This document shows positions 1 to 64,000 of a DNA stretch of 64,000 bases, in pieces. The position numbers and the translations under genes are program-made. Within the stretch, counting starts at the first letter, position 1, and each line of letters starts with the position of its first letter. The notes under the pieces are model-generated. The model made no database searches. It saw only the letters and a program-made list of their open reading frames with translations, and was not told the origin of the DNA. The stretch spans positions 158,501-222,500 of the forward strand of contig NW_027506894.1 of NCBI RefSeq assembly GCF_052324685.1. The letters run 5' to 3'. This stretch comes from Brachyhypopomus gauderio (Eukaryota > Chordata > Actinopteri > Gymnotiformes > Hypopomidae).

Positions 1-902
1 ACGAAAGCTCAGGTTTTCCGTTCCAGAAACCGAGCTTAGAGAGAACCTGAGTCAGCTGGGAAATATTGAAATGGACCTTGAAAGTGCCGTAGAAGTGCTT
101 TAAAGCTAGGTTTAAGCCAGGTTTATACTTGACGCGGCGCGAGCGGCGCGAGGGTCCGTGCTGCGAAAATTATGTAATCGCGGTGGCGGAGGGCCTCACG
201 CACTGTTGATTCGCAAGGTTGTGCACCTCTCGAATTTTGTAACTTCGTGCGCGCACCGCGCTTCAGCGCAATGAACAAAGTCATGTTTGCAGGGTTCATA
301 CACCTTTACAAGGTGGAATTAAAGCATTTATACGTCACTTTCAAGGTCCATTTCAATATTTCCCAGCACGTTAAACTTAATTATGTTAAATATTTATACA
401 TATATTCTAAATGATCCGAAATAATTTGCTTTATCACATTAATTGTTGTTTATTTTCAAAACGCCCAATCTTAACGTCTTCACGTTCTCTCATGTTTCGT
501 CCTGGAATTACAAAAGGCTCGTATTTGTTAACGTAATACAAGAAAACTGTTCATTCAGATGGCTATTTGTTGTGAAACGAAGTAGTTACAATTTCAAACA
601 TTTTCAAGTATTTAACCTAAATTCCAGCACTTTTCAAATCTGAAACAAAAAGCAACATTAAAATTGGTCAGGTAAATGTTCCTTCTCCTGTTTTTGAGGG
701 GTGTTTCTTTATACCAACACACATCCTTTTGGAGAACACTGCACAGAATGTGACGCGGCAAGTATAAATGCCTCTGCCGTTCGCGGAAGTTTGCGTGAGG
801 TGGGCGGAGCCACTGTGATGACGTCATTATTGTTTGTGTGGCCCTCTGACACAATTCAGGTTTCTCATGTGGCCCCTTGAAAAAATTAATTGCCCACCCC
901 TG
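1..902 (-). mobile_element. hAT-type DNA transposon remnant, left end outside window
   Basis: The right boundary is a classic hAT terminus: 888-902 read on the minus strand is CAGGGGTGGGCAATT. The interior (about 361-800) is the reverse complement of parts of the hAT element at 55740-58322 (57981-58147 joined to 56240-56570) and also matches 28206-28420. Near the left edge, 58-90 and 338-372 form an inverted repeat around a GC-rich segment (121-165), so a second small element is probably nested here. No transposase frame survives. The call rests on the terminus and on the three-copy internal homology; the other end and the target duplication cannot be seen. Confidence 0.6.
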
Positions 903-1329
903 TCCTACACCACTGGTGTTAGTTACTCTGGGAGTAGCGCCCTTTAGTGGGGGAACTGTAACGGTATCCACCCACTAATGAGGACACACACACTTCAGTA
1001 CACAGACACTAATAATACACACATGCAGTGTGACACTCAGTGTAACAGTAGCACTGCACTAGTTAAGTGTCACATGTGATACTCAAATAATGAATCCAAG
1101 ACATATAGAAATATATTAATGAATAACACAGACACAATTTCAAGCATCAAAACACCAAGCACACAAGTTCTGCAGGGGTGTGTGGTGAACACACAACATC
1201 ACCATCACTTCCCTCTTATCAACCTACTGCAGCATTTCACTCAGAGTAAAGGGCCTGCAGTCTGTAGATGTGACCTCATCACATAAACACATGAAGAACA
1301 TGATGATTCATTCTGTTCTCTCTCCTCAG
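903..1329. other. gene-free spacer / intron 3' end before the B30.2 exon
   Basis: No coding frame is recognised. The stretch holds short CA-rich simple sequence (about 985-1030) and ends in a pyrimidine-rich tract and AG (1328-1329) that is a plausible splice acceptor for the B30.2 exon. Upstream exons of that gene are not visible. Confidence 0.4.
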
Positions 1330-1868
1330 ACCCTGTTACTCTGGACCCCAACACCGCACATCCAGAACTCCACCTGTCTGATGATCTCACTACTGTAAAA
1401 CGCAGACCACAGAAATCACTGCTTCCTGATAATCCAGAGAGATTTGATGAGTGTGCGTGTGTCCTGGGCTCTGAGGGCTTTAACTCAGGGACACACTGCT
1501 GGGATGTTGATGTTGGAAACAGTGATGACTGGGAACTGGGTGTAATTAGAGAGTCTGTATGTAGAAAGGTTGATAGTTACTGGGGTTCAGTGTGGCGTGT
1601 GTGCTACACTAAAATAATTGGTCAATACTGGACACGCTGCCCAGGACAACCAGGTCACCCCCTAACACCTACAGAGAAACTGCAGAGGGTCAGAGTTCAG
1701 CTGGACTGGGACAGGGGGAAAGTGACATTCACTGATCTTCTAACCAGTTCACACCTGTGCACTATAACACACACTTTTACTCACACTGTTTTCCCTTTAT
1801 TCTGCAGTTCCTCTCCTATGAGGATCTTACCAGCAAAGATATCAGTAACTGTGGAACAGCAAAATTAA
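1330..1868 (+). CDS. B30.2 (PRY-SPRY) terminal exon of an NLR-C / finTRIM-like immune gene (partial)
   Basis: One frame is open from the acceptor at 1328-1329 to the TAA at 1866-1868, about 178 residues. It reads as a whole PRY-SPRY domain: LDPNTAHPELHLSDD (PRY start), then CVLGSEGFNSGTHCWDVDVG, WELGVIRES, VQLDWDRGKVTF and a PMRILPAKISVTVE-type end. B30.2 domains are ligand- or target-binding modules at the C terminus of fish NLR-C proteins and finTRIM E3 ligases, normally on one last exon as here. No NACHT, LRR, RING or B-box exon occurs in the upstream 1.3 kb, so this is either the 3' exon of a gene extending out of the window or an orphan exon copy. No internal stop is present. NLR versus TRIM parentage cannot be settled from this exon. 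Confidence 0.8.
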
Positions 1869-1925
1869 TGTTGCCTTGAATTAATCTGCATACATGTAAT
1901 AATGAACATTATATATATTTATATA

Positions 1926-3455
1926 TATTGCTCAAAAAAATAAAAGGAATACTAAAATAACATCCTAGATCTCAATTAATAAAATAATCCAGTTGAAAAT
2001 CTTTTTTTATTACATAGTGGAATGTGATGAGAACAAAATAACATAAAATAATCAATGTAAATCAGTATTATAATCCCATGGAGGTTTGGATTTTGGAATA
2101 CTCAAAATCAAACTGGAAAATCAAATGACTTTCCACGTCAGTGGAAAATCCTCTAGACAAGTTCACTACAAGGCTCAGTAGTGTGTGTGGCCTTCACGTG
2201 CCTGTATGACCTACCTACAACACCTGGGCATGCTCCTGATGAGACGGTGGATGTTCTCCTGAGGAATCTCTTCCCAGACCTGGATTAAAACGTCAGTCAA
2301 CTCCTGGACAGTCTGTTGGTGGATGATGTCCCAGATGTGCTTGATTGAATTCACGTCTGGGGAACGGGCAGGCCACTCCATAACATCAATGTCTTCATCA
2401 TGCAGGAACTGCTGACACACTTCAGCCACATGAGACCTAGCATTGTCATGTATCAGAAGGAACCCAGGGCCCACTGCACCAGCATATGGTCTCACAATGA
2501 GTCTGAGGATCTCATCCTGGTACCTAATGGCAATCAGGGTACCTCTGGCTAGGACATGGAGGTCTGTGCGGCCCTCCAAAGAAATGTCTCCCCACACCGG
2601 TACTGACCCACTGCCAATCCGGTCATGCTGGAGGATGTTGCAGACAGCAGAACATTCTCCACAGTGTCTCCAGACTCTGTCACGTCTCCAGACTCTGTCA
2701 TGTGTTCAGTGTGAAGCTGCTCTCATCTGTGAAGAGCACAGGGTGCCAATGGTGAATCTGCCAATCTTGGTGTTCTCTGGCAAATGACAATCACCCTGCA
2801 TGGTGTTGGGCTGTAAGCACAAGCCCCACATGTGGACGTCAGGCCCTCATACCTCCCTCATGGAGTCTTCCTGACAGTTTGAGCAGAAACATGGATATTA
2901 GTGGCCTGCTGGAGGTCATTTTGCAGGGCTCTGGCACTGCTCCTCCTGTTCCTCCTCACACAAAGGAGGAGTTAGTGGTCCTGCTGCTGGGTTGTTGCCC
3001 TCCTACGGCCCCCTCCATGTGTCCTGGTATCTGCTCCATGCTCTGGACACTGTGCTGACAGACACAGCAAACCTTCTTGCCACAGCTCACATTGATGTGC
3101 CATCCTGGATGAGCTGCACTACCTGAGCAACTTCTGTGGGTTGTACACACCGCATCATGCTACCTCTATGGTGAGAGAACTGACAAAATGCCAAAGTGAC
3201 CAAAACATCAGCCAGAAAGGATGAGAACAGAGAAAAGGTCTGTGGTCACCACCTGCAGAGTCACTCCTTTATAGGGGGGGTCTTGATATTTGCCTCTCAA
3301 TTCTACCTGTTTTCAGTTCCATTTGCACAACAGCAGGTGAAATTTATTCACAATCAGTGTTGCTTCTTAAATGAACAAGTTGGTTTCACAGAAGTGTGAT
3401 TAATTTGGAGTTACATTGTGTTGTTAAAATATTCCCTTTATTTTTTTGAACAGTG
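1926..3455 (-). mobile_element. Tc1/mariner-superfamily element, dead copy
   Basis: Imperfect terminal inverted repeats flank this block: the left end reads TATTGCTCAAAAAAATAAA and the right end, reverse complemented, CACTGTTCAAAAAAATAAA. Both are bordered by TA (1924-1925 and 3456-3457), the target duplication of this superfamily. The transposase remnant inside runs on the minus strand. Confidence 0.8.
2211..3160 (-). pseudogene. Tc1/mariner transposase pseudogene
   Basis: The C-terminal half is an open minus-strand frame (2211-2597) with DDE-family hallmarks: YAGAVGPGFLLIHDNARSH around the second catalytic Asp, then WPARSPDVNSIKHIWD, where the third acidic residue is expected; the usual NPIEHIW reads NSIKHIW, so the catalytic Glu is replaced by Lys. 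The N-terminal half, including a helix-turn-helix region starting near 3158, can be followed only across several frames with stops. The copy is therefore inactive. Confidence 0.8.
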
Positions 3456-3457
3456 TA

Positions 3458-3689
3458 TATTAGAATACTTCAGTACATGTTTTTTATATTAGTATCCTAA
3501 CCTTACTTATCTACAAGATGCCGTTTTATTGTTTTAAACAACAGTTTGTCAGGACATTTTTAATGCCTGAATTGTCAGAGAGATTGATAGAGTTCACAGT
3601 TTGTGAATATATGTGAGAAATGTGGAACTGATACTGGTACTGACCAATATCTCTTACCATTATGTTAGTAATGTTCAACAGACCAAAGC
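3458..3689. other. no recognised feature
   Basis: AT-rich sequence without a coding frame or repeat structure that I can identify. Confidence 0.3.
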
Positions 3690-3800
3690 TATGTTCAAAA
3701 TGGCATACATTATACTGTATACTGCATACTGCACTCAGTATATACTGTATACTGCATACTTGTCCTCATAGTAGTATGTGGCATACTATCCAGGATGGGA
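3690..3800. repeat. palindromic TATACTGCATACTGC-type repeat (Harbinger-like MITE fragment?)
   Basis: Several copies of ATACTGTATACTGCATACT in about 100 bp, followed by AGTAGTATGTGGCATACT, make a locally self-complementary stretch. Similar GTATACTGCATAC sequences end some non-autonomous fish DNA transposons, but no boundaries or target duplication are clear. Confidence 0.35.
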
Positions 3801-3889
3801 TAAACCATACTAGAATAGCCTGCCACACATTCAGTTCTATGGGTATCCACACGCTAAATACCAGTAGCCCATAAAATAACTGATATTCA

Positions 3890-3975
3890 GGGGGAGGTGT
3901 AACATAGTGGGGGGTGTAACACAATAAGGGGTGTGACACGGGGGGGGGGGGGGGGGGTATCACACAGGGGGAGAT
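3890..3975. repeat. short GGGGTGTAACAC repeats with poly-G run
   Basis: About four degenerate copies of a GGGGG(A/T)GTAACA(C/T)A unit with a run of roughly 20 G around 3938-3957. The run length is likely uncertain in the assembly. Confidence 0.6.
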
Positions 3976-4076
3976 GTGGGAATGTGTTCATTTGGTGTCT
4001 TTTTATTTATGATTAGCTGATGTCCCAGTGTTCTCCAGCAGATGGGTTCTCCTCTCTGAGTCATGGTCCTCTTCAG

Positions 4077-4386
4077 CAGCGGTCATCAACCACCGGGCCG
4101 CGGACCGGTAACGGTCTGTGGGTCATTTGTTACCAGGACACACAGAATGTTTTTTTTAGCGATGATCAGTGTCTGAGTGATGTTTTATTTTGAAAATTTT
4201 AAAAATTGGGATTCTCTTTCCTATTACATCTGTCGGTGCGTCTGGTGAGTTTTATTTTTATGCGCTTTATATATGTTTTTATGCCAGTCGTATCATTTAC
4301 GTCGTATTTACCCCCCACACTTTAAAGGCCGGTCTGTGAAATTATTGTCTGACATGTAACCGGTCCGTGGAGCAAAAAAAGTGGTT
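4077..4386. mobile_element. non-autonomous hAT-like MITE (approximate ends)
   Basis: The block begins CAGCGGTCATCAACC and contains GGGCCGCGGACCGGTAACGG. Near the other end it carries the near-complement AACCGGTCCGTGGAGC. This GGACCGG-rich inverted layout is typical of a fish hAT MITE family, and the insert at 35842-36147 has a comparable GC-rich head. A possible imperfect 8-bp duplication (CTCTTCAG / CTCTTGAT) flanks it. No coding capacity. Confidence 0.5.
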
Positions 4387-4560
4387 CTCTTGATTCTCTG
4401 AGTCATGGTTCTCTTGAGGATTCTTCCTCTCAGTCTCAGGGAGTTTTTCTTCATCACCATCACATCTAGCAAGCTCTGTTGGGACTTGGACCCAGACATC
4501 TGTAACTCTGCTTTGTGACAACAGTTGTGACATCACCACAAAAATAAACTTTGCTTTGAT
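4387..4560. repeat. dispersed repeat tail
   Basis: The sequence (TTCCTCTCAGTCTCAGGGAG ... TTGGACCCAGACATCTGTAA ... CTGCTTTGTGACAACAG) resembles the recurring 3' segment of a common fish interspersed repeat as I remember it. No second copy exists in this window, so the assignment is from memory only. Confidence 0.35.
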
Positions 4561-4884
4561 TCTTTATTAGATTTTTCTGTACAAACATTTAGGAAATGAA
4601 CTCATTCTGAGTTGTGAAGTCCATAAAGGTAAAATAATCCCAAAGTGTAATTTCTGCACATTTGATCTACACTATTTAGGAACTAAATCTTAGTGAATAT
4701 ATGTGTCACGAGGCCGAAGCAGCAGGAGGTGGGTTGAGATGTAAAATCTTTATTGTCCACCACAACATCCATGAGACGTACAGCTCAAGCAAAATAAAGC
4801 ACTTCACTGTGCATTGTCATTAATGAATTAAGAATTTGTGCTAAAACATTCTAGATGATAATTACACTGTAATAACAATGAGAA

Positions 4885-5056
4885 TAACAATGAGACAGGG
4901 TTAATGAGATATTAGGCAGGGATAATGAGAGATTAGGCAGGGATAACGAGAGATTAGACAGGGTTAATGAGAGATTAGGCAGGATAAATGATTGAATAAG
5001 CAGATTAATGAGAGATTATGGCAGGGTTAATGAGAGATTAGACAGGGTTAATGAGA
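4885..5056. repeat. ~21-bp minisatellite (GGGTTAATGAGAGATTAGGCA)n
   Basis: About seven or eight imperfect tandem copies of a 20-22 bp unit built around TTAATGAGAGATTAG; the period is visible by eye from 4890 to 5056. Confidence 0.85.
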
Positions 5057-5713
5057 CCTGCTGCAAGGTGAGAAATAGAGCTCGTAAATTTTAATTCCGG
5101 TTTCCTTTGCTCTCTATAAGTAATCCAGAGCACCAATGAGTTTGAACTGTACATTTCACATTACTCAACAGAATATTTACGTCAGCCACAAGCCGGAGAA
5201 TAACGTCTTGCCATCATTCCGGATGCTCTTCTATACCATTCCAGATTAATACACGTTATATATTCCAGGATATGAGTAGAAATTGCAAGATTCCCTTGAT
5301 TGTTATTACACTCTCTAATATTTTAAGAATGCTGATGTACTAAAAAAGTTCACATACTTTGCAGATTTTCAGTTTTTTGAGAGAGAAATTGCTTTTGTTT
5401 AATAAATTATGAAAATATATGTCATTTTTTTAGGAAACCATGAGCACCCTTGTTTCATAAAGTTTCAAGCAGCACTTTATATATTAGTGTGTAGGAGAAT
5501 GAGAATCTTTAAATAAATGGTAACATAGCAAATAAAAAAAAAAAAACAATGTTGCAGTAGGCAAATTGCCCTAATTTGCACTGGTGGTAGTTGTTGTTTT
5601 TTATTTTTAAAATGTATTATTAATATTTAAAAGTTGTTCTCTGCACTACTTTATGTAAAATAGTTTTAAAATGTTTTTGTGAAACACCTTTATATTTATT
5701 ACTTGTTATACGG
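5057..5713. other. AT-rich stretch without a recognised gene
   Basis: No coding frame or repeat is recognised. It ends in TACGG (5709-5713), the target duplication of the LTR element that follows. Confidence 0.4.
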
Positions 5714-6054
5714 TGTCACGGTGACAGCTCCGGACCCTTCCCTGTGGGCGTGTCATGACGTCGTCTGCGTGCTGTTATGTCCATGTTTGTACTTCCGTGG
5801 GTGTGGGTTGTTTGTGAGCGTGTTCGTTTGTTACACCTGTGCCTTGTCTCGAGGTCACATGGGTCTGTGTAACTCACCTATTTAATGTGCGTTCGCGCAG
5901 TGTCGTGTGCTCGTCTTTGTCTAAGTTTCATGCCAGTGTGAGTGTCACATTGTTGTGCTTGCGCCTCCGCAGTGAAGCTGCGTCTTTATTGTCAAGTAAA
6001 ATTCGTGTTTGCACCTATCTGCTACGTGTCGTGTCCGTTCCTCCGCACGTCACA
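5714..6054 (+). repeat. 5' LTR of copy 1
   Basis: 341 bp, TG...CA ends. A TATA-like TATTTAA lies at 5879-5885. Exactly 30 nt after its first T begins GCTCGTCTTT (5909-5918), complementary to the sequence just inside the LTR, marking the likely transcription start and U3/R border. Confidence 0.95.
5879..5885 (+). promoter_or_regulatory. TATA-like box of copy 1
   Basis: TATTTAA inside a block conserved with copy 2; the surrounding 49 bp differ at four positions. The 30-nt distance to the complementary R segment is the same in both elements. Confidence 0.65.
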
Positions 6055-6055
6055 G

Positions 6056-6065
6056 AAAGACGAGC
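6056..6065 (+). other. putative self-priming primer-binding site, copy 1
   Basis: AAAGACGAGC begins one nucleotide after the LTR end and is perfectly complementary over 10 nt to GCTCGTCTTT at 5909-5918. No TGG start, which a tRNA 3'-CCA primer would require, is present at the LTR edge. In copy 2 the site is AACGACGAGC and its partner GCTCGTCGTT, so the single difference is compensated. Folding of the mRNA 5' end onto this site is known for the Tf1/sushi group; that it happens here is inference. Confidence 0.75.
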
Positions 6066-6080
6066 CAAAGATAAAGAGGT

Positions 6081-7490
6081 ATGCCTGGATACGCCACCCG
6101 GGCGCCTAAAGGGAAGAGAAAGAGCCGTCGCCACCACGGCTCTTCCCCGGTCCGTCACCACGAAGCCCCTGTCTCCGAGCAGGAGATGATGAGGAACCCG
6201 TTGTGCGCGTACATGCTCTGCGCAGCTCGGGAAGCGGAGGACGCGGAGATGGCAGAACACCTACGTCAATCCGCGGTCCGCATGTGGAGGGACCAGGACC
6301 TCGCCGCGTCCCTAGAGCCCCCGCACCGGGTGGTGAGAGGCGGCAGGAACAAACCCCCGCACGCGTCTTCTCCCGTGCCAGTGCCCGAGAGCGCAGAGCA
6401 GGGAGAGGATAGCGCACTGCTCTCGGTCTTCCCCGAGGAAGAAGAGACCGATGAGCCGTTTTGGGTGGGCATGGGCGCCTTTTCCCTCACCCCTCCCGAG
6501 GAGGAGGAGTCCTATCCCCCCTCAATCTGTTCGAAGAGCACGGTGGATTACGGAGGTGAGGAAGACAGTCTCCCACCGTCGGAGGGCGAGACGGAGGGGA
6601 CGGACTCCGAGGAGGAGGAGTATTCCCCGTCAGTGTGCTCACGGAGCACGGTCTGCTACGGGGAGGAAGACGTCAGTGCTCCGCCATCTGAGAGTGAGGC
6701 GACAGAGGTGGACTCAGAGGCAGAGGGGTACTCCCCGTCGGTTTGCTCGGAGAGCACCATTCGCTACGGGGGGGATGACGTCAGTCCCCTTCCCTCCGAC
6801 TACGGCGAGGAGAGCGAGGGGGAGAGCCCTCCGTCGGTGTGTTCGCTCCCGACAGTATACAAGGGAGGCGGGAGCGGACCGGACAGTTCGATCGCATCGG
6901 AGAGTGGGGATTCCTGCGAGGAGGAGCCCATGGAACACTCCCGATGCGAGACCCCCGCTCGGTCCATGGACTGGAGCGTGGCCGAGGAGGAGGAGCCGGA
7001 GATGGACACCACCCCCGATACCGGCTCCAGAGGGGGCTGGCCTGGCAACGGAGGGGGCCGCGGACCCAGGGGGTGGGTCGCCGCGAGCCCCACCGGTTTC
7101 GCTGCATCCAAACGGGCCGCAAGTCACGCTGCACCTCGAGCGCCCGCCAGAGGGACTGCCCCAAAGCGGTCGACCAGTCGCGCTCCACCCAGCGCGTCCG
7201 CTGGCCGTGCGGCACCTGGCGGTGAGCAGGCGCAACAGGCAGGAGGAGCACCGCCTGCTGCAGCGTCTCCAGCCCCCGGAGCCTTCGCGCCGCTACCGGC
7301 GTTGCCTCAGGCGGGAAGCCTGGCTTCGGGGCTGAATGTTTGTGTTCCGGTGTTTCTGTCTGTCCCCTTGTGTCTCCCTAACCCACTGTTCCCTTTTGTG
7401 CCAGTGGTGTTTCATGTTCCAGTGTGTGTGTTTGTCAGCGTGCCATTGTTTAATGTTTTCTCCCCTGTCTTCCCAGGGAGGGTGTGCTAG
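6081..7490 (+). CDS. single ORF of the LTR family, copy 1: acidic repeat protein, function unknown
   Basis: 469 residues from the ATG, which lies 26 nt after the LTR. Layout: a basic start (MPGYATR, then KGKRKSRRHH); a Cys/Trp module (about 36-72) of the form NPxCAYxLCAARE...AExxRxxAVRMW; a long Glu/Ser-rich region (about 110-270) with four degenerate repeats around YSPSVCSxSTVxYGG; a short conserved patch (ETPARSMDWS, about 288-297); an Arg/Ala/Pro-rich basic region (about 315-405); and a hydrophobic Val/Phe/Pro-rich tail ending FSPVFPGRVC. The same order, start and last ten residues occur in the 515-residue protein of copy 2. I recognise no nucleocapsid knuckle, protease DSG or reverse transcriptase motif. 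It could be a highly derived Gag-like packaging protein or a captured host sequence; neither is shown. The frame is intact and GC-rich compared with its surroundings. Confidence 0.8.
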   Translation: MPGYATRAPKGKRKSRRHHGSSPVRHHEAPVSEQEMMRNPLCAYMLCAAREAEDAEMAEHLRQSAVRMWRDQDLAASLEPPHRVVRGGRNKPPHASSPVPVPESAEQGEDSALLSVFPEEEETDEPFWVGMGAFSLTPPEEEESYPPSICSKSTVDYGGEEDSLPPSEGETEGTDSEEEEYSPSVCSRSTVCYGEEDVSAPPSESEATEVDSEAEGYSPSVCSESTIRYGGDDVSPLPSDYGEESEGESPPSVCSLPTVYKGGGSGPDSSIASESGDSCEEEPMEHSRCETPARSMDWSVAEEEEPEMDTTPDTGSRGGWPGNGGGRGPRGWVAASPTGFAASKRAASHAAPRAPARGTAPKRSTSRAPPSASAGRAAPGGEQAQQAGGAPPAAASPAPGAFAPLPALPQAGSLASGLNVCVPVFLSVPLCLPNPLFPFVPVVFHVPVCVFVSVPLFNVFSPVFPGRVC

Positions 7491-7639
7491 AGCTGTTCGC
7501 GGCGGTTCCCGCCGTTGGGGGTGACGGCTCTCGGAGGCTCACGATCCCGGCGGCTCCGAACCTGCCCCGTCGGTGTTGGTTCGGGGCTTCCCGGCTACGC
7601 GGGACGCTCCGGGAGTAGCGAGCCCCTGGCGGAGGGTTC

Positions 7640-7980
7640 TGTCACGGTGACAGCTCCGGACCCTTCCCTGTGGGCGTGTCATGACGTCGTCTGCGTGCTG
7701 TTATGTCCATGTTTGTACTTCCGTGGGTGTGGGTTGTTTGTGAGCGTGTTCGTTTGTTACACCTGTGCCTTGTCTCGAGGTCACATGGGTCTGTGTAACT
7801 CACCTATTTAATGTGCGTTCGCGCAGTGTCGTGTGCTCGTCTTTGTCTAAGTTTCATGCCAGTGTGAGTGTCACATTGTTGTGCTTGCGCCTCCGCAGTG
7901 AAGCTGCGTCTTTATTGTCAAGTAAAATTCGTGTTTGCACCTATCTGCTACGTGTCGTGTCCGTTCCTCCGCACGTCACA
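7640..7980 (+). repeat. 3' LTR of copy 1
   Basis: 341 bp, apparently identical to 5714-6054. Preceded by the purine-rich GGCGGAGGGTTC and followed by the target duplicate TACGG at 7981-7985. Confidence 0.95.
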
Positions 7981-8134
7981 TACGGTAATATTTAAGTCAT
8001 TTGCTTTTTATTTGTTTTTTTAATAGTGATACAATCAACCTGATGATTGATGATGCAGGGGGCACCAACCAAAATCTGGCCTAGGGCACCACATTGGTCA
8101 GGGCGGCTCTGACCACGACCACCACGAACGTCGG

Positions 8135-8330
8135 TATACACGTCTACATGAAATGGCTTCAAATAACGACGATTCTGTGTTGTGTGAGTATTTTCTTACT
8201 ACTGAAAGTACTAAAAAAGTTTTTTCTTATTACTGAAAGTAATTTTGTAATTTTAATTTTACTATGAGTGGGTAAAACGACGCAGGGTTTCAAACCTCCG
8301 TGTTTCGGTTATTCGGTTCGCGTATACCGC
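8135..8330 (+). repeat. dispersed fragment shared with 26102-26225
   Basis: From ATGGCTTCAAATAACGACG onward this segment aligns with 26109 onward, including TGTGAGTATTT, TATTACTGAAAGTAA, TAAAACGACG and CCTCCGTGTTTCGGTT. Both begin with a short frame M-A-S...D-S-x-LCEYFL-x-TES that stops soon after. This may be the 5' coding start of an unidentified repeated element; only the homology is certain. Confidence 0.55.
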
Positions 8331-8354
8331 GTATAGGACCGACTACCATCACGC

Positions 8355-9725
8355 GTGTATTCGCTTAAAATGATGCTACTCCCTAAGTTGTTATACTTAT
8401 TTCAACATGTTCCCATTCTGCTAAATCTATCATTTTTTCGTACTTTAGACGGCATGTTGACTCACTTTATATGGGGTAATAAGCCGGCTCGTCTTCGCAA
8501 ATGCTTTTTACAATTACCGGTGATGGAAGGTGGACTTGCTCTACCTGATTTTAGGCGTTATTATTGGGCATGCAATCTGTTTAAATTGGCATACTGGTCA
8601 AACCAGGGCCCTCTTGAAGGTTCCCCCTCATGGGTGCAATTGGAGATAACTTCTGTGAACTTCTCGCTTCTCTCTTTGCTGTGTGCAGAGCTTCCTTTAA
8701 ACTGCAGGGGTGTCACCAATAACCCAGTTGTGCTGAGTTCTATTAAAATCTGGTCACAGTTTCGGAAACATTACAGCCTTACACAGGGGTCCACCTGTGC
8801 TCCGATACTAAATAATTGTCAGTTCCAACCGTCCCTTACGGACCCTGTTTTTACAGTGTGGCATAACAAGGGCATTACCTCAATAAACCACCTGTATATA
8901 GATGGAGTCTTTGCTACATTTTCAGCCTTAGCACGTACATACAACCTACCGAATAATCACCTTTTCCGTTATTTCCAAATCCGTCACTATGCCACACGTT
9001 CATTTACCCATTTTCCCAGTCGCCCTCCTCGATCCAAAATAGATTCTATCTTGGCAATTGACGTTACAACTAAAGGCCTAATCTCAGTTATTTATAATCA
9101 ACTAGCCCCTACCTCCATGGATTTAACTGAACCGCGCAGGGTGGATTGGGAACGGGGTCTTGCGTGTCCTATATCGGATGGCCAGTGGGCCCAAATCCTC
9201 AGAAACGGCTATAAATCTTCAATATGTGCCAGGCATAAAGTGTTACAGTTTAAAATTATTCACCAACTACACTACACCAATGCTCGACTAGCGAGGATAT
9301 TCCCTACGACATCGGATTCATGCCCCAGATGTCAGCACTCGCCAGCAGATCACCCTCACATGTTCTGGTTTTGCCCTAAATTGTCTTCTTTTTGGACTCA
9401 GGTATTTGGCACCCTGGAGCTAGCCTTCTCCACCTCTCTTCCTCCTAGCCCCTTGGCAGCGGTGTTTGGCATTTCTCCTTTATCCTTTAGGACAACAGCT
9501 CATAAGCAGATCTTAGCATTTACGACTTTATTGGCCCGACGTTGTATCTTACTGAGATGGAAGCACACGCTCCCACCTACACACAATTTTTGGTTGCAAG
9601 AGGTGAACCGCTGTATTTACCTTGAAAGACTGCGTGCTTTGAGAGCAGGTTCTCTCGAGCATTTTCATAAAACTTGGAACAACTTTCTTGCAGTCCTCAG
9701 ACAATACGAACTTTCTCCTGAGTAG
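8355..9725 (+). CDS. L1-type ORF2 C-terminal fragment (partial, 5'-truncated)
   Basis: 456 residues are open to TAG. The start is an arbitrary truncation point: the frame begins at GTG and the protein continues in sense from within the thumb region. Recognisable blocks are KMMLLPKLLYLFQHVPI, the FIWGNKPARLRK...GGLALPDFRRYYWA segment that follows the reverse transcriptase in fish L1 ORF2, and a C-terminal Cys/His cluster CPRCQHSPADHPHMFWFC. The polymerase and endonuclease domains are absent. The uninterrupted frame suggests a fairly young insertion. Confidence 0.8.
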   Translation: MYSLKMMLLPKLLYLFQHVPILLNLSFFRTLDGMLTHFIWGNKPARLRKCFLQLPVMEGGLALPDFRRYYWACNLFKLAYWSNQGPLEGSPSWVQLEITSVNFSLLSLLCAELPLNCRGVTNNPVVLSSIKIWSQFRKHYSLTQGSTCAPILNNCQFQPSLTDPVFTVWHNKGITSINHLYIDGVFATFSALARTYNLPNNHLFRYFQIRHYATRSFTHFPSRPPRSKIDSILAIDVTTKGLISVIYNQLAPTSMDLTEPRRVDWERGLACPISDGQWAQILRNGYKSSICARHKVLQFKIIHQLHYTNARLARIFPTTSDSCPRCQHSPADHPHMFWFCPKLSSFWTQVFGTLELAFSTSLPPSPLAAVFGISPLSFRTTAHKQILAFTTLLARRCILLRWKHTLPPTHNFWLQEVNRCIYLERLRALRAGSLEHFHKTWNNFLAVLRQYELSPE

Positions 9726-9744
9726 GGATTTCTACCTCTTATAA

Positions 9745-9960
9745 AGTATGTGCATATGTGTATACGTATGTGTGTATATGTGTATATATATGTATATGTA
9801 TGTGTGTGTGTATGTATGTATGTATATATATATATATATATATATATCTAATTTAGTTTGTTTGGTTTTTATTATTATTACTATATACCTATTCATTTAC
9901 TTATTTTATTCAAATTTTTATTTATTTATTTTATTTATTTATTTTTATTTATTTTTTATT
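9745..9960. repeat. TG/TA and TTTA simple repeats in the L1 3' region
   Basis: Alternating (TATG)n, (TA)n and (TTTA)n tracts. Confidence 0.85.
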
Positions 9961-10095
9961 TAGTTATTATTGTGTCGGTACACTCTGTTACAGACAAGCT
10001 AATTGCTTTATAATTGCATACTATTTCACCCTTTGTAAATGTGTGCTGGAAAATGAGAAATAAAGATGTATAAAAAAAAAAAATAAAAAAAAAAA

Positions 10096-10424
10096 GCTCT
10101 GTAGGTTTTCAAAGGGACTCAGATAAGGTGAATGTATCAAATTTTTGAAACAGAGCTTAGTTAACCTGCACACTTGTGCCCCTAGACATCAAATGTTTTC
10201 CAAGGATAAACTTTGAGAAGTAATTTCAATATCAATAAATATTTTACCTGCAGAGTTTCAGAATCTAACCAGGTGATAATTCAAAGACTTATCAGTTATA
10301 CCAAATCATGTTAATTATTTCAGTACATAGCCTAAGCACTATAATATTTCTAATGGTATTGGCACAAAATTAACATTGAATAACACTGAATTTTGACTGC
10401 CACTTTTTAACAGGCAGATTCTGC
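10096..10424. other. no recognised feature
   Basis: AT-rich sequence between the L1 tail and a LINE fragment; no coding frame or repeat seen. Confidence 0.3.
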
Positions 10425-10540
10425 TCGTCACTTCTCTGAGTGGCCAATGACCAGATCCTGCAGATTTCTCCTCTGCAACATACGGAGAATACGAACCTTT
10501 CTTTCACAGGAAGCTACCCAGGTTTCTCTATGTGCTTCAT
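10425..10540 (+). mobile_element. LINE ORF2 C-terminal fragment (L2-like)
   Basis: The frame reads SCRFLLCNIRRIRTFLSQEATQV, resembling the segment near the C terminus of fish L2-type ORF2 (xxNIRRIRPFLT...). Only about 40 residues remain. The match is from memory of the family. Confidence 0.4.
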
Positions 10541-10984
10541 TCTCTTTACTATATGTCCAATTGCTTTATTATTATTGCTATGGTAATGCTGCTAAATTGT
10601 GTAATATTCCATCAGCATTTTATTATTAAAGTGAATGGAAGCATATAAGTGAATTCGTCTGCACAACCGTGAGTGCAATAATATTTTAGTCATGTGGAAA
10701 TTAACATTAGTGTAAGTGCTTTAGTGCTTTAAGTGTGTGTACTATATGCATTTATTTTACATTAAGAACAAAACACCTTTTGAAACGGGAGATGTCAGGG
10801 TCAGTATTTTGAGTAGCACACACACTTCCTGTATATGTGTGTGTGAGTGTTTCCAATCATTACCAACACAAGAGACTAAGAGGGTCTTTATTGGCGTTAT
10901 GGGTTTTCATTGACTACAGACAGAGCTTAACTTGGACTGGATCCTGCCATAACTGCTGAACTGAGCATATTCATCGTAATATAT

Positions 10985-11175
10985 AGCTAAACATCTGTTC
11001 TGGCGTCTGAGTGTGAGTACCAGTGAGGAGTTGAGTTGCAGCGTTACCATTTAACATCTGTTCTGGAGTCAGAGCATGAGCACCCATGAGAAGCTGGATG
11101 GCTGCGTTACTGTTTAACAGCTGTTTTGGTGTCCGACTGTAAGCACCCATGATAAGCTGGATGGCTCCGTTAATG
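10985..11175. repeat. ~64-bp minisatellite, three copies
   Basis: Three imperfect tandem copies starting ACATCTGTTCTGGCGTC, ACATCTGTTCTGGAGTC and ACAGCTGTTTTGGTGTC. Each ends with a segment like AGCTGGATGGCTGCGTTAC. Confidence 0.8.
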
Positions 11176-11325
11176 TGTCCACACTACAGCCACACGTGTA
11201 AGAAAGGCCTTCAGGACCGAGCTTGGGACAAAACATCTACTTGTCTAAAACAATCTCATCTGGAACACCACAGTAGGAAGTACTGACTTTCTGGTAGCGC
11301 ATAATATGTTTAGGATACATATACC

Positions 11326-11924
11326 AGTGGAGACCGGGTATGGTTGTAAGATGGGGAGAGTTGTAACACCATCAGTTCCACCGATTATGGATGAGATAGG
11401 AGTCATATGATCATTCCAGTATTTACCCAATTCCTCCCTGATCTCACATGGTGAATATCAAGGCTGTAAACAGGCACATGCAGATTCCATAGAGAAAAAA
11501 ACTGATTTTGAGGTGAGAAAGTACATTTCTGAATCAAGACTATTTTGTTTAGTACTTATACTATTGCAGATAAAACCATATGAATTATATTACATTAAAC
11601 AGTAGTTTCTCAGGTAAATTGTGATGCATTTCCCCTTTGTTAATTTCAAATCACCTTGATAATACAGCTAGTTAAACACTGGCTGACAGGGGTGGATATG
11701 GTTGTAACACAGCTTTAAAACGTGCTACAGCCATCACCTTACATACAACTAAGAAAATTTTCTTAATTTTAATAATTTTACAGAATGCCTAGGCAGTGAA
11801 AAAGAAAGACTGACAGAGGTGTGTCTGCAAATGTTTTAAAAACATCTGATGAGGTCACAAAGAAGGGCAAGTCAGTCAGATCAGTTGTGAAGGCACATGG
11901 TATCTGCCATGTAACACACACACT

Positions 11925-11960
<36 letters not shown>

Positions 11961-12442
11961 CATTTATTATTGGACCTACATGTTCTTTACACAAGTACAT
12001 TGTATTAGTGTTCATTAAGCATAACTATTGTTAAATAAGTTTGTTCTAGTACACTAATTTACACACACACACACACTCCTGAAAACAGAAGGTGTATATG
12101 AGTTATGGTCAGTCACAGAGAGAGAGAGACATTGTTCTGGATTGTTATTTTATTTCAAAAACCTTTTTGAAGCTGCATAGTGTGGCCTCTGTATTTGCCT
12201 CTTTTGTGTAATTGTTACAACTTACCCCAGCATGTGTTACAACCTACCTCGGTAGTGGGGTAACAAAGGAAAACAATGTAATTGACATCAACTTACGAGG
12301 GCTGTGAGATTTGAATTGAGTTTTGAATTGGTGCCATTTGTAGTAAACAAATGTGTGTAGAAACAAATGTTTGAGAACTCTAGCTCAAAAATTCAGTGAG
12401 TTACTGAAGCAAAAAGTGTTACAACCATACCCGGTCTCCCCT
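11326..12442 (+). mobile_element. degenerate DNA transposon with psq-type helix-turn-helix remnant
   Basis: The left end AGTGGAGACCGGGTATGGTTG and the right end (rc AGGGGAGACCGGGTATGGTT) are inverted over about 22 bp with one mismatch. Related GGTTGTAACAC blocks recur inside (near 11365, 11700 and 12215). From 11785 a broken frame reads MPRQ-stop-KRKTDRG, then KGKSVRSVVKAHGICHVT, resembling the N-terminal psq helix-turn-helix of pogo/CENP-B-like transposases. A (GA)n tract (11935-11960) and further decay follow. Superfamily assignment to the pogo branch is tentative. Confidence 0.55.
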
Positions 12443-12738
12443 ACATGGACAACTGGCAACTCACAATATAGAAGAAACATCACACAGCATTTAATAAACG
12501 TTTTAATGTCATCACTGCTCTGTCCGTAGACATTATATCCTTCACTTTCTGATCTGCTTAAATTCATTGGTCAATTTACTACAAATGGAAATAATTAGAA
12601 CCATGAATAAAACATTTCACTTGGAATGTTTCTCTACAAAACAAATTTTCTGTTTTTGAAGACTTGTGCTGTGCAGATGTGTGGTCCCAATAAATGTGTA
12701 TTTCAACAAAAATATTTCCTCGTATCATGCCCTGTGTG

Positions 12739-14457
12739 TATGGGAGGTATTTCCTGCCAATAATAAAACTAAAATGAAAACACTAAAATGAAAATGAAAA
12801 TACCGTTTTGCCATTTCTTTTTCCATACATGTGTGAAAATATTATGACAAAATTAAAAATAAAATGAAATCACTTAATTTGCAATTTAATTTTTCACTCG
12901 AGCACGGGTCATATGTGACAAATATAAAATGAAAATTAAAAAGGAGGATTGGCGCTACCTGCTGGTGATTTTCTTTTTCATTTTCTTTTTCCACTTTTCA
13001 TTTTCGTTTTCAACTTCACCAGCATGCAAATACATGTAAATGAACAGTAGGCGGAGCTACAACTACAGTACCTCCCGTGAAATCCAGAGAGGGCAGCACA
13101 CAGCGACATGGCTGACGTTTTACTAGAAACGGCAAATGAGATTGTGAGGTTGGCGAATTGCCAGATTATATATTGCTTAGATGTGAAGTAATCTTGCAGG
13201 TTAATAGTGTTGTATGTCGGAATATATGTGAAGTGGTAGAACGCTTAGGGTCTGGATCGGGACCATGGAAAACCGCCCAGTGCGAGGTCGGCCTAGGTTG
13301 GACGTTGCCGCAGAGACAACGCTGAAGTTGGTTACTTATTCGCAGTTTCAGATTCGTTTGGCTACTTATTCGCAGCTCCTTATTCGGTTCACGATGCGTG
13401 TTTACTGCGCACTTTGTTTAAAAGAGATAGATTAAACAAACGAGCATAGGAGGCTAGGAGCATACATTAAGAGGTTATTGTTTCCCATACTGATTTTGTG
13501 AATGTAGAAAAAAATATTAAAATATAAGGAAAGCATTCCTTTTTGTAAAATGGTTTATATTTCAAGTCGTTACAATTGTATGTAATTTGTACATGATTAT
13601 GGAATTCGTCAGCATTTCTAACGTAAGGAAACATATTCTTAGATTTGAAAACTAAAAACACATAAATGCTGTTCTAGAACACAAATCAATCGGAAGAAGA
13701 TATACAAGCACACAACATGGTATATTGAGCAGTGAACGAATTTACAGGGGAAGGTTCAGAGGCTTATTGAAGGCCTTATTTATAGTGGACCAGATAAATA
13801 ACAAATGAATCATAAAGAACAGGTCGCTCCCTAAGAGAAACCTGATTTTAGCCTGACCCTACATAATTTTATACCTCAAATCTAACTGGAAACATGGCAT
13901 ATTGAGTAGTTAAGCACACAGGTGAAATGGTTCCAGACCCTAAGCGTTCTACCACTTCACATATATTCCGACATACAACACTATTAACCTGCAAGATTAC
14001 TTCACATCTAAGCAATATATAATCTGGCAATTCGCCAACCTCACAATCTCATTTGCCGTTTCTAGTAAAACGTCAGCCATGTCGCTGTGTGCTGCCCTCT
14101 CTGGATTTCACGGGAGGTACTGTAGTTGTAGCTCCGCCTACTGTTCATTTACATGTATTTGCATGCTGGTGAAGTTGAAAACGAAAATGAAAAGTGGAAA
14201 AAGAAAATGAAAAGTGGAAAATGAAAAAGAAAATCACCAGCAGGTAGCGCCAATCCTCCTTTTTAATTTTCATTTTATATTTGTCACATATGACCCGTGC
14301 TCGAGTGAAAAATTAAATTGCAAATTAAGTGATTTCATTTTATTTTTAATTTTGTCATAATATTTTCACACATGTATGGAAAAAGAAATGGCAAAACGGT
14401 ATTTTCATTTTAGTGTTTTCATTTTAGTTTTATTATTGGCAGGAAATACCTCCCATA
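12739..14457. mobile_element. foldback element with ~520-bp inverted arms
   Basis: Arms at 12740-13256 and 13932-14456 are near-perfect reverse complements with only scattered changes and a small AAAGTGGAAAA(G/A) duplication in the right arm. They surround a 675-bp unique centre. A possible 6-bp duplication TGTGTG lies at 12733-12738 and 14458-14463, but it is simple sequence. Each arm contains the same short frame beginning ATGGCTGACGTTTTACTAGA (MADVLLETANEIVRLAN..., 25 codons). No transposase is present. Confidence 0.8.
13257..13931. other. unique centre of the foldback element
   Basis: Contains GC-richer sequence at 13260-13420 with a twice-occurring GGCTACTTATTCGCAG-like motif, then AT-rich DNA. 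No coding frame is recognised. Confidence 0.4.
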
Positions 14458-14859
14458 TGTGTGATGTTGAAATAGTATTGTATTCAGTATTATGTGGACT
14501 GTGTCACAGCTGGTAGTGGTACTGGTAGTTGACGGCACTGACTTCCAAAACAACCAGCAGACACGTTTGAATCACTCTAACCAAACAACTTCATGCACAA
14601 AAATCCGTTAAGTATTTCAGATAATCCACATCCACTATTTTAATATGGCACGCACGGTAAGCACTGACTATGCAGCCAGATTTATTTTAATCCTGAAGAG
14701 CTATGTTTGTTTCCATCAGATATATGATTTCTTCTGCTGTATGAACATTGCTGTGTTACAACACTACATTTACCCAGTTTGCTCACTTCAAGACTGAAAA
14801 CGTTTATAACATGAAAACACTTGTTGTGAGTTTGTCATTAACGTATCCCGCCATCTAAA

Positions 14860-14982
14860 CCGGATGTGTTACGCGAATAAACGACCGGACTCGCGGAACC
14901 ACTTTCATCGTTGTGTTCACCCGGAGCGACAGAGCAGTGCACACAGCCGCTGGGAAACACGAAACACTGCTGCTGGACTTCG
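14860..14982 (+). other. probable non-coding first exon of the C2H2 gene (start approximate)
   Basis: A CG-containing, non-AT-rich stretch just upstream of the zinc-finger gene ends in CTTCG followed by GTAAGTTC, a consensus splice donor at 14983. It lacks a usable ATG frame into the next exon. The transcription start is inferred only. Confidence 0.45.
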
Positions 14983-16142
14983 GTAAGTTCTTTACATGTA
15001 GCTGTTATACGAACAGCTGTTTGCAAGTTTAATGTCTTGTGTTTAATTCGGGTATTAATTCTCTCGCGAAAACAAGTGTTGTTCTAGCGATTACTGTTAC
15101 CTACAGCACTAACGTAGGTGTAAATCGTAGAGGTAAACACCAACTAGCACACAAGCGCCTTCAGCTGGGCAGTCTGTGTACAATTACCCCACTAGTGGAT
15201 GTGTGAGTGTGTGTGTATCAAACTTATTAAGCAAAAGTTCTCCATTTGAATAAATGTGAGAGGAAGGTGTATTTGAAGTACTATGCCTACTGCGACATCT
15301 AATTGAATGGGAGCATAGGCTAATGTTGCTTTTGTTAAATGAGGAGTTTCAGGCGTTGTGATTTATGGTGCCAGGTGGAGACTGCTTGGTTTGCTGCACG
15401 AATATAGAAGCGATGATCCATGTCACCTGTAGCAGATTACAGTGAAACATTCAAATATGTGTTGGCAAAGTTACCAATTTATAACTAACATTGGCAATAA
15501 TAAAAAAAAAACTAGGGTAGGTTTGCTGTTTTCATTTTCAGGAGAATATGCTTACAGACTTTATGGCCATAAACTGCTTTCTAGCTCTAGTATGACTTTC
15601 TCTCAATTCCACTCTAAAATAAGATGACTCACTACTTTGACACCATGACCCTGTACAAAAGAATCACTTTTCTTGCTTTTCTTTATGTGATTCTTGGGTG
15701 TGGTCATTACTCTGCCAATGTTGTGTCTGTAGGGGGTTCAGATAAGAAAAGAATCAGGATTCTGTGTATTGTGATTGAATCAGATCTGTAAAAATAATGA
15801 ATAATTTTAACCTCGTTTCTCCTCAATCAGGTAATTTATGATTTTTTTCAGGATGGAAGAAACAAGAAAGTTTTTTTTCTAATGTATAAAAATGTACCTC
15901 ATACATATTTATTATTCTACACAGAAACCCCAACATCTGGCATCAGTCAGACAGCCTACCAAAAACATCCACATTATTGAACAGAGTTTAGTTCTGTAAA
16001 CATGTTTACAGCATGTGCTGTTTTGATGGTTTTTTGTGGTCTTACACATTGTGTTTTAGAAGCAGATTTTGGGTTATCTGTGGTATTACTGTAGTTTGAG
16101 GAGCAGATCTTGTTATAATCTGTGGTAATACTGTAATTTTAG
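14983..16142 (+). other. first intron of the C2H2 gene
   Basis: No gene or clear mobile element seen. It ends in a T-rich tract and AG at 16141-16142. Two GGAGCAGA(T/C)C...TAATCTG(T/G) copies near 16100 and 16143 suggest a small tandem duplication around the acceptor. Confidence 0.4.
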
Positions 16143-16213
16143 GAGCAGACCATGTGTTAATCTGGCGTATCAGCATAGTGAAACTAAAAGACGAACATCA
16201 GACAGAGCGCACC

Positions 16214-17977
16214 ATGGTGCCACGTTTGAGGTCAAAGGTCAAACAAGAGGAAGGAGACAACAAGCGAACCCGTACGTATGATTTTCTGTTCTAGTGGTGT
16301 GGTGGTGGTGTGGGCTGGACTCTCGTCTTATTTCTTATTTTAAGTCTTAAGAGACTTAAGCTTTGTGGAAGTCTCAGGTGCAGTCTAAGCTCACGTCAGA
16401 CAACACTGGAAATAATGTACAGTGGAAAAAAAATATTTTTTAGACTTACGCGTGGTCAAACTATTTTGAATATTGTTTCCAATGCCTACATCAAGAGCCT
16501 ACATCAGTTAGGTGTTTGTATGCCAAGACTTTTAGCAGCAAAAGTGTGAAACAAGCACACATCCTATTAATGAAAGTAAAATGTATCCTTCACATTATTT
16601 ATCCTTCAAATAGGTTGGGTCAAAGTCCTGAACAAATCTGATGGGGAACGTGGAGAAGAGAATGATGAATACGATACACCTCAGCACACAAACAAACACA
16701 AGAAAGCAAAGCAGCACTGCTGCCTCCAGTGTGGAAAGAGTTTTTTGCAATTTTCTCACTTAAAGGCGCACCAGGACGTACACACCAAAGAGCAGAGTTA
16801 CTGCTGCTCTCAATGTGGGAGGAGCTTCAGACAAGCACGACTCTTAAACGCCCACCAGCGAATTCATACACGAGAAAAAACTTATCGGTGTTCCAAGTGT
16901 GAGAAAAGTTTCTCAGATTTCAGTAAGTTAAGGGAGCATAAAAAAAATCACAAAGGGGAGAAACTTCATCATTGCTCTCAGTGTGGGAAGAATTTTGGGG
17001 GGGCTCGAAACCTGATAATCCACCAGAGGGTACACACTGGAGAAAAACCCTATCACTGCTTTCATTGTGGCAAGAACTTTAGTCAAGTCGGACACTTGCG
17101 GGAACATGAACGAATTCACACTGGGATAAAGCCCCATCAGTGCTCACAGTGTGGGCAAAGTTTTGCACAAGTGAATGCCCTGAAAATCCACCAGAGGACC
17201 CACACTGGAGAAAAACCTTTTCACTGTGCTCAGTGTGGGAAAGCATTTGCACACGCTATAAGCTTGAAGATTCACGAGAGAGTACACACTGGAGAAGCAC
17301 CTTTTCACTGCTCTCAGTGCGGGAAGAGTTTTTCATATAGTAGAGGCTTGAAGATCCACCAGATGGTGCACACAGGAGAAAAACCTTACGAGTGCTCCCA
17401 GTGTGGAAAAACATTTTCACAATCCGGAAATTTCAAGCTTCACCAGAGAATTCACACTGGTGAAAAACCGTATCACTGCACTCAGTGTGACAAAAGATTT
17501 ACACAACGCAGCAACTTAAAGGTTCACCAGAAAATACACACGCAAGAAAAACACCATCTCTGCTTCCAGTGCGGAAAGAATTTTTCTCGATTAGAATACT
17601 TCAAGCAACATCAGAGAGTTCACACACGAGAAAAACCTTTTCAGTGTCCTCAGTGTGGGAAGAGTTATAGACACTATACAACATTCAGAGTCCACTTGAG
17701 AACCCACACTGGTGAAAAACCGTATCCCTGCTCCGAGTGTGATAAGAGGTTTTCATGCTCTCGATTCTTGAAAGTCCATCAGAGAACACACACCGGAGAG
17801 AAACCGTATCACTGCACTCAGTGTGGGAAGAGCTTTGCGCATGACAGCACCTTCAAAAAACACCAGAGGATTCACACCGGAGAAAAACCTTATCACTGCA
17901 CACAATGTGGAAAACATTTTTCCCAAAGTGCCCACTTAAAGAAACACCAAAATATGCATACTAGACAAACCTCTTAA
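16214..17977 (+). CDS. C2H2 zinc-finger protein, 15 fingers; join(16214..16271, 16614..17977)
   Basis: Predicted nuclear DNA-binding protein of 473 residues. The ATG at 16214 (context GCACCATGG) codes 19 residues plus one base before the donor GTACGT at 16272. The acceptor at 16612-16613 restores the frame, and the finger exon runs without interruption to TAA at 17975-17977. Residues 1-54 are charged and lack a KRAB, SCAN or BTB domain. Residues 55-473 are fifteen consecutive 28-residue C2H2 fingers with HTGEKP-type linkers, several altered (HTKEQ, HTREK, HKGEK, HTGIK, HTQEK). Helix residues -1/2/3/6 by finger: QSHA, QRLA, DSKE, GRNI, QGHE, QNAI, HISI, YRGI, QGNL, QSNV, REYQ, HTTV, CRFV, HSTK, QAHK. 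This is the fish polyzinc-finger type; the target is unknown. All zinc ligands are present, so it looks functional. Confidence 0.9.
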
Positions 17978-18177
17978 TGCTCAGCCATGGCACTAATGTG
18001 ACCAGTTTGTACTTATTAAATATTACAAAAAATAGGGTTAGAACAAGGTACTGTAGGCCTTTTTGCATAAAAGTTATGGGATTTATGAATGGTGAGCAGG
18101 GAGCTGTAAGCAGTGTTTTAAAGGAATGTGTGTAGTAAGGTTGTACAGCAGAAAATGTAGCGTTTGCAGTGTTTATG

Positions 18178-18478
18178 GATGTGTTACAGCACATGATTAA
18201 TTAAACATCAGTGATGGTCTTTCACAGGTGTTTATGGATGTGTTACAGTACATTATTAATTGTTAACATCAGTGATAGTTTTTTACAGGTGTTTATGGAT
18301 GTGTTACAGCACAGTATTAATTGTTAATATCAGTGATTGTCTTTTACAGGTGTTTATGGTTGCATTACAGTACATTATTAATTGTTAACATCAGTGATGG
18401 TCTTTCACAGGTGTTTATGGATGTGTTACCGCACATTATTAATTGTTAACATCAATGATGGTATTTTACAGGTCTTGG
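18178..18478. repeat. ~62-bp minisatellite downstream of the C2H2 gene
   Basis: Five tandem copies of a unit containing GTGTTTATGGATGTGTTACA and TTAATTGTTAACATCAGTGA. The array may lie in the 3' UTR: the first AATAAA after it that I can see is at 18818-18823. Confidence 0.85.
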
Positions 18479-18811
18479 ATCACTTTACATTTTACAGTTT
18501 GTTTTCTGACATGCATAACCAAACTGTACTTGTCTGTCATGCATTTGCATGGTCTGTCACTCCCAAAGAGCAATAATGGAAGATTAATGTTAATTTTAAT
18601 AGGAAGCATTGTATTTTTAGATGTTGAAATTTGTGAAATGAAGTGTTTAACTATTGCAGCCATTCAAACATGAAAAAGGTCCTGCACCCTGAATGTGTGT
18701 CTATGGTTCCTTGAATACCCGTGAACGTGTTGTCCAAACCAGACCAAACATGTCAGCGACCGGGTCTGAGAAGATGATTTTGGGAAGTATGCAAATTGCT
18801 CATCATCATTC

Positions 18812-19262
18812 TCATGTAATAAAGGCCCTGTGATATCCTGACGTTACTACCTGCTTATGTACTACACTTTCCCTCTCAGTCTGTCCCTCAGTTTCTCTTT
18901 CACAAGCCTGCATCTCTGGCTGCTGCTCTCCCTGTCTGCTGCTGCCGTCTTCACCTACAGAGGACGCGGAGGCTACAGCAGCGAACATGTCTGTGATTTT
19001 TACACATTTTGTAGCATCTACACTGAGACTCTTCAATTTCTTCGTGCGTAACTTCTCCGCTCCTCCTTTCTGCCACTTCTGTTGCTCCATGCTGCCTCTC
19101 CTTTAACAACGAGCTCAACACTGAACTTAGTGGGAGTTACAGCGAACCACGCAGAGAAAGGGTGGGGCCACTTTCGTCCTATATCTTGATTGGTTCAGTC
19201 CTCTGTCTATATTGAAGATGGGCCAATGGGCCGCCCCCTCTAAATTGTGGGCCGGTCTCTTA
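18812..19262 (-). mobile_element. hAT 5' end with N-terminal transposase fragment
   Basis: On the minus strand the block starts TAAGAGACCGGCCCACAATT (18-20 bp terminus), runs through a promoter-like segment, and codes MEQQKWQKGGAEKLRTKKLK followed by DATKCVKITDMF (frame 19090 down to 18812). The GAEKLRxKK...KCxKITDxF start resembles the N terminus of ZMYM/hAT-dimerisation transposases. The remainder is missing and a serine/glutamine-rich low-complexity frame follows. A non-functional stub. Confidence 0.5.
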
Positions 19263-19324
19263 GGGGAAAAAAAAGGGAAGGAAAAGAGAGACAGTTCTCA
19301 GCCCCTGAGAACTGTCGGCCCACC

Positions 19325-20005
19325 ATGCAAATAACAGGTGTTCCAAAAATCTGTGCCACCCCTCGAGCTGTCCTACCTAGGGCTACTGCACGTGTGCAAA
19401 GTAATTTCATGTCAATGTCTACCTTGTCAAAATGTACTACCGCAGCAGTAGCTGTACATACGATCATTTAATAGGCTATATTACCTTATACAAACATACT
19501 TTTACCGTTAATACTGTAGGTATGATCATTTAATAGGCTATATTATCTTATCCAAACGAGCTTCTACCATTAATATTGTAGGTACGATCATTTTAGGAAT
19601 CATCAGGAATTTCCCTCTGGGATAAATAAAGTATATCTATCTATCTATTTTAGAGGCTATATTAGCTTATTAGAACGTGCTTTCAGCAATAAGAGTTAAT
19701 TAAGTCATGTATTGATTACTGGAACACTGTGCTTAAGGAATGTTTTAGAAACCCTGTACAAACATTATTAACGTTACATGGTTAATTGTGTTTAAGAAAG
19801 TTGCTTTAGAAATAAAAAATAATCAAACAGAACGAATGTTAAGCATTAAGAAGTGCTTATTTCAAGGTCAATCAACTAAAACCGTTAGTGTAGGACGGAA
19901 TAAACAGATGGATAAAATCAATTATTGGGTACGCATGCGCAGTAGCCCTAGGTAGGACAGCTTGACGGGTAGCACAGATTTTCAGAACACCTGTTCGCAA
20001 TTCTC
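19325..20005. repeat. inverted repeat pair (~65-bp arms) around AT-rich sequence
   Basis: Sequence at 19332-19396 (AACAGGTGTTCCAAAAATCT ... CCTAGGGCTACTGCACGTG) is inverted at 19932-20000 with about 85-90% identity. Between the arms is a 64-bp tandem duplication (GGTATGATCATTTAATAGGC ... TACCATTAATATTGTA) and a short LINE tail. Probably a MITE, but its termini are unclear. Confidence 0.5.
19590..19652 (+). mobile_element. tiny LINE/SINE 3'-tail insertion
   Basis: GGAATTTCCCTCTGGGATAAATAAAGT followed by (TATC)n is the characteristic tail of fish Rex1-type retroposons. It is flanked by ATTTTAG on both sides (before GAATCATC and after TCTATCT), a plausible 7-bp target duplication, and it interrupts the local tandem repeat. 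Confidence 0.55.
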
Positions 20006-20589
20006 TAGTGCGTTTTTCTTTTGCAGCGCGATAGGTCTTCTTGGCCACCGTAAAATGCATGTCACTGCCAGGTACTAACGGCAAAAAATACACACTACCC
20101 GTGGCATTCATGTCCTAAAAACTGCGGTCAAGCCAGCCCTCACTTAAAAAATCTTGGTCAAGCCAGCCCCCGAAAAAATTGCGAATTTGCGCGTATACCA
20201 TAGATTACAGTAATGGGTGATGCTGCCTGTGATTCCACATTTAAATCTAAATGTGTACAGAATGAATTAAAAAAACAATAAATAAACAAGTAAATCATTT
20301 AATTCAGAACTAATAAATTGTGAATAAAACTATTTAATGTCTATGAAAATAAAAACCTTGAAAGTAAATTTAAATTATTACATTTATGTTACCTTACACC
20401 GTTTTATATTTACAGTGTTATTAAAAGGAATTCTTCTGATTGCACTGAATAATTTCACTACAGAATGGTAGAACACCACCTAAAGGTGTCACTCAGCTAA
20501 GATCAAGAAGATCTGATGTGGAATTTCAAAGTAAAGGTCCCTCAATTGACAAATGACAAACAGCTGGGGCTAACAAGAGGGAGACAACC

Positions 20590-21360
20590 AGAGCAACTGA
20601 AAGTATGTTTGCTTCTCAGCACTGGGGTCTTGGGTTCAAGTCCCTATCTGAGTGGAGTTTCCATGTTCTCCGTGTGTTTGCGTGGGTTTCCTCCAGGGTC
20701 TCCGGTTCCCTCCCACAGTCCGAAGACATGGAGGTTAGGTAAATTGGCAGTCCCAGACAAATTCTCCCTGAGTGTGTATCTGTGTCCCTCTGCTCAATAA
20801 ATAGCAGTTGTCCGAGTGTCTATGCTTGTATGTCCAGTGGTGGATGGTGCTCTGTCACTAGGGTCTGTCCTCTCTCCCCTTCCTGCACCCCATTCAGTCC
20901 CCCAGGGGGCTGTGGATCCCGGTAGAGAGTGCGCAGTTGGCTGCTGCTTCTTGCCGTTGTGTGTGATTGGTTGTGTGAGACTTGTCATCTCCGGTAGCTC
21001 AACGTGTTCAGCCACATAATCCCAATTAGAAACAAAGGGCAGGAACCTCTGAAGTTTGAATTCCATGTCCACTCTTTGGGGTGTCATGGCCTGGTGGTTA
21101 GGGAACTGGTCTTGTGACCGGAGGGTCGTAGGTTCGATTCCCAGACCTGAGGCCATGACTGAGGTGCCCCTGAGCAAGGCCCTTAACCCTCAATTACTCA
21201 CTTGTATGTTAAAAAAAAAGAGATAAAAATGTAAGTCGCTCTGGATAAGGGAGTCTGCCAAATGCCGTAAATGTAAATGTACTTGTACCAGTGTTAAAAT
21301 TGTAAAGCGCCTTGTGTATCCTGAAAGGCATTATATAAATTGAACATTCATTCATTCATG
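20590..21360 (+). mobile_element. tRNA-derived SINE, split by a second SINE
   Basis: It carries a B-box-like GGGTTCAAGTCCC (about 20632) and a body matching, inverted, 50526-51035, including TTTGCGTGGGTTTCCTCC and CCCCCAGGGGGCTGTGGATC. Its 3' tail (TATATAAATTGAACATTCAT) lies at 21330-21355, after the insert at 21078-21280. Confidence 0.65.
21078..21280 (+). mobile_element. tRNA-derived SINE (family of 43600-43907)
   Basis: Starts GGGGTGTCATGGCCTGGTGG with box-A-like TGGTGGTTAGGG and box-B-like GGTTCGATTCC, then TGAGGTGCCCCTGAGCAAGG. The tail GTCGCTCTGGATAAGGGAGT...GTAAATGTAAATG is the widespread fish SINE/LINE tail. Confidence 0.75.
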
Positions 21361-21549
21361 AGCGTGTGAGGGGCGGTGACAGTGGGCGGACACTAGGAGC
21401 ACATGGCAGAAATGTAAACACAGGCGCATGGCACTGACAGGACAATGAAAACAAAGACAGAAAGACAAGAATGAAGCAGGGCAGAATATGACACCTGTTC
21501 GCAATTGTCATGGGCAGACGACGAGGCTAGGCACGTTAGGCAGGGGTCC

Positions 21550-22350
21550 CCTTGGACTATGATGTTTGCTGATGACATTGTGATCTGTAGTGAGAGTAGG
21601 AAGCAGGTGGAGGTGAGCGTGGAAAGATGGAGATATGCTTTGGAGAGCGGGAATGAAAATGAGCAGGAGTAAAACAGAGTACATGTGTGTGAATAAGAGG
21701 GCAGACGGTGGACAGGTCCAGTTACAAGGAGTTGATTTGGTGAAGGTTGATGAGTTTACCTACTTAGGATCGAGGGTACAGAGTAATGGAGGAATCGAAA
21801 AGGAGGTAAAGAAGAGAGTGCAGGCAGGGTGGTGTGGATGGCATAAAGTGTCTGGGGTGATCTGTGATAGAAGGGTGTTGGCTAGAATGAAAGGAAAGAT
21901 CTATAGGACAGTAGTGAGACCTGCTATGTTGTATGGACTGGAGACAGTGACACTGACAAAGAGACAGGTGAGGGAGATGGAGGTGTCTGAGATGAAGATG
22001 TTGAGATTCTCATTTGGAGTGACGAGGAAGGATAGGATCAGAAATGAGTTTATTAGAGGATCAGCACATGTAGCATGTTTTGGAGATAAAGTTAGAGAAG
22101 CGAGATTGAGATGGTTTGGACATGTACAGATGAGGGAGGAGAGGTATATTGGTAGGAGGGTCTTGAGGATGGAACTTCCAGGCAAGAGGAGGAGAGGTAG
22201 ACCTAAGAGGAGGTTTATGGATGCAGTGGTAGGGGATATGAGAGTGGCTGGTGTTTCAGTGAAGGACACTCAAGACAGGGCCAGATGGAGGAGTTTGATC
22301 CGCTGTGGCGACCCCTAAACGGGAATAGCCGAAAGAAGAAGAAGAAGACT
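21550..22350 (+). mobile_element. RTE-type LINE, 5'-truncated
   Basis: The unit consists of the end of the reverse transcriptase and the C-terminal region, followed by GTGGCGACCCCTAAACGGGA and (GAA)n at 22335-22350, the typical RTE tail of these fish elements. It lies inside the foldback element. Confidence 0.75.
21552..22318 (+). pseudogene. RTE LINE reverse transcriptase C-terminal fragment
   Basis: The broken start reads MMFADDIVICSESRKQVE (the FADD catalytic motif) in one frame. After a frame shift near 21640, 227 residues are open to TAA at 22316: SKTEYMCVN, DEFTYLGSRVQSNGG, VRPAMLYGLETVTLTKRQ, LRWFGHVQMREERYIGRRVL and GRPKRRFMDAV. These are the conserved thumb and C-terminal blocks of RTE elements. 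The upstream endonuclease and most of the polymerase are missing. Confidence 0.75.
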
Positions 22351-22559
22351 GCCTGACCTCCTAGAAGATACAATACAATGTTAGGCATGTGTGTGGGATT
22401 TGGGGCAAACAGCTTTCTAATGCCCCTGTTTTATTGTTTTAATCAATTCTAGGAAGACGTTTGCTTATTTGAACTAATTCCCATTCATTGTTCAGCAGCA
22501 ACCTGCTGAATAAATGATAAAACATCAAGGTTTACTAAGCAATGGAATGATAATGGGGC

Positions 22560-23110
22560 AGCAGCATCTTGACTGCAGACAGGAAGCAGGATGACCAACT
22601 CATTGAGAGGGCCTGGTCTGTCCTGATAAACCTCTTGGACCCAGTGCAAGAGATGGCAATATACTTAGACAGCACTGGACAGCTGCTTCAGTCAATAGTT
22701 TCTTCACTTTAGTCTTCATAGTTCTCTTCATCTTTTCCACTGCTGTTAGACTACACAACCCACACTGCTCCTAGTAAACCCCACACATCAGCAGACCACC
22801 TAGATGTACAGAATATTGCGTGTACAGCCAGCACTACTCCCAGAGAAACTCTGGTCATCAGCAGTCCACATTCATATACAGATACTATACAGAACTGTGA
22901 ATATGAATATAGCGCAAAACATTTGATACTCTGTTTTATTTCACTTTACTTTTTATAAAGCAACTGTATAGCTCTTATATGTTATTCATTCCTTAATTCT
23001 ACTTAAGACATTATGCTTTTTTAATTCTGTGTTTGTATTCTTATGTCCATTGTTTTATTTTTTTTTATTTAATTTCTGTCTAGCTTCTGAAAACAGGAAT
23101 CGAATTGTTT
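22560..23110 (+). mobile_element. LINE 3' fragment (Rex1-like)
   Basis: CAGGAAGCAGGATGACCAAC and GGCCTGGTCTGTCCTGATAA resemble the 3' end of Rex1-type ORF2, followed by an AT-rich 3' UTR. Frame decay prevents protein-level support. Confidence 0.35.
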
Positions 23111-23189
23111 TATTTAGGTACAGCAACTCCACAGACATATAGAAAGGTCTGTAGTGAACTAAACATTTTTTTAATATTACTCCATATTT

Positions 23190-24860
23190 TAGTAATTTGA
23201 GGGACCTTTATTTTGAAATGACACATCAGATTTTCTTGATCTTGACTGAGTGACACCTTTAGGTGGTATTCTATCATTCTGTAGTGAAATTATTCTGTGC
23301 AATCAGGAGGATTCTTTTTAATGACACTGTAAATATAGAGTAAAATTGATCAAATCTGGTCATTTGATGGACCTTTATTTTGAAATGATGCATCAGATCT
23401 TTTTGATCTTGACTGAGAAACACATTTAGGTGGTATTCTACCATTCTGTAGTGAAATTATTCTGTGCAATCAGGGGGATTCCTTTTAATAACACTGTAAA
23501 CATAACATAGAGTAAGATGTATCAAATCTGATAATGTGGAGTGCCTTTATTTTGAAATGACACATCAGATCTTCTTGATCTTGACTGAGTGACATCTTTT
23601 GGTGGTGTTCTACCATTCTGTAGTGAAAATATTCAGTGCAATCAGGAGGATTCTTTTTAATGCCCCTGTAAACATAGAAAAAAATTGATCAAATCTGCTA
23701 ATTTGAGGGACCTTTACTTTGAAATGCCACATCAGATCTTCTTGATCTTTACTGAGTGACATCTGTAGGTGGTGTTCTACCATTCTGTAGTGAAATTACT
23801 CTGTGCAATCAGGATTTTTATTAATGACCCTGTAAACATAGAAAAAAAAAATTGATCAAATCTGGTAATTTGAGGGACCTTTACTTTGAAATGCCACATC
23901 AGATCTTCTTGATCTTTACTGAGTGACATCTGTAGGTGGTGTTCTACCATTATGTAGTGAAATTATTCAGTGCAATCAGGAGGATTTTTTTAATGACCAT
24001 GTAAACCTAGAATAAAGTTGATCAAATCTGGTCAATTGAGGGACCTTTACTTTGAAATGCCACATCAGATCTTCTTGATCTTACATGAGTGAGATCTGTA
24101 GGTGGTATTCTACCATTCTGTAGTGAAAATATTCAGTCCAATCAGGAGGATTTTTTTTAATGACACTGTAAACCTAGAATAAAGTTGATCAAATCTGGTC
24201 AATAGAGGGACCTTTACTTTGTAATGCCACATCAGATCTTCTTGATCTTACATGAGTGACAACTCTAGGTGGTGTTGTACCATTCTGTAGTGAAAATATT
24301 CTGTGCAATCAGGAGGATTCTTTTTAATGCCCCTGTAAACATAGAAAAAAATTGATCAAATCTGGTTATTTGAGGGACCTTTACTTTGAAATGCCACATC
24401 AGATCTTCTTGATCTTTACTGAGTGACATCTTTAGGTGGTGTTCTACCATTCTGTAGTGAAACTATTCAGTGCAATCAGAAGGATTTTTATTAATGACCA
24501 TGTAAACATAGAAAAAAAATGATCAAATCTGGTAATTTGAGGGACCTTTACTTTGAAATGCCACATCAGATCTTCTTGATCTTTACTGAGTGACATCTGT
24601 AGGTGGTGTTCTAACATTCTGTAGTGAAATTATTCAGTGCAATCAGGAGGATTTTTTTTAATGACACTGTAAACATAGAAAAAAATTGATCAAATATGGT
24701 TATTTGAGGGACCTTTACTTTGAAATGCCACATCAGATCTTCTTGATATTACATGAGTGACATCTGTAGGTGGTGTTCTACCATTCTGTAGTGAAATTAC
24801 TCTGTGCAATCAGGAGGATTTTTTAAATGACACTGTAAATATAAAAAGGTGTAAAAGTAA
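23190..24860. repeat. ~168-bp satellite array, about ten units
   Basis: Each unit carries GAGGGACCTTTACTTTGAAA, CACATCAGATCTTCTTGATC, GGTGGTGTTCTACCATTCTG and TGCAATCAGGAGGAT. Unit starts fall at about 165-170 bp spacing from 23200. A single inverted copy lies at 20430-20550. Copies differ by a few percent, with the central ones most alike, as in arrays evolving by unequal exchange. Confidence 0.9.
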
Positions 24861-25005
24861 CAAATGTAGTAATTTACTTTCAAGGTTTTTATTTTCATAG
24901 ACATTAAATACAGTTTTATTCACGATTTATTAGTTCTGAATTAAATGATTTACTTGTTTATTTATTGTTTTTTTTTTACTCATTCTGTACACCATTTAGA
25001 TTTAA

Positions 25006-25977
25006 CCCTTTCCAGCATGGTGGTTACTATTAGAAACCACCTTGTTTTTCCTCATTTCTCAATTTGCATTGGTTTTTAAAGAGGGAACCTCTAAATTTTC
25101 TGAAAATGTTTCATGTTGTTACACGGACCCTTAAAAAAGTAACACACAGGAAGTGATGTAAGCACTGTAGTTTCTCTGTAAAAGCTAGGTCTGCAAGTTT
25201 GTTGGAGGGGTCTGTCCAAAATTGCTTACCAGGTGATCCAGGTTGGTTTTGTATGTATGGTTGTTGTTTTTAATTGTAGATAACATACTATAGACTGAGA
25301 AAATAGAAAAATAATAATAAAACTAAAACAATATATACATTTATAGGGCTAAAATGTGGTGGTTTTGCCTAGTAACCACTGTGAAAATATGTCAAGTAGA
25401 GGGTCAAAATTGGTGGTTACCCATAGTAACCACAGTGCATGTAGGGCAAACAGAAATCACATGGAGAAATGGTGATAGACATTGAGCCTATATCCCTGAA
25501 TGTTGTGAACAAACTGGTCCAGTTGACACTAATGAACTGACCAGTCCAGTAGACTTTTTCATGTGCTTATTTGATGAGGATCTTTTTGAGCATATGACAT
25601 TTCACAGTAACCTGTATGCCACCCAGGCAGGGAAAACTTTCCAGCCCGTCACCACTGAAGAAATGAAATGGATGTGCACAGAGTGCAAAGTTGGGCTGTG
25701 CATCAATCAGACAAAGAGCTGCTTTCATCTTTATCACAAAAAATTAAATAATACAATGCAATCTTACAGGTAGCTGAGAATTAAATGAAAATGTAAGTAA
25801 TATAGTAGGCGCCACTTAATGCACAGTGGTTACCCAGAGAAACCACCTCAGAAATGAACTTTGACCCTGAATTAAAAAAAAATTACCCCAAATCTGTTTT
25901 AGTTTAATGGTTTGTAACTTGTTCATATCAGTAAATTTGGTATTATGCAAAAAGAATTGTGTGTGTGCCTGAAAGGG
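25006..25977 (+). mobile_element. piggyBac-type internal-deletion derivative
   Basis: Flanked by TTAA (25002-25005 and 25978-25981), the piggyBac target. The ends are CCCTTTCCAGC and, inverted, CCCTTTCAGGC. Removing the insert rejoins the foldback arm exactly as in its uninterrupted left counterpart (20121-20425). Length 972 bp. Confidence 0.9.
25561..25773 (+). pseudogene. piggyBac transposase remnant: N- and C-terminal pieces fused by deletion
   Basis: A 70-residue frame joins DLFEHMTFHSNLYATQAGKT, like the start of the piggyBac core, to CTECKVGLCINQTKSCFHLYHKK, like the C-terminal Cys-rich domain (CxxC...CxxxxCFxxYH). The DDD catalytic core between them is missing, so the piece cannot be active. 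Upstream codons in the same region contain stops. Confidence 0.65.
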
Positions 25978-26101
25978 TTAAATGTGGAATCACAGTCCGC
26001 ATCACCCATTACCGTAATCTATGAAATACGCGCAACTTCGCAATTTTTTCGGGGGCTGGCTTGACCAAGATTTTTTAAGTGACGGCTGGCTTGACCGCAG
26101 T

Positions 26102-26225
26102 ATATAAAATGGCTTCAGTAAAAGAAGATTCCGAGTTATGTGAGTATTTCCTTATTACTGAAAGTAATACTACTGCGTAGTTAAAACGACGAAGCTTTAC
26201 AAACCTTCGTGTTTCGGTTTTAGCT
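26102..26225 (+). repeat. dispersed fragment shared with 8135-8330
   Basis: ATGGCTTCAGTAAAAGAAG followed by TGTGAGTATTTCCTTATTAC and the CTTCGTGTTTCGGTT block align to 8152-8320. The frame M-A-S-V-K-E-D-S-E-LCEYFLITES ends at a stop after about 20 codons. Confidence 0.55.
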
Positions 26226-26401
26226 CCGTATGGCATCAGAGCATTGAGTATGTTGTAATCCGGCCTGGTTCTGGTTCAATAAAACATAATGGGCATATAA
26301 TCTTGAGTCATATATTAAAAACCAGAACTACATGCAGGACTTGATTTGAGGAGGGATGCGAGGAGATGCTAACCATATCCTTAACCTTGATGTGTTGTTG
26401 A

Positions 26402-26735
26402 CAGTGTTGTGCGTGAACCAGTTCAAAAGAACGCGTTCATTAAACACGCTCATTTTTTCGTGAACGTTGAACTGAACGCAACACATTTGTAAATAAAAGA
26501 GCTTGAACGTGATTTAGTTCACATTATGTGTCGTGAACGTCAGACGTCACTGTAATTGAACCGTTACCCGTGATGAATTGCTGCAGAGCGGGGTAGGCAT
26601 AGCAACGCTGCGTAGCAGGCAAAGACGGGAGGGAGGGAGGGAGGGAGGGAGAGAGAGAGAGAGCTGCAAAATTATTTGAATATCTCACGAAAAAAGTAAA
26701 ATGAACTGAACTTTGAACTAGTTTAGAATTCATTT
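26402..26735. mobile_element. possible non-autonomous hAT with GTGAACG subterminal repeats
   Basis: Begins CAGTGTTGTGCGTGAACCAG and holds repeated (C/T)GTGAACG / CGTTCA motifs at 26417-26540. A (GGGA)n/(GA)n tract lies at 26627-26662. The right terminus is not convincing. Confidence 0.4.
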
Positions 26736-27555
26736 CTCACGTCTAAAGTCACATGCAATTTGTCATTATCAATAGTGGCATTGTTTTAATCAAATAAAAA
26801 TAAAACGAAAAGACTTTTTAGTTTGTTTCATTTTAATTTAACTACTGTATATTGTGGCACTTGAATTTCATTAAAGGTGCCCTGGAAGGCATTTATCCTG
26901 TATGTAGTGAATTATTATCCAATGTCTTAATGATTACTTAGCACAATTAACAAATGGTTACAAATTACTACTAAACAGTGGTGTTGTCCTAATTAGGGAA
27001 ACGCACTTTACTGGTGGAGCTGGGATGCACGAGCATCACATTTTATATATTTTGCACGCAAAAGCCAGTATCTTTTCTCCAGCAGCCAGCATGTAGGCTT
27101 AATATATCCTCTGGCAAAGCTGCATAGGTATAATGATCAGAATAGTTAAACAATAGTTAAAGTTAAACTATTATATGAACTTACCCAGGAGAAGGCTGAG
27201 GGCTATTAATGAACACTGAACATGTAATGACTAATAAGTAATAACACATTAAAAGTAAACTGTATGCTAAACTGAAAAGTACTTCATAACTCTAACGTGT
27301 AGGCTATACTCTAATACACTATGCTGACTAGTTGCTGACCAATGAGATGACAGTGTACTTCTTCTGACACGTACTGTATCAGCTCTCAGCAACTACCAGT
27401 ATAGATGACTGGTGTCTTATCTTGTTGGTAGTGACTCAGCACTGCAGACTGCATCATGAGTGCGGCTGCCGACTGCTGTAGATGTTGAAACAGTATAAAT
27501 CACAGGAGATTGGAAACTTGCAAGTCCTTGCTGCTTCCATAATTAGGCAATATTG
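26736..27555. other. no recognised gene
   Basis: AT-rich, unique-looking sequence; no open frame longer than noise and no repeat recognised. Confidence 0.35.
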
Positions 27556-28038
27556 TGTCAGGCCTGGCTCAGATGCGGCTCTTCCGGCAACCACAGGAGG
27601 GGGCTCACGAGTCCTTGGCAGTCACGATCAGGTACTCCGACAAAATTACGGAGCAACTTAGTTACGTCACTGCAGCTATACGGATCCTAGCCAGTTCTAC
27701 CTACCTACCTCACCTCAAACCTACTCTCCCTTCTCCTGCTCGTTACTCAGAAGATCCTGAAGGGTGTAGAGGTTTTTTATGACAGTGTTCACTAGTGTTC
27801 AAACCGAAACCCTCACGTTTCCCTCCCAAACGTGCGTACGGTAGCCTACGTGGTGGCGTTGCTTTGGCCTGGGCCACTCCTCTTTTGGAAGCACAGGCAG
27901 ACGTATGCTCCACATACAAACGTTTCTCTGACCTAGCTGACCTAGACACCTTAATCACGTTCACAGTACGCCTAGACAATCGCCGTCGTGAACGCCATCA
28001 GGCCAGAAGGCTGCCCAAAATGCGACGTTACACCTGCA
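27556..28038 (+). pseudogene. Ty3/gypsy (sushi-type) LTR edge and gag N-terminal remnant, first part
   Basis: 27556 onward (TGTCAGGCCTGGCTC...) looks like an LTR start; a similar start occurs at 38440. From about 27720 a frame contains the gag hallmark ARYSEDPEGCRGFL, then a stop at 27780, then further gag-like pieces (VALAWATPLLEAQADVCSTY) up to the hAT insertion at 28039. The middle of gag is missing. The frame resumes, in phase, after the hAT's right boundary (34178). This is an old, broken copy; it is described only as fragments. Confidence 0.6.
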
Positions 28039-28114
28039 TAGGGCTGGCATAACGACTATTTTTCTTTCGATTCAACTATCGACTATTTTATCGTCTAAAC
28101 AATTAATTTTCTGC

Positions 28115-28137
28115 GGGGGGGGGGGGGGGGGGGGGGG
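28115..28137. repeat. poly-G run
   Basis: About 20 consecutive G, probably length-variable and assembly-sensitive. Confidence 0.8.
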
Positions 28138-28205
28138 TGTTGCATGTTGCGTACCGACAGTCACGCTGTCTACATTCTGATTAAGAACAGGGCTGCGCTC
28201 ACTTT

Positions 28206-28420
28206 AGCATAAATTCCAGCACTTTTCAAACCTGAAACACAATGTAACATTAAAATTCATCAGGTAAATGTTCCTTCCCCTGTTTTTGAGGGGTGTTTCT
28301 TTATACTACCACATGTCGTTTCAGAGAACACTGCAAAGATTGTGACGCGGCGAGTTTAAACGCCTCCGCCGTTCGCGCAGGTTCACGCGAGGTGTGCCGA
28401 GTCGCGCGCTACAGTCACTC
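28206..28420 (-). repeat. third copy of the hAT core seen at ~500-800 and 56240-56560
   Basis: AAATTCCAGCACTTTTCAAA, GGTAAATGTTCCTTC, TTTGAGGGGTGTTTCTTTAT and GTGACGCGGCGAG match the other two copies in the same order. Confidence 0.75.
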
Positions 28421-29111
28421 GCGAAAGTATAATCCATAATAAATAATCCAGCCATGACGCGGCTCAGGGATCACGTCACACGCAGCGCTGTGCGGCCGTA
28501 ATGCCTGTAAATTAAAATTTTAATGGTCCAATGAAGGTCATTTAAAAACCAGGACATTTCCTCACTTAAAAAACCCCGGGACTGTACGTAAAATACGGAC
28601 ATGTCCCGGGACATACGGATGTTTAGTCACCCTACTTTAAGAGAGCTGGACTGTTTGCCATACCGAGCCACGGCACGTTTAACGGCTTCGGCTCTTTCTC
28701 TTGCATCGCTATCAGGTAGGCTAAGTGATTTGTATTAGCCTAAATTTAAACATGGGTCTGTGGCGGGTGTTGAGTGCAGAGCGTTGAGGAGCGATTTCGA
28801 TTGGAGGATTGTGCTCTCTGAGATTTTTATTATTATTTTTTTTACTGATGCTGGTCCAGCGTGGCGCGTGCCAGTGATTATGCCTCGCGTGCCACATGTT
28901 TGCCGACCCCTGCTGTAGACTTTTGCAAAGCTCCTTTGGCTTCGCTGCAGCCGGTGTTACACCAGATTCTGTGATCGTCGAGTTTTGTGACCACAGGGGG
29001 CGCTATTTCACAGTTTCTGTTCAGAGGCACGAGCGCTTTACGAACGCTACGTAAACTACGCTGATGCGCTTTCTTTTCTCGTTTTGTTGGTGTCCGCGAG
29101 CCAAAAGACTA

Positions 29112-29515
29112 CCAGCCAACTTTAAATTTCATGAATGGGATGGAGAGGCGAGCCCTTTAACTGGGGTCACGTATTCTGATAGCCGCCATCAGAACTGGTG
29201 ACCCCAGTTGACAGTAAATGTCCCATTCATGAAATTTAAAGTTGGCTGCAATGGTGAAAGCATGGTAAGACTCCTGGAAATATGTGTTTGTTTTATTATC
29301 AATAGTATCTGGACATTCAGTGGGGTCACATATTCTGATGGCGGCTATCAGAATACGTGACCCCAGTTAAAGGGCTCACCTCTCCATCCCATTCATGATT
29401 TTTATTGTTGGCTGCAATGGTGAGAGGATGGTAAGACTTATGGAAATATGTGTTTGTTTTATTATCAATAGTATCTGGACATTCAGTGGGGTCACACATT
29501 CTGTGGCAGCTGTGT
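29112..29515. repeat. nested palindromes and a ~130-bp direct repeat
   Basis: CAGCCAACTTTAAATTTCAT (29112 on) is inverted at 29230-29249. CTGGGGTCACGTATTCTGAT (29160-) is inverted at about 29336-29367. The segment TTGGCTGCAATGGTGA...TCAGTGGGGTCACA occurs at about 29242-29330 and again at 29407-29495. Strong hairpin potential. Confidence 0.7.
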
Positions 29516-29549
29516 TAAATCATGACTCTTGTGAATAAGTATGGTTTAA

Positions 29550-29943
29550 TGTTATGAATTGACCAGGCAGAGAGGGATCCAAATGCGGAAGAACACCGCT
29601 TTTATTGAAATGAGACGCTGGTACAGAAACAGGCAGGGGAATCACGAGTACTAGGATCAGTAACAGCGTTTTCTTGGCGTGGTCAGGAAGGTCCAGGGTC
29701 ATACCGGGGGAGCAGAAGTCAGGAGGTACAGAGGGACTAGGCAGGGGACAAGGTCGGGGACATAAGCGAGGGTCAGAACACAGGAGAGCAGACAGGTAAT
29801 AGAACGGCTTGGTACGCGGCATGAGTCGGCAATACTTCGCGACTGAGACGTGCTGGGGAAGGTGTATAAGTGTGACTGAAAGGGGGCGTGGTAATGAGGG
29901 GCAGGTGAGGCTGGTTAGGGAAGATCAGGTGGCATTCCTTACA
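29550..29943 (-). repeat. 3' LTR of the gypsy element
   Basis: 394 bp; the minus strand begins TGTAAGGAATGCCACCTGAT and ends CAATTCATAACA. A TTATACACC box and CAATAAAAG poly(A) signal are present in the sense strand. The internal side abuts TTTGAGGGGGGGTAC, the polypurine tract. Confidence 0.9.
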
Positions 29944-31688
29944 GTACCCCCCCTCAAAGGAGCGGCACCTGACGCTCTACGACGTGCCGGGGGGCGACCG
30001 CGGCGCCGGGGGGCAGGAAATTTGGGGTGCGTTGCGTGGAAATCAGCGATCATAGTGGGGCAGAGAACATCCCTCGCTGGAATCCAGACCCGTTCCTCGG
30101 GCCCATATTCTTCCCAATCCACCAGATATTGGAGACCACCTCGCCGGCGTCGGGACTCCAAGAGCTCTCGGACGATGTATGCCGGACGACCGTCGATCTC
30201 CAGAGGGTCAGGAGGTTTATCAGACACAGGGGGTACGGTGAACGGGCTGTAGTGAACCGGCTTCAGGAGAGAGACGTGGAAGACAGGGTTTATACGGTTA
30301 TGTGATGGTAAAAGGAGTTTATAGGTAACTGCATTAACTCTGCTGAGGACTTTAAACGGACCAAGTTTTTTGCTCCGTTGCTTTAGGTTGAGATTCTGTG
30401 TCGACAGCCATACTCTCTGTCCTGGGTGGTAAATCAACGCTGGGAGACGACGACGGTTCGCGTTGAGCCTGCGTGTGTGTAGAGCGCGTCGCAAATGTAC
30501 ATGTGCTAGTTCCCAGGTGCGGGCACTGTGTTTAAACCACTCGTCTAGGGCTGGGACATCAGCTGGTGTTTTGTCCCACGGGAAAAACGCAGGTTGGTAA
30601 CCATATACACATTGAAAAGGCGTGAGTTTGGTAGCGGTGTGTACAATAGAATTCCGAGCATACTCTGCCCACGGGAGGTATTTGTGCCAGTCGTGCTGAG
30701 AAACGCAATATTGTCGGAGAAACCTCCCTAACTCCTGATTGTAACGCTCAACCTCTCCGTTAGACTGGGGGTGGTAGCCTGACGTCAGGCTGACAGTAAT
30801 ACCAAGAAGTTTGCAGAATTGTTTCCAAACCCGAGATGTAAACTGCGTGCCCCTATCGGAGACGATTTCTTCGGGCAAGCCATAAATCCGGAATACGTAC
30901 TGGAAGAGGTCAAGAGCTGTCTCCATGGCAGTGGGTAGCTTGGGGTGAGGAATGAGACGGCACATTTTCGAGAACCGATCCACAATTACTGTAACAACAG
31001 TATTCCCTCCAGATGTGGGCAAATCCGTGACGAAGTCGATCGCGAGGTGCGTCCATGGCCGAAGAGGAACAGGTAAGGGAAGGAGTTCTCCTGCTGGTAG
31101 CGTCCGGGGAGTACGTGACTGGGCACAAACGGAACATGCTAGAACATAATCACGAATATCGTCCTCCCAGGATGGCCACCAGTAACGTTGCGAAACGAGA
31201 TGTCGTGTGCGTGTAATACCGGGGTGGCCTGTGCCCGCTGTGTCGTGTGCAAGCTGTAGGATACGCCCCCGAAGGGATACGGGTACGTATTGTTTCCCTT
31301 CCGGGCATTCTACCGGACTGGGATTGTTGCGCAAAGCCTCGTCCAATTCTTTTTGTACGTCCCATCGGATAGCCGCGAAGAAACAGGACTCCGGCAGAAT
31401 ATGTCCAGGTTCGTGGGTTGCTTCGTCCTTTTCGTGGATCCGTGATAGGGCATCGGCTTTGATGTTCTTTGACCCAGGTCTGTAAGAGACAGTGAAACGA
31501 AACCGGGAGAAAAACAGTGCCCATCTGGCTTGTCGTGGGTTCAGGCGTCTGGCTGACTTCAGGTATTCGAGGTTCTTGTGATCTGTATATACAATGAATG
31601 GGTGCTCCGCTCCCTCCAACCAATGACGCCACTGCTCGAGCGCGAGTTTGATGGCCAGGAGTTCCCAATCTCCGACGTCATAGTTCAT
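29925..31688 (-). pseudogene. gypsy pol, second part: RNase H, integrase, chromodomain
   Basis: 587 codons from an internal Met after the break to a stop at the LTR. Visible in order: RNase H end ([11 protein letters not shown]...), the integrase HHCC finger, DDE core blocks ([28 protein letters not shown]) and a C-terminal chromodomain ([15 protein letters not shown]). It is in the same frame as 31722-33422, separated only by one in-frame TGA at 31722-31724. Non-functional because of that stop and the deleted 5' region. Confidence 0.9.
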
Positions 31689-31721
31689 TTCAGCGGTTGT
31701 CAGTTTTTTGGAGAAGTAGGC

Positions 31722-33422
31722 TCAGGGATACAGTTTCGGCGGGTTTTCCTGCCTCTGAGAAAGAACAGCGCCCACTCCCACCTCCGAAGCGTCGACCTCT
31801 ACGATGAACTGGAGTTGGGGGTCAGGAAGGTGCAGTACGGGGGCCGACGTGAATGCCTTCTTAAGGAGTGAGAACGCTCGTTCCTCTTCAGCGGTCCAGG
31901 CGAATTTCCGAGTCCTCCCTCCCTTTAAGAGATTAGTGAGAGGGGTAGCCAACTCACCGAAGCCTCGGATGAAACAGCGACAGAAGTTGGCGAATCCCAG
32001 GAATCGCTGCAGCTCCTTTGTGGAACGAGGGGTCGGCCAGTTCGTGACTGCTTCCACCTTCTGCGTATCCATGGAGATCTGGCCAGGGGACAGCGTACAT
32101 TCCAGAAATGTCACCGAGGAGCGATGAAATTCACACTTCTCCGCCTTCACATAAAGACTATGCTCCCGAAGGCGCTGTAACACAGCAGAGACGTGTTTGA
32201 CGTGTTCCGATACGGACGGGGAGTAAACCAGGATATCATCAATGTAAACGAATACGAAATCATCTATCAGATCACGGAAAATGTCATCCATAAATGCTTG
32301 GAATACGGCGGGACTGTTAGTTAGTCCATATGGCATGACAAGATACTCATAGTGCCCTCTGGCGGTAACAAAGGCAGTTTTCCACTCATCGCCCTCCCGA
32401 ATACGGACCAAGTTGTAAGCGCTGCGTAAATCTAGCTTGGTGAAGATGTTCGCTCCCATCAAGCGCTCTTGCGAAGCAGTGATAAAGGGGAGAGGGTAGG
32501 CATATTTCGATGTGACTGCGTTTAGGGCACGATAGTCTATACAAGGGCGTAATCCCCCATCCTTTTTCTCTACGAAGAAGAAACCAGCAGCAACCGGGGA
32601 GGTGGATGGTCGAATGAACCCCTCCTGCAGAGCCTCGGTGACGTAGGACTCCATCGCCAGATCTTCAGGGCGTGATAGAGGGTAAGGTTTCGTTTTACAA
32701 GGTAAGGGGGCTCCAGGCAGGAGGTCGATTGCGCAATCACAGGGACGATGAGGAGGCAGACAACAGGCACTGTCTTTGTTGAAGACGTCCGCAAATGCAC
32801 GATACTGAGTGGGGATGACGTCAGAGAGAGGTGTGTCTGGGCTTTCCACCGAGGATGACCGGAGTGGTAGGTGAATGCACTTGCTAAGACAACTGTCCTT
32901 CCACCGTACGAGTTCTCGTTTTTTCCAGGAGATTTCAGGGTCGTGCATGGACAGCCATGGAAACCCGAGTATGATGGGGTCTCGGGGCGTGGATATGAGG
33001 AAGAACTCTCTCATTTCACTGTGGAACAGACCTACACGTAGCTCCACGGGGCAGGTACGGAGTGTAATCACACCCTCTCCTATAGGCTGCCCATTCAGTG
33101 AATTTATTCTCAAGGGAGGATCTACAGGTACAGTGGGGAGGTGTAAGTGGTAGGCGAGGTCCTGATCTATGAAATCGCCTGCTGCTCCCGAATCCACTAA
33201 AGCAGACAGGTTTGTATCTATGCCGCCCCAAGATATTAGTACGGGTAAGCTAACTTGACTATATTTTTTTATAGGCAGGAATGGCTGACATGTTAGTGGG
33301 GACCTGCCAAGCTGCACAAACTCGTCTGTCACCTGAAGACTCGGATCACGTACATGGGAAGGTGGCGCACAGGACGCAATGACAGGGATGTCGGTATTAC
33401 TGGAGCGGTAGGTCAATAACAA
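31722..33422 (-). pseudogene. gypsy pol, first part: protease, reverse transcriptase
   Basis: 566 codons ending at TGA (31722-31724). It contains the aspartic protease motif [12 protein letters not shown], the ILGFPWL block, the reverse transcriptase with YIDDILVY and [17 protein letters not shown] thumb sequence, and the start of RNase H ([16 protein letters not shown]). The stop lies in the RNase H domain. Gag lies in another frame just upstream. Confidence 0.9.
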
Positions 33423-33662
33423 TTTGTCAACGCTTGAATGAACTCAGACAAGGTGAGGGCTTCACTTCGGCAAGCGAGTTCAACCTGAATGTCATTTCGC
33501 AGACCACGGCGGAACACTGTTTTCAAGGCCGAGTCACTCCAACCGCTTCCTGTAGCCAGCGTACGAAACTCTCTCGCATACTCGGCAGCACTACGTTGTT
33601 CCTGTTTAATCTCGTAGAGCCGGTCTCCCACATCACGTCCGTCTGCGGGATGATCGAAAACA
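33413..33662 (-). pseudogene. gypsy gag capsid fragment
   Basis: About 80 residues: YEIKQEQRSAAEYAREFRTL and [20 protein letters not shown] are typical of the gag capsid C-terminal region. It ends at a stop at 33413 that overlaps the pol frame. The nucleocapsid knuckle expected between gag and protease is absent, indicating a second deletion. Confidence 0.8.
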
Positions 33663-33664
33663 GC

Positions 33665-33728
33665 GTGGGGGCGTGGTAATGAGGGGCAGGTGAGGCTGGT
33701 TAGGGAAGATCAGGTGGCAATCCTTACA
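33665..33728 (-). repeat. 5' LTR stub of the gypsy element
   Basis: The first ~64 bp (sense) of the LTR match the end of 29550-29943 with one difference seen (GGCAATCC versus GGCATTCC). Cut at GGGGCGTGG. Confidence 0.85.
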
Positions 33729-34177
33729 TTTAAAGACCTGGCACAGTTTCATCATCTACCATGAAAACCCCACCGTGACTCCACAATAACAGAAAACCAA
33801 GAAAAATTAACTCTAACTTTTTATTACTCTATATTTAAACATTTTATCCAAAGGGGCAGAATTACCATTCGTAATTACAGAATCTTTCAGCGCCTGCTTA
33901 TGATGAAGCTTGCTATTTTCTATTGGTCACAAAACTCGACGGTCACAGAATCTGGTGTGGCATTTGTTCTTTTGAGTGGCGCTGACCAATGACTGGAGAC
34001 TCTCTGATGTCACACGTTGAGGAAAAACATTTCTTTGAACGGACGCATTTTAGAAATTAAAATGGAGCATTAATAAAAAAATAAATAAATAAATATACAA
34101 AACCGATGCGTCGACTTAAAATATTGAAGTCGACGTCATCGACTGTGTCAACCAATTGCCGCAGCCCTACACCTGCA

Positions 34178-34530
34178 GTTACACGTTACGCCTGCTGGCT
34201 TTTATTGATGGCTCACTGGTCAAAGAACTAGATATACCCCTGGTCAATCTAGACAAACGCCTCACTGTGGCCACTCTGGACAGACGCGCTTTAGCCTCAG
34301 GAGAAGTGGCTAGGCAAACTATACCTGTCAACATGGACATAGGGGTTTATGAAGAACAGATCACGCTTTATGCCATCAGCGCCCCTCAAATGCGTCTCAT
34401 ACTGGGGTTTCCATGGCTACAGCACCACAACCCTGAAGTTGACTGGCTAGTACTGTGCGTAGTTTGGGATCTGTGTGTAGGGAGTGTTTTTGCCACTGTG
34501 TGTGTGCTTGCTTTACTCTCGCGTTGACTA
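34178..34530 (+). pseudogene. gypsy protease-region remnant, second part of the split copy
   Basis: A frame running in from the hAT boundary reads LLAFIDGSLVKELDIPLVNL and LILGFPWLQHHNPEVDW, the protease-to-linker region of sushi-type pol, with the Asp-Ser-Gly motif altered (FIDGS). It ends at TGA (34525). It is in phase with the gag piece before 28039 across the insertion. Described as fragments only. Confidence 0.6.
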
Positions 34531-34674
34531 ATATCATCACTGTTGATTGTGTCAGCTCGAGCCGGCACTTGGGTCCGTCTCTCTCTGTTTTTACATGTGA
34601 TGGGTATGGTAATGTACTCACCATGTGTAAAAACTGAGAGAGAGTTATATATTGCTTTTTCTTTACACTTTCAG

Positions 34675-34728
34675 CACACAAGATGAAGACTGCAGAGGAC
34701 ACACACAGTATTCATGACCCACCTCTCA
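34675..34728 (+). other. first coding exon of the GIMAP gene
   Basis: 54 bp between a good acceptor (CTTTACACTTTCAG) and a consensus donor (CAGTAAGTA). The ATG sits 8 nt in. A non-coding exon upstream is implied but not located. Confidence 0.55.
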
Positions 34729-37700
34729 GTAAGTACCCAACTGCTCATATAAGACTATAAATAGATTCAAATGAATAAAGTGTCTAGATTGTTACCTGAA
34801 GGGCCAGTGTGTGTATGTATGTACAGGGTGAGTCAAAAGTCATAGGGCACCATCTTATTTCAGAAAAGTAAAGGAAAATTACATATCTGAATACCCCACG
34901 AAGTAATGGTGGTAATCCTCAGTGTTGTTTTTCTATGCTTATGATGCATCGACAGCTCTAGTCTATGACTGGCAAATGTTGCTGCAAATTAAAACACTCT
35001 ATGGAAAACTTGCCGGTCACTAAAAACTTTTTATTTACTGGACCGATTCTCTGCTCCCCTGCTCACGGAGTTCCGCTACTGAATGACTGGGGGAGAAGAT
35101 CAAAAACTTCACGGGAAAAGCGTTACAGGAAAAGGAGGGGTACGAGGGCCGACGTTCAGGTGAAATCCCGACGGCTCTGGAAGCAAGTTCAGGCTACTCC
35201 GTTGTTTTCCTGGGTGGCACTGGGTCCTTCTGTGGGAATGCTAGACGCCGTGGGGTGTGTGAGCGGCTGCGGTAGAGCGTCCTATTTACGGTTGGTGAGT
35301 CCCACAATGGGTAATGTTCCAGTTGTCCTACAAAGATCTCTTTTGTGCATCCAGCGTGGTCGTGAACGGGATGGACAGCGTGTGATATATGAGATTGCAT
35401 GCGTCTCCAACGTCTCGCCAAACAGTAGGCTACTTCAGACTTTTCTTTTAAAATGTGCCTGGTCAACGCGCAAATAACAAAAGTTGGCAAGACAAAGCCA
35501 TTCTATTGTGTTTTAATATATAGACCCCCGGGTCCAGCTGGTCAGTTTTTAACCGAGTTTACTGATCTTCTGACATCAATTATAAAACTGGATAGAGTTT
35601 TATTGCTTGGAGATTTTAATTTACATATTTATGACATCTTGGACAGTGTAGCCACTGAGTTTCTCTGTAAGACTGAATCTTTTAACTTTAAACAATGTGT
35701 CTCAGGTCCCACTCATGCGGGTGGTCATACACTAGACCTTGTTTTCTCATTAGGAGTAGTCATTGATCAGATCTGTTGTGAGGATCTTCAAATTAGTGAT
35801 CATAAATGTATTTTCGCTTACCAGTTTTCAACACTCAATGACAGAGGTCCTCAACTGGCGGACCGCGGTCCGGATCCGGACCCGAACGCAGTCCTGTCCG
35901 GACCCAATCTCATTCCTGATTAACTGGATACGGACCCAAAAAAAAAAATATTTATTAATGTTGACAGGAGAATTAATTTTAAACCAGAGCATTTATTTCA
36001 GGGCTATTGAAAAAAAACACTCCGTCACGAGTGTTACGTTCGAATCACGCTACCCCCCGCTCAACAATTTACGTTCGCCGCCCCGGACCTCAGGTCACAG
36101 CTATCTGCCAAAATTGGACTGCGTAAAAATATAGTTTAATACCCCTGCTCTATGATTTTAACATTGATCATGATGACACTGAGCTTTTAATGCAGTCATT
36201 TAATCTGCACTGCTCAAATATCATGGATAAAGTTGTACCCTTAAAGCTCAGGTCTAAATCTATCCATAACACTGAACCATGGTTAACACAGGAGGTTCGT
36301 ACCTACAGACAGGTCTGTCGCAGGGCTGAGGTTTTTATCTTTCTTGTATAAAAGATTCTCTGTGTTTATCTTTCTTATAAGGTAATGAACATCAGATCTA
36401 ATATCCAGCCTGTGAAGTGTACAATTAGCGCTCCTCCACAACATTCTTTAATAATTATGGAGTCATTTCAAACCATTAGCTTAGGAGATCTGATGGACAT
36501 TATCGCGAAAACTAAACCTTCATTTAGTTCCTTGGATATAATTCCACCTTCACAATTTTTAAAAGTTTTACCAGATATAGGCTCTGCAGCCTTAACTCTT
36601 ATAAATTCTTCCTTGTTGACAGGTTGTGTTCCTACTTATTTTAAACATGCATCTGTCTAGCCAGTGATTAAAAAACCGAACCTTGATCCTGCAGAGGTTA
36701 AAAACTATAGACCAATATCTAAACTTCCATTTTTGTCTAAAATGAAAGATGTAAACCATTTCAATGCTGTACCGGATAAACCTACACAATCTCTTAGTCT
36801 CTTGATTAAGATCTGATGGTCTACAGTATTGAATGCAGAACTGAGGTCAAGCAATACTAAAATTGAACAATCACCTACGTCAGAAGACATAAGCAGGTCA
36901 TTAGAAACCCTCAGCAGAGCCGTTTCTGTAGAATGACGTTTACGAAAGCCAGACTGGTACTTATCATATATATTATATTTTTCCAGAGCAGCAGTGAGTT
37001 GATTGGCTACCACCTTCTCTAAGATTTTAGACAAAAATGGAAGTTTAGATATTGGTCTATAGTTTTTATGTCGCTGACTCTGTTCTTTTGTCCTGTGGTG
37101 TTTTGCAGGGTTCGGTCCTGGGCCCACTGTTATTTTCTCTCTACATGGTTCCCTTGGGCCAGATAATCGATGGTTTTAACATTACTTATCATCTGTTTGC
37201 TGACGATATTCAGCTTTACTTCTCCTTTAAACTGAATGAAATTCAGTGTCTACATAGGCTACTTGACTGTTTGGAAGCCATTAGGAACTGGTTGTCAAAT
37301 AACTTCCTACAGCTAAATGCAGAAATTTTGATTGTTGCTCCTAGTAAGGTGACTCCGGTGATCAAACAATCGTTTGGTTTTCTTTCCCCAGTCACCCAGA
37401 CGACGCTGCGTAACCTCTGTGTTATATTTGATCAGTCATTGTTGTTCGATAGACATGTTGAACAACTGACAAAATCTTGTTTCTTCCATTTGAGAAACAT
37501 TGGCAAACTTAGATCTGTAGTCTCAAATTCAGAGCTCGAGATGCTTATTCATGCTTTTATTTCATCTCGCATTGATTACTGCAATTCCTTATTTACTTCA
37601 CTTGGTGTGTCTGCTCTAAATCGCTTGCAGGCAATACAAAATGCTGCCGCTAGACTGCTTACTCGATCAAATAAACGATCCCATATTACTCCTCTACTAT

Positions 37701-40700
37701 CATCCCTGCACTGGCTTCTGGTCAAACAACGTATACATTTTAAAATTCTCACTCTTACTTACAGAGCGCTGCATGACCAGGCTCCACTGTATCTAACCGA
37801 GTTACTTAAGCCACATGTAGCCACACGTTGTCTTAGGTCAATCAACTTAGGTTTGTTGTCGGTTCCTCACCCCCACTTAAAAACTCGTGGGGACCGAGCA
37901 TTTGTAGTTACTGCACCAAGGCTATGGAACTCTTTGCCAAAGTTCCTAAGAGAAGCTGAGTCGGTTGAGTCATTTAAAAGGCAATTAAAGACCTACCTTT
38001 TTAAATTGGATTTTGGATAATTTACTGTAATTGTATTTCATTTTATTGCCTTGCTGCTTGTTTTATTGTTTTATGAACTGTTTTGTGTAAAGCACTTTGT
38101 GACTGTTGTCTAAGATAAGTGCTATATAAATAAATTTTAATTTACTTAATGGGTGAGAGGTGCCTATTTTTAAGGCTTTGACCAGAACATGGCCGCCATC
38201 TTGAAAGCCGCCATACTGGTTCAAGGGGCAAGTTTTGCAATGGGAAGGTGTTCATGTAGCATATTAGAGAAGACCAGAATTGATTGCTGCAATCAGATTT
38301 TGTGATTCAAGTTATCAACACAGAAATATCAGTTCCTACAGAAATTCAATAGCTTTTGAGTTTTTTGAGATACACTATACACTATAAGTATCCACTCCCC
38401 TTCCTTGACTCACATTTGAGCTTCGGTGACTCCTAATCCTGTCATGCCTGACTCCAGGACGGCTCCTCCTGCCACCACAGGGAAGAGCTCACGAGTCGAG
38501 TCGAGTCAGCGCAATCATGGGCTGATGGGCTGCCTCTGTTATTCTCCCTATTTAGGTAACGCAGTTGCAGTCCATCACTGCTGAATTGTTGTGGTTGTTG
38601 CTGCTAACGTCTAGCCAGTCTCTGTCAGTCTCCGTCAGTTTTGTGCGGTGTTGGGTGTCTCGCCAGTTTTACTGTCTCCGTTTGAACTTTTTCTCTTACA
38701 CTTTACTCTGTTTATTCGAGTATTCTTACTCCTGAGCCACTCTTCTGGCCTATCTAAAGTTTTCCTGTTCTGTAATTTTCTCTGCCAGTGCTCTCATTTA
38801 CGTTGGGAATTTCTTTTGTCGTAGCCCAGGGTTAAACCCATAACCCTAGTCTAAATTTTCTAGAGTAAACATTTACAGTTTTGTTAAAATATGTTCTAAT
38901 TTGTGAGAAAATTTTGAGCTGGTAGGGTGTAGCTAACTAACTCAGTTATTATGCCAGTGTAGAGTGAAGTGTAGAGGAATCCCATTTGCTCGCAATACCT
39001 AACTTTACAGTCATTGTGTAAGAGACCATCTATCAACCTTTTTCTCTAATCAGAGTGGTCCTGTGGATCAGGGGAGGGGCCAGCGCACTCACGCAGAAGC
39101 GCGGGCTGAATCAGTCAGTCGGAGTCAGAGTGAGATCGAGGGAAATAGAGACACCAAGATTTTACGTGGCTTGCGTGACCCAGTATCATTTTGTGTCTGA
39201 GTTTCAGTTCTGTGTCTGGTTAAACTAGTAAACTGCTACCAGTTAGATTTTAAGGAGCAGTAGAGCCACCCTGCTGTGTTTATAAGGGTGAGTTGAGTGA
39301 AGTGTCAGCAATATTAGCATTCTGCTAACCGTTAGCGCTAGCTATTTCGACGAGCAGTTGACGAGCCGCTAGCTGATAGCGCCCTGGGTTACCGGAACAC
39401 TCAGGGTTCCTCAGTCTAGCCTCCGCGGGCTAGACGCCCGCCCGATAGCGCTCTGAGTTACTGGAACGCTCAGAGTTCCTCAGGTGAGCCACCATTACCA
39501 TCTCCACTGCATTCCAAGATGGCGGGAGCACGAGTTTGTGAGCGCACTACACCTAAGCACTGATCAGTCCCACCAGGATTTCGCGGGCCTTTTTTGTGAT
39601 TGTTGCGGGCTAAAATGTTTGATGTTGCAGGTGTTTTCCAAAAAAACTGCGATGGAAGTTGCGGTGTGTTTTTGCTTTTTTTGTGAGTACATTGCAATAG
39701 GGAGTAAATGTTGTATGGTTTCCTCTATTTAGTAGTCCATTTTAATGATCTATTTACCTATTTATTCAGGGTTGCCAACTTTTTCAAGATCGCTTGGAGT
39801 GTTATTTTTGAACCTGGAGGGGGTGGCGAACGTTAATTATTGACGGGGCGGGGTTAGCGAACGTAAGTTGTTACCGGGCGGCCTGTAAAATGGACACAAA
39901 TTAAGTATTATATCGAGATCGATCGCCAGTGGTTGGCGACAGAGCGAACTACTAACTTTGAATCATAGATATGGATCAGAGATAACTAAACTAGATTTTT
40001 TTTCGGCATGTGAAATCGGAAGTGTGGCGTGAGAGCATGTGAAGACGGTCAAATGCGTGTGTCTCACGCTCAATGCGTGAGAGTTGGCAACCCTGATTTA
40101 TTTATTTATGGGTATTATGCTTCTTATCCTGTGTTTTACCCCTGGTTTTAACACTTCAAGCAATTATTTTATTTCTCTTACTCTGTGGTATGAAATAGTT
40201 TGGGCAGGAATGATCCCTCTCGAGTTTTTGTATGCTCCGCCCCCTGAAACACAGGTCTTGGGACAGAGAATGCACAATGATCCCTCTCACTTTCTTGAAA
40301 TGATCCCTTGAAGTGCAACAGCTCGGTGGCAGAAATGGACTTTCCGTCTCTTAAAAGACTATGAAAAATCACTTGGAGTGGATGGGCTGGTACTAGAAAT
40401 GTTAAACTTGTTGGAAATACATGTATGAACCCATCGTTGTGAAACAATAAACCACTGAAAACAAAAAAAACCCTGTTTATCCCCGCTTTCATGTAGTGTA
40501 GCTTTTCCCGATCTTTTTGCTGTTATTTTCGTCGCTCATGCTGCTTTCAGTCTACTCCTCTTGAACGTATATACGGAAGTAAGGCGGGAGTTTGTCGACG
40601 TCACATCAAGACGACATCAGTGATTGGTCAAATTTGCGGGAAAGTTGCGGTGATTGGCTGAAGTTGCAACACCGCCCTGAATTTGCGGGGTTTGCTTGAA

Positions 40701-43578
40701 GTTGCGTTGAAGTTGCAAATCGCAACTTTCTGGAGGGTCTGACTGATTCGGGTACTGTCCAAATAAAAAGCCGAGGACTCCCTGCATTCTGCACTTCAAC
40801 AGGCCTGTACCATTTTATTATTTTGTTATTTCTATGCCAGCTTTTACAAAAGCGTTAAGAGTTATTGAAAGGTGACTGGTCACACTAAATTTATAGATAA
40901 GTACTAGACAGACCTAGATTCTGTTGTGTTGTATTTTCTGTACACTTTGTTATATTTAAGTTTATCCCAAGTTACACAAAGTGTAAACGAGGTTATTCCC
41001 TGTTGGCTAAGTGAAACCATCAATCTGGTTAGAGCTATCTCTAAAAGTCTTACAGACTTACAGATTTTAAACTGCATCGCAGTTATCTAACTAGATCAGA
41101 GTATTTTGTTATTCACAGTATTTGAGTATTGTAACAGATTCTAAAGCTAAATAATTTTGTTAATTTAATATTTACATTTGGGATTGTGTTTTTGGTATTT
41201 ATATTCCTTTATAGCTAAAATATATTTTATAATACATTCTGCTGGTAAAACTGTGTCCACTCTATGGGTATATGGTTGGTATGAGTCATAGAGTTAGATC
41301 AGGTAAAGTTAAGTTAACTAGTAACAACTGGAGCTTAACAGGTGAGAACCACACCCACAAACTCAGTATAAATACAAACACCACCCCCTCTGCGGCAACA
41401 GAGGGCTACAGTCACTTACCTGTTTTGCCAGAGAGCCAGCTTTTTTCCCTGGTGTCCTTAGTTCATTTTGTACTCTAGTTATTTTAGGAGGTTTTGTTTT
41501 ACTTATAAGTCAAGTGAGAGAGCCAATTACTCCCCTGGCGTCCTTTGATGGTTTTTCCCTGGTTAGTATCCTCCACGTTGAATATTCCGTGTTTGTTTTG
41601 TTGTCCCTGTTTCCCCGCGTTGATTATTCCGCGAGTTCTTTGTTTCTGCCTTTCTCCACGTTGACTTTTGTCCATGAGCTTCTGTTCTCGTTTTCTTTGT
41701 GGACCGGCACTTATCGTTAAAACTCCACAGAGAATTTCATGTCCGAAATCCCCCGTCCTTACAAATCCATAGGGTTCAATATGACGTTGGTTCACCCATT
41801 GCAGCTGGAACAGCTTCAGCTCTTCTGGGAAGGCTGTCCACAAGGTTTAGGAGTGTGTTTATGGGGATTTTTGACCATTCTTCCAGAAGCGCATTTGTGC
41901 ATACTGATGTTGGACGAGAAGGCCTAGCTCTCAGTCTCCGCTCTAATTCATCCCAAAGATGTTCTTTTGGGTTGAGGTCAGGACTCTGTGCAGGCCAGTT
42001 AAGTTCATCCACACCAGACTCTGCCATCCATGTCTTTATGGACCTTGCTTTGTGCACTAGTACACAGTCATGTTGGAAGAGGAAGCGGCCAGCTCCAAAC
42101 TGTTCTCACAAAGTTGGGAGTATTGAATTGTATTCCGAGTTCCTTTCACTGGAACTAAGAGGCCAAGCCCAATTCCTGAAAAACAACCCCACACCATAAT
42201 ACCCCCTCCACCAAACATGAAGTTTGGATGTCTGTAGTGATTGACTGCAGAAAGTTGGCGACCTCTTTGCACTATGAACTTCAACATCCTTTCATAGTTC
42301 CACACTGAGCTCCTGAGAGCAACTCACTATTTCACAAATGTCTACATGCCTAGGTGCTTAATTTTATATACCTGTGGCCATGGAAGTGATTGGAACACAT
42401 GATTCCATTCATTTGGATGGGTGAGTGAATACTTATGGCAATATCGTTTATTGCAAATTGATTGTGGCACAGACATTTCTGGTCTACTTTGATAGCCTAA
42501 AATATATTCCTCTCACCATTTACTTGCTGGGATGTGTGCAGATGTGTCATTTTACCTTACCTGAAATAAAACGGTGAATGTGACTAATTGTAGTGAAGTT
42601 TCCTGAGAAACAGGATGTTTCGGACAGAGGTCCTTCATCAACTGTGCAAGCAAAGTGCTTCTCAATGAATATATTTGTCTGCTCATCCACAAATCCATCC
42701 TTTTTAAAGTGGATGTTGGTCATATTTTCCTCCTTCTGTGTCCAGTGTCTGAGCTGAGGATTGTGATCGTGGGGAGGACTGGAGTGGGAAAGAGTTCTTC
42801 AGGAAACATCATTCTGGGGAAAGAGGTGTTTGATGTTGCCTGTTCTGTCCAGTCAGTGACAAAGAACTGTATAAAAGAGAAATCAGATGTTGACGACTGT
42901 AAAGTGGCTGTGGTCGACACCCCAGGCTTGTTGGACACAGACCTGACCGAGATCACAGTGGCTAATAGGCTGGTTGAATGCATTGTGCTCTCCTCCCCTG
43001 GACCACATGTGTTCCTATTGGTGCTCACACTCGACTCCTTCACTGAAGAGGAAGAGAAGGTAGTGGAGAGGCTGCAGCACCTGTTTGGAGAAGATGTGTT
43101 CAGATACAGCATAATCCTCTTCACTGGAGGAGACCGCCTAAAGAACCAGACCATAGAGGGATACCTGGCAGACGCAGGAGATGATTTGAACCAGTTACTG
43201 AAGAGGTGTAGTGGGCGGTACCATGTCTTCAACAATGAAAACATGGCAGACCGCACCCAGGTCACCAGTCTGATACATAAGATAAAGGACATGATCAGCA
43301 CCAATCGTGTAGATCATTACACAAGTGAGATGTATGAGAATGTAGAAAAAGAGAATCAGGAGAGACAAGAAGAGCTGAAAAAAGAAATGGAAAAAGAGAT
43401 GATGGAGACACAAGAGAATATGTATCAACTCTGTACTGAACAAAGAAAGCAAATCAAAGAAATGAGTAAGAAAATAGAGGAAATGAATCAGAAAATAAGA
43501 GAAAGAGCAGAGAAAGAAGTCAAGAAGAAGCCATTAAATCTGTTAAAGAAAGGAACACAGAAGTGTGTACAACAGTAA
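34683..43578 (+). CDS. GIMAP / AIG1-family GTPase; join(34683..34728, 42746..43578)
   Basis: A predicted 292-residue immune-associated GTPase. The first exon starts after the acceptor TTTCAG at 34674, has ATG at 34683, codes 15 residues ([15 protein letters not shown]) plus one base and ends at the donor GTAAGT (34729). The second exon follows TGTGTCCAG (42744-42745) in the matching phase. G1 P-loop GRTGVGKSS is at residues 25-33, DTPG (G3) at 73-76, an ILFTGGD block takes the G4 position, and the last ~80 residues are a Lys/Glu-rich coiled coil. GIMAPs bind GTP and act at membranes in lymphoid cells; fish have many. The link between the two exons, 8 kb apart, is inferred from phase and from typical GIMAP gene structure; the second exon alone is unmistakable. 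No stops or frameshifts. Confidence 0.8.
35453..36735 (+). pseudogene. L2 LINE ORF2, endonuclease and start of polymerase (broken)
   Basis: [30 protein letters not shown] and [16 protein letters not shown]...ISDHKCIFA are the endonuclease/exonuclease/phosphatase blocks. The MITE at 35842-36147 interrupts after this. The frame then decays until [20 protein letters not shown]...[16 protein letters not shown] (36470-36657), followed by a stop at 36658. Confidence 0.8.
35842..36147. mobile_element. 306-bp hAT MITE inserted in the L2 LINE
   Basis: Ends CAGAGGTCCTCAACT and, inverted, CAGGGGTATTAAACT. Flanked by CTCAATGA (35834-35841) and CTCTATGA (36148-36155), an 8-bp duplication with one mismatch. 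No coding capacity. Confidence 0.85.
36744..37023 (-). repeat. inverted segment of the L2 reverse transcriptase
   Basis: Read on the minus strand this segment continues the polymerase: [33 protein letters not shown] and [18 protein letters not shown], the first catalytic Asp block. It is bracketed by a 44-bp inverted duplication (36700-36743 and 37024-37067, containing ACCAATATCTAAACTTCC), so the inversion copied its border. Confidence 0.85.
37068..38020 (+). pseudogene. L2 LINE ORF2, second half of polymerase and C terminus
   Basis: The frame is open to TAA at 38018. It has [32 protein letters not shown] (second catalytic motif), [50 protein letters not shown] and [15 protein letters not shown], typical of fish L2. 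Open by itself but cut off from its N terminus by the inversion. Confidence 0.85.
38150..38430. other. intron sequence, possible DNA-transposon end
   Basis: ATGGCCGCCATCTTGAAAGC and the end ...CCACTCCCCTTCCTTGACTCAC resemble a mariner-like tail. The first bases after TACA at 34824 (GGGTGAGTCAA) share only 9-10 bp with it, so a paired element is not proven. Confidence 0.25.
38440..38900 (+). repeat. LTR-like sequence (start resembles 27556)
   Basis: TGTCATGCCTGACTCCAGGA followed by CCACCACAGGGAAGAGCTCA is similar to 27556-27610 (TGTCAGGCCTGGCTC...CCACAGGAGGGGGCTCACGA). Probably a solo or truncated LTR of the same gypsy-like family. The 3' end is not defined. Confidence 0.45.
38901..39766. other. 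intron sequence with a 40-bp tandem duplication
   Basis: GATAGCGCCCTGGGTTACCG (39377-) and GATAGCGCTCTGAGTTACTG (39443-) begin two ~40-bp copies ending in GTTCCTCAG. TTGCGG/TTGCAG-rich sequence follows at 39600-39665. No gene recognised. Confidence 0.4.
39767..40095. mobile_element. hAT-like MITE, CAGGGTTGCCAAC ends
   Basis: 329 bp with terminal inverted repeats CAGGGTTGCCAACT and (rc) CAGGGTTGCCAACTCT, flanked by near-matching ATTTATT. Internal GGTGGCGAACGTTAATTA and AAGACGGTCAAATGCGTGTG blocks also occur inverted in the MITE at 53282-53493, so the two are related. Confidence 0.7.
40096..41740. other. intron sequence, no gene; TTGCGG-rich patch
   Basis: 40595-40735 is a run of related TTGCGG/AGTTGC words (TTTGCGGGAAAGTTGCGGTG, GGCTGAAGTTGCAACACCGC) typical of a non-autonomous fish DNA element. 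41350-41760 could be LTR debris (GTATAAATACAAACACC, then CGTCCTTACA at the Tc1 junction). Neither has firm ends. Confidence 0.35.
41763..42446 (-). mobile_element. Tc1-type transposon remnant, truncated
   Basis: A minus-strand transposase C-terminal half and the flanking terminal region GTGAGTGAATACTTATGGCAATA (42420-42443) of the common fish Tc1 type. The opposite end and the transposase N terminus are missing. Confidence 0.7.
41776..42305 (-). pseudogene. Tc1 transposase C-terminal pseudogene
   Basis: [20 protein letters not shown], then a damaged stretch with a stop near 42057, then [20 protein letters not shown] and [20 protein letters not shown]: the DDE domain with the third acidic position (E of KEHLW). 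About 170 of the usual ~340 residues remain. Confidence 0.8.
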
Positions 43579-43599
43579 TAACACAGAACTCAACTTTAT

Positions 43600-43907
43600 T
43601 TATAGAGCACTTAAATTATTATTATTTTTTTTTGCCATATTTTGTCAATTGTGATTTTTACACCCCAATCGAAATTTGTCCTCCGCTTTTAACCCATCTG
43701 TGCAGTCAGAACACACACACACACTAGTGATTACTAGGGGGCTGTGGATCACACATGCCCAGAGCGGTGGGCAGCCCTAGCCCGGCGCCCGGGGAGCAGT
43801 TGGGGTTAGGTGCCTTGCTCAAGGGCACCTCAGTCATGGCCTGTCTGGGAATCGAACCCACGACCCTCCGGTCACAAGACCCTAACCGCCAGGCCATGAC
43901 TGCCCCT
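43600..43907 (-). mobile_element. tRNA-derived SINE fused to a U1 copy
   Basis: On the minus strand it begins GGGGCAGTCATGGCCTGGCG with box A (TGGCGGTTAGGG) and box B (GGTTCGATTCC), then TGAGGTGCCCTTGAGCAAGG, CCCCGGGCGCCGGGCTAGGG and a 3' part ending in T/A-rich sequence near 43615. Related to 21078-21280. Its 5' end lies 12 nt from the 3' end of the U1 sequence, across a T11 run. Confidence 0.8.
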
Positions 43908-43919
43908 AAAAAAAAAAAT

Positions 43920-44083
43920 CAGGGGAGAGCGCGAACGCAGTCCCTCACTACCAGAAATTATGCAGTCGAGATTCCCGCATTTGGGGAATTCGCAAGGGTC
44001 AGCACAGCCTGAGTGCAATGGCTGAGCCTCACCTTGGGCGAACCACCTTCCTGATCATGGTCTCACCCCTGCCAGGTAAGTAT
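43920..44083 (-). ncRNA. U1 snRNA copy (probable pseudogene), 164 nt
   Basis: The minus strand begins ATACTTACCTGGCAGGGG, the exact U1 5' end that pairs with splice donors. It continues with ACCATGATCA, GAAGGTGGTT, CCATTGCACTC, CCCCAAATGCGGGAA, CTCGACTGCATAATTT and GACTGCGTTCGCGC, ending CTCCCCTG. The length equals that of vertebrate U1. I count a dozen or so differences from the canonical sequence as remembered, including the Sm site (AATTTCTGG instead of AATTTGTGG), which would weaken Sm core binding. No snRNA 3' box follows; the next sequence is T11 and a SINE. A retro-copied or SINE-interrupted pseudogene is most likely. Confidence 0.85.
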
Positions 44084-44089
44084 TTTAAG

Positions 44090-45579
44090 AACGGCAGTCG
44101 AAACAAAGTGCTGTACATAAGAATAGAACATTAGACATAAAACTAATAATAACAAAAAATGGATAAAACAATATTAACTAAAACAGTAAAAGGAATCAAT
44201 AGAACAAATCAATGAATTAAACTAAAACAGTAAAGTCTCTTGCTGTGTTAAAAGCCAATGAATAAAAGTGGGGTTTAAGATTTGTTTTAGTAACATAATA
44301 CAGGAAGATGATAAATCCTGCACCTAACATCCGGAGTCATGCAACAGGCTTGGCTAGGATGTATTAACCAACAACTGTGATCTATTAATCCTACACAATA
44401 CTACTAAGAAGACAAGATAGATTGCACACACCCTATGCCCACACTAGTTACTTGAACAGAACACAGCAGCAGCTACAATCTGATACTGGCTCGACAAGGA
44501 TCCAGAAGCACAGCGCACTATGTTCATGGTCCATTGCCTCAACTGCCAAGTACTCAGACCACCAAACAAACCTGGACTGACCTTCAAAACAAAGTGACAT
44601 GGACACACACACAATACCTTGTAAGCATTTCATTGGGGTCATCAGGAAGGCACCTCCCTTCGTTGGTGTTTCGATGAATTGAGCCCCCAACACCTCCAGA
44701 AGGCTCATCAGTGGAGTCTGGCGTCCCAGACCCACACCCCTCCAAGCTCACAATGTAGCCCATCACAAAATTACCAACAACCCTGCTACCCGACGGCTAT
44801 CGGAAAAGCCAAGTGACAATCCTACCCATCTCTCAACATCACACACACCCAGTGGCGTGCACACATAGACATCAGGTGGTGCTAAAGCACCACCAACTCT
44901 GCCCTTTATCAACGAAAGTGCCCTTTTGAAACTTCGGGGGTTTTTTTTATTTTATTTTTTAATCATTTTACTGAGGTCGGTTTGAAATGATCTTTTGAAA
45001 ACCTGAGCGATTAAAAACAATGCCCTAAAATGCGCCACCACCTCGCACACACTCGACCTCTCTCTTCCTTTGTCACACCAGATACGCACCTAATAAACTA
45101 GTCGCTCTAGCCCAAATCAATGATAGATAACGTGAGGACGACCACATACAAATAATTAGATAGATAGGTAGAGTTTGCAAATCTATGTGTTAAGCTGAAC
45201 GTTTTCTGTTGTATAGGTTTTGTTAGGCAACATAAATTAACACATTCATTTGTGAAAGAAGAAACTGGAAGTTCCCCATTACCTGTGAAAAATGTCCATC
45301 TGCATTCATGTAATGACAACACTCAGTAGCCTATAACTCCTTCTCCTACTTTACAGTCTTTTTACTGTCTTAATTGTAGGCCTATATTGATTTAAATTTA
45401 AAATTTATTGATTTAAATTGGAAAATATATGCAACAAGGCCTGCAGACAGTGGAGGGTAAACAGAAGTTAACTGAAGGACATGACTGTATATAGTTAATA
45501 TTGGATATGAATTATATCAGTTGGCTGCGTGACTTCTTTCCATTGTAAACTCGCATTTAGAGAATGTTACAAATAAAAG
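44090..45579. other. no recognised gene
   Basis: 44105-44290 has A-rich LINE/SINE-tail-like sequence. 44310-44830 is unique-looking. 44860-45010 (CAGTGGCGTGCACACATAGA, GGTGGTGCTAAAGCACCACC) looks like a hAT end. No coding frame is convincing. Confidence 0.35.
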
Positions 45580-45840
45580 TCAAATTTCATTCAACATGTG
45601 CTTAACCTCAGCCCTTCTTAGCCACACCCACTGACTAGATCTCTCAGCTACCGCTGAGAACTCTTTTACCACTGCTCTCATCACACAGCCTCTAAATCCA
45701 AACTCAGCCAGTAGTCTTGTGGCAGACTTCGCCACGAAACCCCTAGCCCCTACCTCTACAGGTCTAATATGTGCTTGCCAGCCCCGCTCTCTTACCTCAG
45801 CCACCAAATCTGCATACTTCAACCTTTTCCTTTCATATGC
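45580..45840 (-). mobile_element. R2/NeSL-clade LINE C-terminal fragment
   Basis: The minus-strand frame reads KYADLVAEVRERGWQAHIRP, VEVGARGFVAKSATRLLAEF and SSQWVWLRRAEV. This matches the end of the restriction-like-endonuclease region of fish R2/NeSL-type LINEs (...ExGxRGFxxxS...SxWxWxKR...). About 80 residues remain. Confidence 0.6.
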
Positions 45841-45844
45841 TGCA

Positions 45845-47074
45845 TCAACTCCAGGAGCAGCTGATCAGCTGACCTGAGGCACCGAGTGGTGGTGTGGGGA
45901 TGGAGCAGCTCGGCGAGGTAAGGCGGGGCGAGTCCATTTAAAGATTTAAAAACAAATAAAAGAATCTTAAAATGAACTCTAAAATGCCCAGGTAACCAGT
46001 GGAGGGAGGCCAGAATAGGAGTTATGTGCTCTCTCTTGCGTGATCCCGTTAAAAGTCAGGCAGCAGCATTTTGCACTAACTGAAGACGTTTGAGAGAGGA
46101 CTGGCTGACTCCAAAATAAAGTGCGCTACAGTAGTCCAGCCGAGACAAAATGAAGGCATGGATTACTGTTTGAAAGTGCTCGTGCGAAATGATTGTCTTA
46201 ACCTTTGCCAGCAGCCTCAAATGGAAAAAACTGGACTTAACCACTGCACCGATTTGGCGGTCCAATTTAAAATCACTGTCTATTTTAAAACCCAAGTTAG
46301 TGATAGTTTGCTTCACATATAATGTCAGAGGGCCCAAATTAATAGGGGAGGCTTCACTGGAACCACTAGGGCCAAACACCATCACTTCTGTTTTCTTTTC
46401 ATTAAAATTTAAGACGTTTAAAGCCATCCAGTCCTTAATACCATTTAGACATAGCAGAAGTGGTTTTATAGAGGTATCTCTCTTTTTAAGTGGGACATAT
46501 ATCTGGGTGTCGTCAGCATAACAATGAAATGAGATGCAGTGTTTCCTGAAAATGGAACCCAGTGGAAGCAGATACAAGGAAAAAAGTAGGGGTCCTAAGA
46601 TAGAGCCCTGTGGAACCTCATATGGCATGGGAGCTGAGGAGGATTTAGAGCCAGCAAAGGTCACACACGAAATTCTGTCTGTCAGATAGGACTTAAACCA
46701 TTCTAGAGCACTACCACAAATCGGGAAACTAAAATTTTGTGATCCACTGTATCAAATGCCGCAGTTAGATCCAGCAGGAGAAGAATCACATGGTCACCAG
46801 AATCATTGGTCAGGAGAATATCATTAAAAACCCTAATCAATGCCGACTCTGTACTGTGCAGGGTTTTAAAACCAGATTGAAAAACCTCCAGGATATTTTG
46901 CTCTTCTTGGAACAAATTTAGCTGAGCATAAACAACTTTTAAATAATAAAAAATAATAAACAATATTTTTGATAGAAAAGGGAGTTTGGAGATATGCCTA
47001 TAATTAGCCAATACAGTTTGGTTAAGGCCAGTTTTCTTGAGCAAAGGTTGCACTACAGCATGTTTACAACTCAC
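45845..47074 (-). pseudogene. L2 LINE reverse transcriptase, C-terminal part
   Basis: Order on the minus strand: [53 protein letters not shown] (first Asp block), a frame change near 46700, [34 protein letters not shown] (catalytic YADD), [20 protein letters not shown], a stop at about 46053, then ITPILASLHWLPGHFRVHFK and PPYLAELLHPHTTTRCLRS. Inactive. Confidence 0.85.
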
Positions 47075-47090
47075 AGGAACAATACCTGAG

Positions 47091-47449
47091 TGTGACGCTC
47101 GGGGCTGGACGAAGGACGAGACACGGATCCCTCTGGCTTGACAGACGTCACTTTTATTTTAGCGCGTAACGCGCACGAAAAACACAGATATAGCGCAATA
47201 GCGCACGTAGACCACTCCGCATACACACACAACGTGTAGACTTAGACAACGACGAGCACAGGACACTGCGCGAGCGCACATTAAATAGACAAACCACATT
47301 AACCCCACATGATTACGAGACGATTCACAGGTGAGATGGATTATCACATGACATAGCCATCACCACGGAATATCCACAGACGCAGACGATGCACGTAGAC
47401 TACGTAAACACATGCCCAAAAGGGAGGGGCCGGGGTCCTCAACGTGACA
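47091..47449 (-). repeat. 3' LTR of copy 2
   Basis: 359 bp, two differences from the 5' LTR. On its internal side is the sense purine tract CTTGGAGGGGGCGTC. Confidence 0.95.
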
Positions 47450-47591
47450 GACGCCCCCTCCAAGGGCACTACCCGTCCCGGGGTGCCAACAGGACCGAGT
47501 GCCCCGAACCCACGACGATGGGCGGATCTGACGCGCTCAGTCCTGCATCTGGGAGGTGACTGCCCTTGGCGAAGCGTCCATCACGAATCGC

Positions 47592-49139
47592 CTAGCACAC
47601 CCTCCCTGGGAAGACGGGGGAAAAGACGTTAAACACATTAAACGGCACAGGAACAAACACACAAACAGGCACGCTTACACACATCGACACAAACGGGAAA
47701 AGGGGGTTTGGTACACATACGGGCAGACTTACGATTACAGGAACACACACACACGACATTAGCACCAGGCTGCGCGCCAGGAGGAGAGCGATGAGGGGAG
47801 GGAGATCCGGTGCTGCTGACGCTGCGTTGGGCAATCCCCCTCCTGCCTTCGCTGCGAACCCTCCGCTGGGCGCAGCGTGGCGGGCAGACGCGCCAGGTGC
47901 AGCGCGGCGGGCGGACGCGCCAGGTGCAGCGCCGCGGGCGGACGTGTCCGAGGCAGCGTAGCTGGCGGGCTTGCCAGGCGCAGCGTGAGGGAGCTCCTCC
48001 TCACAGTCCATCAGCTCCTCCTCGCCCTCCAGGACCCCTTCCATAGACTTAGCCGGGCTCTCACCCCGGGAATAGTCCATGGGGCTGGCCCTGGAAGGTC
48101 CGGAGGATGCGGTCTCCCCAGGAGTGCCCCTTTCTTTTACAGTTCCCACGGAACACTCGGAGGGAGGCGGACTGCCCTCCTCCTCTGAATAGAGGTCGCT
48201 GTCCGTGCCCTCCTCTTCCTCACCGTCTCCAGCGGGGTAGGCGGAGTACCCGCCGTCGGAGCACTCCTCCCCCTCCTCGACAGTGGGAGAGGACTCTACG
48301 GGCGGAGGGAGATATTCTTCTTCCTCTGACTCCTCCTCCTCCTCACCGTAGTCGTTCACCGACAGGGGGTAGGATTCCTCCCCTTCCCCACCATAGTCAA
48401 TGGTGGAGGCATCGCACAGAGATGGAGGGTAGGCCTCCTCCGCCTCCTCTTGCTCCTCCTCCTCCTCACTGTAGTCGTTCACCGACGGGGGGTAGGATTC
48501 CTCCCCTTCCCCACCATAGTCAACGGTGGAGGCATCATACAGAGAGGGAGGGTAGGCCTCTTCCGCGTCCTCTTGCTCCTCCTCGGAGTCCACCTCCCCA
48601 AACTCGCTCTCTGGGGTGGACTCGGTAGCACCGAAGATGCAGGAGCCCACCCTCAGGGGCGAGAGGACGCGAGATGGAGGGGAGTGTCGCTCCCTCCAAA
48701 TCCGTACCGCGCCCTGGCGGAGGGACTCTGCCAGCTCGGGTTCCCTCTCCTCTAGCCGCCGGGCTGAGGCCAGCTGGAAGGCGCACACAGGGTCCTCCTC
48801 TAGTTGCGCCAGCGTCGGCGGGTTATCCTCCTCTACGAGCACGCCCTCTGGTGGCGACGCCTCGTAGGGCTCTGGGTTACTCACCCGTATGGGTGATCCT
48901 TCCCGGGAAGGAGCTGGGTGCCTCTCTTCCCACACCCGCGCCGCTGTCCGGCGGTACTCCTCCGCCAGCTCAGGTATGGATGTTTCCCGAGCCGCGCACA
49001 GCAGGTACGTGCACTCGGGGTCCTGCATGAGCTGTGCCCGAGTCGGCTGGGCTTTGCGGCGCGGGGGAGAGGAAGAAGAGCGGTGGTGCCGCTTGCTGGG
49101 GCGATCCGCCTTCTTATGCCGGGTGGCGTAGCCTGGCAT
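47592..49139 (-). CDS. single ORF of the LTR family, copy 2: acidic repeat protein, function unknown
   Basis: 515 residues, starting MPGYATR as in copy 1. It has two tandem copies of the Cys/Trp module: DPECTYLLCAARE...AEEYRRTAARVWEERHP (about 39-79) and DPVCAFQLASARR...AESLRQGAVRIWRERH (about 116-157); copy 1 has one. A Glu-rich region (about 180-335) follows with repeats around AYPPSLCDASTIDYGGEGEE, then MDYSRGESPAKSME matching the conserved patch of copy 1, an Ala/Arg-rich region with SARRAAPGASARHAAP, and a hydrophobic tail with NPLFPFV and FSPVFPGRVC. The intact frame in both diverged copies argues that the protein matters for the element. No catalytic retroelement domain is recognised. 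GC-rich relative to neighbours. Confidence 0.8.
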   Translation of the reverse strand: MPGYATRHKKADRPSKRHHRSSSSPPRRKAQPTRAQLMQDPECTYLLCAARETSIPELAEEYRRTAARVWEERHPAPSREGSPIRVSNPEPYEASPPEGVLVEEDNPPTLAQLEEDPVCAFQLASARRLEEREPELAESLRQGAVRIWRERHSPPSRVLSPLRVGSCIFGATESTPESEFGEVDSEEEQEDAEEAYPPSLYDASTVDYGGEGEESYPPSVNDYSEEEEEQEEAEEAYPPSLCDASTIDYGGEGEESYPLSVNDYGEEEEESEEEEYLPPPVESSPTVEEGEECSDGGYSAYPAGDGEEEEGTDSDLYSEEEGSPPPSECSVGTVKERGTPGETASSGPSRASPMDYSRGESPAKSMEGVLEGEEELMDCEEELPHAAPGKPASYAASDTSARGAAPGASARRAAPGASARHAAPSGGFAAKAGGGLPNAASAAPDLPPLIALLLARSLVLMSCVCVPVIVSLPVCVPNPLFPFVSMCVSVPVCVFVPVPFNVFNVFSPVFPGRVC

Positions 49140-49156
49140 GTTGGTGTCTCTTCGAG

Positions 49157-49166
49157 GCTCGTCGTT
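49157..49166 (-). other. putative self-priming primer-binding site, copy 2
   Basis: Sense AACGACGAGC, one nucleotide after the LTR end, perfectly complementary over 10 nt to 49325-49334 of its own LTR. Compared with copy 1, one base is changed on each side of the duplex so that pairing is kept. Confidence 0.75.
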
Positions 49167-49167
49167 C

Positions 49168-49526
49168 TGTGACGCTCGGGGCTGGACGAAGGACGAGACA
49201 CGGATCCCTCTGGCTTGACAGACGTCACTTTTATTTTAGCGCGTAACGCGCACGAAAAACACAGATATAGCGCAATAGCGCACGTAGACCACTCCGCATA
49301 CACACACAACGTGTAGACTTAGACAACGACGAGCACAGGACACTGCGCGAGCGCACATTAAATAGACAAACCACATTAACCCCACGTGATTACGAGACGA
49401 TTCATAGGTGAGATGGATTATCACATGACATAGCCATCACCACGGAATATCCACAGACGCAGACGATGCACGTAGACTACGTAAACACATGCCCAAAAGG
49501 GAGGGGCCGGGGTCCTCAACGTGACA
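49168..49526 (-). repeat. 5' LTR of copy 2
   Basis: Sense strand begins TGTCACGTTGAGG and ends GAGCGTCACA. TATTTAA is at 49358-49364. The R-segment GCTCGTCGTT (49334 down to 49325) starts 30 nt after the box, as in copy 1. Confidence 0.95.
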
Positions 49527-50179
49527 CTGAGGACAGACTGCTGCAGGAACAATACCTGAGGACAGACTGCTGTTAATAATAGCCAAAATCTGTACTGTGG
49601 AAAAACCTCTTTAAAAAAGTGGAGGCAGAATATCACAGAGAGAACCTTCATATGGCCCACCACATCCTCCACGTGCGACAGAGTCACAGGCTCAAACCTA
49701 TCAAACACAGCCAGGCAGGGGGCAGAATAAGAGGGGTCAGAGGCAGGAACTGTAATAAGAGCTCTTGCAGTGACAACCTTATCAATAAAGTGCAGAAAAT
49801 GATCACACATATCAGGTGATGCCTCCAAACTGACGGGCTGAGGAGCCTTAAGAACAGAGTCAATCGTTTTAAATAGCACATGAGGATTATGACAGTTTTC
49901 CATAATATTTGACAAATATTCCCTTCTGGTTTCTCTGATAGTGTTCTGGTAAGATCGCTAGCAGTCTTTTAGAAGTTGAAATGAAAACTGCAGTTTGTGT
50001 GTACAACAGTAATTAGTGGTCATGGTTTTTTTTTTGTCTTATTTTAGGTGATAAGCGGATGAAAATGGATTGATTACAAATAACCCGTCTTGAATCCTGA
50101 AGGCTGAAATTCTAATACTAGTTTGCATATCCAGTCTCTGCCTATAGTTAGCCAACTTGGTCCTACTATCTAACATTAC

Positions 50180-50520
50180 TTAGCTTCACCAGGTCTTCCT
50201 CTACAAGTCATCAGACCTCTACAACTGATTCAGAATACAGCACAACTTATTTTCAATCTCCCCAAGTTCTCACATGTGACTCCTCTGCTGCGATCTCTTC
50301 ACTGGCTTCCAGTAGCATCACACATCAGATGTAAAATCTTGATGCTTGGCTACAAAGCCAAAAATGGACTAGCCCCTCCCTACATGAGGTCCATGGTCAA
50401 TGCTCGATCCGTACCACGAGATCTTCGAATCTCAAGCATGGCTTGACTTGAAAGTTCATGCTTAAAGTATCACAGAAGGCAAAATTCAAGACTATTCTCT
50501 GTCCTCTGAGATTGTGAAAC
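50180..50520 (+). mobile_element. LINE ORF2 C-terminal fragment
   Basis: LQLIQNTAQLIFNLPKFSHV, TPLLRSLHWLPVASHIRCKI and NGLAPPYMRSMV form the C-terminal block of an L2/CR1-group LINE. A stop follows at about 50446. No ends or target duplication seen. Confidence 0.7.
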
Positions 50521-50525
50521 TGTAG

Positions 50526-51035
50526 ATGAATGAATGTTTCAATTTATATAGTCCCTTATCAGGATACCCAAGGCGTTTTACAATTGTAAACACAGCTACG
50601 TCACAGACAACCAATCACACACCGGCGAGAAGCGGCAGCAAATTGCGCACAGCGTACTCTCTACCAGGATCCACAGCCCCCTGGGGGACTGAATGGGGTG
50701 CAGGAAGGGGAGATAGGACAGAACCTTGTGGCAGAGCATCATCCACCACTGGGCATACAAGCACACACACTCAGACGACAACTTGTTTTTATTGAACAGA
50801 GAGAGACACAGACACACTCAGGGAGAGACACAGACACACACTCAGGGAGAATTTGTCTGGGATTGCCAATTTACCTAACCTCAATGTTTTTAGACTGTGG
50901 GAGGAAACCAGAGATCCCGGAGAAACCCCACGCAAACACGGGGAGAACATGGAAACTCCACTCAGATAGGGACTTGAACCCAAGACCCCAGTGCTGAGAG
51001 GCAAACGTGCTAACCACCAAGCCACCATGCTGCCC
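50526..51035 (-). mobile_element. tRNA-derived SINE, nearly complete
   Basis: Minus strand: GGGCAGCATGGTGGCTTGGT, box A TGGTGGTTAGCACG, box B GGGTTCAAGTCCC, the body shared with 20590-21060, a (GTGTCTCTCCCTGA) microsatellite (50800-50850), and a tail TATATAAATTGAAACATTCAT. Confidence 0.75.
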
Positions 51036-51109
51036 TAGATTCACCTGTTTGTTGAGTTATTAAATGAGCACTAATACTGCAGATAAAATGTAAATGTGCA
51101 AATGTAAAT

Positions 51110-52175
51110 GTAAATGTTTCTCTTCTGGCTTTCAAGAGAGGCGGTCACACTTTATCTCTGCTCCTGCACTCCCTTCCCTCTTCAGCTAGCTTAGTTTCTT
51201 TGTTTCGCCTTAGTTTCCTGACGTTGTTCCTCGAACTTTAACAGAAAAAAACTTTAAAAGAAAATGGATTTGATCAGGTGGTCTCTCAACGCAATTGGCA
51301 TTATTTTTTCCACTAGGAGTCATGGTGCGGGAGAACCCACATGTCTGGACGGATCGTCCTCATCTGGATATGTGTTTGGCTCATGGGGGACGTGGTGTAG
51401 TTTGTGTCTCGCGTCTCTCTCCCTGGAAGATGTTGAGGACGTGTTCTTATTTGGAACTTTGATCGCGGGGTTTCTGCTGATTGGATTAGGTGTTGCCCTG
51501 GTGTATCAGAAAATTAAAAGAGTGGGGTCAGTTATCGAACGCCCACGCCAAGTGCCCAACTTGATTGATGCGGTGGGTAGAGCTGTCGTGACTGTTAAAA
51601 AGCTGGATTTGATCATGGATGGAATCAATGCTCTACGCATGAAGTTGGATCAGTTGGGAGACCGCTGACTTAAGGGGAGTTTGTGTGTTCAAACACTCAA
51701 GGACGAGCTCCTTGCTAAATTCTTTATTCATTATTATCTGCATTGGCGCCCAAACAAATTTCTCCCAGAAGGTCGTCGTCTTGGTTACCTGCTCCTACCC
51801 CCACACAGAGACTGTCAGAGATGGCTCTCGCCTTCCACCGCAAACTTTGACACAAAGACTGTGCGCCAGGCCTCTGGCCCCCCCCTCCCTCTCTGAATGA
51901 ATCACGCCTCTCACTGCTTACTGTCTGTGTTATCAATGCTGTATGTGCTATGGGGATTTTTTGCATGCACACAGACTGTTGTCCTGTTTGTGAGAATAAT
52001 CTGTGGTCATATTTTTTTGTCTCCTCCTAATGTTATCTCTATGTTTATCCCTAATCTGTACGGCAGCGCCCGAAGCGTGGCCACTCTAGGTTCTCTGTGC
52101 TTTACACCAGGGTCCTGGGGAAACTGAATTTCCCATTCGTGGGATCAATAAAGGTTTATCTTATCTTATCTTATC
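51110..52175 (+). mobile_element. retroposon-like unit ending in a Rex1-type tail
   Basis: A leader (51110-51263), an intact 134-codon ORF, about 460 bp of 3' sequence, then GAATTTCCCATTCGTGGGAT-CAATAAAGG and (TTATC)n at 52150-52175. The tail is the kind recognised by Rex1-like LINE machinery (compare 19598-19650). Boundaries on the 5' side are approximate; AAATG occurs on both sides but is too short to rely on. Confidence 0.5.
51264..51668 (+). CDS. 134-residue predicted single-pass membrane protein, unknown
   Basis: ATG at 51264 in context GAAAATGG; stop TGA at 51666. The sequence starts MDLIRWSLNAIGIIFST, has a Gly/Ser/Trp/Cys segment (about 29-52, SGYVFGSWGTWCSLC), an acidic LEDVEDV (54-60), a clear hydrophobic span at 61-81 (FLFGTLIAGFLLIGLGVALV), a basic stop-transfer YQKIKR and an amphipathic tail with NLIDAVGRAVVTVKKLD and INALRMKLDQLGDR. 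Membrane topology is inferred from hydropathy. I do not recognise the family. Its place between a GC-neutral leader and a LINE-type tail suggests that it rides in a retroposon, though a processed host gene copy is also possible. Confidence 0.5.
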   Translation: MDLIRWSLNAIGIIFSTRSHGAGEPTCLDGSSSSGYVFGSWGTWCSLCLASLSLEDVEDVFLFGTLIAGFLLIGLGVALVYQKIKRVGSVIERPRQVPNLIDAVGRAVVTVKKLDLIMDGINALRMKLDQLGDR

Positions 52176-52849
52176 TTAAATGCAGATAACACTTGTTCTT
52201 GTTCTTAAACCTATGGTTATTTGAGCTTTTTGGCAAAAGTTTAACTACTGTTTAAGTGAGCCTGTTTTAATCAAAACACTAGGTAATGACATTGATTCCT
52301 GTAATTTAGTTGTCAAGCGTATCTTGAATTCTATCCTATCTGTGCTACTATATAGGATGTATTGTGTGAACAGATGCAAAGCACTTTGTAAGTCGCTCTA
52401 GATAAGGGCCCTAAATGTAAAATGTAAAAGGAAATGACTGACGTGACAAGTCAATCTCTTAAACTCTTAATCATATTTGTTTGAGAACTGAAATATCTAC
52501 TGATATAGGCTCAAACGCACGATTGAATGCCTAAACATTGCAAAGCTCTCTACTCAGTTAGCTAGTTAGCATTTGACTTTGACCTGTTGATTCTGTGTGG
52601 GAAATTATGGTGCCTTGTGTGTCAGAGTATTTATCAATTATTCATGAACACAACAGAAAAAGAGTTGGTATAAAAACAAACAGCTCATATTCTAGAGACA
52701 AATCATAAGGTTGTATTTTGTCCATGTAAAATCACATATTTCACCCTGACATATCACATGAGTTCTTAAAGACATCATAGATCAATTAAAACTAGAAAAG
52801 CAAAGTTTGTGAACAAACTTTATCTTGGCTTGACAAAGCAGCTAAAAGG
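52176..52849. other. no gene; short SINE-tail fragment
   Basis: GCACTTTGTAAGTCGCTCTA...CCTAAATGTAAAATGTAAA (52380-52432) is a fish SINE/LINE tail. The remainder is AT-rich unique sequence. Confidence 0.4.
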
Positions 52850-53139
52850 CTGTTATGAATGTTACTGACCTGCTAAATAATGTTAAATGTTAATGTTTTC
52901 ATGTTATCACTGTTAAATGATGTTAAAGGCTGTTTAAATGTTGATAACCTGCTAAATAACATTTAAGGCTGTTTAAATGTTTATATCCTGCTAAATGATG
53001 TTAAAGGTTGTTTTAATGTTATTACTGTAAAATGACTTTAAAGGCTGGTTAAATGTTTATATCCTGCTAAATGATGTTAAAGTTTGTTTTAATGTTATTA
53101 CTGTAAAATGACTTTAAAGGCTGGTTAAATGTTGATAAC
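52850..53139. repeat. ~62-bp minisatellite, left part
   Basis: Copies of CTGCTAAATGATGTTAAAGG...TTTAAATGTT(G/T)ATA, partly with TACTGTAAAATGACTTTAAAGG variants. The array resumes at 53739-53900 after the solo LTR, which inserted into it. Confidence 0.85.
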
Positions 53140-53733
53140 TGTAACGTATTGACCAGACAGAGAAGGATCCAAATGCAGAAGTATACCGCTGTATTTAAAT
53201 GAATCATGTGTACAGAAAACGGCACATGAATCACTAGCAGTAAGATCAGTAGCGATAGCATTTTCTTGGGGTGGTCGGGATCAAGGCTCTCAAGTCTCAC
53301 ACATTGAGCGTGACACACGCATTTGACCGTCTTCACACGCTCACATGCCACACTTCCGAATTCACACGGCGAGAAAAAAAAATCTAGTTTATTTACCTCC
53401 GAACCCCCCCCCCCCCCGTTTAACAATTAACGTTCGCCACCCCCCGTCAACAACTCTCACACTCTGACATGAATTCAAAACTTGAGAGCCCTGGTCGGGA
53501 TGGTCCAAGGTCTTAACGGGAGAGCAGAACCCAGGAGACGAGGACTGGGGAGTGAACAAGGGTCAGAACACAGGAGATCAAACAGACAGTTGAAACGCTC
53601 GGTACGTGGAATAAGTCAACAATACTTCACGACTAAGACGTGGTGGGGAAGGTGTATAAGTATGACAAAAAAGGGGTGTGGTGATTAGTGACAGGTGAGT
53701 CTGGTAGGGACAGTTCAGGTGGCATTCCTTACA
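53140..53733 (-). mobile_element. solo LTR related to the gypsy at 29550, carrying a MITE
   Basis: Aligns throughout with 29550-29943 (GACCAGACAGAGAAGGATCC, GGTCAGAACACAGGAGA, GGTGTATAAGT, TTCAGGTGGCATTCCTTACA) apart from the 212-bp insert. Flanked by ATAAC/GTAAC. Solo LTRs arise by recombination between the two LTRs of an element. Confidence 0.85.
53282..53493. mobile_element. 212-bp hAT MITE inside the solo LTR
   Basis: Ends CAAGGCTCTCAAGT and (rc) CAGGGCTCTCAAGT; exact 8-bp duplication GTCGGGAT at 53274-53281 and 53494-53501. Contains a C14 run. Related to 39767-40095. Confidence 0.9.
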
Positions 53734-53738
53734 GTAAC

Positions 53739-54037
53739 CTGTTAAATGATGGTTAAGGTTTAAATGTTAACACTGTTGAATGAGGTTAAGTCCTGCTGAA
53801 ATGTAAATGTGAAATAATGTTGAAATGCTGAAATAGGCTATTTTAAGCTGAAAACACAATAAAAGGCTGTTTGTTATGGTTGATTACCTGGTCAATTATG
53901 AGGAATGATGATAAATGTTGTTGGGTATTATGGATCGCTATTAGGATTACTGTTCCTACTGTTAAAAGTTCGTTTAGATATTAGGGTGGTGGTTGTTGAG
54001 GGGGTATTTGCCTGTGGGGGTAATTACTGTTTAGGGG
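53739..54037. repeat. minisatellite, right part, then unique sequence
   Basis: Degenerate CTGTTAAATGATGGTTAAGG / TGAAATGTAAATG units to about 53900, then AT-rich sequence ending in the target duplicate CAATTGAC (54038-54045). Confidence 0.6.
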
Positions 54038-54045
54038 CAATTGAC

Positions 54046-54856
54046 CATACCTGTCAAGTTTTGTATTTAAAAATACGGGACATTTCCCGTATATGACGTA
54101 ATCGCCTAATTTGCATAATCAGTTATTTGCATATAGCTGCAATCGAGGCTGTAGGAGAAACGAAAACATCTTTGGAGTGGCAAAAAGTGAAGAAAAAACA
54201 CCCCAAATATGTTTTGAACTACAAATGAATAAAAAAATTTATATTTTCTAGTGGTATTTCTAGCTACAAATGGGGACATCTCCTGGGCATATTTCTGTGC
54301 CTTTAGCCCCCGTTTGTGCTTGGCAGATTGTTCGTGCTGACGGACATCGTTCCTTCCCCCATGAGAGACACTAAAATCACAGCTACATATCTTACAGAAT
54401 GAGTAGCTATGCCCCTTCATGCTCCTCTTTAGGAAAGTAAATTCCCTGTCCCATTCGTCAAGGTACTTACACGTACGCTTAGCTTTTTAGGCAGGACTGC
54501 CTTCTCTCGTTAAACCCATCTTTGATTTGTTGTTCCAGGTTTGCTCCCACTGTCGACACTAAACCCGCGAGTTTTTAATTAATTAATTTTTTTTAAGCAT
54601 TCACGTGCCGCTCCAAACAGAATTCTGTCACTAGCCTCGCGAGAACTGCTACCTGCAGTAGTCTGGGTGGGTAGCAGTTCTCGCGAGGCTAGTGACAGAA
54701 TTCTGTTTGGAGCGGCACATGAATGCTTTAAAAAAATTAAAATTGAAAACTGAAAATACGGGACAAATACGGGAAAATAAAAATACGGGACGACGCCGGG
54801 ACAGAGCGGTAAAATACGGGACTGTCCCGGCCAAAACGGGACACTTGACAGGTATG
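54046..54856 (-). mobile_element. 811-bp hAT element with BED-like finger and internal palindrome
   Basis: Ends CATACCTGTCAAGTTTTGTA and (rc) CATACCTGTCAAGTGTCCCG; exact 8-bp duplication CAATTGAC (54038-54045, 54857-54864). Near the right end is a near-perfect palindrome with ~60-bp arms (about 54592-54650 and 54672-54732). One zinc-finger fragment is coded; the transposase core is absent. Confidence 0.9.
54106..54420 (-). pseudogene. hAT zinc-finger N-terminal fragment
   Basis: SYSFCKICSCDFSVSHGGRN and DVRQHEQSAKHKRG form the CxxC...H...H finger found at the N terminus of a fish/vertebrate hAT group. The frame then runs into unrelated hydrophobic sequence. Without the catalytic domain it cannot transpose, but it retains a DNA-binding module. 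Confidence 0.7.
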
Positions 54857-54864
54857 CAATTGAC

Positions 54865-55731
54865 TGGTGTAGTTGATTCTGATGTTTTTGATGTTGGGGC
54901 ATCAGCTATTGAGTCATTTCAAAGTTTCATCACTGCATCTTGAAAATTAAGGCAGTTATGAAATCAATGGTTCCCTATGGGAGGATGGAGGGATGAATGA
55001 AATGATACAAGGGGAGGATAGACAAATGGCATCGTTCATTCTCTGATTCGTTCACTGAACGTACTGTCACCCAGAGAACTGTTGCTAAGGAGGTGATTCA
55101 CGTTTGCGCTGCCACTCACTCACATTTTCTTTTTGATTGCACATTTAAGTTGAGATTTTCATCTGAATGTGCAGTTTTTATCTTAATGTTGCTGTTAATT
55201 TAATATTTATTTTGCACTCAGTTGTAGGTTAGTTCATACTTATTTTTTGTATTATGTTACAGTGATACTGCGAAACTTTGCATTTCAGCTTTTGTGAATT
55301 CACTCTTTCACGGGTTTTTTTAAAGATATTAATGGGAAAAATAATTTGTGGGTCTTCACTTTTTCGCCGGTTGTCTGCGGAATTCGATCGGCGGAAAAAA
55401 TATATATTTTATGATTTTTTACATGACAAAATCCCAAAATGTATAAAAATATATTATAAGTATTAATTCTAACAAATAACAAGGAGTGTTATAAATAATA
55501 AAATAGTACGAATTTCAGTAAATAGTGCATATTTACTCTTGGAAACGAGAACCAGCATTACTTGCCTGAGACGCTACTCGCCTACATGAGATTTTATACA
55601 ACATGACTGGTTGCTCGCTGGACAAGCAATACACTTCCGTAATTATGTCTATCAGATTGCAACTGAAATCATTTCAGTTTCATCAGGTAGGATGACTTGC
55701 TGATTTGTTCATGGTATATTTTGTATGATGA
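54865..55731. other. no recognised gene
   Basis: AT-rich sequence; no coding frame or repeat identified. It ends with the target duplicate CTACAAAT (55732-55739). Confidence 0.4.
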
Positions 55732-55962
55732 CTACAAATTAGGGGTGTGTGATATGACGATATAAAATCATGAATGGCGATGACAAGTAGAGAATCGCAG
55801 GCGATCTACCAAATTAGAGAAATCGTATAGATCACCTTTGCCAATCAGCGCAATGACTTTTTTTAATGCCGGTTCCCGCCGATGCGGCTGACGTAGGACT
55901 GAGCAATCACAGCGAACTGTGCGTCTTCCATGCCTCCATGTTGTGTTTGTAAAAACTAAAAG

Positions 55963-56200
55963 TGGACAACGACGGCTGAAAGCCAAACCGAGGAGCTGGT
56001 AACTAAGAGGAAATCCACCTCTGTAATATGGAATTGGTTCGGATTTTCTTCCACTGACCAAGACCAAACTTCAGCGATATATAAAGTGTGCAAAGAACAT
56101 GTAAAAACGTCCGATGCCAGTACAACAAATTTATTCAATCACTTGAGACATAGGCATCCCAAGGAATATGCCGAAAGTGAAACAATGCAGGCAGCGGGGG
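55963..56200 (+). pseudogene. BED-type (ZBED) transposase N-terminal remnant
   Basis: The frame reads TAESQTEELVTKRKSTSVIW, NWFGFSSTDQDQTSAIYKVC and STTNLFNHLRHRHPKEYAES, a BED finger with the C-terminal HLxxRH pair. The expected initiator ATG reads GTG/TGG in the right position and the first zinc Cys is Tyr (IYKVC instead of ICKVC), so the finger is damaged. The dimerisation/DDE part has been deleted. Confidence 0.75.
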
Positions 56201-56570
56201 CAGCCACCTCACAAGCTGCGGCCTCTGTGGTTTATACTTTCACGAGTGACTGTAGCGCACGACTCCGCACACCTCACGCGAACCCCCGCGAATGGCGGAA
56301 GCGTTCATACAGGTACTTAAACTTGCCACGTCACTCCGCGTTCTTTGCAGTGTTGTCCGAAACAATATGTGGTAGTATAAAGAAACACCCCTCAAAAACA
56401 GGAAGGAACATTTACCTGACAAATTTTAATGTTGCTTTGTGTTTCAGGTTTGAAAAGTGCTGGAATTTAGGTCAAAGTACTTGAAAATGCTTGAAATTGT
56501 AACTACTTCGTTTCACAACAAATATCTGTCTGACTGAACAGTTCTCTTGTATTATGTTAACAAATATGAG

Positions 56571-57980
56571 TGTAGGTACCATGCTAAACCAACAGGTGGC
56601 AGTACCACTGGCAACACATTGAACAAGCTTGCTTTGACGGAAGTAAGGGTGTGTCTACAGTTCAGGTGTTTAAATACCCTGAACAGCCATTCATCTCTCT
56701 CTCTCTGGTTTGACCGACACATAGGTTAGACCTATTAAAGAGAGGCTCTGTAATTTCTCTCTCTCTGGTTTGACTACAGTGAGGTTAGACCTATTAAAGA
56801 GAGGCTCCGCCTTTTCTCTCTCTGGTTTTCTTTGAGAACTCCCGAACTTTGCAACGACTAACAGCAAACAGCTGAGAGTCGTATTACTTAATTAACGAGC
56901 CCGAGTTATGGTGCAAACCAGCAACCAATCAACGTTACCGCGACAACAGATTCACCGAACTACTTCAAGCAAGCTTGTTAACGCGGCCACACGGACTGAA
57001 ACAACGGCGATCAATTCCCTATCTGTAAACCGTGAACGAGACTCTCATTCCTGGACTTTATATCCAGAAGGACGATTCCCAGCACACCTGGATGACATCG
57101 CCTTAATCAACGAGAAACCTGTGGTGGAAATTCCCTCCTAATTCCAGGAGTATTCAGAGAGGACGACGAAACCACCCAAAAATCTTCAACACGTGAGACT
57201 CTTATCGCTGGGCTTAGTTTAATAAATGGGCATAGTTACTTGAACTGCAGACTTATCTAAGTTTAACTAAAACCTTCTCAGTGTTTTGTGTTCAACTTTG
57301 TTTAAATAGTCTTCATCAAGATTTGTATATACAAAGTTCTCTTTGCTGTGCATGCCACCATCTTTTATTTATCTGATTAACTGACAACTTGTAGTGTTCC
57401 CCATTCTCAGACACACCACATAAATTTTTAGTTATTAAGCCAACTCCATTACACTTTGTTCTGACCACGTTGGAATAAACCAGCTGAGCTCATTAACATA
57501 CAGTCGCGATGCTCTACTGTTTAAAGTCGGTGCCATTTTAGTTGCTTTGTTCTCCATAGGAGAACTGAAACTACAACCCCCACCTCCTCACAGGTGCACA
57601 AGCGCGTGCACACATTTACTCTCCTCCCCTTTTTACACACACACACACACACACACTAGATACCCAGTCTTCACTGTAAATATACTGATCCTTGTTGATG
57701 CTGTTTGTTTTAGAATAGTTGTTTTAAATAAATGTATCATTTATTTTCACCAAATTGTCTGTGTTGATGTCATTCAAAAGTGGTTGTTGCCAAAACCTCC
57801 AAAGAATTCATAGTTGAATCCTTCAGATACCAAACCATTAATTACCTTTAGTTGATAACTAAACTTGTGGTTCTGGTATAATTAGAATATGAGACTGATT
57901 CTAAATTAATGAGACTGATTAATAATTGAGGTAAAACAAATTATATCTACTTTAAAGGATTAGTAGGTGAAACTCCTACA
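56571..57980. mobile_element. 1410-bp solo-LTR-like insertion
   Basis: Begins TGTAGGTACC and ends AACTCCTACA (TGTAGG...CCTACA inverted ends). It interrupts sequence that is continuous in the copy at ~520 (CGTTAACAAATACGAG...). Flanked by TGAG / CGAG. It contains a ~68-bp tandem duplication (56690-56830, TCTCTCTGGTTTGAC...GACCTATTAAAGAGAGGCTC), a CA microsatellite (57635-57658) and AATAAA signals (57222, 57726). A frame MVQTSNQSTLPRQQI...(56908-57141) has no recognised homology. Confidence 0.65.
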
Positions 57981-58330
57981 CGAGCCTCTTGTAATTCCAG
58001 GACGAAACAAGAGAGAACGTGAAGACGTTAAGAATGGGCGTTTTGAAAATAAACAACCATTAAATAATGTGATAAAAAAGCGAATTATTTTGAATAATTT
58101 CTACTATATGTATAAATATTTAACTTAAGTTTAACGTGCTGGGAAATATTGTATATTTAGTGCAATAGTGCACTTTATCAGTGTCACTCATTAAAATCTG
58201 CTTAGAAAGAAAGCGTTGTAGCCCCCCATTTTTTTTTATAGAATTTTGTGATACAAAATCAAAATCGTGATTTTATGCAAAAATATCGTGCTAAATTTTT
58301 TTTCCCATATCACCCACCCCTACTACAAAT

Positions 58331-59092
58331 ACATCTGTTCCACATTGTTGACCATGGTTTGGACAACACGGGTTAAATGCTGCCATCTAGTGTTCATGTA
58401 GGGTATTCTACTGTTAATAATATGGCATTATTAATGAACAGTAAACTTGTTCGAGGGGTTTAGGGGCCGTGGTGATGCCCATTATGCCCGATAAGACCAG
58501 GCAGTGTCCGTCAGGAGGGTGGACGCTGAAACGCTGCATCAGACAGCTGAAGAAGAGGAAGAGCTCCAAACACACCATCTGCACACCTGGACAGGTGCGC
58601 TTACCTGTCAGAACACAGGATGTCACAGAGAGTCAGGGCCTCTAACCCAGACACGTAGAGTAACACTCGCCATCCCTTACCACTACTTAACACACACAAC
58701 ACTAACTGTCCCTGACCACCACTTCTTTGTTGCAAAATCATCAATTACATCATCATATGAAATCTGTTGTGCAACTGTATGATTGACACGTCCATAACAC
58801 TGTTGTCATCATTGCAAAAAACTAAACCGCATTTAGTTCTCTATGGCACATCTATTCTAAAGAAATGATCTTATCTCATAATTTAAACAACCCCAGTTGG
58901 ACTTACGCCAAAGTCAGTGCTGGTGCATTGCGGTATTGCAAGTGTAGCTTTTCTTTCCTGCACCTCGTGCAGCGGATAAATAAGAGAATAAAATACACAG
59001 TAAATGATAGAAATGGAAGGACAGTACAGTGTAGAAATAGGAAAATGTGCAAATGAGAGCTGTAATGAACAGAGGTGTAAAGTAAAGTAAAG
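58331..59092. other. no recognised gene
   Basis: 58500-58605 contains a frame with AETLHQTAEEEEELQTHHLH before a GT that could be a donor, but no acceptor or family match supports an exon. The rest is AT-rich. Confidence 0.3.
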
Positions 59093-59538
59093 TGTGGAGT
59101 GCAAGGACAGACACCTGGAGATCAGGCTGTGAATGAGGATCCATACGCAGAGTGTGCAAGCAGAGGTGCTTTAATTAAAGGAAGACTAAATACACAGAGG
59201 CCACAGAGAGGGGAGAGACAGGCCACGGGTAGGCAGGACACCAACAGCCAGGTCAGAGGACTCGGGTGAGGTCAGGCAGAAGTACTGGAGGGCTAGACAG
59301 GGGCAGAAGACAAAACCAGAACGAGATCAACGAGCACCAGAAAGACAATCAGAAAATTAACTTGGAATACGCTCAGTAGTCTCTCATAAAGAGATGGCAA
59401 TACTTCTCAAAGTAGGGCTGGAGGAGACAGGCTTTAGTACTGGTTCTAATTAACACTGACAGAAAACAGCTGATTCCTAAAACTCCGGTGATTGTGACCT
59501 CTGGTGGCGGACGGAGGTAGTGACTCCAGGTCCGACAC
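59093..59538 (-). repeat. solo-LTR-like sequence
   Basis: The minus strand begins TGTCGGACCTGGAGTCACTA and ends CTTGCACTCCACA (TG...CA). The opening resembles the LTR-like starts at 27556 and 38440. No target duplication was found, so ends are approximate. Confidence 0.45.
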
Positions 59539-59539
59539 A

Positions 59540-60178
59540 GTTTGATGTGCTGGATGGTCCTGATTCTGATTCAGGACCTGGATGACTTGTGGATAGAAGT
59601 TCCTCCTTACCCTCTGTGTTTGCGTTATGGAGTGAAGGCTCTGGGAGAAGAGGCCGTTGTTGGGATGGCTGAAGCCTGCGAGATGTGGACTCAGAGGAAC
59701 TTGAAGCTGTCTCCTCTTCCCACTGCGGCTCCACTGATCCAGACGGGGTGGTGGTTCCTCTCCTGCTTCTTACTACAGTCCATCAGCTGCTTTGCCTTGC
59801 TGACGTTTAGGAGGAGATTATTATCCTGGCACCAGAGCCCCAGGTGTTTAGTCTCCTCCAGGTAGGCCTCGTCTTTACCATCTGAGATCAGGCCCACCAG
59901 AATGGTGTCATCAGTAAACGTGATGTTGGTGGTGGAGCTGGAAGTGGCCACACTAAGCCCAGGTGTACAGTGAGTACAGCAGGGGTCTCAGGACACATCC
60001 CTGGAGGGCTCCAGTGCTGAGGGTGTGGGTGGGGGAGACATGTTTGCCTACCCGTACTGCTTGGGGTCTGGCTGTCAGGAAGTTGGAGATCACAGGGATG
60101 ATGAAGTCCTGGATCTTCCAACTTGGTGGAGAGTTTAGGGGGGATAATAGAGCTAGATGATGAGCTGTAGTAAAACAA
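59540..60178 (-). mobile_element. Rex1-like LINE reverse transcriptase fragment (broken)
   Basis: Minus-strand NITFTDDTILVGLISDGKDE, YLEETKHLGLWCQDNNLLLN and VGRGDSFKFLG are the catalytic (A/T)DD block and following segment of Rex1/CR1-group polymerases. The N-terminal side (60178-59940) and C-terminal side (59700-59540) lie in other frames. Confidence 0.7.
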
Positions 60179-60949
60179 ACAGGGTTTTAATATAATTTCC
60201 CCTCCTCCAACTAAAAACTAAAAGAGTCCAAACTAAAAGAGTCTGTTGTTGACGTCCATAACGCTGACATACACGGCGATCCGGTTTACCTCAGTGTGGG
60301 GCCTTGAACAAGTACTGCCCATACCTGACAGAGCAAAGGCTTTTATTCTGTATGCTTATTTACAGGAGAAAGGGAGCTTCTAAAATGCTTTTAGATAAAA
60401 GTATCTGATTCTTAGAGGAGCAGAGCTAACTTAAAGTGTGAGAGGTAGTCTTGGCCAATAAGTGGTCTGCTTGCTGTCTTAAATGTAACCTTATAAAGAA
60501 AGGAAAACTTCAGATGATTAAACATTAATTCATTAAAAAGGGGCAGTATTTGCTCAGGTGATCTCAGGTCACCTGTGCAGGTGTGTTAGTTCCAGAGGGA
60601 CGTGATGAGCGGTTCTGGAGGGGGTTGTGGGTCACTGAGAGGGAGAGAGGGATGACTGATGTTGCTCACAGCTGCACTGCAGCCTGGATTACTGTTCAGA
60701 GCTGACGGCCTGGACCAGCCCCCGTGAGCTTTGGAGCTCTGTGTTTTTCCACTTCCAAAATAATCTTCCCGACATACTTTCTGAATTTGGACCAGAAGCG
60801 TTCTGTACCATGGTTGTTGCTTTGTAGTGGAAGTCCGGCTTTTATGGAAGTGACTTATGAAATGGGAGAGTGAGGGCACGTCAGTAGGGTCTACTTCACC
60901 CGTCTGGGCTTATAGCAAAATGTGTTTTACTTTAACACAATAAACCCAG
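60179..60949. other. no recognised gene
   Basis: Mostly unique-looking sequence. 60580-60880 may be further LINE debris but no frame convinces. Confidence 0.3.
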
Positions 60950-60954
60950 GCTGC

Positions 60955-61172
60955 CTTAGCACAGAGATTAACAAAGAGATTAACAATGAGATGAACACAG
61001 AGATGAACACAGTAATGAGCACAGAGATTAACACAGTGGTGAAAACAGTAGTGAGCACAGAGATTAACACAGTGGTGAAAACAGTAGTGAACACAATGGT
61101 GAAAACAGTAGTGAGCACAGAGATGAACACAGTGGTGAATACAATTGTTAGCACAGATAAACAGAGATTCAC
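60955..61172. repeat. 12/24-bp minisatellite (AACACAGAGATG / AACACAGTGGTG)n
   Basis: About eighteen 12-bp units alternating between AACACAGAGATT, GAAAACAGTAGT and GAGCACAGAGAT. Because the unit is a multiple of three, frames stay open on both strands; they are not genes. Confidence 0.9.
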
Positions 61173-61748
61173 ACAAAGGTGATTACAACACATGTGAAAT
61201 ACAGATGACCTTAATTTACCTTCCTGTCTTGACCTGTTCTTTATTAAAGCATATAACCCAGCACATCTGATCTATGTAACTAAAGATTTTCTGAAGATTC
61301 TCACAAACTGATTATGTGAATAGTGTAGGTAAAAACAACTGCTTTCATATAGCAACAAAATATCAAATAAAATGAACAATGTATTTTATATAATATCTTT
61401 TTTTTTTACAATTGTTTATTAAAAACTACTTTTAAGTACTTTTAATGGCTTTGAATAACAATTTATGCAAAACCATAATTATGCAATATTATGCAATACC
61501 TTCATAAAGTAAGAAGGGTCAAATAACTCCTAGAGTTACAACATAAACGGACTTACTGGGCAATGTGATAATGAGCGGTTATGATCTTCTGAGCCTCGTA
61601 AACAGCTCTTTACTACACACACAGAACCTGGCGTGCCATTCTCAACGCAGCCACACGATGGCAGTGCTGAGTTTCAGAAACTACCAAGTTTATGACCCGC
61701 TTTCTGTGAGTCCTGTGTCTTTTTAAATGCCGCTGTGTTCACACAAAA
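61173..61748. other. no recognised gene
   Basis: AT-rich sequence up to a CT-rich tract at 61750. Confidence 0.35.
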
Positions 61749-61749
61749 G

Positions 61750-61773
61750 CAGGTCTCTCTCTCTCTCTTTCTC

Positions 61774-61848
<75 letters not shown>
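61750..61848. repeat. (CT)n followed by (TG)n microsatellite
   Basis: (CT)n at 61753-61773 and about 36 TG units at 61776-61848. Confidence 0.95.
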
Positions 61849-61850
<2 letters not shown>

Positions 61851-62249
61851 CTCACCGAGGGCGTCACCGAGGAGCTGCAGTCGCGCGTGAAAGCTTCAGG
61901 TGAAAGGCGGGCGCGTGAGCGTGCACGCGCAGTGAGAGCGCGGACGCAGCTGGTCCTCGTGTGAATACGAAATACAGAAACTGATCTCAAATCAGTACTT
62001 GTGAAACTTAAACACTGGCAGAGCTCTGGAGTTTTTAATTGTATGACACATATGACCCATGACTGAAACCACACACACACACTTCTTGTGTTCTCCAGCT
62101 CTTCTAGAGAGCCCAAGCCTGTCAGACCTTCTGGTGTCCAGACCAGGGCTTCAACTGACTGTGGCCCACTGCAGTCTTCATGGGCCTGTGTACTCGCCTT
62201 TGTGACTGTGATTTATGGAGCTCCATCTGTTCCTGAACATAACGATTAA

Positions 62250-62284
62250 GAGAGAGAGAGAGAGAGTGTGTGTGTGTGTGTGTA
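62250..62284. repeat. (GA)n(TG)n microsatellite
   Basis: GA tract at 62251-62266 and TG tract at 62267-62282. Confidence 0.9.
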
Positions 62285-62517
62285 TGTACATATGTTTTGG
62301 TGTTGAAAGTGTTCTCTTGTTGTGTCACCTGTGTCTGTTCAACAGGAAGTAGCCCTCTGAACTTCCTCTGCCTTTTAATTTACCTGGCACCTGCAGCAAG
62401 CTGTGATCTGGTTGGCTCTTCCTGGACCAGTCAGAACACGGCTCTGAATCCCACCCCGTCACGCCCACAGCATGGTTACCATGACAGCTTTGAGCTACTC
62501 CATGTATGAGCACACAT

Positions 62518-62593
<76 letters not shown>
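62518..62593. repeat. (TG)n microsatellite
   Basis: About 37 TG units. Confidence 0.95.
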
Positions 62594-62594
<1 letters not shown>

Positions 62595-62745
62595 ATTGGG
62601 AACTGTAAATCTGAGCCCTCCTTTATCAGTATCCTCTTGGTAGGCACAGATTCTTGTAAACAGGCAGTTTTCTTGGCATTGTAGGAGACCAGGAAGTTGC
62701 CAAGAATGTCAAGAAGCAAACAGTACTTCTTTAGGGCTGTGGGCA

Positions 62746-62777
62746 TGTGTGTGTGTGCATGTGTGTGCATGTATTAC

Positions 62778-62822
<45 letters not shown>

Positions 62823-63020
62823 CAGTGGTAGTATTTTAGGAAAGAGTCCGACTGATTGTAGGATCAAGTGTTTTATGCAAAATGCATCCGTGTTTGGCAT
62901 GAGTTCAGAGAGCAGTGTGTGTGTGTGGGTGTGGGTGGGGTGGATGTGTGTGTGTGTGTGTGTGTGTGTGTAGGTGTGTGGATGTGTGTGTGTGTGTGTG
63001 TGTGGGGTGGGTGTGTGTGT
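62746..63020. repeat. interrupted (TG)n tracts
   Basis: TG tracts at 62748-62772, 62779-62820, 62916-62928, 62945-62972, 62981-63002 and 63012-63019, with GGGTGTGGGT interruptions. Confidence 0.9.
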
Positions 63021-63124
63021 TTTCTCAGCACTCACTCCTACATTTCAAAAGAACCCATGCCCTTTTATTTGAAAAACTGCTCACATGTGAGGCTGCCAGT
63101 GTTTGATGCTGGTGTGAACCCTGT

Positions 63125-63220
63125 TGGAGTTTGTGTGGAGGTTGGTGTTGAGGTTGGTGTTGAGGTTGGTGTGGAGGTTTCTTGTGTTGAGGTTTCTTGT
63201 GTTGAGGTTAGGCAGGGTTC
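63125..63220. repeat. GTTGAGGTTGGTGTGGAG minisatellite
   Basis: Roughly eight units of 12-18 bp of the form GGTTGGTGTTGA / GGTTTCTTGTGTTGA. Confidence 0.75.
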
Positions 63221-63537
63221 AGGCTAGCAGAGAGAGTGGTGGAGCATCTCATTGAGTTTGGTCTTCACAAACACACTCCTGCAGCTCCAGAAAGATCAAC
63301 CCTGCCGTGCAGTGAAACGTGGAGGTCCACACAGAAGGTCCACAGAGCAGCTAGACGTTCCACACAGACGTCTTCCTCAGTCCTTCCTCACTGAAGGAGA
63401 AGCACTTTGCCAGCACAGCTGATAATGGACCTCTGACCTCTGTCTGAAACATCCTGTTTCCCTGGAAATATTTTGTACTTTGCTACAGTTTTTACTACAT
63501 CTACATGTATGTATAAAATAATGTATAATAATACTGA

Positions 63538-63762
63538 ATTAATGGTCTGATTAGTTGAAACTCTAATATATCTTAGTCTGATTAGCTGATACTCTAATCA
63601 TTGTGGTCTGATTCGCTGAAGCACTGTGGTCTGTGTGGACTGATACTCTAATATTGCATGGTCGGAGTAAATGATACTCTGATATAGTATGATCTCATTA
63701 ACTGATACTCTAATATTACATGGTCTGAGTAAATGATACTCTGATATAGTATGATCTCATGT
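63538..63762. repeat. ~40-bp minisatellite
   Basis: Five or six degenerate units built on GTCTGA(T/G)TA...TGATACTCTAATAT. The last two (63655-63700 and 63715-63760) are nearly identical (GATACTCTGATATAGTATGA). Confidence 0.8.
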
Positions 63763-63819
63763 CAGGTGTGATGCATAACCCAGGTCTCAGGGTTATTCTC
63801 ACAGCAAGTCACTGTGCTT

Positions 63820-63821
63820 GC

Positions 63822-63862
<41 letters not shown>
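63820..63862. repeat. (TG)n microsatellite
   Basis: About 20 TG units, followed by (GA)n at 63880 and a C16-18 run near 63965. Confidence 0.9.
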
Positions 63863-63864
<2 letters not shown>

Positions 63865-64000
63865 TCGCTGTACCTGTAGAGAGAGAGAGATCCTTTGTAA
63901 AGCTTGAATGGAAGCTTTTGGCTGCACCTGGGTTTCAGGAAGGAGTTTGGCCAGAGCTAGTACACCCCCCCCCCCCCCCCACTCACACACACATGCAAAC

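Follow-up and report, generated by a model that had tools for sequence, protein, structure and literature searches.

The window analyzed here, a stretch of 64,000 nucleotides from a contig of Brachyhypopomus gauderio, carries two young LTR elements in which a site just inside the 5' LTR is complementary to a segment of the LTR itself, and the question raised by this locus is how such elements prime reverse transcription. Self-priming, in which the folded 5' end of an element's own mRNA serves as primer, has been demonstrated in fission yeast and inferred elsewhere. A preliminary description of the locus concluded that both copies are self-primed and that selection has kept the pairing. The evidence presented below strongly supports the self-priming reading, and the two copies are very probably non-autonomous self-primed LTR elements of one large family, probably mobilized by chromoviruses.

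Structure of the two elements and pairing of primer with site

Both copies were complete LTR insertions with a 5-bp target duplication, as read directly from the sequence. Element 1 (5714-7980, plus strand; 2267 bp) has 341-bp LTRs that are identical at 341/341 positions (5' LTR, 5714-6054; 3' LTR, 7640-7980) and lies between the target duplications TACGG at 5709-5713 on the left and 7981-7985 on the right. Element 2 (47091-49526, minus strand; 2436 bp) has 359-bp LTRs that match at 357/359 positions (5' LTR, 49168-49526; 3' LTR, 47091-47449), with the target duplication CTCAG outside both element ends. The general hallmarks of LTR retrotransposons were found in these copies, namely a TG...CA LTR pair, a target-site duplication, and a polypurine tract, the last recognized by reading. 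The presumed tract with its spacer is GGCGGAGGGTTC in element 1 (7628-7639, plus strand) and GGAGGGGGCGTC in element 2 (47450-47461, minus strand).

In each element the LTR end CACA is followed by a single spacer G and then by the 10-nt site, AAAGACGAGC in element 1 (6056-6065, plus strand) and AACGACGAGC in element 2 (49157-49166, minus strand). Their exact complements, GCTCGTCTTT (5909-5918, plus strand) and GCTCGTCGTT (49325-49334, minus strand), both start 30 nt past the first T of a TATTTAA box (5879-5885 and 49358-49364, respectively), a spacing that places the presumed mRNA 5' end at their first base. On re-reading, the preliminary description proved exact on each of these points: the 10-nt match is complete in both copies, the 30-nt distance is correct to the base, and the sole difference between the primers is mirrored by the same change in their targets. 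Among complements beginning no more than 5 nt from the LTR edge, these primer-site pairs were the longest in both copies. The LTRs of the two elements are widely divergent outside a 49-bp block, TATTTAA...GTCTAAGT, which runs from the TATTTAA box through the primer, is identical at 46/49 positions, and contains the one compensated difference.

The chance of such a match was estimated with shuffles that kept the dinucleotides of either the LTR or the downstream sequence, counting as before those complements that begin no more than 5 nt from the LTR edge. Depending on the element and side shuffled, 40, 85, 166, and 199 of 20,000 shuffles contained a match of 10 nt or more at any position in the LTR. 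When a start 25-35 nt after the TATA box was also demanded, the counts were 2/50,000 for element 1 and 23/50,000 for element 2. These figures bear on the possibility that a tRNA, or an internal part of one, is the primer and that the self-complementarity is coincidental or has another role. Such priming would be the usual arrangement, tRNAs being the primers of most other LTR elements, but shuffles seldom produce an exact match at the predicted start, and the match has been kept in both primer states and in hundreds of pattern matches (see below). In addition, no TGG, the complement of the tRNA CCA end, lies at either LTR edge, as first described, and reading on to the start codon revealed none in either copy. 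We regard priming by a tRNA as extremely improbable.

Self-priming would instead proceed as follows. The mRNA would start at GCTCGTC(T/G)TT and fold back so that its first 10 nt pair with the site bordering the 5' LTR; a chromovirus reverse transcriptase supplied in trans would cleave the mRNA at that point, and the 10-nt end would become the primer, as in Tf1. Of these steps, we infer the transcription start, the cleavage, and the mobilization in trans. Predicted folds of the two leaders paired primer and site with mean probabilities of 0.925 and 0.975, values equalled by 36/100 and 12/100 shuffled middles, respectively, and RNAalifold recovered the primer-site helix from 25 leaders. The Tf1 leader is described as forming three duplexes (PMC10085805). 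The two extra duplexes of this pretzel did not stand out from shuffles here, with 176, 247, 255, and 242 of 500 shuffles scoring as well.

Covariation of primer and site across the genome

The assembly of B. gauderio (796.5 Mb) was searched for further copies. A first collection, assembled from two element searches (40 of 3327 and 40 of 3757 candidates scored) and fetched regions, gave 85 junction rows, which represent 76 distinct places. Seventy-two of the 76 junctions were perfectly paired (41 with T in the primer and A in the site, 31 with G and C), four had a single mismatch, and none was crossed. Three of the four mismatched junctions were near-identical copies on three contigs in which a CpG of the 5' LTR primer had undergone a C-to-T change; the 3' LTR read in one such copy, L038, retains the matching primer. 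The fourth had a CpG change in the site. Five of the 87 loci first collected (L027, L083, L084, L085, and L087) yielded no junction. L084 has apparently lost part of its site through a small deletion. A third LTR type, type C, is nearer to element 2 yet has the T primer; 20 of its LTR places were fetched, six of which were 5' junctions, five of them perfect and one with two mismatches.

Gapped patterns were then counted over the whole genome, with primer-to-CACAG gaps of 124-154 nt for the T primer and 128-158 nt for the G primer; the counts are of pattern matches, which were not each read. There were 276 T/A matches (control 0) and 589 G/C matches (control 0), and the crossed patterns gave no G-primer/A-site and two T-primer/C-site matches. 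The covariation proposed from two copies was therefore upheld genome-wide, at 865 matched against 2 crossed. Because of the gap limits, longer leaders such as that of L086 lie outside these 867 matches, as do mismatched copies. That the pairing is not absolute is evident from the two crossed junctions and from the copies with a mismatch.

In an alignment of 25 leaders, 99.6% of cells were paired. The covariation score was 0.134, against a shuffled mean of 0.052; 0/500 shuffles attained the observed value, and the best slid version scored 0.038. Within the element family a change on both sides was seen at a single one of the ten pairs in these leaders, and two of five pair measures, those counting doubly changed pairs and further pair types, were no higher than in shuffles.

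Candidates for a third pairing state were rejected. Reading of six genome matches to CACAGAAGGACGAGC placed none inside an element LTR. Five copies with AATGACGAGC were read from the first 100 places listed; in two no primer was present within the fetched stretch, and the other three look like CpG decay of the site, because their primer is GCTCGTCGTT.

The number of switches was assessed on a maximum-likelihood tree of 47 LTR-leader sequences from which primer and site had been removed. The 47 rows were picked by hand, partly for resembling the other state, and the bootstrap had not settled. On this tree the G copies were nested among the T copies, with two of the latter (L146 and L147) falling back inside the G clade. 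The starred branches force at least 2 state changes, compared with ~15 for shuffled labels. A single origin of the G state was rejected, since holding the G rows together cost 63.6 log-likelihood units (p-AU 3.6e-5); this test presumes a group named beforehand, which is true of the primer state and untrue of the choice of rows. Barring recombination that moved both, primer and site have therefore changed in concert at least twice.

How matched changes arise bears on what maintains them. In HIV and SIV, the primer-binding site of the progeny is described as coming either from the primer or from the genome (PMC4549124). A change in the 5' end of a self-primed element would likewise be written into its site in a later cycle. 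Covariation is thus expected even without selection on pairing, because the site would be rewritten from the element's own 5' end, and such copying predicts two matched states, hardly any crossed copies, and repeated switches, which is the pattern observed. It could be argued that, within self-priming, primer and site mutated independently and that selection was the main force keeping them paired, with no copying. The switches, at least two in number and with both sides changed, would suit this account, and the two crossed junctions could be its intermediates. The data are compatible with both processes, but few crossed copies are what copying alone predicts, and primer-to-site copying both follows from the self-priming scheme and is described for HIV and SIV (PMC4549124). 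We therefore consider maintenance by selection without copying unlikely. The matched changes are best explained by copying of the primer sequence into the site during replication, to which selection may add. Accordingly, of the two parts of the original inference, self-priming is well supported by the covariation and by the chromovirus layout described below, whereas the statement that selection has kept the pairing was not established.

Chromoviruses of the same genome and the base behind the site

Chromovirus-like elements were common in the genome, as judged from SH3_Tf2-1 domain hits (150 of 1765 candidates scored). Nine copies were tried, picked for open frames of >1100 aa and presumed to be autonomous rather than chosen as distinct families. 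By eye, several of the nine have LTR types in common. In all six copies with both LTRs captured, AATACTTCGC was present 1-2 nt past the CA end of the LTR, the junctions being identified by reading (in one copy the LTR end has mutated, and the edges from BLAST lay within 3 nt). AATACTTCGC is the complement of GCGAAGTATT, which lies ~30 nt after a TATA-like box in 6/6 copies (TATTTAA in three). The other three copies had no LTR pair in the fetched pieces and were excluded from this count; in two of these (L110 and L118) the 3' LTR also reads GCGAAGTATT. The window itself contains a broken chromovirus with a chromodomain hit, and its 3' LTR (29550-29943, minus strand) carries the same GCGAAGTATT primer at 29840-29831; the AATACTTCGC site was absent from the window on that strand.

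From the six copies it follows that the family of the two elements uses the same layout with a different primer sequence. Chromoviruses and elements share a similar spacing from the TATA box and from the LTR end, 10 pairs, and a C after the site. Their termini are also alike, with GGAGGGGGGGTAC followed by the LTR start TGTCAGG in the chromovirus copies and GGAGGGGGCGTC followed by TGTCACG in element 2, and with LTR ends CGTTACA and CGTCACA, respectively. The chromoviruses differ in having long open frames with SH3_Tf2-1, another primer sequence, and another LTR body.

This shared layout also bears on whether the 10-nt helix might be a regulatory hairpin of the leader, acting in translation or packaging, and no primer at all. 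The helix would close the leader in that case too, and RNAalifold places a short U5 stem beside it, adjoining the site. Against this, the position at the LTR end, the sharp limit of 10 nt, and the chromovirus layout fit a primer site, and a regulatory hairpin would have no reason to sit there. A purely regulatory role is accordingly improbable.

The base directly behind the site is C in element 1 (6066, plus strand) and in element 2 (49156, minus strand), and C was the commonest base there genome-wide. It was found in 57/57 distinct type A/B leaders, 6/6 type C junctions, and 6/6 chromovirus copies, whereas the next position was mixed in the 57 leaders (G 27, A 18, C 8, T 4). Among genome-wide pattern matches, C followed the site in 1173/1232 (control 1) and another base in 59 (control 0). 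By a count of the listing, the 59 places had T in 49 cases, A in eight, and G in two, and six of them (AAGG) were not elements. The proportion was 191/195 for pattern matches of the chromoviruses, and in the tree set, chosen exceptions included, 3/47 rows had a base other than C. Immediately before the primer, T was present in 57/57 leaders and either C or T in each of the six chromovirus copies; no encoded base of the transcript therefore pairs with the C after the site.

One source of this C could be the mRNA cap. Reverse transcriptases of the MMLV type appear to template one C from the m7G cap, according to PMC6885630, and PMC4668388 concerns the G at the 5' end of HIV-1 RNA during reverse transcription. 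A plus strand that copied a capped primer to its end would add a C exactly after the site. We tentatively suggest, as a possibility somewhat short of an even chance, that the site records the most recent replication, in which the capped self-primer was copied back together with one C templated by the m7G cap. If true, this would explain both the near-perfect covariation (2 crossed of 867) and the conserved C, and the DNA of the elements would carry a fossil of an mRNA cap. Shared ancestry or an RNA contact could also keep the C. Among the papers listed by a literature search, none linked cap and self-primer, and the idea may be published.

Coding capacity and kinship

Each element has one ORF, of 469 aa in element 1 (6081-7490, stop included, plus strand) and of 515 aa in element 2 (47592-49139, minus strand), and the two are related. 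The predicted proteins have a basic start, acidic repeats, and a hydrophobic end; the computed isoelectric point of the element 1 product is 4.59. At E 0.1, no Pfam family was found in either ORF, and thus no pol domain, reverse transcriptase, integrase, chromodomain, or gag was recognized. A PDB profile search gave 0 matches at E 1, and a scan of viral contigs with the LTR block also gave 0 matches. The AlphaFold model had a mean pLDDT of 53.7 and was confident mainly at residues ~31-70 (helices) and 421-450 (two strands); a gag fold may be hidden behind this mostly low-confidence model. Protein searches returned 12 (sequence) and 10 (alignment) proteins, all from B. gauderio, among the candidates scored; relatives in other species could be missed, because both searches scored just the top word-sharing candidates. 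The C-terminal 60 residues as query found four proteins, again from B. gauderio. Between the two ORFs dN was 0.56 and dS 1.51, values from one sequence pair with a dS above 1 and so near saturation, and in the last 59 codons of the same pair the changes by codon position were 18/9/29. This single, nearly saturated comparison suggests that the ORF protein is under constraint.

Non-autonomous LTR elements often arise as deletion derivatives, and by this common route the copies might be recent derivatives of an autonomous element with the same LTRs rather than a long-lived separate family. The likeness of their termini and polypurine tract to those of the chromoviruses would accord with such an origin. 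It is nevertheless doubtful, given an ORF with no Pfam hit, fewer non-synonymous changes between the copies, and 12 annotated host proteins that match the ORF; in addition, no donor was seen, though none was systematically sought. Because no pol was seen, members of a separate self-primed family would need a helper, for which the chromoviruses are the natural candidate. We infer this helper, since the GCTCGTC primer did not turn up in any autonomous element, none having been specifically sought.

Among the closest known systems is the Tf1/sushi group of chromoviruses (Tf1, Tf2, Tj1, Tosmo, and sushi-ichi), with which the elements share a site beside the 5' LTR that complements the presumed mRNA 5' end. 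The primer pairing of Tf1 is 11 nt, compared with 10 nt here, and the flanking duplexes of its pretzel are no better than shuffles in our leaders. Self-priming is described as common to Tf1/sushi elements (PMC10085805); the Tj1 site is complementary to the 5' end of its mRNA, and Tj1 has a 5-bp target duplication (PMC4600332), as do both elements. Plant Tcn1 elements are described as likely self-primed (PMC6317226), and for one Tcn1 element others report evidence for neither tRNA priming nor self-priming (PMC2864245). Unlike the Tf1/sushi elements, those studied here have no recognized gag, reverse transcriptase, integrase, or chromodomain. Since the defining pol is absent, we do not file them as members of that group and regard them just as working like it.

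Non-autonomous classes offer a second comparison. TRIM, LARD, and TR-GAG elements likewise have LTRs, a priming site, and a polypurine tract and no pol, whereas the elements here are 2.3-2.4 kb long, with an ORF lacking a recognized gag domain and a self-primer in place of a tRNA site. TR-GAG elements have a gag domain in their ORF, and here no Pfam family was found at E 0.1. TRIMs, as defined in PMC6934838, are under 1 kb with a tRNA-type site, compared with 2267 and 2436 bp and no TGG at the LTR edge in our copies. The bivalve TRIMs of the same paper are likewise non-autonomous LTR elements of animals in which no clear tRNA site is evident; their authors mention self-priming known elsewhere and could propose no clear priming mechanism (PMC6934838), whereas a paired, covarying primer is present here.

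The family thus represents a variant of a known mechanism in elements that are non-autonomous and carry an ORF. One vertebrate genome holds 865 perfectly matched primer-site pattern matches in elements without pol, together with chromoviruses that use another primer, and thereby serves as its own test of the mechanism. Should the site indeed take its sequence from the primer, the pairing would be inherited by copying rather than through selection on pairing, and the conserved C would give a simple prediction on the copying of the cap. The elements suggest that an ORF-bearing element without pol can live on self-priming.

Exceptions to primer pairing and to the C after the site

At the one position where both sides vary, the primers and priming sites of these presumed self-primed LTR elements pair as T with A or as G with C. 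Only two crossed junctions were found, at G000:C1:29192863 and G000:C5:18577646 (G000, host genome assembly; C-numbers, its contigs), both combining a T primer with a C site; they may be products of decay or intermediates of a switch. The base that follows the site is G, G, and A, not C, in the element-2-like copies L138, L139, and L140, respectively, and these three are exceptions to the reading of that C as possibly copied from the mRNA m7G cap.

Neighboring and degenerate elements

A reverse transcriptase fragment (RVT_1; 46056-46751, minus strand) lies near element 2 (47091-49526, minus strand), which may have been inserted inside a non-LTR element. Elsewhere in the window lies a broken chromovirus (29550-33443, minus strand), whose pol is interrupted by an in-frame stop codon that separates the two RNase H pieces. 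Its priming site is gone because the 5′ LTR is truncated and is followed by what reads as gag-like sequence.

Type C LTRs, the third type of the family, occur several times per contig on C74, C94, C104, C105, C207, C262, and C326 of G000. Same-contig spacing was ~9.6-12 kb in three cases and larger in the rest, as if a type C copy sat within large repeated arrays.

The acidic ORF

The annotated host gene model P0004 fuses immunoglobulin-type domains with the ORF of these elements; the fusion is either a genuine case of exon capture or an artifact of the annotation. Within the element 2 ORF, a 140-bp stretch occurs twice (48322-48584, minus strand; 93% identity), suggesting that the number of repeats in its acidic region may be variable.
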